Below are positions 1-64,000 of a stretch of 64,000 nt of DNA, in pieces. The notes beneath the pieces were generated by a model. That model was given only the letters and a program-made list of their open reading frames with translations, did not search any database and had not been told where the DNA came from. The DNA lies in assembly GCA_964019415.1 (NCBI GenBank), contig OZ025881.1, forward strand, positions 6,962,024 to 7,026,023. Reading direction: 5' to 3'. Position 1 is the stretch's first letter. Every line of letters starts with the position of its first letter. The DNA is from Ianthella basta. Taxonomy: Eukaryota; Porifera; Demospongiae; Verongiida; Ianthellidae. The position numbers and the translations under genes are program-made.

Positions 1-457
1 CAACTCATCAGCAAACAAATCATCACACTATAAACATGGAAAGCTGGCACTCCAGCTTTCATATGTAGACGCATTGATGTGTGTAGCCACACAAACTAAG
101 GTATGCCACATACACGTACATACAGGTAGTCTTCAGTATAGTTGTGATTTATGTAATGTAAGCATAGGAGGAGCAAAGTGATCCTCCAAGCTAGAGTGGC
201 ATAGGTGCCCGTAACCATTGTAGTATTTTTCAATCTTTTGCATGCAATTACAATTGGAGTTCGATCATGATTCTCAATTTTCATAAAGGCCATGCACAAC
301 ATGACCAGTTACACAACAAAGAATGGTATATAAGTTAAGAGTGGTTTGGGAACACAACAAGACAGCAAAACATAATATGGACATGGACAGCAGTTGAGGT
401 ATAAAAAATTGTCAGTGAAATTGCTATATACAATGAACGCAGTCAATAAGGCTCTTT

Positions 458-805
458 TCACAATACGGGAGAAGGAAGGGGACTGTAGGAGGAAAGGTCG
501 CACGTGCCGTCCTCTGAATAGCTCAATCTGCACTCTACGTCTGCGTCTAACAGTTGCCGTCCCAGGCTCGCTAAGCGACTGTTGATCTGCTGTCGCTTCT
601 TCTCCAGCGCCTTCAGGCTTGCTGCAGTCGCTTCTGTATCGATCACCTGCCCCTTCATGTGCCAGTACTTGCAGGATGTCTTGATGCACTGTATCTCTTT
701 AGCAAGTTCGTGCTCCTTTGCAAGTAGTGCGTCTCTCTCGGCCGTCAGCTTCCCCACACCCTGCCTCTGGCCCTTGGGGAGGACGAGCTTGGTCAAGAGC
801 TCCAT
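458..805 (-). CDS. Small coiled-coil protein, copy 1 (115 aa, single exon)
   Basis: I do not recognise a family. The reading frame is open further upstream, but I chose the ATG at 805 because the protein then begins MELLTK, exactly as in the paralogue at 2232-2591. A TATA box on the same strand lies about 85 bp upstream of this ATG. The product is charged and heptad-rich, with Lys/Glu/Leu/Ala runs over residues about 18-45 and 60-85, a central Cys pair in the segment CIKTSCKYWH, and a Ser-rich acidic tail. Predicted: cytosolic or nuclear helical coiled coil with no signal peptide or membrane segment. The two copies are conserved over almost the whole length, including the 3' flank (a shared stretch near 336-360 and 2133-2160), so they arose by tandem duplication. 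Conservation of the reading frame between copies supports real coding. Confidence 0.62.
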   Translation of the reverse strand: MELLTKLVLPKGQRQGVGKLTAERDALLAKEHELAKEIQCIKTSCKYWHMKGQVIDTEATAASLKALEKKRQQINSRLASLGRQLLDADVECRLSYSEDGTCDLSSYSPLPSPVL

Positions 806-888
806 TTCTCTGGCTTGTAAGTTGAATCGAACTTTTTCGGATAGGTGTAGTCGTTTCAGAAGTGGTTGTTGCTGAGCCGGCGCGGTGG

Positions 889-896
889 CTTTTATA
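889..896 (-). promoter_or_regulatory. TATA box of coiled-coil gene copy 1
   Basis: Minus-strand TATAAAAG about 85 bp upstream of the chosen ATG at 805. The position supports that start and a short 5' leader. Confidence 0.5.
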
Positions 897-1049
897 AGCG
901 TCGGCTCAGCGCGGGAAACTACCTGACGGAACCTCCGACAGGAAGCGCGGGGGCGGACGCAGACCATGTGGGAATCACGCTAACGTCAATCCCTGCTCCT
1001 AGGCCTACTAATGAATTTCTTGAGTTAATGAGGTCAAATTTCAAATGAT

Positions 1050-2120
1050 AGACCAAGATCCTCCAGGGTCTATGGATAAACTAAGGTTTGACTGATTACG
1101 GCGTGCCGTGCTCAATGGTAGCTATAGCTATTAGCAAGGGGGACAGCAGGTCCAAGGTTCAAAATATCAACCTACCTCCCTATACTTTAGTATAGGGCTG
1201 AGCTTCAAAGTGGGGTTATGGTAGATACAACCACACTGCAGGGGTGTGATTAGCTACACCAGCAGGTATGAAGGTGGAAGAGTCAAGTAGCTAGATAGCT
1301 ATAGTTATATAGACAGGTAGATATGGTAGATGGATCATTTTAACAGGTTACTAGCTACTGGCTGATGACCTGTGTGCAAGTTTGCAGCAAGTGGCTACCT
1401 TGAAATAACAGTGAAACTGAAAGGAGCAGAATTGCTTGTACGTTGAACCTAGCTTGTACTTAGGGGTATTAATGAAGGCAGTACAGTGAGGTCATTTCAT
1501 GACAGAGTAGGTACATGGATAGGTATGCAAGATTTGGTAGCAGTGCATGGGTTGCTGAGTGCTATATTATGACAGTGAGATTCTATCTAGACTTGAAGAT
1601 CTCCTGCACTGTTCTGTCACATCCCCAAGACTAACTCAGCACATGTTTCCTTGGACAAAGTGTGGAATAGTGATCTGAATGTAAGCGAATGCACACAGTA
1701 GATCCCATTTAAGGATCAACTGCTCTGTGTGGTCAAATGTGGTGTGAACAGTGCATGAAAAATTTGCTAACAATTGGCAAACTGACACTCGACATTACAG
1801 GAGGTGCTGCATGGTCTATTGACGTAATGGGCACTCAGTTCCCACACATCACTTGTTCACTTGCTCAGCAGTGTGTTAGCATTGCTGCAGTGACAGCAAT
1901 CTGTGACTAGGTCTGGGGACAGGATATGGGTGAATCATCGATCTGCATGTGTCCCATGCATATAGTGACCTCCTCATGGTCACACACCGTGGTATACTGC
2001 ATGCAAGTCACAGTCTGATCAAGATCAACACAATTAAAATTGACCAGTTACAACCTGCTCATGATTTACACAATTTGACTAGTACGATGTACACAACACT
2101 GCTCTGCAGCATACAGTATA
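1050..2120. other. Spacer between the coiled-coil twins, no gene seen
   Basis: AT-rich sequence of low coding potential. I see no long frame, no splice-supported exon and no recognisable repeat apart from short TAGCTA-rich runs. Confidence 0.4.
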
Positions 2121-2231
2121 AAACTTAGTCACTCAAAGTGGTTTGAGAACACTGAAGGGTATAGTGATTTGATACACATGGTGGATTGTCTGAAATAAAA
2201 TAGTCACTGAAGGTGGACACAAAGAACATCG

Positions 2232-2591
2232 TCATGCTTCCTTCAATGGTATGGAGGACGAAGCTGGACTGTAGGATGAAAGGTCGGACGTGCCGTCCTC
2301 TGAGTAGTCCAATCTGCACTCTACGTCGGCGGCTAACAGTTGCCGTCCCAGGTTCACTAAGTGACTGTTGATCTGCTGTCGCTTCTTCTCCAGCGCCTTC
2401 AGGCTTGCTTCAGTCGCTTCTGTATCGATCACCTGCCCCTTCATGTGCCAGTACTTGCAGGATGTCTTGATGCACTGTATCTCTTTAGCAAGTTCGTGCT
2501 CCTTTGCAAGTAGTGCGTCTCTCTCGGCGGTTAACCTTTGCACAGACTGTCTCTGCCCCTTGGGATGAACAAACTTGGTCAGTAGCTCCAT
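2232..2591 (-). CDS. Small coiled-coil protein, copy 2 (119 aa, single exon)
   Basis: Tandem paralogue of the gene at 458-805, intronless and same strand. Residues from MELLTK to the Ser-rich tail align almost without gaps. The core around CIKTSCKYWHMKGQVIDTEA is identical, while the N-terminal linker and C-terminus differ (this copy ends SIPLKEA). A TATAAAG box lies about 97 bp upstream on the same strand. There is no signal peptide, membrane helix or known catalytic motif; heptad-like spacing of Leu, Ile and Ala suggests a dimerising coiled coil. Because the core is conserved while the flanks are diverged, both copies are probably functional. Function unknown. Confidence 0.62.
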   Translation of the reverse strand: MELLTKFVHPKGQRQSVQRLTAERDALLAKEHELAKEIQCIKTSCKYWHMKGQVIDTEATEASLKALEKKRQQINSHLVNLGRQLLAADVECRLDYSEDGTSDLSSYSPASSSIPLKEA

Positions 2592-2687
2592 CTTTCTGCT
2601 TTGGAAGCGGTATCGAGTTCTTTACTAAAACTGATAGTTTCAATAGTTTCAATTCTAAATTGTGCGCTTGGCTGCCTGGCCAGCTCT

Positions 2688-2694
2688 CTTTATA
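2688..2694 (-). promoter_or_regulatory. TATA box of coiled-coil gene copy 2
   Basis: Minus-strand TATAAAG about 97 bp upstream of the ATG at 2591, in the same relative position as in copy 1. Confidence 0.45.
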
Positions 2695-2902
2695 GCGAAC
2701 CGCGGGAAACTCCCGCGATGTAGGCGCGGCCTCACCTGCCCAGTTTTCAACGGCTGCGTCACCAAGGTCAAGATTCCGTTGATGGATGATGTAAAGATGG
2801 AGATGGCTTCCAGGAAGGATTACACTGCTTGTGGTCAGTTCATACTAGAGATAAAGCTAAAATAGCTCATGGTAGCTAGTACCTATGCCATAAATAACTA
2901 GC

Positions 2903-4349
2903 TCTGCCTCATCTTGCCTCATCTTGCCTCGTCCTGCTTCATTTTGCCTCACTTTGCTCTATCTTGCTTCGTCCTGCTTCATCTTCCCCCATTTTGCTTC
3001 ATCTTACTGTATCTCGCTGCATCTTGCTTCATTTTGCCCCACTTTGCTGCATCTTGCCTCATCTTGCTTCAGCTTCCTTCATCTTGCCCCATGCATCTTG
3101 CCTCATCTTGCCTCATCTTGCTTCATCTTGTTTGGTCTTGCTACATCTTGCCACATCTTGCCTCATCGATCTTTCCACATCTGGCTTCATCTTGCCCCAT
3201 CTTCCTTTGTCTTGCTTCATTTCCCCTCATCTTGCCGCATCTTGCTTCATCTTGCCTCATCTTGCCTCATCTTGCTTCATCTTACTGCGTCTTTCTTCAT
3301 CTTGCTTCATCTTGCCTCATCTTGCCTCATCTTGCCACATCTTGTAGTATCTTGCTTCATCTTGTCCCATGTTACTTCATCTTGCCTCATCTTGCTTCAT
3401 CTTGCTTCATCTTGCCCCATGTTGCTTCACCTTGCTTCATCTTGTCCCATGTTGCTTCGTCTTGCCTCATCTTGCCTCATCTTGTCGTATCTTGCTTCAC
3501 CTTGTCCCATGTTGCTTCATCTTGCTTCATCTTGTCCCATGTTGCTTCGTCTTGCCTCATCATGCCACATCTTGTATTATCTTGCTTCATCTTGTCCCAT
3601 GTTGCTTCATCTTGCCTCATCTTGCTTCATCTTGCTTCATCTTGCCTCATCTTGCTTCATCTTCTCCCATGTTGCTTCGTCTTGCCTTATCTTGCCTCAT
3701 CTTGTCATATCTTGCCTCATCTTGTCCCATGTTGCTTCATCTTGCTGCATCCTGCCCCATCTTGCTTCATCTTGTTTCATCTTGTCCCATGTTGCTTTGT
3801 CTTGCCTCATCTTGCCACATCTTGTCGTATCTTGCTTCATCTTGTTTCATGTTGTTTCATCTTGTTTCATCTTGCCCCATCTTGCTTCATCTTGCCTCAT
3901 CTTGCCCCATGTTGCTTCATCTTGCTTCATCTTGCTTCATCTTGCTTCATCTTGTCCCATGTTGCTTCATCTTGCTTCATCTTGCCCCATCTTGCTTCAT
4001 CTTGCTTCATCTTGTCCCATGTTGCTTCATCTTGCTTCATCTTGCTTCATCTTGCTTCATCTTCCCTCATCTTGTTTTATCTTGCCTCATCTTGCCTCAT
4101 CTTGTCGTATCTTGCTCCATCTTGTCCCATGGCGCTTCATCTTGCTTCATCTTGCTTCATCTTGCCTCATCTTGCCTCATCTTGCCTCATCTCGCCTAAT
4201 CTTGTCGTATCTTGCTTTATCTTGCCCCATGTTACTTCATCTTGCCTCATCTTGCCCTATCTGCTTCATCTTGCTTCATCTTGCTTCGTCTTGCCTCATC
4301 TTGCCTCATCTTGTCATATCTTGCTTCATCTTGTCCCATATTGCTTCAT
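2903..4349 (+). repeat. 10-bp satellite block 1 (CTTGCTTCAT family)
   Basis: About 145 head-to-tail copies of a 10-bp unit. Consensus CTTGCTTCAT, with recurrent variants CTTGCCTCAT, CTTGTCCCAT, GTTGCTTCAT, CTTGTCGTAT and CTTGCCCCAT. The register is almost perfectly kept at 10 bp. All three plus-strand frames stay open because the unit has no in-frame stop in any phase, giving a false decapeptide repeat of the LASSCFILPH type. Pyrimidine-rich plus strand. I consider it non-coding. Confidence 0.93.
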
Positions 4350-4624
4350 CACTGTTAAAAATATGGTGTGACCATCATACCAGTCAGTGCTCACACCAAG
4401 GGTGTGATCAGTCACTCTATTACTTTAGTGTGACGTTCACACTGGCACCAAGTAATTCATAACCAAAATTAAAGATGACAAGAGTTTACTTGGAATCCTA
4501 TGCCAGCTATCTGCTACCCAGGACACAGTTTAGCCTGATGGTATATATGTTGTGTACAATGAGAGGACCTTCTCAAACTAAGTATGCCATTTGTGCATTT
4601 TAATTGTACCATTAGGTGTTTGTG

Positions 4625-4792
4625 TTGCAGGGGATGCCGTATTCCCCAGTGAAGTTCATTGGGGCACCAGATGCCCTATGTTTGCAGGGGATGCCGTATT
4701 CCCCAGTGAAGTTCACTGGGGCACCAGATGCCAATGTTTGCAGGGGATGCTGTATTCCCCAGTGACGTTCACTGGGGCACCAGATGCCCAAT
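4625..4792 (+). repeat. Three tandem copies of a ~56-bp GC-rich palindromic unit
   Basis: Three near-identical units, each containing CCCCAGTGAAG followed by TTCACTGGGG. This forms a 10-bp-arm inverted repeat with a 1-base centre (one mismatch in the first unit, 4644-4664). They lie in the 440-bp gap between satellite blocks 1 and 2 and abut block 2 directly. No gene is seen in the rest of the gap (4350-4625). Confidence 0.8.
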
Positions 4793-7700
4793 GTTGCTTC
4801 GTCTTGCCTCATCTTGCCTAATCTTGTCATATCTTGCTTCATCTTGTCCCATGTTGCTTCATTATGCCTCATCTTGTCGTATCTTGCTTCATCTTGTCCC
4901 ATGTTGCTTCATCTTGCCTCATCTCGCCACATCTTGTAGTCTCTTGCTTCATCTTGTCCCATGTTGCTTCATCTTGCCTCATCTTGTCGTATCTTGCTTC
5001 ATCTTGTCCAATGTTGCTACATCTTGCTTCATCTTGCTTCATCTTGCCCCATCTTGCTTCATCTTGCTTCATCTTGTCCCATGTTTCTTCGTCTTGCCTC
5101 ATCTTGCCACATCTTGTAGTATCTTGCTTCATCTTGTCCCATGTTGCTTCATTTTGCCTCATCTTGCTTCATCTTGTCATATCTTGCTTCATCTTGCCCC
5201 ATCTTGCTTCATCTTGCTTCATCTTGTCCCATGTTGCTTCGTCTTGCCTCATCTCGCCACATCTTGTAGTCTCTTGCTTCATCTTGTCCCATGTTGCTTC
5301 ATCTTGCCTCATCTTGTCGTATCTTGCTTCATCTTGTCCAATGTTGCTACATCTTGCTTCATCTTGCTTCATCTTGCCCCATCTTGCTTCATCTTGCTTC
5401 ATCTTGTCCCATGTTTCTTTGTCTTGCTTCATCTTGCCACATCTTGTAGTATCTTGCTTCATCTTGTCCCATGTTGCTTCATCTTGCCTCATCTTGCTTC
5501 ATCTTGTCATATCTTGCTTCATCTTGCCCCATCTTGCTTCATCTTGCTTCATCTTGTCCCCATGTTGCTTCATCGTGCCCCATCTTGCTTCATCTTGCTT
5601 CATCTTGTCCCATGTTGCTTCGTCTTGCCTCATCTTGCCTCATCTTGTCATATCTTGCTTCATCTTGTCCCATGTTGCTTCATTATGCCTCATCTTGTCG
5701 TATCTTGCTTCATCTTGTCCCATATTGCTTCATCTTGCTTCATCCTGCCCCATCTTGCTTCATCTTGCTTCATCTTGTCCCATGTTGCTTCATCTTGCTT
5801 CATCTTGCCCCATCTTGCTTGATCTTGCTTCATCTTGTCCCATGTTGCTTCGTCTTGCCTCATTTTGCCAAATCTTGTAGTATCGTGCTTCATCTTGTTC
5901 CATGTAGCTTCATCTTGCTTCATCTTGCTTCATCTTGCCCTATCTTTCTTCATCTTGCTTCATCTTGTCCCATGTTGCTTCGTCTTGCCTCATCTTGCCT
6001 CATCTTGTCATATCTTGCTTCATCTTGCCCCATGTTGCTTCATCTTGCTTCATCTTGCTTCATCCTGCCCCATCTTGCTTCATCTTGCTTCATGTTGTCC
6101 CATGTTGCTTCGTCTTGCCTCATCTTGCCTCATCTTGTCGTATCTTGCTTCATCTTGTCCCATGTTGCTTCATCTTGCTTCATCTTGCCCCATCTTTCTT
6201 CATCTTGCTTCATCTTGTCCCATGTTGCTTCATCTTGCTTCATCTTGCCCCATCTTGCCCCATCTTGCTTCATCTTGCTTCATCTTGTCCCATGTTGCTT
6301 CGTCTTACCTCATCTTGCCTCATCTTGTTGTATCTTGCTTCATCTTGTCCCATGTTGCTTCATCTTGCTTCATCCTGCCCCATCTTGCTTCATCTTGCTT
6401 CATCTTGTCCCATGTTGCTTCGTCTTGCCTCATTTGCCTCATCTTGTCATATCTTGCTTCATCTTGTCCCATGTTGCTTCATTTAGCTTCATCCTGCCCC
6501 ATCTTGTTAAATCTTGCTTCATCTTGTCCCATGTTGCTTTGTCTTGCCTCATCTTGCCTCATCTAGTTGTATCTTGCTTCATCTTGTCCCATGTTGATTC
6601 ATCTTGCTTCATCTTGCCTCATCTTGCTTCATCTTGCTTCATCTTGCTCCATGTTGCTTCATCTTGCCTCATCTTGTCCCATCTTGCCCCATCTGGTTCA
6701 TCTTGCTTCATCTTGTCCCATGTTGTTTCGTCTTGCTTCATCTTGCTTCATCGTGCCCCATCTTGCTTCATCTTGCTTCATCTTGTCCCATGTTGCTTTG
6801 TCTTGCCTCATCTTGCCTCATCTTGTCATATATTGCTTCATCCTGTCCCTATTTGCTTCATTTTGCCTCATCTTGTCGTATCTTGCTTCATCTTGTCCCA
6901 CGTTGCTTCATCTTGCCACATCTTGCTTCATCTTGCCCCATCTTGCTTCATCTTGCTTCATCTTGTCCCATGTTGCTTCGTCTTGCCTCATCTTGCCTCA
7001 TCTTGTCATATCTTGCTTGATCTTGTCCCATGTACGTAGCTTCATTATGCCTCATCTTGTCGTATTTTGCTTCATGTTGTCCCATGTTGCTTCATCTTGC
7101 TTCATCTTGCCCCATCTTGCTTCATCTTGCTTCATCTTGCCCCATGTTGCTTCATCTTGATTCATCTTGCTTCATCTTGTTTGATCTTGCCCCATCTTGC
7201 TTCATCTTGCTTCGTCTTACCTCATCTTGCCTCATCTTGTCATATCTTGCTTCATCTTGCCCCATGTTGCTTCATCTTGCTTCTTCTTGCTTCATCCTGC
7301 TTCGTCTTGCCTCATCTTGCCTCATCTTGTCGTATCTTGCTTCATCTTGTCCCATGTTGCTTCATTTTGCCTCATCTTGTCGTATCTTGCTTCATCTTGT
7401 CCCATGTTGCTTCATCTTGCCACATCTTGCTTCATCTTCCCCATCTTGCTTCTTCTTGCTTCATCTTGTCCCATGTTGCTTTGTCTTGCCTCATCTTGCC
7501 TAATCTTGTCATATCTTGCTTCATCTTGTCCCATGTTGCTTCATTATGCCTCATCTTATCGTATCTTGCTTCATCTTGTCCCATGTTGCTTCATCTTGCT
7601 TCATCTTACCCCATCTTGCTTCATCTTGCTTAATCTTGTCCCATGTTGCTTCGTCTTGCCTCATCTTGACTCATCTTGTCATATCTTGCCTCATCTTATC

Positions 7701-7822
7701 GTATCTTGCTTCATCTTGCCCCATCTTGCTTCATCTTGCTTCATGTTGTCCCATGTTGCTTCGTCTTGCCTCATCTTGCCCCATCTTGTCGTATCTTGCT
7801 TCATCTTGTCCCATGTTGCTTC
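4790..7822 (+). repeat. 10-bp satellite block 2 with higher-order repeats
   Basis: About 3 kb of the same 10-bp family. Variant units are arranged in recurring strings. A common 60-bp string is GTCCCAT / GTTGCTTCGT / two CTTGCCTCAT / CTTGTCGTAT / CTTGCTTCAT. A longer segment around 4931-5160 recurs 330 bp later (5261-5490), including private variants such as the ATCTCGCCAC and GTCCAATGTT units. The minus strand shows open stretches only where TGG replaces TGA. Confidence 0.92.
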
Positions 7823-8185
7823 ATACAATGATACGAGATTCTTGAGCAAGACACAACTGATAATGATGAATCAATCAAATGCAGGACGTTTCGACCCGAA
7901 GGTCTTTGTCAACTGCGTACAGGATAAGGGGTGAAGTGAGAGGTGGCTATTTATAACATTAGGGGCAATGACAACACAGATTCTTAAGTACACAAAATGC
8001 TGTAATCTGATTTTGTGTACTTAAGAGTCTGTGTTGTTATTGCCCCTAATGTTATAAATAGCCACCTCTCACCTCACCCCTTATCCTGTACACAGTTGAC
8101 AAAGACCTTCGGGTCGAAACGTCCTGCATTTGATTGATTTATCATTATCAGTTGTGTCTTGCTCAAGAATCACGTATCATTGTAT
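7823..8185. mobile_element. Foldback (MITE-like) element inside the satellite
   Basis: Almost perfect inverted repeat of about 170-bp arms around a loop of about 12 nt near 7995-8012. The ends read ATACAATGATACG and its complement. Each arm carries the motif CGAAACGTCC preceded by a short hairpin (AGACC TTCG GGTC), shared with elements at 13202-13400, 18385-18565, 22395-22545 and 40773-40867. It interrupts the satellite and is followed by about 30 bp of non-satellite sequence before block 3 resumes. No protein is encoded; it is a non-autonomous element. Confidence 0.8.
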
Positions 8186-8214
8186 TATCAACGCAACTAT
8201 GAGCCTCTACAATA

Positions 8215-10660
8215 TCATGTTGCTTCATCTTGCCTCATCTTGCTTCATCTTGCTTCATCTTGCCCATGTTGCCTCATCTTGCTTCATCTTGTCCCATGTT
8301 GCTTTGTCTTGCCTCATCTTGCCTCATCTTGTCGTATCTTGCTTCATCTTGTCCTATGTTGCATCATCTTGCTTCATCTTGCTTCATCTTGCTTCATCTT
8401 GCCCCATCTTGCTTCATCGGGCTTCATCTTGTCCCATGTTGCTTTGTCTTGCCTCATCTTGCCTCATCTTGTCGTATCTTGCTTCATCCTTTCCCATGTT
8501 GCTTCATCTTGCTTCATCTTGCTTCATTCTACCCCATCTTGCTTCATCTTGCTTCATCTTGTTCCATGTTGCTTCATCTTGCCTCATCTTGCCACATCTT
8601 GTAGTATCTTTCTTCATCTTGTCCCATGTTGCTTCATCTTGCCTCATCTTGCTTCATCTTGCTTCATCTTGCCCTATCTTGCTTCATCTTGCTTCATCTT
8701 GCTTCATCTTGTCCCATGTTGCTTCATCTTGCTTCATCTTGCCCCATCTTGCTTCATCTTGCTTCATCTTGCCCCATGTTGCTTCATCTTGCTTCATCTT
8801 GCTTCATCTTGCTTCATCTTGCTTCATCTTGTCCCATGTTGCTTCGTTTTGCCTCATCTTGCCTCATCTTGTCCTATCTTGCTTCATCTTGTCCCACGTT
8901 GCTTCATCTTGCCACATCTTGCTTCATCTTGCCCCATCTTGCTTCATCTTGCTTCATCTTGTCCCATGTTGCTTCGTTTTGCCTCATCTTGCCTCATCTT
9001 GTCGTATCTTGCTTCATCTTGTCCCATGTTGCTTCATCTTGCTTCATCTTGCCCCATCTTGCTTCATCTTGCTACATCTTGCCCCATCTTGCTTCATCTT
9101 GCTTCATCTTGTCCCATGTTGCTTCGTCTTGCCTCATCTTGCCTCATCTTGTAGTATCTTGCTTCATGTTGTCCCATGTTGCTTCATCTTGCCACATCTT
9201 GCTTCATCTTGCCCTATCTTGTTTCATCTTGCTTCATCTTGTCTTATCTTGCTTCGTCTTGCCTCATCTTGCCTCATCTTGTCATATCTTGCTTCATCTT
9301 GTCCCATGTTGCTTTGTCTTGCCTCATCTTGCCTCATCTTGTCGTATCTTGCTTCATCTTGTCCCATGTTGCTTCATTATGCCTCATCTTGTCGTATCTT
9401 GCTTCATCTTGTCCCATGTAGCTTCATCTTGCTTCATCCTGCCCCATCTTGCTTGATCTTGCTTCATCTTGTCCCATGTTGCTTCATCTTGCTTCATCTT
9501 GTCCCATGTTGCTTCGTCTTGCCTCATCTTGTCCCATGTTGCTTCATTATGCCTCATCTTGTCGTATCTTGCTTCATGTTGTCCCATGTTGCTTCATCTT
9601 GCTTGATCTTGCCCCATCTTGCTTCATCTTGCTTTATCTTGTCCCATGTTGCTTCATCTTTCTTCATCTTGCTTCATCTTGCCCCATCTTGCTTGATCTT
9701 GCTTCATCTTGTCCCATGTTGCTTCGTCTTGCCTCATCTTGTCCCATGTTGCTTCATTATGCCTCATCTTGTCGTATCTTGCTTCATGTTGTCCCATGTT
9801 GCTTCATCTTGCTTGATCTTGCCCCATCTTGCTTCATCTTGCTTTATCTTGTCCCATGTTGCTTCATCTTGCTTCATCTTGCTTCATCTTGCCCCATCTT
9901 GCTTGATCTTGCTTCATCTTGTCCCATGTTGCTTCGTCTTGCCTCATCTTGCCTCATCTTGTCGTATCTTGCTTCATCTATTCCAATGTTTCTTCATTAT
10001 GCCTCATCTTGTCATAACTTGCTTCATCTTGTCCCATGTTGCTTCATCTTGCCCCATCTTGCTTCATCTTGCTTCATCTTGTCCCATGTCTCTTCATCTT
10101 GCCTCATCTTGCCTCATCTTGTCGTATATCTTTCTTCATTTTGTCCCATGTTGCTTCATCTTGCCTCATCTTGTCATATACTTGCTTCATCTTGTCCCAT
10201 GTTGCTTCATCTTGCTTCATCTTGCTTCATCTTGCCCCATCTTGCTTCATCTTGCTTCATCTTGTCCCATGTTGCTTCGTCTTGCCTCATCTTGCCTCAT
10301 CTTGTCGTATCTTGCTTCATCTATTCCAATGTTTCTTCATTATGCCTCATCTTGTCATAACTTGCTTCATCTTGTCCCATGTTGCTTCATCTTGCCCCAT
10401 CTTGCTTCATCTTGCTTCATCTTGTCCCATGTCTCTTCATCTTGCCTCATCTTGCCTCATCTTGTCGTATATCTTTCTTCATTTTGTCCCATGTTGCTTC
10501 ATCTTGACTCATCTTGTCATATACTTGCTTCATCTTGTCCCATGTTGCTTCATCTTGCCTCATCTTGCTTCATGTTCCCTCATCTTGCTTCATCTTTTCT
10601 CATCTTGCTTCATCTTGCCTCATCTTCAGACTCATTTTGCCGCATCTTCCTTCATGTTGA
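8215..10660 (+). repeat. 10-bp satellite block 3 with local 210- and 343-bp duplications
   Basis: Same 10-bp family. Segments with private variants recur at fixed offsets: the string around 9601 recurs at 9811 (210 bp), and the string with CTATTCCAATG recurs at 9978 and 10321 (343 bp, out of 10-bp register by 3 because of small indels). This indicates recent unequal exchange or replication slippage at units much larger than 10 bp. An 885-residue open frame starting upstream at 8130 is a by-product of the stop-free unit. Confidence 0.92.
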
Positions 10661-12310
10661 CTGCCACAGGTTAGCTATTTGCCACCCAAGAAATATGGCA
10701 CCCCATTCTAAATTCCCTAGGAAATGTGGTGTTCCCCGGGGAAATTTAGAACCCGCCTCTAAAAATTATGATTTGCTGTATCCTTGATGCTAAAAGTGTC
10801 CTACCACGATACCACATGCATGCCAAATATCCTAGGCTATTCTATACCCCATTGAAGTCGTTGAGCGCATTATTGCAAATCGTCAATCAAAGTCTTGAAA
10901 CTCGTCCAAAAAGGTCAAGGATGGGGTGCTGAATGCTGTGAGGGGATGAGGAGGATATATATACTTGGTATCTTGATACCGGATATCCTAGGAATGTCTA
11001 TGAGGAGATACTGTAAGGGGGAGTCGGTTTTCCTGCCTGTGAGACCTAGATGGGTGGGGCATTCTGTGTGCTCCTTCCACTTGATGGTCTCACAGGCAGA
11101 CTGATGCATGGGGCCCAGGTACACATTAGGACTGGTGAAGCAGGGTGAGAGGTACTTGTGTGTTGTATATCAATTATATATTATGTGTTATGTTGTGTTA
11201 CTAGTTAATCATGAAAAATATTGTCTGTGAGAATGTAATTTTGTGAAGAGCTTTACAATATTGAATGTAGTTGTTATACAGTTGCCTAAAATAAACATGA
11301 TTTGTGAACTGTACACATTATTGCATACAGGAACAAAAACAGGAAATGATAATACATGCACTGCGTAGATCAAGAAACAACCACTAAATAAAACTTATAT
11401 ACAGAACACACTAACATGATAAAAGGAAAGTCAACATGACTTTGTTGTCCTATGTTTGATCTTCTAATGCATAGAAATGTGATTGTTCCCCGCCTCTCCC
11501 TGATCACACAGCCAGCACACCCTCCGTCAATAGGATGCCGGTATAACAGGCGGTTTCCACCGCCAATGGCTGGGAGGCAACCTATCTGTAGGCCAGCCAT
11601 CACTCTCCTCCTCACCTTCACTGTACGACACATGACACATAGCGTAAATATCTCATGGTACATTAATTATCAGATAGCATACTTCCATGGAAGTACTTAA
11701 ATGGTGATTATTTATTCATCTTGTGAGCAGATGATTGTCCATAGAGGACTGGATGCTGGTGCAGCTTGCAACAAAGGACAATTTTCAATGGCGCCGCATT
11801 GTATGCATTTGCCTGTAGATAGGTTTCACTTAGTCGCTAAACACTTTACTGTAATGCATATTCTCAGAGGATCAACTGAGAGTGGACGAAGTCACGTGAG
11901 GTGGCACAAAGGTATCCAGCTACATAGTACACTTGTAGTTACAGCCATGTGGTAGCTAAAAATTACTTTCATGAAGAATAGCTACAGTGCTCTGGAGGTA
12001 CTTTGCTATTTGAAGCTGGTATTAGAGAACCAACCCTTTCTGATGCCTGAGCCAGCTGAGAAGCTCTCACTTCAGGTACTTTGCTATTTGCAAGTTTGTC
12101 TCGTGAACAGAGACTTCTCATGCATATGGAAGACTGTTGAGCCTTCTTGTTGCCAAGGGGATTTTCTGGTTGTCCTCGCAAGACTAGAACTACGTAAACG
12201 TGTTGACATGCTAGTGCGTAAGGAGTGTCACGTGTGTCACGTGCGGCGTGCACATAATTATTTTGTGCACATAATCATTACATCAGTTCAGGGGAGCAGC
12301 GCTTGGTGAT
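10661..12310. other. Intergenic region upstream of gene A
   Basis: No convincing gene. It holds several short inverted repeats: around 10712-10751 (TTCTAAATTCCC ... GGGGAAATTTAGAA) and 11031-11097 (CTGCCTGTGAGACC ... GGTCTCACAGGCAG). A stretch at 12012-12046 is shared with 40878-40915 (GAAGCTGGTATTAGAG), so a dispersed repeat is present. A 97-residue minus-strand frame at 11370-11663 has no support. Confidence 0.4.
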
Positions 12311-12319
12311 CGCGTGAAG

Positions 12320-20742
<8,423 letters not shown>

Positions 20743-20977
20743 CACAGCTGCTTAGCCTCATCCCATGTTCTTTACCCTGTGCACGTGTGTGCGTGTTCGT
20801 GTGTGTGTGTGTGCATGTGATCAGAAACAATAGGTCAGCCTACTCGAGTACAGAAACACTGCCAGTGTTTAGTTTTGTATTTCGTGTGTGTATAAACTAC
20901 CCCACCCACACACAAGTGTATATGTAGTTGAGTGTTTGTAAATGCACACGGGCCAGAGGTCCACTGTATAGTCATTC

Positions 20978-20983
20978 ATTAAA
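20978..20983 (+). terminator. Possible poly(A) signal of gene A (ATTAAA)
   Basis: ATTAAA hexamer 236 bp after the stop codon and 246 bp before the 3' end of convergent gene B. It is a weak single-hexamer call. Confidence 0.3.
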
Positions 20984-21095
20984 CTTCGTTGTCATGGAAA
21001 CTAAGTTGACATGTAGTCAAATTTAGGTTGGTTGTTCAATGAGCAGGAAGTAAAACCGACCAATCACATGCACTTCCGATTACATCATCAAATGA

Positions 21096-21175
21096 GTCAT
21101 CAGGGGTATGGCATATTTGATTGGTCAGTTTGACTTTCAGTTCCATAACTGTTGGGCAACCAATCTGTAATCAGC
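21096..21175. repeat. Dispersed repeat (TGATTGGTCAGTTT family), copy 1
   Basis: CATCAGG ... TTTGATTGGTCAGTTTGA ... GGCAACCAATCTGTAA. Related copies lie at about 27519-27605, 40135-40215 and 53605-53680. The stretch falls between the convergent 3' ends of genes A and B. Confidence 0.5.
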
Positions 21176-21228
21176 AGAGCTAGCACCTCTGTTACAGGGC
21201 TAAGCGTTATAACAGTGACAATGCTCTA

Positions 21229-22088
21229 CTAGTATCGAGTGAGGTTGAGCCCCATGTTGCCTGGGGTGGAGGCAGGTCTGAGGTCCAGCTTGTACAGCCA
21301 GCTTCCTGAGTCCACCACAAAGGAGTAACCCTCCCCAACACTGAGCTGCTCAAAGGAGAAGCTGTCCAGAGCCACATTGGCCACTCCCCACACATTCAAC
21401 AGCCTCTCCAAGCCATTGCGAGCCACGTTGTCAAAGGACATCTCTGCATCTGGTGTCAACCCATCCAGGCTTGGCCCTGTGTCAAATGTATGCACACGCA
21501 CACACAGGAAGCCATTTTTCACAGAAGATGGTATCAGAGTGAATCATGATTGTTTGCATGTTACAGTACTTGCATGAGTGAAGCAATATGTACTGCAGCT
21601 GGTACCTCTCTAGTCTGGACACAGCTCATGACAGGTTTAGAAAGGTGTCCTTATTTCAGAGGTAGTTTTTGTACACATTTCTATGTAGCTGGGACAGTAG
21701 GTCTGTCCTCATTAGAGAGGTGTCTTGAATTGGGGTGTCATTTACAAGTGGTGTGAATTGACATGTGACACCTAGTGACAGGACAAGCTTAAGGAATGTG
21801 GACCCCGTACCATACTTACCTGTCTCACAAAACTGGCCACTGTATCCATGACGACAGCTGCACGACAGCGTACTTGCAAGTATAGAGCAACTTCCTCCTA
21901 TGCCACAAGCATTGGAGGCACATGGAAATGTTACTGCCATGTGGGTGGGAAGGAGGAAGGAAGGAAATGTTGAACACAAATCTAGAAGGACCCACTATCA
22001 CACAAGCTACTCTTAGAGTGCCTCACACACCACAAATGCTACCCCAGTACACACACAACACATGTACACACACACACACAGACGCAAG

Positions 22089-22123
<35 letters not shown>

Positions 22124-25100
22124 TAAACATGTACTAGACTGTCCTCCAACACTCCCAAAATAGTCAACTCACTTACATCCACACACCTCTCCCCGGTGTA
22201 GCCTTCAGAGCAGCTGCAAGTGTCATTGGCAACACAGGCCCCATTGGAACATGGAGGAGAGCAGACAACTATAGAGTGACAAGCATTGACACAACCTTAA
22301 AGCTTGTACACATCAAGCATGGGTGTACAGACTACAGTAGGTGTCTAATGGACCCAAGGGCACACCTGTACTAGAGATTGGGATAAAGTTGAGTGGGGTG
22401 TAGGCGAATATGTAGTTTGTGGGCAATACGTAGCAGATTATTCAACAACTGAATGCAGGACGTTTCGGCCCGAAGGCCTTCGTCAGCTGCGTACAAAAGT
22501 TTTGTACGTAGCAATGAGCCTCTTCTTCTCCATTGAGTGGGGTATTGCATTCAAGTGTTGTAGAGCTGTTAACTTGATCTCATTTGTCAGCTCACCTACT
22601 GACCATTTGAAATTTTGTGTGGCCACTCAATAAACACTGGCTGTTGGTGAATTGGCTGATTTCAACCACTAAGCACTACTCACAGATACCTGCCCTGCCC
22701 AGTTCCCTCTCGACACCTGCCATGCCCATTCACCCTCACCCTCCCCACCCACCTGGTCGAGCCGCATCCACCATCTCGTCCAGTTCTTGCACACCAATGA
22801 GAGTGGTCAGCCCAATGGTGGCATCACCTGTTGCTGCGATGTCAAAGAGGCAGTACACATCTCCTTGGCACATCTCCTCCGCCACAGCCTGAAGATCGGG
22901 GTCAGAGAACACTGCCTCAAACACAGGAGTGAAAAGAGGGTCATGGAAGTCATCAAATGAGGAGCCATCATAAGAGAAAAGACTGGCATTGATGCTGTTG
23001 ATGATCCCTGCAGAAATGAACCAAATTTCATTTGCTACTACAATTGATACATGAATCATAGCATGCCATTAACCACACCCAATCTAACAGATGTGCAACT
23101 GCATTGCATAATTTGAACAGTACCATGGTTACGTGTCATGTGACAATGCACAGAATGCTGCTCACATGTGATGCCAAAGTCCCAGTGCAGTGTCTCCAGT
23201 GACGAATTCAGAGGTAGAGGGTCTCCTCCCAATCTCGGAACCAGGTCATCTGATGTATCTCCGTTGTAGTTCCCCATCAGCCCACGTGTCTGCCCAGTGA
23301 AGCTCTCGGGCAAGCTGACAATGACAGTAGAGATGTAGGGACCACTGTTGGAGTTGTTAGCCAGTCTCACCTCCAGGTACACCCCACTGGAGAAAGTGGC
23401 CGAGAACGAACCATTCTCCTCCTTCCTCACAATGACATTGGCAAAAAGCTCTTCCTCCACTTCTTCAAAGGTATACGCCACCCGATTGACAAGGGGGACA
23501 AGGTTATCGGTGAGCTGAAATTGAACGGTATCAGAGTCGCTCTGCTTGGCAGCTAAGGCACTGAATACAGTGCCTCTGTTAGTGGTGCTACCATTTGAGG
23601 AAGGAGCTTCAACCATGCGCCCTTGAAGTGTGAAGCTATTGTCTTCAGTTGCAATGAGGATGTACTCCCCTTTTCCGTTAAAGGTGTACTTGTGACCATC
23701 CAAAGTGACAATGTGAGGGTCACCATACACACAAGCTGACAAAAGAACAAGTCAATAGGGCCAATAATACAAATGCCATTATGTTTACATGTACACTGCA
23801 GAGAGATGGAGACAGATGTACACTGTACGTACGTATATATGCACACATAAGTACCTGGTGGCCTCAGGACGCAGCCTCCATTAGAAGGTCGCCGTTGAAA
23901 GTAGGTTGCACACTGCATGATCTCCTTACAGCACAAGATGTTGGGTGCCACATCGTGAATCTGATGATTCCAGAATGTTTCCATGTCAACCAAAACATGG
24001 CTGTCCACTGACCCTCCTCCAGATGGCCCAGTATGTAACGAGCCATCAGCCCTGTAACAACACTGTTGGCCGGCCGTAGTCCCTTGCCTGAAAGATGATG
24101 ACTGCTATGATTTCACACACTTGACCCATTCCACAATCAATATTCATCACACACCTTGCAGCTGTTTGGCGAAAGCATGTGTCGGCCATGGGGTTGTAGT
24201 ACGTATGCAAGTCTCTATTGATCCCTGTCACCTCAGTCAAGCCACTCGTACGCCACCTTGCACTCTGAGCAGTCAGGGGACAGCACACAGTGTCCTGCAG
24301 AAGTTGCTGGTCAATGGGGTCTGATTCGGCCCACCTGTTACACTCAGTTCCATTAAGGTCATCAGAGTGCATCACCAGGAAGGCCACGGGGGCCCACTTA
24401 CCCACTCTGTCTTCAGAGGGCCGGGCAGCCATTGTTACTTGCAGAAACACAGGGATAATTACATCATCTGCTGGCCAGTTCACTGATGGGATGGTCACAG
24501 TCGCAGATCCATCGTTGAACTCACCCAAAGCTACAGGTATAGGCTGTGATAAGGACCCACTTTCTTCATCACGCCTGTACAACAGTACATCTACCTCGTA
24601 CGATGTATCCTCCCTATGGGGCATGATGTCAGTGGACCATCTGATTTCAATAGTCTCGCCTTGCCGAAGAGTGTGACCATCCTGTTCCAAGTTTGACACC
24701 ATATAAGTCACTCCATAGGCAACATCGGGGGAAGCTGCAACAGAGGTTGCATAGAAAAGGAGTTGTCATACAAACCATGAGCTCTCTGTAAGAGTGAGAG
24801 CTACTTACCGGCATAGAAGGTCACTTCTTCTGGACTCTCTCCAGTCTGTCCGAATGTGATCTGCAGTGTGACTGAAACACGCCCAAAGCTTGCCATTTCT
24901 GGGCTGACACATAAGATCTGTCCATTGGGCAGAACCTCTCCAGTCACTTCCTGACCACCAAAGGAGCAGCGCACAGACTCAACACCACTGAGGCATCGTC
25001 CAAAGGAATAGATGGGTGTCCCTCCCAAAACATGGCCGGACAGTGGAGCCAGAGTTAAAGGAACTTGGCCAATGCCTAGCAAAAGAGGAAATGACTAGTT

Positions 25101-26357
25101 CAGCATAGCATTTGATTACAAGCTTTTGATGCTTCAGGAAGTCATTTAGTTTGTGCCTGTGGCTGGTGAAGTAATTTGATGAAACCCTACAATGCTATAC
25201 TAGATATGTCACAGACACAGTAATCTACTCCTTCTGCACACACACAGTACCTGTGTTTGTCCCAGATGAGTTGGCATCAGTGCGATACACCCACTGGCCA
25301 AGGATAGAATTCACATTTCCAGGTTCCGTGTCAATGTTAGCAATAGCATCTGTCAGTGAGTTCGGGTGCACAGTATAGCTACCATCAGCGGCATTGATCC
25401 CCACCAAAGCTGCTTCTCCCCCAAAGCCTCCAGAGCCACCGCTTGCATCGCCTGTTGCCCATTGAATCTCGCCATAGTTGAAAACAGCGAAAGACTGAAC
25501 ACCGTTTGTGGTAAGGATTGCTTGGAAAGAATTATGCTGAACATAGGAAATACATTGAGAAGGAATAGCAGAAAAAACACCTCTCGATACTTATGCACAC
25601 AATATAACTGAATTGCATTTGATCATGTGCTATCTACTTAATTAGTTGTTAGTACCTTGTCACAGTGAGTGGAGTAATAGCCGACTTGTATCCATGACAC
25701 AACGTAAGCCCACTGTGCCTCGTAGGCTGTTCTGGGGCAGATCTCGGTAGTGTTCTGGTAAGCAGATGAGCTAGTAACAGTGGCGCTGATGCTCTGCAGA
25801 ATGGCTGCATTCTCTTCTGGACCCCTCACATACTCCTTCAGGTAAACGGCATTGGTGATGCCATCACACTCTGAGTCGTCTGACATCCTCGTATCCACAT
25901 CTCCCCAGTAGGGGGACACGTAAGCCTCGCCTTGGACGGGAAAGGCAACCGGTGTGAAGGCTGACGTTGGACGTTCGAACGACAGCATACCGTTATTGTT
26001 GATCTACAACAGCAAGAAGAGTATCAAGTCACTGATGAACAAGACACAACGGTATTAAAGTAGCCACACGCCATCGATAGTCATATTCACATGTGTATAG
26101 GGCCTCCTTTTCATGCAGCACCTGAGCGTTACTTATGTCAGGCACAAAGAGCTGTATCCACTCACGTGCACATTCTCATAGTCCGTCGTGCCCAAGCGAA
26201 AAGGCACGGCAAGGTTCACTGTCAGAAAATCGTCATCTACGGAGGGAAAGGTAGCAACGTCCTCGAAGGGGTACCCTATGAACTGATGCAGAGGAATGCA
26301 CACGACTGGATTCATGCAGAGGGCTGTCACTGCTACAACGAGACTAAGCAGCACCAT
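21229..26357 (-). CDS. Gene B: Mesh/SUSD2-like paralogue lacking a visible membrane anchor (NIDO-IPT-AMOP-VWD-EGF2), 1062 aa
   Basis: Reconstructed minus-strand exons, 5' to 3': 26357-26166, 26003-25656, 25536-25251, 25075-24809, 24734-24155, 24087-23855, 23735-23166, 23007-22753, 22268-22173, 21933-21820, 21476-21229. They total 3189 nt (1063 codons with TAG stop) with intron phases matching gene A; the IPT exon is 267 nt in both. Domains: signal peptide about 1-20; NIDO about 60-275 (YWGDVD, SFAVFNYG); IPT/TIG-like 276-364; AMOP-type 365-635 (QQCCYRADG, ILCCKE, YFQRRPS); VWD 636-910 (GDPHIVTLDG, RGLMGNYNGDTSDD, CLFDIAATG); EGF 911-942 and 943-980; unique tail 981-1062. The EGF between NIDO and IPT is absent, as are the third EGF and the TM segment. 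The tail has no 20-residue hydrophobic run, so the product may be secreted, or a downstream TM exon exists on another splice form. Convergent with gene A. Confidence 0.83.
22060..22130 (-). repeat. Imperfect (CA)n tract in gene B intron 9
   Basis: CA-rich simple repeat, split by GACGCAAGCTA, between the two EGF exons. Confidence 0.8.
22395..22545. mobile_element. Partial member of the GACGTTTCGGCC foldback family in gene B intron 8
   Basis: Carries the sequence GGACGTTTCGGCCCGAAG followed by GCCTTCGTCAGC at 22455-22494. On the minus strand this reads CTGACGA, a GGCC/GGCC hairpin, then GAAAC. The flank TAGCAATGAGCCTC is shared with the element at 7823-8185. Only a short inverted arm (GTACAAAAGTTTTGTAC) is present. 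Confidence 0.55.
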
Positions 26358-26399
26358 ACTGCTCCTTGAAATGGCCGACACGCCTCCTTCTTCTCTCCG

Positions 26400-29300
26400 C
26401 AGAATTCCCGCGAGAATCTACGAATGGCCGCGGGGGGATAAAATCCCCAAAGCTGTTTCTGAACATTTGCCACTATTTTATTTAGCGTACAATTAGAATG
26501 AGTATACAACAAGCGTCAACTTGACAAAACTCCTCACAAGTTTCATTGTTAAAGACAGTGGCTGCACAGGTCTAACCATAAAGGTATTCAGAGTCTGCAT
26601 TTGTCATGCTGATTCTTTGTCTCATAAGAAAAGGAGGCCGAAGAAGGTATGTCCAGGAGAAGGACAGCTTGATGTAGTGGCCTTGGCTAGCAGAAATAAC
26701 ATCCTTCTGTGTATGCTGTGTTTGCCATGCACAGTCAGAAATCACTCAGTCAATTTCACTGCTCACGTACAGGCTGACATACATACGTACCTGAATAGAT
26801 TCCCAGGCGTCTATTTTTTTTAAAGTAATATTTACAAGTAATTTTGACTCGGACTCTGTTTGAGCCTAGCTTCTGGACATAGCTTCCAGTATCCATCCAT
26901 ATTTACATAAATGTATGCACAAAATATCATGCATACATGCATACATGTGTGTGTGCATAGGTATATTTATGCGCAGACACACTCCATACTGACGTACTGC
27001 GTCCGCATGCATCCTCCTCCAAATAGAGGTGACCAGTCAGTGTCTTTCACTATACACAGTCAGATACGGTCACTATTGCATTTATAAGTGCAAAATTACT
27101 TTGTGTTTCAATGTACATGTGTGCATGGTCTGTTGAACCAAGCACTGCACAAGTACATTAACCAGGCATGTGTGCATGCATATGTACATCAGCTTTGACA
27201 CATGTATATATGCAAACCATGTATTACAGCCATATAGGCTAACAATGTAATGTGCTTGGCACAGACATTCTGGGAATGAAGCTAAATTGCCACATCGCAC
27301 AATGCAAGCCACCCCGTGCACAGCTGGCTAACCTTCATGTGCATGCACATGATAAACAGGTGTGAAGCCCAGCAATGCATGGTCTGCACGTATGGCTGCC
27401 TTTTGGCTGTGGCAGATGTTGTGCCACAGACATAATGTGATTTGTGTGTGCACTCACTGCGGGTTAATTAGATAATGGGATTATGCATGCATACATTCTA
27501 CCAGTTATCTTATTAAGTCCATCATCAGGTAAGCAATGTTTGATTGGTCAGTTTTGCCTTCTATTTTCACATGCGTGCATGGGATAACCATCCTGTAACT
27601 ACACAAGTCATGGCTATAACTGACAACCAAAGGTAATTGATTGTGAATCCTATATTAGTATATAGCAGTGCATGAGCTCATGCATGCAAAAGGGAGGAAA
27701 TCCCTTCTGTTCTGTTAAGAGCAATCACCTTCTTCTGACTCATGCATGTCATCACTTGTGAATGTGTCTATAGTGTCCGTAGCTCAATGGGTCAATCTGT
27801 AGTGATGCTCCCAGGCTCATTTGGGCGTATTCCATAGGGACAGATCTATAGGTGTTGGACTTGGGACTCTCACAGTCAAATCAACATTGCATGAGTTGTT
27901 TTGTTTAGTTGTTTGTTTAGTGTACACACATTTCTGCCACAGAGAACATCTGCACACAGCACAAGGCATATGCCTGCATGTGTGTATGCTCAGACAAGCA
28001 TCTGCAGGTTCACACACACACAGATGGCACAACCACAAGTGTACACAGCAGCTACACACATGCAGTGATGCATGCACGGCTGTGCTCAAAGGAACTGCAG
28101 TCATGCCCCATTTGTGCATATGAAAACCAAGTTAACCAAACATAGCATACCAGACTATGAATCTCTTTATACAGAAGCAACAATGTGTAATGTAATTAGA
28201 ACAAAACCAAAATTGTGCGGAAGCCTTCCAGTGCCATTAGCCACCAACTTCCAACTTCCACAACATCAAAGCCTATGGTGTGTTCCTATAGATCTAATGA
28301 AACAAAGCTTTGTTCTCCTTTACTGGTGACTCAAGTGGCCGTGGGTGTTTAGTTACAGAGACTTGTAATCTTGATGTCATGGTTCTCGTGTTCATATACG
28401 ACAATGATTATGGATTGCAACTATTCTACCATGGGCAAGCATGCATGCAAACATGCAACTAAGGGGACGTAATATATTGGAATACACTTCAACTATGCAC
28501 GCACATGTCTATGTATAGCATGATGTAAAACACATTATATGTTGCTTATTATTACTCCTATATTATACTGCATGCCATTGCTGTTCGCACCATTTCCTCT
28601 GGTCACCCCATGCATCCTCCTTATAGTGAGTCAATCAGCATCCTGTAGCTAGTTCACAGCATGTAAACACTTAACATACAGACACATAATTATAGCATTA
28701 CATGTGTGTGTATACAGTAATTTTGTGTGGAGATTGTACAAACTGCATTTTCCCAATGCATGCTGCAGTGCATGGCTCAGTATTCCGTCCTATTTCTGCA
28801 AAGCCATTACAGCTAGGCTGCATGAGCTCTCAAGCTCCTTGTCTTTGTCTTGTCAGCTAGAAGTAGCTACACAAGCCATAACAGTTATAACTGTGGCACA
28901 CACTCAAAATGCAAGCACGCCACCTCACTGTGCATGCATGCATGACCTTACCTTTCACTAGACCCACATCACCAGTACAAAGGAGATAGCAAAGCTTTGT
29001 GTCATTTGGCATTTGTTAGATCTACGGACACTTCCGTAGGCATGTGGGCATAAGGCAATCTGGCTATGTGAGACTAACATCACATGGGCTTTGATGCTGT
29101 GGATGTTATGGAAGTTCATTTGGACCCAGTCCAAGCAAAGCTTGTAGCACAGGGAAGAACAAAGGGTGTTGGGACTTTGTTGACTCAGAAAAAGCAGACT
29201 ACAGACATGTAAGGTATGATGTCACATAACAACCCAATGAGATGACAGATTGCTCAGTAAACCAGCGTACCTCACACATGGGCACATTAAATTGCTGCAC

Positions 29301-30720
29301 GATGCGCAGTCTCATTGGTTGTCACAATTGCAAGCCATGCATGCAGTGTGATGTCACAGCACATCTGTAATCTGATTGTGTTACATTGTGCATGCATGGG
29401 CTGCAACCAGCATGCATGCACAACTTGATGTATGTACCAGCCTGCATGAGGACTATTATAATTTATTCCCATGTATAGTATTGGCCTGGTATATGCAACT
29501 GAAGACAAAGTAAAGGGTACTTTATACAGTTAGTACAATGTATGCATGGTCCTTATTTTGCAGGTTACCTTCTCTGATGGTTATCGATCTGTGTGATCTA
29601 TTATTAAGTTTCAATGCATACAGCTGCATGCTACGTGTTCAGCCGCATTATATGCAATAATGTTATATACCTCTATATATAACTGATGCGCTGTATATGT
29701 AACACACTCAATGTAGGAACATCTAAGAGACGATAACTCCATCTGATCATTATATAGACACAGTGAACCTCAATAGCTCCTTGCATATCTAAGGCTTCTT
29801 AGTTGTGTACACGAACAGCTTGCCTGCTTAGTACTTGTGGATGCATGCATATAGCTTATCTGAAACAAAAATAATGGTGTGACCTGTGGAATGAGCAAGG
29901 TTGATCACCTTTCAACAGTTGTTGTGCCCCAGGGCTATATATAGTTAGATATATAGTTAGATATAATATAATGCTGCATATACACACAATGCATTGCATA
30001 CAGTCATAAAGGTACACCAGTACCAAGGGAGTTGTCTGCACGCATGCATGATCATGCAGTTTCCTTGAAGTATGAAATGCTATAACAATTGGAGGTATAA
30101 TGACATGCAAGGAGCAGACACTGCTATGTCTGCACTTCATGTATAGCTAGGCCTGGATGTTACAGGTGAGCTCATTGATAAGTATACGTAATCTTTCTTT
30201 GAACTTCCAACTTCAAAGATGCATTGCATAACATGCTTGCTGCAGCTAGTTCATACTAGTCTGGTGTGCTAAACCCAACTTCTCATTCATGATCGCACAA
30301 GGACTAGCGATAGCATGCCAGCCTAGTTCACTACACGAGTCTTCTATATTAACCTGTATAATGGTGAAGTTAAAAGTCAAAGCTGAGGAAATCACTTGCA
30401 TTTAACAACCCCTCCAGCATAAACTCAGAAGAGAAATAGCATTCAATCGTTACCCCTAATGCAGCTTTTAAAGAGACTTGATCAGATTATTTGCCATTAA
30501 TGGCAGAAGAGCACATCTGAGATGCATCCTTGGCATAATTATATTATACAGTCCTATCAAAGCTGCCCCTGACCATATGTATAGCTAGCATATAAATTAT
30601 TATGCTGACAAGGAAAATTAACCACAATGTTTATTGCTGACAATGCGCTGTTTCCGTTTGCTGATTGAATAAATACATGGCCTCGCGCGCGCGCCGATAC
30701 ACAAAAGGCTTCCCATGCAA
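26400..30720. other. Intergenic region, no gene seen; duplicated blocks
   Basis: AT-rich and dense in ATGCATGCAT-type words. Two blocks recur downstream of gene C: about 27497-28130 matches about 40109-40765 (ending in CA/GT-rich flanks), and about 29598-30880 matches about 42645-43943, running into the promoter and first exon of the DOMON gene. A tRNA A-box-like word (TAGCTCAATGGG, 27780) has no B box. I see no coding exon. Confidence 0.55.
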
Positions 30721-30729
30721 AAGCCCCCC

Positions 30730-30736
30730 TATATAA
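30730..30736 (+). promoter_or_regulatory. TATA box of gene C
   Basis: TATATAA followed by CGAACGCATTGATCGATG, 56 bp upstream of the ATG. Genes D and E have TATAAAACGAAC at the corresponding place, so the element and its CGAAC context are conserved across the three paralogues. Confidence 0.6.
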
Positions 30737-30785
30737 CGAACGCATTGATCGATGCAGCCTGCATCTGCACCGCGCGAAGTTGACC

Positions 30786-33700
30786 ATGAAGGTACCATTG
30801 GTATTTGGGGCGATCTGGGTCGCTCTGTTGGTTGCACTGCAGGCCAGAGCAGTTACTGCCATCATTGCCGGGTGTCCCAGTGAGTTAAGGCAGCTAGTGA
30901 AGCGACAGCTTCAACACTGCATGTTTATACGCACCGCACTCCGCGGACTTCGCACACGAGGACGACGTAACGCTGTGTAGGTTTACTGCTGCGTATATAG
31001 GTTAATGAAAGAGAGAGAACATCGGAGCAAAGGAACGTAGCTATAGCTATCTAGCAGACGATAATTAGCTAAATCAGAAATACAGTTAACAGCCTGCATC
31101 TGATTCGTCTGTTACACGTTCCTCTCTCATAAGGATCGACGGCGTCAAATAATAGGTATTAACTCGATTGAGCTGGAATTGTATAGTCTGGTTGACTCTG
31201 ATGTATCTGTGCAGGTGAATGCCGCGGTAACTGGTCGAACTCAGGGTATGAGGCTTCCTGGTGCTTTCAAGGAGACGAAGTCCACTTCTGTGTGACGGCT
31301 ACAACAACTGGATGGATAGGGATTGGCTTCTCAGAGGATCAGAGCATGGTGAGCAGCTCTCCTGCAACATGCACGCACGCACATAGTGTATAGTTGTTCA
31401 ATGCATATTGCAAACACCCCTAATAATTTTTGTGTTTAATTACCTGTAGCCTCAGAGCGACATAGTCATGGGTGGAACAGATGCAGACGATGACACCTTC
31501 ATTTATGACATGTGAGCCTGAGACTCTGGCACTAGCGTGTGCTGTAGTTCAAGTTTACCTGTCATTCTACCTTCACAATGGAGTCCATTCATATGAATCT
31601 CTCTAATTATAAATGTTTGTTATATTGCATGTAAACTGCTGCATGTAGGTTTGCAGAAGCTCGGCAGCGTCCTCCTGTTGACATGGAACAGAATCTGGAG
31701 TGCACAGATGTTACACGTGAAGGTCCTCGTGTTACCATGTGCTTCAAGAGGAAGAAAGTTACAGGAGACGACCATGACCTTTCCTTGGATGTGTGTCGAT
31801 ACTTCCTCTATGCTTGGGGAGGAAGTATTGGTAACAATCCACCAGAAACACTTATGAGACACCAAGTGCGACATGCGCCCCGCATGCAAATATGTCCTCC
31901 CAGTCTGGAAACCTGTCCAGGCCCTCGTGAGTGGCACACATCGTGCAATCTACAGTGAAGGTAGTGTAAATTAGGTAGCTAATTAGAATCATGTAGTTAA
32001 TTTGTGCCATGCATGATTCATTTGGTATTTCCTTTGATGTGGTTAGACATACCAGCCACTTAGAGTCCATTATCAAATTTTGCTCACTGTTTTCAGACCC
32101 AAATGGCCAATGCTTGCTGCCAACAGTACATACGCATTACAACAGTACATCTGATTCACTTGCAAGCACTACAATAGATGAAGTTCTAAACGGACAGAAT
32201 GAGTATACATGTCGTATTATAGCAACCATACATGCAGAGTATACAGCAGGCTGTTGAGGTGGATGAGGAGAGGGCTCTAACACGAAAGCCCCTGGGCCCA
32301 TCCCTGATGGCCTGTATAGGCTGCCAAGCAAGGCATGCATATATATAATATAATATAATGTATGACTAGTTGGACTCCAGAGGCACTTGATATTACCCAC
32401 TGAGCTTAGCATTCACCCTCTAGACCTACATAGCTACATCAAACCATGCCATGGCCACATTGGGTATACCCTTCTTGTGTAGGCTAGCTGATCAGATGAG
32501 GAGTCCCCAGCAGTTGTGGGAGATTTAGCATGCACAATTAGTGACTATTATAAAGCCACAGCTAACAATAGTCTTCCCTGGTGATCTTTAATAATTTGGA
32601 TTGCACTGAGGACTGGTCACATGCAGTGTGCTTATTGACTATGGGACATTTTTGGGGTGGTGCTGTATGCAGCTGCTATCAGGTCTTTGCAGCTAATGTG
32701 ATCAACATGAGCTGACAGAAGCTGGAAGTCACATCTTGTATACCATCACTGCTAACACCTTCAGATCCATCCAGTTTCCCTTTGTCACTGCTAGTACAGT
32801 TCCATTATATGTTGGTGCACCTTTGTTCTTTCCCATGTCCTTGCAGAATGTCCAGCAGAAGGACAGGAGTACTTTGACGGTAGCTGTAAGTGTGTTCCCT
32901 GCACTGGTACATGTGAAGAGCCCAACCAAGTCTGCACCTTAGAGTGCCGCAGTGGATGTGGGTGTCCTGTTGGCACAGTGCTTGATGAACAGGCTAATGC
33001 TTGCATCAATGTGACTGAGTGCCCTATAGGTGAGTCATGTGACTGTCACATGACATGTGGACCATTCAGCAATAGAACTGATTGTAGGACAGTTGGTATG
33101 CACTTCCTCTTTGTAATCCTCAATTGCAGTGTGCCCAATCGAAGGACAGGAGTACTTTAACATCACTAAAGGGGAGTGTATTCCTTGTGCTGGTGTACGC
33201 ACTTGTAAAAACCTCAGCCCAGTCTGCCCCTTAGCGTGTGTTGGTGGATGTGGGTGTCCTACTGGTACAGTGCTTGATGAAGAGGCTAACGCTTGTGTTA
33301 ATGAGAGGGACTGCCCTAGAGGTGAGTCATGTGACTGTCACATGACCCTCACATGTCTGCATGCAGTCCCACACATAATGCAACATTTGCTGTATCAACA
33401 GATTGCAGGGAGGGGGATATGACCTACCGACATGGGGAATCATGGAACTGTTCAGATGGATGCAACAGCTGGTCAGTAGTCACTTTCACCTTTGCACTCA
33501 TTACTTGCCTTGCATTTCTCCTAATCCCTCTTGACTTGCTCTCTGCAGTTTTTGCAGTAATGGAACTGTTGGAACCACTCTATTGCTCTGTGGTAAGCAG
33601 CACATGTTACCTTCAGTAGTGACTGCTCATCCATACTCAACTCTCAACCCCCACAGACCCCTGTGTGGCAAGACCAGTCACTGGTCCTTGTAGGGCAGCA

Positions 33701-36700
33701 ATTCCGAGGTACTTCTACAACACTGAGAGTGGCAAGTGTGAGATGTTCACTTATGGAGGATGCAGAGGGAACCGGAATAACTTTGAGACAGTGACAGAGT
33801 GCACCAAGGAGTGTGGTAAGCAGTCTTGCATGGTCTTGGAACAGCATGTGACCATTGTGTGCTGATGTGTGGTATACAGCACTGCTGTCTGGTTGCATCC
33901 CCGCCTCTCTGTAGCTCTGAGGTTGAATGGAGTGTGTTCCCTGCCAGCTGAATCTGGTCCATGCCTGGGTTCCTTCCGGCGGTACTTCTACAACACCACT
34001 AGTATGGAGTGTGAAGAGTTCACCTATGGAGGGTGTTCAGGAAATGACAATAACTTTGCATCACAGGAAGACTGCCAAGAGTGCTGTGGTAAGTGTGTTC
34101 CATCTCTTGCCTCCCTGACCTGCAACCATGAGTGCAATGGTACCAGCACTGCTGTCCACGAGTTGTCTGTCTCTCTCCTTCAGGCTGTCCATACGAAGGA
34201 ATGAGGTACTACGATTGTGCTCCTTGCACTGGTACCTGTGAACAACCACAGGTGCCCTGTCGACGCGTATGCCGCCCTGGCTGTGCCTGTCCACCTGGTA
34301 CTGTGCTGCACGAGGGAAAGTGTGTCAATGTGAACGAGTGCAGTAAAGGTGAGTCACATGACTGTCACATGACTCACCTCTGTTGCAGAGTTGTTACATG
34401 TTACTCTCTGCACTGTGTTAGCTAACTGTACTGAAGGAGAAAGGCAGTACCAACATGGGGAAACATGGCTATGTTCAGACGGTTGCAACACCTGGTTAGT
34501 GTTCACCTTTTGTCAGTATCATCCTTCATTTCTCCTAATCATTTGTGACTTCCTCATATGCAGTTCATGCAGTGATGGAGTGGTTATATCCACCTTAAAG
34601 TTTTGTGGTAAGGAGCACATGCACCCGACCTTTATTTGTCAGGAAGACATGTACCTGAACTGCAGGAGTGACTGCTCATCCATACTCAATTAACACTCAC
34701 CCACCATAGACCCCTGTGTGGCAAGACCACTCACTGGTCCTTGTAGGGCAGCAATTCCGAGGTACTTCTACAACACTGAGAGTGGCAAGTGTGAGATGTT
34801 CACTTACGGAGGGTGCGGAGGGAACCAGAACAACTTTGAGACAGTGACAGAGTGCACCAAGGAGTGTGGTAAGCAGTCTTGCATGGTCTTGGAACAGCAT
34901 GTGACCATTGTGTGCTGATGTGTGGTATACAGTGTCAGTACTGCTGTCATCCTTTTGCTGTAGCTCTGAAGCTGAAGGGAGTGTGTTCACTGCCAGCTGA
35001 AACTGGTCCATGCAGAGCTGCCTTCCCACGCTACTTCTACAATGCCACTACCATGAAGTGTGAGCAGTTCATCTACGGAGGGTGTCTAGGCAATGAGAAC
35101 AACTTTCGCTCTGAGTACGCCTGCCAAGAATGTTGTGGTGAGTTTCATTTCACTTCTCATGGTGACCATTGCTGCTGTCCACTAGTTGTCAGTCCCTCCT
35201 CCTGCAGGCTGTCCATACAAAGGAATGAGGTACTATGAGATTGGGCAATGTGCTCCTTGCACTACCACCTGTGTGAATCCAGACGGGCCCTGTCCAGCAA
35301 TATGCCGCTCTGGCTGCGCCTGTCCTCCAGGCACTGTGCTGCATGAGGAGATGTGCATCTCCAAAGAGGAGTGTCCTCGTGAGTCACCTTCCAAAGAAGG
35401 CAAATAGACATGTCTGTTGTCAAGGGTCACGGGACATTTGGTTACCCAATTACTTTGTAATAATTATTTATCCTTGATTGCAGTGTGTCCAATCGAAGGA
35501 CAGGAGTACTTTAACATCACCGAAGGGGAGTGTATTCCTTGTGCTGGTGTACACACTTGTGAAAACCTCAGCCCAGTCTGCCCCTTAGCGTGTGTCGGTG
35601 GATGTGGGTGTCCTGCTGGTACAGTACTTGATGAAGAGGCTAACGCTTGTGTCAATGTGACTGACTGCCCTAAAAGTGAGCTATGTGACTGTCACATGAT
35701 CGTCATGCACGTCACCATCAGACAAGTGTGACATGACATTTGGACAAGTCAGCAGTATAGCTGTAAACTGTGGAATGAGGACTGGTTTGCACACGTATTC
35801 CAACCTCTCCTTCCAGAGTGTCCAGCAGAGGGACAGAAGTACTTTGATATCAGAGAAGGAGAGTGTGTTCCCTGCACTGGTACATGTAAGGAACCCAACC
35901 CAATTTGCACCTTAGAGTGTCGCAGTGGATGTGGGTGTCCTGTTGGCACAGTGCTTGATGAACAGGCTAATGCTTGCATCAATGTGACTGAGTGCCCTAT
36001 AGGTGAGTCATGTGACTGTCACATGACATGTGGACCATTCAGCAATAGAACTGATTGTAGGACAGTTGGTATGCACTTCCTCTTTGTAATCCTCAATTGC
36101 AGTGTGCCCAATCGAAGGACAGGAGTACTTTAACATCACTAAAGGGGAGTGTATTCCTTGTGCTGGTGTACGCACTTGTAAAAACCTCAGCCCAGTCTGC
36201 CCCTTAGCGTGTGTTGGTGGATGTGGGTGTCCTACTGGTACAGTGCTTGATGAAGAGGCTAACGCTTGTGTTAATGAGAGGGACTGCCCTAGAGGTGAGT
36301 CATGTGACTGTCACATGACCCTCACATGTCTGCATGCAGTCCCACACATAATGCAACATTTGCTGTATCAACAGATTGCAGGGAGGGGGATATGACCTAC
36401 CGACATGGGGAATCATGGAACTGTTCAGATGGATGCAACAGCTGGTCAGTAGTCACTTTCACCTTTGCACTCATTACTTGCCTTGCATTTCTCCTAATCC
36501 CTCTTGACTTGCTCTCTGCAGTTTTTGCAGTAATGGAACTGTTGGAACCACTCTATTGCTCTGTGGTAAGCAGCACATGTTACCTTCAGTAGTGACTGCT
36601 CATCCATACTCAACTCTCAACCCCCACAGACCCCTGTGTGGCAAGACCAGTCACTGGTCCTTGTAGGGCAGCAATTCCGAGGTACTTCTACAACACTGAG

Positions 36701-39486
36701 AGTGGCAAGTGTGAGATGTTCACTTATGGAGGATGCAGAGGGAACCGGAATAACTTTGAGACAGTGACAGAGTGCACCAAGGAGTGTGGTAAGCAGTCTT
36801 GCATGGTCTTGGAACAGCATGTGACCATTGTGTGCTGATGTGTGGTATACAGCACTGCTGTCTGGTTGCATCCCCGCCTCTCTGTAGCTCTGAGGTTGAA
36901 TGGAGTGTGTTCCCTGCCAGCTGAATCTGGTCCATGCCTGGGTTCCTTCCGGCGGTACTTCTACAACACCACTAGTATGGAGTGTGAAGAGTTCACCTAT
37001 GGAGGGTGTTCAGGAAATGACAATAACTTTGCATCACAGGAAGACTGCCAAGAGTGCTGTGGTAAGTGTGTTCCATCTCTTGCCTCCCTGACCTGCAACC
37101 ATGAGTGCAATGGTACCAGCACTGCTGTCCACGAGTTGTCTGTCTCTCTCCTTCAGGCTGTCCATACGAAGGAATGAGGTACTACGATTGTGCTCCTTGC
37201 ACTGGTACCTGTGAACAACCACAGGTGCCCTGTCGACGCGTATGCCGCCCTGGCTGTGCCTGTCCACCTGGTACTGTGCTGCACGAGGGAAAGTGTGTCA
37301 ATGTGAACGAGTGCAGTAAAGGTGAGTCACATGACTGTCACATGACTCACCTCTGTTGCAGAGTTGTTACATGTTACTCTCTGCACTGTGTTAGCTAACT
37401 GTACTGAAGGAGACAAGATGTACCAACATGGGGAAACATGGCAGTGCTCTGACGGTTGCAACACCTGGTTAGTGTTCACCTTTTGTCAGTATCATTCTTC
37501 ATTTCTCCTAATCATTTGTGACTTCCTATTATGCAGTTCATGCAGTGATGGAGTGGTTATATCCACCGAAATAGCTTGTGGTAAGCAGCACATATTACCT
37601 TCAGTAGTGACTGCTCATCGATCCCCAACTCTCACCCACCACAGACCCCTGTGTGGCAAGACCAGTCACTGGTCCTTGTAGGGCAGGAATTCCGAGGTAC
37701 TTCTACAACACTGAGAGTGGCAAGTGTGAGATGTTCACTTACGGAGGGTGTGGAGGGAACCAGAACAACTTTGAGACAGTGACAGAGTGCACCAAGGAGT
37801 GTGGTAAGCATGCAGTCTTGTATGGCTTTGGAACAGCATGTGACCATTGTGTGCTGATGTGTGGTATACAGTGTCAGTACTGCTGTTTTCCATTGCTGTA
37901 GCTCTGAAGCTGAAGGGAGTGTGTTCACTGCCAGCTGAAACTGGTCCATGCAGAGCTGCCTTCCCACGCTACTTCTACAATGCCACTACCATGAAGTGCG
38001 AGCAGTTCATCTACGGAGGGTGTCTAGGCAATGAGAACAACTTTCGCTCTGAGTACGCCTGCCAAGAATGTTGTGGTGAGTTTCATTTCACTTCTCATGG
38101 TGACCATCACTGCAGTCTACTAGTTGTCAGTCCCTCCTCCTGCAGGCTGTCCATACAAAGGAATGAGGTACTATGAGATTGGGCAATGTGCTCCTTGCAC
38201 TACCACCTGTGTGAATCCAGACGGGCCCTGCCCAGCAATATGCCGCTCTGGCTGCGCCTGTCCTCCTGGCACCGTGCTGCATGATGAGATGTGCATCCCC
38301 AAAGAAGATTGTCCTCGTGAGTCACCTACAAGGAAGGCAAACAGATGTGTCTGTCAGCAGGGTTTGCATGACTGTCACATGACTGTCACATTATTAGACA
38401 GAAATGTGACATGACATGTGGACCAGTCAGCAATAGAACTGATTGTACATGTAGGGCAGTTGGTATGCACTTCCTCTCTATAATCCTCAATTGTAGTGTG
38501 CCCTATCAAAGGACAGGAGTACTTTAACATCACCGAAGGGGAGTGTATTCCTTGTGCTGGTGTACACACTTGTGAAAACCTCAGCCCAGTCTGCCCCTTA
38601 GCGTGTGTCGGTGGATGTGGATGTCCTGCTGGTACAGTGCTTGATGAAGAGGCTAACGCTTGTGTCAATGTGACAGACTGCCCTAAAAGTGAGTCATGTG
38701 ACTGTCACATGATCGTCATGCACGTCACCATCAGACAAGTGTGACATGACATTTGGACAAGTCAGCAGTACAGCTGTAAACTGTGAAATGATGACTGGTT
38801 TGCACACGTATTCCAACCTCTCCTTCCAGAGTGTCCAGCAGAGGGACAGAAGTACTTTGATATCAGAGAAGGAGAGTGTGTTCCCTGCACTGGTACATGT
38901 AAGGAACCCAACCCAATTTGCACCTTAGAGTGCCGCAGTGGATGTGGGTGTCCTGCTGGTACAGTGCTTGATGAACAGGCTAATGCTTGTGTCAATGTGA
39001 CTGAGTGCCCTACTGGTGAGTCACATGACTATCACATGACAGGTACAGATGCATTCATCCTGGACCCTGTTCAATACTACAGCTGTGCCCTGCCCAGAAG
39101 AGTGCTCGCACACTTTCTGTCGAATGAATGGTCCCAATACAGAGTGCTCAGTGTAAGAGTCATGCTAGCATCTCTGTACTCCAGGCATACAGTGCACACA
39201 GCTGTATTGCACTGGCTGTGTAGACTGTGTTGAGTGGTGCTAACTATAATGATTGGCGGAGACAGCTTAAATAATTTTGCCATGCCTTCTTCCTCTCCCA
39301 GACCTGGATCCACTTCACCGGCGTGCACTGGAACGTGTCATGTGACCAAGTGTCGGGCCTGCTATTACTCCAAGAGAGTGCAGCCCTGTCCAACAGAGTG
39401 CCCATATTCTTGTGGAGAGGATCCCGAGAGCAGGTGTTTCAACCAGTGGGGCCGCTGTGTCAAGGATAACCTGACAAATGTTAGTG

Positions 39487-39549
<63 letters not shown>

Positions 39550-39678
39550 TGTGTGTGCGCATGTGTGCATATGTCTCTCTCTCTCTCTCTCTCTTTTTTC
39601 TCTTTGTCTCAGGTTCTCAAAAAGCGCAGACAGCAGAAAGCTAACAGATTCAAGTGTGTGGACCCATGTGAGTGCTGA
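30786..39678 (+). CDS. Gene C: secreted DOMON protein with TIL/VWC-like/Kunitz inhibitor array, 1569 aa, 34 exons
   Basis: Exons: 30786-30879, 31215-31348, 31450-31511, 31649-31926 (signal peptide and DOMON, to residue about 189); TIL 32847-33029, 33130-33321; VWC-like 33402-33471+33549-33592; Kunitz 33657-33815, 33915-34088; TIL 34184-34348; VWC 34422-34494+34564-34607; Kunitz 34710-34868, 34964-35137; TIL 35208-35378, 35484-35675, 35817-36002, 36103-36294; VWC 36375-36444+36522-36565; Kunitz 36630-36788, 36888-37061; TIL 37157-37321; VWC 37395-37467+37537-37580; Kunitz 37645-37803, 37902-38075; TIL 38146-38316, 38497-38688, 38830-39015; Cys-rich cap 39083-39150, 39193-39233, 39302-39479, 39613-39678. 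Sum 4710 nt, exactly 1570 codons. DOMON marks: [24 protein letters not shown]. Kunitz marks: [17 protein letters not shown], six Cys. All modules are phase 1-1; VWC modules are split by a phase-2 intron. No membrane segment: a secreted protease-inhibitor array, P1 mostly Arg (trypsin-like targets). Cap splice sites are least certain. Confidence 0.85.
32947..34439 (+). repeat. Cassette copy 1 (~1.49 kb), apparently identical to 35920-37412
   Basis: Contains end of TIL, TIL, VWC-like, Kunitz, Kunitz, TIL and the start of the next VWC exon, with all introns. Every stretch I compared is identical to the copy 2973 bp downstream; identity stops at GAAGGAGA in the VWC exon, where one copy reads AAGGCAG and the other CAAGATG. 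Confidence 0.8.
35920..37412 (+). repeat. Cassette copy 2 (~1.49 kb), offset 2973 bp
   Basis: Second copy of the cassette at 32947-34439. Sequence identity includes introns, so duplication or gene conversion was very recent, or the assembly duplicated one copy. Confidence 0.8.
39489..39600 (+). repeat. (GT)n then (CT)n microsatellite in last intron of gene C
   Basis: GT run followed by CT run, placed between the donor at 39480 and the acceptor before 39613. In gene D the same intron has only a CT-rich tract, so the GT expansion is specific to C. Confidence 0.93.
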
Positions 39679-40608
39679 GGTGTTCAGCAGCTGTTGTCAG
39701 ACCCATACCTGGATTGATACCGAGCATAACTTAGTTTGATACTTTAGATGTAGGCTTGAACCACTGTAACGTGAGCTGTGAACTGATAGAAGTGCACTAG
39801 GCTAACATACATACATACAAAAACATACTACTCACATAGTACCACATATGGACATACTTCCATATATTGGCATAATAGCTCTTTCTCTTGTCCAACTAGT
39901 ATTGCTACATGTTACAATTGAGCTGGGTAGCTCTTCGAATAGGAACAGGAAATTTGCCTGCTGGGCAATTACATATAAGAATTAATAACCTCTAACCCTA
40001 GCATTAAACAAAAATAATCAATTTGCATGACATGTATTGAAAGTGCTGCATGAGTTGGTAGATTTCATGACTCATACAAAAACACAACCTTAAGCAAGCT
40101 GTCTGGCATTCTACCAGTTATGTCACTAAATTTGCCATCAGGTAAGCAATGATTGATTGGTCAGTTTTGCCTTCTATTTTCACATGCGTGCATGAGATAC
40201 CCATCCTGCAACTAAACAATTAAGTCATGGCTATAACTGACAACCAAAGGTGATTGTGAATCCTATATTAGTATATAATAGCAGTGCATGAGCTCATGCA
40301 TGCAATAGGGAGGAAATCCCTTTGTTCTGTTGGGAGCAATCACCTTCTTCTGACTCATGCATGTCATCACTTGTGAATGTGTCTATAGTGTCCATGGCTC
40401 AATGGGTCAATCTGTAGTGATGCTCCCAGGCTCATTTGGGCGTATTCCATAGAGACAGATCTATAATTATTGGACTTGGGAATCTCACAGTCAAATCAAC
40501 ATTGCATGAGTTGTTTAGTGTACACATTTGTGCCACAGAGAACATCTGCACACAGCACAAGGCATATGGAATGCCTGCATGTGCGTATGCTCAGACAAGC
40601 ATTTGCAG

Positions 40609-40610
<2 letters not shown>

Positions 40611-40649
<39 letters not shown>
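40611..40649 (-). repeat. (CA)n microsatellite
   Basis: CA dinucleotide run of about 39 bp. The corresponding site upstream of gene C (around 28010) has only four CA units. Confidence 0.95.
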
Positions 40650-40651
<2 letters not shown>

Positions 40652-40772
40652 CACACATGCTCACATGCACAAATAGTGCTAACCACAAGTGTACACAGCA
40701 GCTGCACACACTGATGCATGCACCGCTGTGCTCAAAGGAACTGCAGTCATGCCCCATTTGTGCCTAAGTATG

Positions 40773-40867
40773 AAAACCTTGCCGACGTTTTGACCAGATG
40801 CTCTGGTCTTCTTCATCTTCGCCCTGAAGAAGACCAGAGCATCTGGTCGAAACGTCGGCAAGGTTTT
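40773..40867. mobile_element. Foldback element, 95 bp, GACGTTTNGACC family
   Basis: Inverted repeat AAAACCTTGCCGACGTTT ... AAACGTCGGCAAGGTTTT around CTTCATCTTCGCCCTGAAG. The plus strand contains CTGAAGA, then a 7-bp hairpin GACCAGA/TCTGGTC, then GAAAC, which resembles a hammerhead core. It is absent from the otherwise matching block upstream of gene C (near 28120), so it inserted after that duplication. Confidence 0.65.
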
Positions 40868-41194
40868 CAACCCTGTTGTGAAGCTGGTATTAGAGAACCA
40901 ACCCCTTTCTGATCCACAGTACGCAGTTCAATTGCATCTCGGTTTACATGCACAATCATACAGATGACTTGCCTGTTTTACCTTACATGGTCTTGTGTGC
41001 ACATAAAGGAATGCATGATTTGATTGTGCAAGTCAATTGGAAGGTCTTCCGCCTCTGCTACAAATTGCACAGTAGCCCTCACAAGTGCTGTACAGCTAGA
41101 AGTGAATCGGAAGTGGTGGAAGCGCCAGGCCACACGAAACTACACATTTAAAACGATGTTGACTACCTTCAGTATGTTTGGTGGCATATATACA

Positions 41195-41599
41195 TCTATA
41201 TATAATTATAATTCAGTTCGTTTATTTGTTTGTTTGTTTGTCTGTTCGTTCGCGATTCGGGCAAAAACTACTGCACAGAACGCCACCAAACTCTCCGGGA
41301 TTATAAAGTGGGGCTCCACGGGTTGAAATTGGCCGTCCTGCAGTTCTTGAAGAGATATCCTTCTATTTCCGGTTTTTCGTTCGCGGCTGACGGCCATTTT
41401 ATTAATTATCGCTCCCTTCATTTCCGGTTGTCGGACGGTTTGATTCGCTGTCGTTCAACGATCGACTTTAAACTCGGCCGTCGTTATAGCAGCTACCTTC
41501 CGTTGCTACCAGCTCACATACGTCAAAACTGGCTGGGGCAGACTCGCTGTTGTGCGACTCGCCATAGCAGAAGCCCGCCGAAGGCGGGCGCCCTGCTAG
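41195..41599 (+). mobile_element. Short non-autonomous Helitron, ~405 bp
   Basis: 5' end TCTATATATAATTATAA preceded by A. 3' end has a perfect 7-bp hairpin GCCCGCC-GAA-GGCGGGC (41573-41589), then GCCCTG, then CTAG (41596-41599), followed by T. TC...CTAG between host A and T is the Helitron signature. No Rep/helicase frame inside, so non-autonomous. Confidence 0.7.
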
Positions 41600-43776
41600 T
41601 ACTGTATAATTTATGGCTATATATTTGTACAGTTACTACCAGTATTCCCACTCACTTCCTATACACAGCACATACAATGACAGGATGGTGTGGTATAGAA
41701 ATGCGCACTTCCTATAGGTAGCTAGTCTATATGGCTTCCTGTAGGTTACATTGCCTTGAGCACTGTCTAGTTCTATGCAGCCATATACAGTCCTGTGATA
41801 TGGTGATATGTGTCATTGATCTAAAATATTATGCAAATGATTTCATGGATGCTTCCATTCAGTACATTGAAACATGACTTAGTAGCAACTGTACACTTCT
41901 AGTCATCCTTATCCTTAACTAGTGTATAAAAATTCCTTTAGAATTAAAGGAGATTTAGGAATGGCTAGCAGAAAAAAAACATAGAAACAAGCAACAGTAA
42001 CTCAACATCATGATGAACCAAATTGCCGTGAAGTGCTGCACAGTATCCTGTAGGTGCCTCCAAACCATCCACAGGTGGTACTGTACATATCACTGCTCAT
42101 GCTCTAACAGGTCAGCTCCTGAACCCTGTGCACATGATCAAAGAGAGAAGCATCAGCCAAAATCATAGGAGTACATATGAGTGCATGAATCTTGCAATCT
42201 AATCCAGTATATAGTACTGTAACAGTAACTGCATATGCATGTGCATGGTACTTATGTACATGCATGGACAATTTAGAGTTCAATGCATGATGAATGGAGA
42301 TTTTAAATTACAAGACTGAAGTGGATGAATAGCTAACATGCACGTTTAAACTTAGAATGCTACGTACTCACCTCAAACTTGCAGCCAACAATTTGGTAAC
42401 GACATGTTCTCCTGACCATTGCACAGTCTTCATTTACATGTGTCTTCATCTGTTGCATGAACATATATGCAGTACGAAAAGTTATGATGTATAATAGATC
42501 CCATTGGCATGTAAACAATGATTCTATGTAAATCTAAGAGAAGCATTCCCAATTGCTTTGCGCGTGATTCTATATAAGTCAAGTATATAGACCGGCAGAG
42601 TGCACGTGTGTGTGACGATAAATCCCATATATTGCGCGTAACATATATATTCAATGCATACAGCTGCATGCTACATGTTCAACCACATTATATGCAATAA
42701 TGTTATATACCTCTATACATAACAGAAGTGCTGTATACATGTAACACACTCAATGCAGGAACATCAAAGAGTAAAGATAACTCCATCTGATCATTATATA
42801 GCACAGACACAGTCAATAGTTCCTTGCATGTGTAAGGCTTCTTAGTTGTGTACACGAACAGCTTGCATGCTTAGTACTTGTGGATGCATGCATATAGCTT
42901 ATCTGAAACAAAAATAATGGTGTGACCTGTGGAATGAGCAAGGTTGATCACCTTTCAACAGTTGTTGTGCCCCAGGGTTATATATAGTTAGATATTTAAA
43001 TGCTGCATATATATATAATATACACACAATGCATTGTATACAGTCACAAAGATACACCAGTACCAAGGGAGTTGTCTGCATGCATGCATGATCATGCAGT
43101 TTCCTTGAAGTATGAAATGCTATAACAATTGGAGGTATATATGATGACATGCAAGGAGCAGACACTGCTATATGTCTGCACTTCATGTATAGCTAGGCCT
43201 GGATGTTACAGGTGAGCTCATTGACAAGTATACGTAATCTTTCTTTGAAACTTCCAACTTCAAAGATGCATTACATAACATGCTTGCTGCAGCTAGTTCA
43301 TACTAGTCTGGTGTGCTAAACCCAACTTCTCATTCATAATCATGCAAGGACTAGCGATAGCATGCCAGCCTAGTTCACTACACGAGTCTTCTATATTGAC
43401 CTGTATAATGGCGAAGTTAAAAGTCAAAGCTGAGGAAATCACTTAAATTGCAGTTAACAACTCCTCCAGCATAGACACAGAAGAGAAATAGCATTCAATC
43501 GTTACCCCTAATGCAGCTTTTAAAGAGACTCGATCAGATCATTTGCCATTATTGGCAGAAGAGCACATCTGAGATGCATCCTTGGCATATATTATACAGT
43601 CCTATCAAAGCTGCCCCTGACCATATGCATGTATAGCTAGCATATAATATTATACTTACAAGGTAAATTATTAGACACAATGTTTTTTTGCTGACAATGC
43701 GCTGTTTCTTTGCCAATTGAATAAATACATGGCCTCGCGCGCTCCGATACACAAAACTTTAAGGTTTCCCATGCAA

Positions 43777-43794
43777 CCCCCCCCCCCCCCCCCC
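43777..43794 (+). repeat. Poly(C) tract directly upstream of the gene D TATA box
   Basis: About 18 consecutive C; gene C has only six C at the same place. Confidence 0.85.
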
Positions 43795-43801
43795 TATAAA
43801 A
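43795..43801 (+). promoter_or_regulatory. TATA box of gene D
   Basis: TATAAAA followed by CGAACGCATTGATCG, 54 bp upstream of the ATG and at the same position as in gene C. Confidence 0.62.
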
Positions 43802-43848
43802 CGAACGCATTGATCGATGCAGCCTGCATCTGCACCGCGAAGTTCACC

Positions 43849-46800
43849 ATGAAGGTACCATTGGTATTTGGGGCGATCTGGGTCGCTCTGTTGGTTGCAC
43901 TGCAGATCAGAGCAGTTACTGCCATCATTGCCGGGTGTCCCAGTGAGTTTAGGCAGCTAGTGAAGCGACAGCTTCAACACTTCATGTTTATACGCACCGC
44001 ATGCACTCTGCGGACTTTCTCACACGAGGACGGCGTAACGTTCACTGCTGCGTAGGTTAATGAAAGAGAGAGAACATCGGAGCAAAGGAACGTAGCTATA
44101 GCTACCTAGCAGACGATAATTAGCTAAATCAGAGCTATAGTTAACAGCCTGCTTCTGATTCGTCTGTTACACGTTCCTCTCTCATAAGGATCGACGGCGT
44201 CAAATAATAGGTATTAACTCGATTGAGCTGGAATTGTATAGTCTGGTTGACTGTGATGTATCTGTGCAGGTGAATGCCGCGGTAACTGGTCGAACTCAGG
44301 GTATGAGGCTTCCTGGTGCTTTCAAGGAGACGAAGTCCACTTCTGTGTGTCGGCTACAACAACTGGATGGATAGGGATTGGCTTCTCAGAGGATCGGAGC
44401 ATGGTGAGCAGCTCTCCTGCAACATGCACGCACGCACATAGTGTATAGTTGTTCGATGTATATTGCAAACTTCCATAATATTTTTTGTGTTTAATTACCT
44501 GTAGCCTCAGAGCGACATAGTCATGGGTGGAACAGATGCAGACGGTGACACCTTCATTTATGACATGTGAGCCTGAGACTCTGGCACTAGCGTGTGCTGT
44601 AGTTCAAGTTTACCTGTCATTCTACCTTCACAATGGAATCCATCCATATGAGTCTCTCTTAGACTAATTATAAATGTTTGTTATATTGCATGTATATACT
44701 GCTGCATGTAGGTTTGCAGAAGCTCGACAGCGTCCTCCTGTTGACATGGAACAGAATCTGGAGTGCACAAGTGTTACACGTGAAGGTCCTTGTATTACCA
44801 TGTGCTTCAAGAGGAAGAAAGTTACAAGAGACGTCCGTGACCTTTCCTTGGATGTGTGTCGACACTTCCTCTATGCTTGGGGAGGACAAGTTGGTAACAA
44901 TCCACCAGAAACACTTATGAGACACCAAATGCGACATGCGCCCCCCATGATGATATGTCCTCCCAGTCTGGAGACCTGTCTAGGCCCTCGTGAGTGGCAC
45001 ACATTGTGCAATCTACAGTGAAGGTAGTGTGTAGTAGTTAATTAGAACCATGTAGTTAATTAGTCTCGTTCCCAGACCCACCTCCGCCATTCCGCCAATT
45101 TTATTTAGATAAGGGGGCGGAGGAAGGGTCTGGTAACATTGCCATACCGTTTCTGTACCTGCGCCTGAATCCTGGCGCGACCAATCAGATCACAGAACGT
45201 TATTGTATTTCGCAACTTCATATGCGTTTATGCACGTGATTAACTACGTTTATTCATCGGTAACTCCGCCTCCTCGGTACAGAAACGGTATGGCAATGTT
45301 ACCAGACCCTTCCTCCGCCCCCCTATCTAAATAAAATTGGCGGAACGGCGGAGGTGGGTCTGGGAACGAGACTAGTAGTTAATTTCTGCCATGCATGATT
45401 CATTTGGTATTTCCTTTGATGTGGTTAGACATACCAGCCACTTAGAGTCCATTATCAAATTTTGCTCACTGTTTTCAGACCAAATGGCCAATGCTTGCTG
45501 CCAACAGTACATACGCATTACAACAGTACATCTGATTCACTTGCAAGCACTACAATAGATGAAGTTCTAAACGGACAGAATGAGTATACATGTCGTATTA
45601 TAGCAACCATACATGCAGAGTATACAGCAGGCTGTTGAGGAGGATGAGGAGAGGGCTCTAACACGGAAGCCCCTGGGCCCATCCCTGATGGCCTGTATAG
45701 GCTGCCAAGCAAGGCATGCATATATATAGTATAATCTATATCTATATATATAGTATGGTGATTGCGCAACTATAGGGATTTAAGCATTGGCAGGTGGTCC
45801 TATATATGTGATATAGACCTGAAAAGAGGTCTGATATCACGATATCAACGCTCTGATTGCGCAACAGGTCTGATATCAAGAAGGAATGTAATGAAACCAG
45901 AGCCAAATGTGTGTACTGTCAGGCGAAGCAGTCTTACCATTTCACTGTGGCCGTGACAATCAGTGCTGCGGAGGATCTTGACGCTCCAAGAAAAAACGCG
46001 ACCGCTAAAAATCGTCGCACGAAGGAAAGTCAGTTGGACAAGATACATGCGTAAAGGAACGTATTCTAGGACACGAGCACTGAGTCCGGCTCTGTTGCGC
46101 GAAACTATGGCGTGGAAGACGCGCAGACACGGTCCGTTGAGCGACTTCTTCAGATGACGAACACAAAGTCCAGCCGGATATCGTCGAAAGCTCTCAAATG
46201 TGGTTAAAATTGTCCCCTCTAGTTCTGAGTCCGCATCGAAGTCGGTGTTCTGCCAGAAAAGAAGCGTTTTCAGGACTCTCCGTGCAGCACCCTGTCACGG
46301 CCACAGCCAAAACTGCTGACTGTGCATTATTTTGAATTCGGTAATCTCATTGGTCAGCGTACTGCCAATAGGCGCGCAGTATTCTCATTGGTCAGTCCTG
46401 AAGCTTGTTGTGACGTCACGGAGGCGTCTACTGAATGCAATGGTGCCGTAGCCCGTTCCAGAAGGTTCAGTGACGTAATGCAGGCGCTTATGGAATGCAA
46501 ATGGCGTCGTCGCCGGAGAGGTCTAGGCTCGATATTGCTGCAGAAGGTTCGTTCCTGTTGCGCACTCACCATACTATATAAGACATATAGTACGGTAGGT
46601 CGGTCTATAGCCTCTATATAGGACCTCGGCGCTCATATTTACCTCGGCGCTTCGCGCCTCGGTAAATATGTAAGCGCCTCGGTCCTATATATCGGCTATA
46701 GACCTCCCTACCGTACTATATGTATTACATATAAAGAGGTATTGAGCAGAACGGTTGTCCGCGAAGTGCTCCCGCGAGCAATGGCGCATGGACACCAAAC

Positions 46801-49800
46801 TTTCCCAGATTACGGACGCCACACCCGGTCTCGATCTAAGGGGGGCGACGTGCGCGAAGAAGCCCCTACCGAGGAGCGCGCGGCGTAAAACCTCCAAACA
46901 AACGGACAACCGGAACCGCGGACAACCGTTCTGCTCAATACCTCTTTATATATATAGAAGAGGTATTGAGCAGAACGGTTGTCCGCGAAGTGCTCCCGCG
47001 AGCAATGGCGCATGGACACCAAACTTTCCCAGATTACGGACGCCACACCCGGTCTCGATCTAAGGGGGGCGACGTGCGCGAAGAAGCCCCTGCCGAGGAG
47101 CGCGCGGCGTAAAACCTCCAAACAAACGTCCGCCATCTTGGATATACGGAGAAAATATACGGTTTTCCGCGCACGCTCCTATGCTGCCAATACAGAAGAG
47201 GAACCCCAACCATTGTTCGCGAACTCCTCCCGCGAACGTCGACGAAAAGCGCCCAAACGTTTCCAGCCGTCGTACACTGTGCCTCACATCAATATAAGGT
47301 GGTAGACGTGCTGAAATAAGCTGCTGCCGAAGAGCGCGCGGCGAAAAACCCAGGATGAACCGACCGTCGGCCATCTTGGATCTTAGAAGAAAGTATGCCG
47401 TATCCTAGGCGTTCGCGTTGTTTTGCCATGTCGATCAGTAAAGCTCAAGGCCAAAATTTGAAAGTGGCTGGGCTATACCTTGAACCACCCTGCTTGGTCA
47501 TGGTCAATTTTACATGGGTTGCTCCAGAGTTGGCTGTCCTAACAACCTTTTCATTTATGCAGCTGGTGGTGAGACCAGGAGTGTTGTTTATAGAGAAGTA
47601 CTATAGGTATAACCATCAGCATGTAGCTACACACAGTAACATTCTTTGTACACATAGAGCTTTCCTTTGTACATATAATTATAGCATCCTGTGTACATTA
47701 TATACCTTTCTATTGCAGAAAAGTCTGCATATATACGCACAGGAACCGTCAGCTTCTTACAACTATCCATTGTTTGTCTGCGGTGATCTTCCATATAAAT
47801 TGCATGCACACATGGTAGGTCAGTCACACTGACATCACCAAGCCAGCCTGGACTATCCTTTGCCAGAGCATGCATGACCAGCCAGTGCATTACTAGCTGG
47901 GGCCTGAGTAGCAATGGCATTACCAGCCTATCTCCGACCAGCTGGCATACGCCGAGCACGCGGAGAGACCTGCCCGAAGGGCGGGTCTGTCCGCTAGTCT
48001 ATGTAATAGTTAAATGCTGACCAAGAGGTGTCTCTGAGATTTAGAGCACGAGGCACGAGGGCGCGAAGCGCCCGAGTGCCGAGTGGTCTAAATCTTCAGA
48101 GACACCGATTGGTCAGCATTTAAGTGTTATAGATCCCAATGATTGGTCAAGGAGCGGCAGCGAATCAGTTTACGTACTCGTTCTTGCGTCATCACGCGTC
48201 TACCGGAAGTAGTTAGCTACTCCTGACAATGGCGGAGAAAACGTCGGGTCTAAAGTTTGGTTGTTCATCTCGCAGCGGACGTTTCCTACAGGTCGGCAGT
48301 GGATGCGACTCACTGTCAGCCACGTCAGCCACAGCGTTTCCCATAGCCGTGTACGTAGCTACCAAAGCCTGTTCCCCGCGTAGCTTGTAACCAGCTGCAG
48401 TTCCAATTTCTTGGCTCCGGTTCGTAGCCGGATAGTTGCTGTACCCTATTTATCGACGAAACAAGTAACCAAAAAACCATCAGCTTCTTACAACTATTCG
48501 TTGTTTGTGTACGGTGATCTTCCATGTAAATTGCATGCACACATGGTAGGTCAGTCACACTGACATCACCAGGCCAGCCTGGACTATCCTTTGCCAGAGC
48601 ATGCATGACCAGCCAGTGCATTACTAGCTGGGGCCTGAGTAGCAATGGCATTACCAGCCTGTGTCCGGCCAGCTGGCATATGCCAAGCACACATAGGGAC
48701 CCGCCCTTATGGGTGTGTAAAAATGTTTCCTCCAAAAACAAGGGCAGATGTAAGGACGGTGCAGTGCGTACCTGCAAGGTATGGCAAAACCACCTGGCAG
48801 AAAAAACGTAGTAACAAGGAGGAGGGCCGGTCCATGCAAAGAGGGGGGGGGGGGGGGCAGTTGGTCCATGCAACAAGGAGGAGGGCCGGTCCATACAAAA
48901 AACCAGGTCATTAACATGCGCTGACTTTGAATACGTTTTCACCATCCCTACATCTGCCAACATTTTGCTGCATTCCTTTGTACATTATATGTCTTTATAT
49001 TGCAGAAAGTCTGCATGGACATGGTAGGTCGGTCACACTGACATCACCAGGCCAGCCTGGACTATCCTTTGCCAGAGCATGCATGACCAGCCAGTGCATT
49101 ACTAGCAAGGGCTTGAGTAGCAATGGCATTACCAGCCTGTGTCCGACCAGCTGGCATATGCCGAGCACACAGAGAGACCTGCACGAAGGGCAGGTCTGTC
49201 CGCTTGTATAATATAATGTATGACTAGTTGGACTCCAGAGGCACTTGATATTACCCACTGAGCTTAGCATTCACCCTCTAGACCTACATAGCTACATCAA
49301 ACCAAGCCACATTGGGTATACCCTTCTTGTGTAGGCTATCTGATCAGATGAGGAGTCCCCAGCAGTTGTGGGAGATTTAGCATGCACAATTAGTGACTAT
49401 CATAAAGCCACAGCTAACAATAGTCTTCCCTGGTGATCTTAAATAATTTGGATTGCACTGAGGAGTGGTCACAGTGTGCTTATTGACTATGGGACATTTT
49501 GGGGTGGTGCTGTATGCAGCTGCTATCAGGTCTTTGCAGCTAATGTGATCAACATGAGCTGACAGAAGCTGGAAGTCACATCTTGTATACCATCACTGCT
49601 AACACCTTCAGATTCATCCAGTGTCCCTTTGTCACTGCTAGTACAGTTCCATTATATGTTGGTGCACCTTTGTTCTTTCCCATGTTCTTGCAGAATGTCC
49701 AGCAGGACAGGAGTACTTTGACGGTAGCTGTAAGTGTGTTCCCTGCACTGGTACATGTGAAGAGCCTGAAGTATTCTGCACCTTAGCATGCCGCAGTGGA

Positions 49801-52800
49801 TGTGGGTGTCCTGTTGGTACAGTGCTTGATGAACAGGCTAACGCTTGTGTCAGTGTGACAGACTGCCCTAAAGGTGAGTCATGTGACTGTCACATGACCC
49901 TCACATGTCTGCATACAGTCCCACACATAATGCAACATTTGCTGTATCAACAGATTGCAGAGAAGGGGATATGACCTACCAACATGGGGAAACATGGCAG
50001 TGCTCTGATGGTTGCAACACCTGGTTAGTGTTCACCTTTTGTCAGTATCATCCTTCATTTCTACTAATCATTTGTGACTTCCTATTATGCAGTTCATGCA
50101 GTGATGGAATGGTTATATCCACCAAAATAGGTTGTGGTAAGCACCACATGTTACCTTCAGTAGTGACTGCTCATCGATCCCCAACTCTCAACTCCCACAG
50201 ACCTCTGTGTGGCAAGACCAGTCACTGGTCCTTGTAGGGCAGCAATTCCGAGGTACTTCTACAACACTGAGAGTGGCAAGTGTGAGATGTTCACTTATGG
50301 AGGGTGTGGAGGGAACCGGAACAACTTTGAGACAGTGACAGAGTGCACCAAGGAGTGCGGTAAGCAGTCTTGTATGGCCTTGGAACAGCATGTGACCATT
50401 GTGTGCTGATGTGTGGTATACAGCACTGCTGTCTGGTTGCATCCCTGCCTCTCTGTAGCTCTGAGGTTGAATGGAGTGTGTTCCCTGCCAGCTGAAACTG
50501 GTCCATGCCGGGGTTCCTTTCGGCGGTACTTCTACAACACCACTAGTATGGAGTGTGAAGAGTTCACCTATGGTGGGTGTTCAGGAAATGACAATAACTT
50601 TGCATCACAGGAGGACTGCCAAGAGTGCTGTGGTGAGTTGTGTTCCATCTCTTGCCTCCCTGGCCTGCAACCATGAGTGCAATGGTACCAGCACTGCTGT
50701 CCACAAGTTGTCTGTTTCTCTCCTTCAGGCTGTCCATACGAAGGAATGAGGTACTACGATTGTGCTCCTTGCACTGGTACCTGTGAACAACCACAGGTGC
50801 CCTGTTCACGCGTATGTCGTCCTGACTGTGCCTGTCCACCTGGTACTGTGCTGCACAAAGGAAAGTGTGTCAATGTGAACGAGTGCCCTAAACGTGAGCC
50901 TGCTGTCACATGACTGTCACATGACTGTCACATTACTATTAGATGAGTGTCACATTACATGTGGACACATGTAGGCTGCAAACAATGACATTGCTGCAAT
51001 GCAGTACTGGTTTGTACACATCCCCGTTCCTCTCCTTCCAGAGTGTCCAGCAGAGGGACAAAAGTACTTTGATAGCAGTGAACGAGAGTGTGTTCCCTGC
51101 ACTGGTACATGTGAAGAGCCCGAAGTATCCTGCCTCTTCGTGTGCCGCAGTGGATGTGGGTGTCCTGTTGGTACAGTGCTTGATGAACAGGCTAACGCTT
51201 GTGTCAGTGTGACAGACTGCCCTAAAGGTGGGTCATGTGACTGTCACATGACCCTCACATATCTGCATACAGTCCCACACATAATGCAGCATTTGCTGTA
51301 TCAACAGATTGCAGAGAAGGGGATATGACCTACCGACATGGGGAAACATGGCAGTGCTCTGACGGTTGCAACACCTGGTTAGTGTTCACCTTTTGTCAGT
51401 ATCATCCTTCGTTTCTACTAATCATTTGTGACTTCCTATTATGCAGTTCATGCAGTGATGGAATGGTTATATCCACCAAAATAGGTTGTGGTAAGCACCA
51501 CATGTTACCTTCAGTAGTGACTGCTCATCGATCCCCAACTCTCAACCCCCACAGACCCCTGTGTGGCAAGACCAGTCACTGGTCCTTGTAGGGCAGCAAT
51601 TCCGAGGTACTTCTACAACACTGAGAGTGGCAAGTGTGAGATGTTCACTTACGGAGGGTGTGGAGGGAACCGGAACAACTTTGAGACAGTGACAGAGTGC
51701 ACTAAGGAGTGTGGTAAGCAGTCTTGTATGGCCTTGGAACAGCATGTGACCATTGTGTGCTGATGTGTGGTATACAGCACTGCTGTCTGGTTGCATCCCT
51801 GCCTCTCTGTAGCTCTGAGGTTGAATGGAGTGTGTTCCCTGCCAGCTGAAACTGGTCCATGCCGGGGTTCCTTCCGGCAGTACTTCTACAACACCACTAG
51901 TATGGAGTGTGAAGAGTTCACCTATGGTGGGTGTTCAGGAAATGACAATAACTTTGCATCACAGGAGGACTGCCAAGAGTGCTGTGGTGAGTGTGTTCCA
52001 TCTCTTGCCTCCCTGACCTGCAACCATAAGTGCAATGGTACCAGCCTGCTGTCCACGAGTTGTCTGTCTCTCTCCTTCAGGCTGTCCATACGAAGGAATG
52101 AGGTACTACGATTGTGCTCCTTGCACTGGTACCTGTGAACAACCACAGGTGCCCTGTCCACGCGTATGCCGTCCTGACTGTGCCTGTCCACCTGGTACTG
52201 TGCTGTACAAAGGAAAGTGTGTCAATGTGAACGAGTGCCCTAAACGTGAGCCTGCTGTCACATGACTGTCACATTACTATTAGATGAGTGTCACATTACA
52301 TGTGGACACATGTAGGCTGCAAACAATGACATTGCTGCAATGCAGTACTGGTTTGTACACATTCCCGTTCCTCTCCTTCCAGAGTGTCCAGCAGAGGGAC
52401 AAAAGTACTTTGATATCAGTGAAGGAGAGTGTGTTCCCTGCACTGGTACATGTGAAGAGCCCGAAGTATCCTGCCCCTTTGTGTGCCGCAGTGGATGTGG
52501 GTGTCCTGCTGGTACAGTGCTTGATGAATTGGCTAACGCTTGTGTCAATGTGACTGAGTGCCCTAGAGGTGAGTCACATGACTATCACATGACAGGTACA
52601 GATGGATTCATCCTGGACCCTTTCCAATACTACAGCTGTGCCCTGCCCAGAAGAGTGCTCGCACACTTTCTGTCGAAGGAATGGTCCCAACACAGAGTGC
52701 TCAGTGTAAGAGTCATGCTAGTATCTCTGTACACCAGGCATACAGTGCACACAGCTGTATTGCACTGGCTGTGTAGACTGTGTTGAGTGGTGCTAACTAT

Positions 52801-53178
52801 GATGATTGGCGGACACAGTTTAATGTTGCCATGGTTACATCCCCTCCCAGACCTGGATCCACTTCACCGGCATGCACTGGGGGGTGTCATGTGACCAAGT
52901 GTCGGGCCTGCTATTACTCCAGGAGAGTGCAGCCCTGTCCAACAGAGTGCCCATATTCTTGTGGAGAGGATCCCAAGAGCAGGTGTTTTAACCAGTGGGG
53001 CCGCTGTGTGAGCGATAACCTGAAAAATGTTAGTGCTCTCCCTCCCCTCCTCCTGCCTCTCTCTACCTTCCTAACTCCCCATTGTATATCTCTCTCTTTC
53101 TCTTTGTCTCAGGTTATCACAAGGAGCAGACAGCAGAAAGCTAACAGATTCAAGTGTGTGGACCCATGCGAGTGCTGA
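43849..53178 (+). CDS. Gene D: secreted DOMON protein with shorter TIL/VWC-like/Kunitz array, 898 aa, 21 exons
   Basis: Exons: 43849-43942, 44270-44403, 44505-44566, 44712-44989 (signal peptide, DOMON); TIL 49694-49873; VWC-like 49954-50023+50093-50136; Kunitz 50201-50359, 50459-50632; TIL 50729-50893, 51042-51227; VWC 51308-51377+51447-51490; Kunitz 51555-51713, 51813-51986; TIL 52081-52245, 52383-52568; Cys-rich cap 52636-52703, 52746-52786, 52851-53028, 53113-53178. Sum 2697 nt, exactly 899 codons with no internal stop. The array is two cassettes TIL-VWC-Kunitz-Kunitz-TIL at a 1354-bp offset. The first TIL lacks one codon (Glu after CPA) relative to gene C, an in-frame 3-bp deletion. Kunitz P1 is Arg in all four modules ([16 protein letters not shown]). 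Intron 4 is about 4.7 kb against 0.92 kb in gene C because of transposons. Cap: [18 protein letters not shown], final CVDPCEC. Intact and probably functional. Confidence 0.85.
45061..45374. mobile_element. MITE with long terminal inverted repeats and 9-bp target duplication (Mutator-like)
   Basis: Termini TAGTCTCGTTCCCAGACC ... GGTCTGGGAACGAGACTA, arms about 100 bp. It is flanked by GTAGTTAAT on both sides (45052-45060 and 45375-45383). The same intron of gene C has a single GTAGTTAAT and no element (near 31991), a paralogous empty site. No frame inside. Confidence 0.85.
46734..46948. mobile_element. Foldback-ended element (215 bp) with a second, truncated tandem copy
   Basis: Ends AAGAGGTATTGAGCAGAA ... 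TTCTGCTCAATACCTCTT. The first about 170 bp recurs at 46963-47127 with very few changes but without the right terminus. An adjacent GC-rich palindrome (46621-46681, CCTCGGCGC ... GCGCCTCGG) and another TAGACC/GGTCTA inverted pair lie just upstream. Confidence 0.6.
47395..47600 (+). pseudogene. Helitron helicase (PIF1-like) C-terminal remnant, frameshifted
   Basis: One frame reads FAMSISKAQGQNLKVAGLYL, matching the AxTINKSQGQTL region of PIF1-type Helitron helicases. After about LEPPC the homology continues in the next frame as HGQFYMGCSRVGCPNNLF, the conserved SR-containing end motif. The shift marks a dead copy. About 70 residues remain. It lies upstream of the Helitron 3' terminus at 47997, the expected order. 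Confidence 0.7.
47966..47997 (+). mobile_element. Internal Helitron 3' terminus (hairpin + CTAG)
   Basis: 10-bp stem AGACCTGCCC/GGGCGGGTCT (one G-T pair) around GAA, then GTCCG, then CTAG followed by T. Confidence 0.7.
48005..48130. mobile_element. Foldback element, ~125 bp
   Basis: Arms TTAAATGCTGACCAA ... TTGGTCAGCATTTAA with an inner pair GTGTCTCTGAGATTTAGA/TCTAAATCTTCAGAGACAC and a GGGCGCGAAGCGCCC centre. Confidence 0.65.
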
Positions 53179-54612
53179 GGTGTTCAGCAGCTGTTGTCAG
53201 ACCCATACCTGGATTGATACTGAGCATAACTTAGTTTGATAGCTTAGATGTAGGCTTGAACCACTGTAGTGTGAGGTGTGAACTGATAGAAGGGCACTAG
53301 GCTATCATAAAAAACATACTACTCACATAGTACCACATATGGACATACTTCCATATATTGGCATAATAGTTCTTTCTCTTGTCCAACTCGTATTGCTACA
53401 TGTTACGATTGAGCTGGGTAGCTCTTCGAATAGGAACAGGAAATTTACCTGCTGGGCAATTACATATAAAAAATTAATAACCTCTAACCCTAGCATTAAA
53501 CAAAATAATTAATTTGCATGACATGTATTGAAAGTGCTGAGTTGCAAAAACACAACTTTAAGCAAGCTGTCTGGTATTCTACCAGTTATGGCATTAAACT
53601 TGCCATCAGGTAAGCAATGATTGATTGGTCAGTTTGCCTCCCAGTTTTGAATTTGGGGGCAACCATTCTGTAATTATTAAAGGTGCAGTGTGCACTACAT
53701 GTGGCTACACTGGCAACCACAGGTGAATATATGAATCATCAAGGCATCAAACTTAACAGGGGAGCAATGGTGCTACCAGTGCAGACACAAGTGAAGTGTC
53801 TAGCCCCAGCTATCTTAACTGTGTACAGTCATGAACAGTTCACTGCTTGTGTAGTGCATGCAACAGTGGATGGCTTGTCCTTCAGAGTAAGAAAGGCTAT
53901 GGTCCTTTCACCATTTGTTATGCCCCAGGCTAATTAGATAATGATGTGCACTGCTGTCAAAGCATTGAGCTATAGTACAAAGTCTCCTTTCAGTTGTGCC
54001 CCAGTGCTAAAGATGTTGGTGCAAACTTGCATATAATGGTTTCACCAGTCCCAAAGTATATCCAATTGTCAGCTTGCATGACCAGTCACCTTGAAGTAGT
54101 AACTCTACACCTACTAGATAAAGTTACAAAGTGAAAACCTGGCTTTGTTTGCACTACTGAGGATGCTCCAAGCCTGGAAGCCACAAATGAACTCAAGTGG
54201 CCTTACTCTACACCTACTAGATAAAGTTACAAAGTGAAAACCTGGCTTTGTTTGCACTACTGAGGATGCTCCAAGCCTGGAAGCCACAAATGAACTCAAG
54301 TGGCCTTCCTTTGATCTTCCCACTTGAATTTGTGACATTGCATGCAGAACACCCTAGTTTTATGTCTTCTTTGAGTCAAAGAACAGTGGTGGTCTAGAGC
54401 ACAAGACGCAAGATTCAAGATCCAGTGATTATGGGATGTCCCAAAGTCAAGCCCAGGCCATGGCAGCAAATTTTCGGTGACAGCACCCCCGGACAACAAC
54501 ACCAGCATGCCCTGACACAGTAACATGAATGCCCCCAACACGCCAGCATACAACAAAAGGCTAATTGCATGTGTTTGACGCTTAATAGGATGACTTCTAG
54601 CGCGCACTCGCA
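53179..54612. other. Intergenic region downstream of gene D
   Basis: No gene seen. The first ~350 bp matches the 3' flank of gene C. A copy of the TGATTGGTCAGTTT repeat lies near 53605-53680. The 103-bp tandem duplication at 54102-54307 follows. Confidence 0.5.
54102..54307 (+). repeat. Perfect-looking tandem duplication of a 103-bp unit
   Basis: Two adjacent copies beginning ACTCTACACCTACTAG and ending CTCAAGTGGCCTT. Confidence 0.9.
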
Positions 54613-55940
54613 CCGGTGTAACAGGATTTCAGTTCCCCCCGGAACTGGAATCCTAGGACTGGAGGTCCCCCTCTAGGATTTCAGTTCCCCCCTGCGAATC
54701 AGTGCGGCGGAACGCCTGTCCTAGTACGGGAGTTCCGTGTAAGAAGTCAGCTGGTCCTGGGAACATAGCCGTGCTGCAGTTGTGCGCATCAACGACGGCG
54801 TAGCTATGCGCATGGGTCCGGGGCCAAGAGTAAGTGGCAATTAAACCACGAAGCAGTACCTTATGGTAGCCGTCAAATATTTGCCGCCTTCTCTGGCCTT
54901 ACGGGCGAGTTTGTACGTGCAGCTGGAGACCGAGCTCGAATGTAGCAGTGTATCGCGGTCGATCAGCTACTCAAGTAAACTTTAAAGTAGACTACAGCTG
55001 CAAGTTATATAGTGCACAGCTATTGTGAATTGTGCATATTCCTTATCACTATATTGACATGGTGTTACCAGGACAGAAATTCCAGGCTGGTATGTACCAC
55101 TGGGCAGAACACTTGTTCCAGGCTAAGTGGCCCTCACTGGCACAGGAATGACAGACATACCTGCATGCTACTGCATCAACACAAGCACCTTCATAAATTA
55201 ATCAATTAATTAACCATATATTATTATATATGAGAGCAACAAATTACATACACAATCACACATGCTTGCAGCTATTTTATGAGGTTGTCTGGGTATATAC
55301 CTACAGAATACCAAGCACGCCTGCATAGAGCAGGATAAGCAGTAGCCAAAGCTGCCACAGCTTCGTATGAAGTATTCCCAATGTTACAATGCTAATTCAC
55401 CCCATTCACACAGTCTATGTAATCATGCTTGCACAAAGTAACGAACACCACATTGTGCATAATGTGGAAATTGCTCCACACACACAGCATGCATGGCCAC
55501 TTGTTGGAGGACAACAGCAATTACATGTTGGATATAATGGCTTAATTGCATTTACAATGAAGTACATCTAGTATGTGATCACTTCAATCACTAAAGAAGT
55601 CCACTTGCGTCAGGACTCAATGCATAGCTGTTTCTGGAGACCAGGTAAAGTATCGATCATGACCACTTCAAAATGCTTTTCACTCTATAGCTATATTTGG
55701 AAATCAGGAACTAGCATAGTTCTAAGCCACAAGTATCGATCATGACCACTTCAAAGAAACAAGCATATCTGTTAACCACAAGCACTCATTAGTGATCCAC
55801 ACCTGTACCTCCACCACACTGCACTGCCTAAACAAACTTCCTATCCTATTTACTTGTTTACACTTACTTCAGTGGATTTGGTCATGTGCATGAACTTGTC
55901 TCCAACCAAAGGAGGAGTTTGTGGCCAGGTTTCCAACAGG

Positions 55941-55948
55941 TATAAAAA
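55941..55948 (+). promoter_or_regulatory. TATA box of the H2C2/PHD gene remnant
   Basis: TATAAAAA 60 bp upstream of the ATG at 56001, inside the Ginger-like element. Confidence 0.45.
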
Positions 55949-56000
55949 GGAGTACTGAAGGAAATAAGCCAGCAAACAGTCAAACAAGCGAGTCACTGGA

Positions 56001-56637
56001 ATGGTCCAACGAAGAGCCATGGCATCTGATGAGCAGACATACTATGAAGATATACTACGTTACTTGCAAGATGAGAGTTACCGTAAAAAGGACTGACTAA
56101 AAATTACAAAAGATGTATTCGCAAATGTTCTAATGACATTGTTAGCCACCAAGGCTTTCTGTACATAAAAGATGTGAATGGCCATGAAAGAAAATGGATT
56201 GCAGATCCTACCAGACAACAGGCTGTTATGCAGGCATGCCATGATGATAAAGCAGGTATGATGAGAATTAATTACTGCAGCTATCTGCCAATTAAACAAA
56301 CATTCTTTAAAGGACATACACCACAAGGGGACAATACCAGCGCTATGTTCAATGTTTCACTGTCACTGCCTTGTACAGGTGGAGGTCACTTTGGTCGAGA
56401 CAAAACTTTGCACAAAATTTGTTTCCATCTAGGCACACTTCCCCGTTGGACACTGTTCGGTCTTGCCAGATCGTAGAAGTTGTGTGCCATTGTCACACTC
56501 AGCCTGAGTGTCCCATGTTACAGTGCTCTACCTGTCAAGAGGTGTACCATGAGCAGTGTGAGGATTTCCCAAAGTCTTTCAGTAACAACGAAGCAAAGAC
56601 ATGGAAATGCAGAACATGCAAAAACAGCAAAGATTGA
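56001..56637 (+). pseudogene. Ginger-type transposase remnant: integrase H2C2 segment plus PHD finger, DDE core missing
   Basis: Starts MVQRRAMASDEQTYYEDILR. A one-base shift at the AAAAA run near 56088 is needed to continue into LTKNYKRCIRKCS, and onward through WIADPTRQQ to QACHDDKAG. A GT-AG intron (56256-56378) then joins to GGHFGRDKTLHKICFHL, the integrase zinc-binding (H2C2) motif. The catalytic integrase core expected next is absent, and the frame runs to a stop at about 56474. In another frame a PHD-like finger follows: CHCHTQPECPMLQCSTC, YHEQC, WKCRTCK, ending at 56637. So this is an internally deleted, twice-shifted copy, inactive as a transposase. A homopolymer sequencing error could explain the first shift but not the missing core. 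Confidence 0.68.
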
Positions 56638-57256
56638 CTTCACATCGCGTAACTCTCCCGTAGGCTCCAGTTTCAACAGTAATTAAATTTCCATTAAATG
56701 CAACTGGTACTTTACAGCAGTTAGCTAGTTAGCTATTAGCAACATTTTACCAAACTAACTTTAACAAACAAACATTTTTGCAAACTTGCATACAGCATGT
56801 ATTACCATCTATTACTTACCTTTATTGTCTTGTAATGAGCAGAATCGCGATGTCATGAATATCTGGGAAGCCCGTTTGCATGTGGAGCGCTCATATTAGA
56901 AGGCGGGATGGAAGGATGTGAAACGGTAGTCATCCTGGAGAGCCTACTACGCAAGGCACTTGAATTCCAAAGTCTTCAACACAACGACTCCACTAGCAGC
57001 GCCCGATATGGGGGAAACTGGTATCCTAGAGGGGGGAACCACGGTCCTAAGCGGCAAATCCAACAGGGGGGAACTCGCATCCTAAGGCGGAACCCATCTT
57101 CTAGGAGGCACGTTCCGGGGGGGAACCGTAATCCTAGGAGGCCAGGTCCGCCGGAACCCGTATACTAGTATTGGAGTTCCGGGGGGAACTGAAATGGGGG
57201 GAACTGAAATCCTGTTACACCGGCCACAGATTATATAAGGATTCCAACCGGTTCCC

Positions 57257-57263
57257 TATAAAA
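57257..57263 (+). promoter_or_regulatory. TATA box of gene E
   Basis: TATAAAA followed by CGAACATATCTGAC, 43 bp upstream of the ATG. The TATA and CGAAC context match genes C and D, but sequence upstream of about 57224 is transposon, not the shared promoter. Confidence 0.62.
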
Positions 57264-57299
57264 CGAACATATCTGACTGCATTTGCCGCTAAGTCCGCC

Positions 57300-60200
57300 A
57301 TGAAGGTACCACTGGTGTTTCTGGCGATCTGGGCCACCCTGTTAGTTGTACTGCAGACCAGTGCAGCTACTGCCGTCATTGCCGGGTGTCCCAGTGAGTT
57401 ATAATTATAGGCGACAGCGTAAAAGCGATAATCTGCGCACCACGTGCAGACTTCTACGAGCGATTGAGGATGGCGTAATACTGTGGACCGTGGCTAGTTG
57501 CCGTTGGGGGTGTGACGAATAGAGAGAGCGTAGGGGCACAGAACGAGTCACTACCTACCGACCAATCTTATTATAAATGGCTCCTTTGCAGCGGAGCAAG
57601 GAACGCGTGGCTTCCTAGTGGACAATGAATCAGAAACACGAAGCATCCTGTTCCTGGTTCGAATTCATTGTCTGTTGCGTTCCTTAGCCGCTACGAAACT
57701 CTCTGTCTTTCAGTAGCTATTAAAAGATAGTGCACTTCTCTCACGATTGAACTGGAAGTGTAGCTAGCTAGTCTGTTTGACTCTGCTCTATCTGTGCAGG
57801 TGAATGCAGCGGTGAGTTTTCGAACTCGGGGTATGAGGCTTCCTGGTGCTTTCAAGGAGACGAAGTCCACTTCTGTGTGTCAGATACGACAGATGGATGG
57901 ATAGGGATTGGCTTCTCAACGGACAGGAGGATGGTAGGTAGCTGGCTATACGTAGCTTTCATGCAACTATATTTCGAAACATACAAACAACATTTTGTAG
58001 TTGAATGTATACCTGTACTGTAGCCTCAGAGTGACGTTGTGATTGGTGGAACAGATACGACTGGCGTCCCCTTCATCTATGATGGGTGAGTTGGTCCAAG
58101 ACTGTGGCAGAATATCACAGTCATGTGTTGGAGTCAGTGCACTCTTTACAGTAAAGTCATTCTTAGTATATTGATATTAATAATTAGAATTAGAATCTTT
58201 CTAAATATGATGCTTATAATGATGTACTATATATACTGCTGCATGTAGGTTTGCAGAAGCTCGGCAGCGTCCTCCTGTTGACATGGTACAGAATCTGGAG
58301 TGCACAAATGTTACACGTGAAGGTCCTCGTGTTTCCATGTGCTTCAAGAGGAAGAAGGTTACAGGAGACGACCGTGACCTTTCCTTGGATGTGTGTCGGA
58401 ACTTTCTCTATGCTTGGGGAGGAGAAGTTGGTAACAATCCACCAGAAACACTTATGCAACACCAAGTGCGACGTGCACCTCGCATGCAAATATGTCCGCC
58501 CAGTCTGGAAACCTGTCCAGGCCCTCGTGAGTGACACACAATCATGCATTCTACAGTGAAGGTGGTGTAAAGTAGATAATTAGAACCATGGGAGGGCATA
58601 ATGCACCAGAAACGCTTATGAGGCACTCAAGGCAAAAGCGCACCTAGTGAACAGATATGCCCCCCTAGTCCAGAAACCTGTCCAGGCCCTCGTGAGGGAT
58701 CAACACACAAACATGCACTCTACAGTGAAGGTAGTATGGAATATTAATGTCATGCATGTAATTTTTAGCATGATTAATTGGTGTTTCCTTTTATGTGGAT
58801 ACCAGACACTTTCTGACATCAAATTTAAAACTGTCATCTGTCTGGTTTCAGACTCCAAATTGCCAATGCTTACTGCAACAGTTAATATATATTTCAAATA
58901 AATAATACAAAGTTTTTCATTGACACATCCGAGAGGGCGTATAATATCATGCAATTAGCAACCATGTGGAGTCTGCAGCAGTCTATTATATATGTGAGGT
59001 GGATGTGGAGAGAGCTGCAACAAGGAAGCCCCCAGGGCTCACCAGACAGCCTTAGGCTAGCTGCTTGGCATCCATGTATGTGCAGTCCTATCTAGACTAA
59101 GAGTCTAGAAGTGCTTGTTACCACCCGCTGGGCGTAGCATTCACCCTGTAGACCTGTTATGCATTACACATCTTTCCTGACCTTCCTTGGTGAACTAAGT
59201 TTGGATCGCAGTGGAGTGGTCAGTGAGTAGGCTATTGACTATTGGATATCTTTGGGGTGCACAGTACAAGCTATTAGTACAGTTGCAATCAGGTTTTCCA
59301 GCTATAACATGGATTGACAGAATTGCATATTCCTGTGACTTATCGTATACTGGAGTGGAACATGGCTAAGATGGCCACCTCTCTATAAAGGTCAGCTAGA
59401 CTGCAGCTGGCCCGCAGTTGGTTGCCTTAGACAGGTTTAACTGTGTCACTGCTAAGCCTAACAGCTACCATCCAGCTTCCTTATGTCACTACAAATATAG
59501 TAACGTTCCGGCTATGCAGCATATCTTCTCTCAAATTGTAGCATGAGTGTGCATGAAGTTGGTGCACCTTTGTTCTTTCCCATGTCCTTGCAGAATGTCC
59601 AGCAGAAGGACAGGAGTACTTTGACGGTAGCTGTAAGTGTGTTCCCTGCACTGGTACATGTAAGGACCCTGACCAAGTCTGCACCTTAGAGTGCCGCAGT
59701 GGATGTGGGTGTCCTGCTGGTACAGTGCTTGATGAAGAGGCTAATGCTTGTGTTAATGAGAGGGACTGCCCTAGAGGTGAGTCACATGACAGTCACATGA
59801 CTGCAGTCCCATTCATATACCATTTCTGCTGTTCCAACAGACTGCATGGAAGGAGATATGATCTACCAACATGGGGAAGCCTGGAACTGTTCAGACGGAT
59901 GCAACACCTGGTCAGTGGTCACTGTCACCTTCACTGGAGCTCATCACCACATGCTTTGCATTTCGCCAAATCCCTCTTGACTTGCTCTCTGCAGTTCGTG
60001 CAATAATGGATCTGTTGTATCCACCAAAATAGCTTGTGGTAAGGAGCATAGGTAGTGAATCACTAGTGACTGCTCATCCATACTCAACACTCAACCCCCA
60101 CAGACCCCTGTGTGGCAAGACCAGTCACTGGTCCTTGTAGGGCAGGAATTCCGAGGTACTTCTACAACACTGAGAGTGGCAAGTGTGAGATGTTCACTTA

Positions 60201-63200
60201 CGGAGGGTGCAGAGGGAACCGGAACAACTTTGAGACAGTGACAGAGTGCACCAAGGAGTGTGGTAAGCAGTCTTGTATGGCCTTGGAACAGCATGTGACC
60301 ATTGTGTGCTGATGTGTGGTATACAGCACTGCTGTCTGGTTGCATCCCCGCCTCTCTGTAGCTCTGAGGTTGAATGGAGTGTGTTCCCTGCCAGCTGAAA
60401 CTGGTCCATGCCGGGGTTCCTTCCAGCGGTACTTCTACAACACCACTAGTATGGAGTGTGAAGAGTTCACCTATGGAGGGTGTTCAGGAAATGACAATAA
60501 CTTTGCATCACAGGAGGACTGCCAAGAGTGCTGTGGTAAGTGTGTTCCATCTCTTGCCTCCCTGACCTCCAACCAAATCTTGTGTCAATACTGAGAACTA
60601 TAACTCGCTTAGTATTGCCACATAGGTGCAGGATGGTTTGGTGCAGATATTGCTTGTGTTACACTATTGAAGATACTATCAGTGTACTTTTATGGAGGTT
60701 ATCAATGATATCAGATTCCATAATGGTCACCTTGCATTAGGTAGCCATTTTCATGATGTCTCGACACCATGACTGATTTGTAAGCCCAAACTGACTATAT
60801 GCCTAAGGGATACCAATGTGGATGGCTATTATTAAAAGTACAAAGAAAACCCTATTTAAATTCCTGGCTATGCCTCTGACAATTAGTGCATCAGTACCAT
60901 TCCTAGCTGCTGTCCACGGGTTGTCTGTCTCTCTCCTTCAGGCTGTCCATATGAAGGAATGAGATACTACGATTGTGCTCCTTGCACTGGTACCTGTGAA
61001 CAACCACAGGTGCCCTGTCCACGCGTATGCCGCCCTGGCTGTGCCTGTCCACTTGGTACTGTGCTGCACGAGGGAAAGTGTGTCAATGTGAATGAGTGCA
61101 GTAAAGGTGAGTCACATGATAGTCACATGACTGTCACATGACTCACCTCTGTTGCGGAGTTGTTACATGTTACTCTCTGTACTGTGTTAGCTAACTGTAC
61201 TGAAGGAGAAAGGCAGTACCAACATGGGGAAACATGGCAGTGCTCTGATGGTTGCAACACCTGGTTAGTGTTCACCTTTTGTCAGTATCATCCTTCATTT
61301 CTCCTAATTATTTGTGACTTCCTATTTTGCAGTTCATGCAGTGATGGAGTGGTTATATCCACCAAAATAGCTTGTGGTAAGGAGCACATGCACCTGACCT
61401 TCATTTGTCAGGAGGACATGAACCTGAACTGCAGGAGTGACTGCTCATCCATACTCAACACTCACCCCCCACAGACCCCTGTGTGGCAAGACCACTCACT
61501 GGTCCTTGTAGGGCAGCAATTCCGAGGTACTTCTACAACACTGAGAGTGGCAAGTGTGAGATGTTCACTTATGGAGGGTGCAGAGGGAACCGGAACAACT
61601 TTGAAACAGTGACAGAGTGCACCAAGGAGTGTGGTAAGCAGTCTGGTGTGCCTTGGAACATCATGCGACCATCTTGTGCTGATGTGTGGTATACAGTGTC
61701 AGTACTGCTGTCATCCTTTGCTGTAGCTCTGAAGCTGAAGGGAGTGTGTTCACTGCCAGCTGAAACTGGTCCATGCAGAGCTGGCTTCCCACGCTACTTC
61801 TACAATGCCACTACAATGAAGTGCGAGCAGTTCATCTACGGAGGGTGTCTAGGCAATGAGAACAACTTTCGCTCTGAGTACGCCTGCCAAGAATGTTGTG
61901 GTGAGTTTCATTTCACTTCTCTTGGTGACCATCACTGCAGTCCACTAGTTGTCTGTCCTTCCTCCTGCAGGCTGTCCATACAAAGGAATGAGGTACTATG
62001 AGATTGGGCAATGTGCTCCTTGCACTACCACCTGTGTGAATCCAGACGGGCCCTGCCCAGCAATATGCCGCTCTGGCTGTGCCTGTCCTCCAGGCACCGT
62101 GCTGCATGATGAGATGTGCATCCCCAAAGAGGATTGTCCTCGTGAGTCACCTTCCAAAGAAGGCAAATAGACATGTCTGTTGCCAAGGGGTCATGGACAT
62201 TTGGTTACCCAATTACTTTGTAATAATTATTTATCCTTGATTACAGTGTGTCCAATCGAAGGACAGGAGTACTTTAACTTCACTAAAGGGGAGTGTATTC
62301 CCTGCACTGGTACATGAGAAGAGCCAGACCAAGTCTGCCTTTTAGTGTGTCGCGGTGGATGTGGGTGTCCTGCTGGTACAGTTCTCGATGAAGAGGCTAA
62401 CGCTTGTGTCAATGTGACTGACTGCCCTAAACGTGAGCCTGCTGTCACATGACTGTCACATGACTGTCACATTACTATTAGATGAGTGTCACATTACATG
62501 TGGACACATGTAGGCTGCAAACAATGACATTGCTGCAATGCAGTACTGGTTTGTACACATCCCCGTTCCTCTCCTTCCAGAGTGTCCAGCAGAGGGACAG
62601 AAGTACTTTGATATCAGTGAAGGAGAGTGTGTTCCCTGCACTGGTACATGTAAGGAACCCAACCAAGTCTGCACCTTAGAGTGCCGCAGTGGATGTGGGT
62701 GTCCTGCTGGTACAGTGCTTGATGAAGAGGCTAACGCTTGTGTCAATGTGACTGAGTGCCCTATAGGTGAGTCATGTGACTGTCACATGACATGTGGACA
62801 AGTCAGCAATAGAAACAATTGTAGGGCAGTTGGTATCCACTTCCTCTTTGTAATCCTCAATTGCAGTGTGCCCAATCAAAGGACAGGAGTACTTTAACAT
62901 CACTAAAGGGGAGTGTATTCCTTGTGCTGGTGTACACACTTGTAAAAACCTCAGCCCAGTCTGCCCCTTAGCTTGTGTTGGTGGATGTGGGTGTCCTACT
63001 GGTACAGTGCTTGATGAGGAGGCTAATGCTTGTGTCAATGAGAGTGATTGTCCTAAAGGTGAGTCATGTGACTGTCACATGACCCTCACATGTCTGCATG
63101 CAGTCCCACACATAATGCAACATTTGCTGTATCAACAGATTGCAGGGAAGGGGATATGACCTACCGACATGGGGAATCATGGAACTGTTCAGATGGATGC

Positions 63201-64000
63201 AACACCTGGTCAGTGGTCACTTTCACCCATTGCACTCATTACTTGCCTTGCATTTCTCCTAATCCCTCTTGACTTGCTCTCTGCAGTTTTTGCAGTAATG
63301 GAACTGTTGGAACCACTCTAGTGGGTTGTGGTAAGCAGCACATGTTACCTTCAGTAGTGACTGCTCATCCATACTCAACTCTCAACCCCCACAGACCCCT
63401 GTGTGGCAAGACCAGTCACTGGTCCTTGTAGGGCAGCAATTCCGAGGTACTTCTACAACACTGAGAGTGGCAAGTGTGAGATGTTCACTTACGGAGGGTG
63501 CGAAGGGAACCGGAACAACTTTGAGACAGTGACAGAGTGCACCAAGGAGTGTGGTAAGCAGTCTTGTATGGCTTTGGAACAGCATGTGACCATTGTGTGC
63601 TGATGTGTGGTATACAGCACTGCTGTCTGGTTGCATCCCTGCCTCTCTGTAGCTCTGAGGTTGAATGGAGTGTGTTCCCTGCCAGCTGAAACTGGTCCAT
63701 GCCGGGGTTTCTTCCAGCGGTACTTCTACAACACCACTAGTATGGAGTGTGAAGAGTTCACCTATGGAGGGTGTCCAGGAAATGACAATAACTTTGCATC
63801 ACAGGAAGACTGCCAAGAGTGCTGTGGTGAGTTGTGTTCCATCTCTTGCCTCCCTGGCCTGCAACCATGAGTGCAATGGTACCAGCACTGCTGTCCACGA
63901 GTTGTCTGTCTCTCTCCTTCAGGCTGTCCATACGAAGGAATGAGGTACTACGATTGTGCTCCTTGCACTGGTACCTGTGAACAACCACAGGTGCCCTGTT
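57300..64000 (+). CDS. Gene E: third DOMON-TIL/VWC-like/Kunitz paralogue, runs off window end, one nonsense exon
   Basis: Exons: 57300-57393, 57800-57933, 58024-58085, 58249-58526 (signal peptide MKVPLVFLAIW, DOMON with [10 protein letters not shown] and FLYAWGG); TIL 59594-59776; VWC-like 59841-59910+59995-60038; Kunitz 60104-60262, 60362-60535; TIL 60942-61106; VWC 61191-61263+61333-61376; Kunitz 61475-61633, 61727-61900; TIL 61971-62141; TIL 62247-62432 with an in-frame TGA; TIL 62581-62766, 62867-63058; VWC 63139-63208+63287-63330; Kunitz 63395-63553, 63653-63826; TIL 63923 onward, truncated by the window. The most diverged of the three DOMON domains. All Kunitz P1 positions are Arg. The TGA exon is phase 1-1 and 186 nt, so skipping it would restore a full-length product; otherwise the protein stops after about half its array. 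The last exons and cap are outside the window. Confidence 0.8.
58596..58693 (+). pseudogene. Decayed duplicate of the 3' half of DOMON exon 4
   Basis: About 100 bp after exon 4, the sequence CACCAGAAACGCTTATGAGG ... CCAGAAACCTGTCCAGGCCC again matches the end of the exon, including the donor-like CTCGTGAG, but has indels and a stop. It is a partial exon duplication in gene E intron 4, absent from genes C and D at that place. Confidence 0.7.
62247..62432 (+). pseudogene. TIL exon of gene E with in-frame stop (TGA at 62315-62317)
   Basis: Same length (186 nt), phase, acceptor and donor as its functional paralogues, but the codon after GTA-type CTGT (ACA TGT in the others) is ACA TGA, converting a conserved Cys into a stop. 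The rest of the exon stays in frame and keeps its Cys pattern, so the lesion looks young. Confidence 0.8.

Follow-up and report, generated by a model that had tools for sequence, protein, structure and literature searches.

Organization of the locus

The stretch of DNA analysed here (the window, 64,000 nucleotides of Ianthella basta, C14:6962024-7026023) harbours three paralogous genes, C, D and E, which lie on the + strand and start at window positions 30786, 43849 and 57300. A first-pass annotation had placed three same-strand paralogues approximately 13 kb apart, and the starts are indeed separated by 13063 bp (C to D) and 13451 bp (D to E). Spliced models were built by dynamic programming and then amended by comparison of the copies with one another and by the Kunitz cysteine pattern; relatives were sought throughout the 209-Mb genome assembly.

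The model of gene C (30786–39678, + strand) consists of a signal peptide, a DOMON domain, 23 inhibitor-type modules and a cysteine-rich C-terminal domain. Its frame closes over 34 exons, as previously proposed, and specifies 1556 amino acids with a single terminal stop. Gene D (43849–53178, + strand) is characterized, in the spliced model and by Pfam matches, by the same order of parts with 11 modules; the frame closes over 20 exons instead of the 21 originally suggested and yields 885 amino acids. Gene E extends beyond the window. The in-window part of its spliced model (57300–64000, + strand) accommodates the signal peptide, the DOMON domain and the first 16 modules, and the gene was completed from downstream DNA up to a stop at window-equivalent position 71769 (C14:7033792), 7.8 kb past the window. 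The resulting 45 usable exons encode 2027 amino acids without one broken module, which is described below. All introns are of the GT-AG type (33 of 33 in C, 19 of 19 in D and 44 of 44 in E); as these dinucleotides were prescribed when the models were built, this amounts to a consistency check and not to a test.

The first exon is nearly alike in the three genes. In C it spans 30786–30879 (+ strand), encodes the signal peptide and carries a TATATA motif 56 nt 5′ of the ATG. Signal peptides were called by eye and by hydropathy: the best 19-residue window at the N-terminus scores 2.05–2.19 across the three proteins. The best such window past residue 60 reaches 1.41 in C, 1.45 in D and 1.62 in E, and since these values lie below the N-terminal ones, no membrane anchor is seen in any of the three. 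Judged from the sequence, C, D and E are probably tandem copies of one gene type whose products would be large, secreted and rich in disulfides.

The first four exons, which encode the signal peptide and the DOMON domain, do not vary in length among C, D and E: they measure 94, 134, 62 and 278 nt. The three introns between them contain 129, 37 and 36 gap columns in the comparison of C with E, and 18, 0 and 8 in that of C with D. Chance is an unlikely source of this pattern, because exon lengths are equal while introns carry insertions and deletions, clearly so for C versus E. Together with the strong profile matches reported below, this supports the earlier contention that these are real genes; pseudogene status was rejected for C and D in view of their open frames. 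Over the same exons, dN/dS is about 0.5 for C and E (dN 0.108, dS 0.205) as well as for D and E (dN 0.113, dS 0.235). The comparison of C with D gives 22 nonsynonymous and 3 synonymous changes (dN 0.052, dS 0.024), so that purifying selection is not seen in this pair.

The DOMON domain

The DOMON domain is encoded by exons 2 to 4, located on the + strand at 31215–31348, 31450–31511 and 31649–31926 in C, at 44270–44403, 44505–44566 and 44712–44989 in D, and at 57800–57933, 58024–58085 and 58249–58526 in E. The Pfam profile (PF03351) recognizes it in all three copies, as the first-pass annotation had anticipated, with matches beginning at window positions 31238 (C), 44293 (D) and 57823 (E), E-values of 2.4e-21, 1.4e-19 and 2.7e-20, and scores of 76.7, 71 and 73.3 bits, all above the cut-off of 32.7. 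Profile positions 2–124 are covered in C and D and 2–123 in E, and the domain is complete.

DOMON domains of other proteins bind heme or sugars. In C, D and E, Met76 and His168, 92 residues apart, are kept in all three copies and, judged from alignment and spacing, are candidates for a heme-type ligand pair. A comparable pair, 93 residues apart, is also present in L001, a paralogue resembling dopamine beta-hydroxylase (DBH), so that heme binding by these domains is no more than possible. Passages on the plant CYBDOM proteins CRR and HYP1 place the corresponding residues at Met89 and His180, 91 apart (PMC10784552), and at M90 and H174, 84 apart (PMC10784544). The candidate Met/His pair likens the three proteins to the heme-type DOMON domains of cellobiose dehydrogenase, AIR12 and CYBDOM, but their models lack a cytochrome b561 or dehydrogenase part. 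Moreover, a search of solved structures returned no sequence match to those of cellobiose dehydrogenase, AIR12 or CYBDOM: the sole DOMON protein matched was dopamine beta-hydroxylase, and weakly (E 0.025 with a single sequence, 0.0033 with a profile). DOMON queries against plasmid sequences gave no match.

Within the genome, where one DOMON search scored 150 of 189 candidates and a second one all 86, the nearest relatives form a separate DOMON group with 34–40% identity in exon 4. An intron straight after the Met is found in four of the four loci of this group recovered by pattern, a count that omits L046, whose changed motif was missed by the pattern; neither the five DBH-like loci nor L029, a Knickkopf/Skeletor-like gene discussed below, have an intron at this point. 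One member of the nearest group, L030 (C14:5.64 Mb), shares the intron straight after the Met and is 34% identical to C in DOMON exon 4; downstream on the same strand, however, it has EGF repeats, presumably linked to the DOMON domain, in place of the inhibitors of C, D and E.

The inhibitor array

The array that follows the DOMON domain is composed of three kinds of module, denoted T (TIL), V (a short module resembling VWC and pacifastin) and K and k (two types of Kunitz). It extends in C over 32847–39015 (+ strand; TTVKkTVKkTTTTVKkTVKkTTT) and in D over 49694–52568 (+ strand; TVKkTTVKkTT), whereas the model of E, on the same strand and with the broken TIL left out, reads TVKkTVKkTTTVKkTVKkTTTTVKkTVKkTTT. 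The 23 modules of C comprise 11 TIL, 4 short and 8 Kunitz modules, the 11 of D comprise 5, 2 and 4, and the 33 of E comprise 15 TIL, one of them broken, 6 short and 12 Kunitz modules. These numbers agree with earlier counts of 23, 11 and at least 16, as 16 modules of E, including the broken one, start inside the window. The spliced models likewise bear out the description of TIL-(VWC-like)-Kunitz-Kunitz cassettes repeated after the DOMON domain, with exons that are mostly of phase 1; the short module is interrupted by a phase-2 intron. Cysteine makes up 13–14% of the residues, with 115 to 280 cysteines per protein.

Pfam was applied to the full D product, to pieces of C, which include stretches of its array, and to the DOMON part of E. 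In the D product, Kunitz (PF00014) gives four stretches above the cut-off (E 6.2e-68) and TIL (PF01826) gives five. Both of these earlier domain assignments therefore stand, while the third, VWC, stays below threshold with pacifastin about as close: the seven short modules tested, from a total of 12, score 18.8–25.1 bits against VWC (PF00093, cut-off 27.6) and 17.9–26 bits against Pacifastin_I (PF05375, cut-off 27.9), and their VWC matches reach only profile position 32–36 of 57. All 24 Kunitz modules retain six or seven cysteines, with Arg at P1 in 22 and Leu in two, and the intact TIL modules, the broken copy of E left out, hold 10 cysteines in 27 of 30 cases and 11 in the remaining three.

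The broken module is a TIL exon of E (62247–62432, + strand) in which an in-frame TGA replaces a Cys codon of its relatives; the corresponding match, with one TGA, is placed at C14:7024272. E closes only without this exon because of the TGA; the exon is frame-neutral, its length being a multiple of three with phase 1 on both sides.

Internal duplications are present in all three genes and cover 2.97 kb at 95.5% identity in C, 1.35 kb at 95.4% in D and 4.7 kb at 96.0% in E. In C, identity rises to 100% throughout the five 250-bp windows that cover 33000–34250, and a local assembly duplication may lie behind this identical stretch. An origin of the arrays in assembly error was rejected, as the repeats are mostly 4–5% apart. 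Symmetric phase-1 exons imply that modules can be gained and lost without a change of frame, and array length would then shift by unequal exchange between near-identical cassettes, with the symmetric introns keeping the frame.

The one Kunitz exon used as a query matches BPTI, TFPI and bikunin along almost all of its length. Papilin is a further secreted protein with multiple Kunitz domains. C, D and E resemble multi-Kunitz proteins such as TFPI and bikunin in these sequence matches and in being secreted proteins with more than one Kunitz domain; we know of no DOMON domain in papilin, TFPI or bikunin.

The C-terminal domain and relatives in the genome

The last three exons encode a cysteine-rich domain that the first-pass annotation overlooked and that is common to Knickkopf/Skeletor-like DOMON genes. 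In C it is located in exons 39083–39152, 39302–39479 and 39613–39678, and in D, in the model and by its homologues, at 52636–53178 (both + strand). The domain has no Pfam match, and its fold prediction is poor (mean pLDDT 42.8). That of C is 46–52% identical to eight homologues over ∼60 amino acids. Across the genome there are 15 matches: three at the present locus, six at C14:5.02-5.13 Mb and six elsewhere. Four of the six at C14:5.02-5.13 Mb have a DOMON domain 3.7–4.3 kb upstream on the same strand; the other two on C14 and the six elsewhere have none within a few kb among the matches listed.

Just before one of the DOMON domains at C14:5.02-5.13 Mb lies a DM13 match, and DM13 preceding DOMON is the Knickkopf/Skeletor arrangement as given in passages of PMC4140639. 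Genome-wide, DM13 yields two matches, none of them at the C/D/E locus, in a search that weak matches could escape. In L029, a match resembling At5g54830 lies between the DOMON domain and the C-terminal domain. The At5g54830-like match is to be regarded as weak, because it is below the cut-off (E 0.0023) and the genome-wide search with this profile, in which the controls were silent too, gave no match. C, D and E are like Knickkopf/Skeletor proteins (DM13-DM13-DOMON-C-terminal region) in combining a secreted DOMON domain with a homologous cysteine-rich C-terminal domain, and unlike them in carrying inhibitor arrays and no DM13 match; the intron pattern of their DOMON domain also differs from that of L029.

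The middle part of the genes has its counterparts at other loci. All 49 Kunitz candidates in the genome were scored and 45 matches resulted, 24 at the C/D/E locus, 13 at C2:13.80-13.97, six at C18:5.79 and two at C14:4.77 Mb. The inhibitor loci at C14:4.73-4.78, C2:13.80-13.97 and C18:5.79 Mb combine TIL with Kunitz as C, D and E do, and the first of them also has weak matches to the short module; unlike C, D and E, the three have no DOMON domain nearby among the matches listed. WAP- and VWC-like segments were noticed near C14:4.77 Mb by eye only. From these comparisons, C, D and E look like chimeras with three sources, namely a DOMON group, an array of inhibitors and a C-terminus of the Knickkopf kind. 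As a possible sign of a siliceous sponge, silicatein was sought among cathepsin-like exons, of which the genome gives 45 matches; the five first exons inspected all have the ordinary GSCW site, which speaks neither for nor against a sponge.

One gene or two

Each unit could instead consist of two genes, a short DOMON gene and a separate inhibitor gene wrongly joined in the model. The intron between DOMON domain and array is the longest before the array in each copy (920 bp in C, 4704 bp in D, 1067 bp in E), as two genes would have it, but the long intron of D (44990–49693, + strand) consists at least in part of repeats that recur many times in the genome and that occupy parts of 46300–48200. 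C and E have in common both ends of this intron and, within it, two blocks of ∼69% identity; C and D are too alike here to be informative. Read-through past the DOMON donor would produce a short tail and a stop in each copy, as expected of a gene that ends there, although this frame terminates differently in E. Furthermore, AATAAA occurs in the intron in D (at 45330, 341 nt in) and in E (at 58897, 371 nt in) and is absent within 1.5 kb past the gene ends of C, D and E. The C intron, on the other hand, has neither AATAAA nor ATTAAA, and the latter motif is found within 1.5 kb past the gene ends once in C, three times in D and not in E. A TATAAA or TATATA is positioned 43–68 nt before the exon 1 ATG in all three copies, and TATAAA is also found 298 nt (C) and 210 nt (E) before the first TIL exon, which would suit a separate inhibitor gene and means that TATA motifs do not fix the start of transcription. 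Neither the poly(A) motifs nor the TATA motifs settle whether there is one gene or two.

The exon structure is more telling. The donor of DOMON exon 4 is GTGAGT in phase 1 in all three copies, and the first TIL exon starts in phase 1. Traced back to the upstream stop, this TIL exon has no in-frame ATG in any of the three, and a simple screen of the intron for start exons that are hydrophobic and end in a phase-1 donor found one candidate, in E only, and none shared by the copies. In addition, the C-terminal domain behind the array partners DOMON domains elsewhere in the genome. With exon lengths conserved, phases that fit and a first inhibitor exon without an in-frame start, a single gene that comprises DOMON domain and array is the better reading, and we regard a division into two genes as rather improbable.

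Possible roles of the encoded proteins

The explanation that we favour, with somewhat better than even confidence and by analogy with known domains, is that the products are secreted protease shields anchored by their DOMON domain, with many inhibitor loops directed against trypsin-like serine proteases. The DOMON domain, perhaps together with the C-terminal domain, would bind a ligand fixed in the extracellular matrix or on the surface of cells, for which heme and polysaccharide are candidates, and the array would display numerous inhibitor loops and block trypsin-like serine proteases at the anchoring site. According to the Kunitz P1 rule, Arg at this position points to trypsin-like targets, and by this rule the 22 Arg-bearing Kunitz modules would be aimed at such enzymes. 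We infer a capacity for matrix binding from the insect protein Knickkopf, which, in the passages available from PMC4140639, has a strong affinity for colloidal chitin, binds chitin and shields it from chitinases. DOMON proteins are contained in skeletal proteomes of a sponge (PMC4633127) and a mollusc (PMC6003135), as far as excerpts of these reports go; in the latter, DOMON and Kunitz sit in separate proteins. Two features of the coding sequence, namely the nonsense codon in one module of E and the C–D pair of DOMON domains without purifying selection, count against the favoured explanation, as does the distribution of AATAAA, present in the DOMON-array intron of D and E and missing up to 1.5 kb past the gene ends. 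It also counts against this explanation that some Kunitz proteins are not protease inhibitors.

The array might alternatively act as a structural or adhesive spacer in which inhibition is incidental or lost. The cassettes are very regular, their cysteine content is high and the short module is a sub-threshold form of VWC or pacifastin, all of which would be compatible with a spacer. The retention of six or seven cysteines and of Arg or Leu at P1 in 24 of 24 Kunitz modules, and of 10 or 11 cysteines in every intact TIL module, speaks against it, and we deem a mere spacer unlikely, although less so than two separate genes. A further idea is that the inhibitors are made for release, for example as deterrents, and that the DOMON domain is a relic. 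Tandem copies, a variable array size and the changes between the C and D DOMON domains without sign of purifying selection fit this scenario; a domain that is complete, keeps Met76 and His168 in three of three copies and evolves with a dN/dS of about 0.5 in C–E and D–E speaks against a relic, and release appears highly improbable. A bolder version of the anchored shield holds that these are lineage-specific proteins in which as many as 33 inhibitor-type modules are attached to a scaffold outside the cell by a DOMON domain that binds heme or polysaccharide, that frame-neutral exchange of cassettes adjusts the length of the array, and that a redox-active heme beside 115 to 280 cysteines could make the array redox-responsive; this extension is speculative and, taken as a whole, doubtful.

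The first-pass annotation knew of no family in which DOMON is followed by inhibitor cassettes, and none was met in the open-access literature (PMC), mostly in the form of titles and the beginnings of abstracts, where no report of DOMON joined to Kunitz or trypsin-inhibitor arrays was found either. The locus is a cluster of animal genes with a real and unusual combination of domains, whose function is deduced from the parts. These are mostly known: the main domains are familiar, and the exceptions are the unnamed C-terminal domain and the sub-threshold short module. If expressed as modelled, the cluster would be a clear animal case of exon shuffling, in which the closest relatives of the N-terminus, of the middle and of the C-terminus belong to separate groups of genes that are still in the genome. 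With 24 of the 45 genomic Kunitz matches, it would also be a main Kunitz source of the animal.

Module variation and integrity of the gene array

The short module at window positions 33402-33592, of a VWC/pacifastin-like type that fell below both Pfam cut-offs in all seven copies scanned, has 11 similar counterparts, and its six cysteines are retained in all 12 copies. The final five residues occur in seven forms among these 12 copies, including TKIAC, TLLLC and TEIAC; judged from sequence, this variable end looks as if it were an exposed loop undergoing change. Gene E, the last of the three DOMON-inhibitor paralogues, is open across 45 exons apart from a single nonsense codon in one of its TIL exons, at 62247-62432 on the forward strand. 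In gene D, the intron that separates the DOMON from the first TIL exon accommodates repeat DNA (in parts of 46300-48200) with many genomic copies, which comprises at least two parts whose copy sets differ.

Flanking sequences and DOMON matches across the genome

Upstream of the gene cluster lies a degenerate minisatellite of 7.75 kb (2905-10659), with a unit of 20–30 bp and ∼386 copies of the 20-bp unit. Several of its reading frames contain long open stretches, and a Pfam scan of two frames returned no match. VWD and C8-3_MUC4 exons at 16557-18077 (forward strand) and VWD accompanied by a weak AMOP match at 23059-24765 (reverse strand) probably represent two oppositely directed mucin-4-like genes. 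Genome-wide, at least 154 DOMON matches were detected at the exon level, with clusters on contigs C19 (4.78–4.88 Mb), C2 (2.32–2.47 Mb), C1 (8.07–8.78 and 13.44–13.54 Mb) and C12 (0.49–0.52 Mb).
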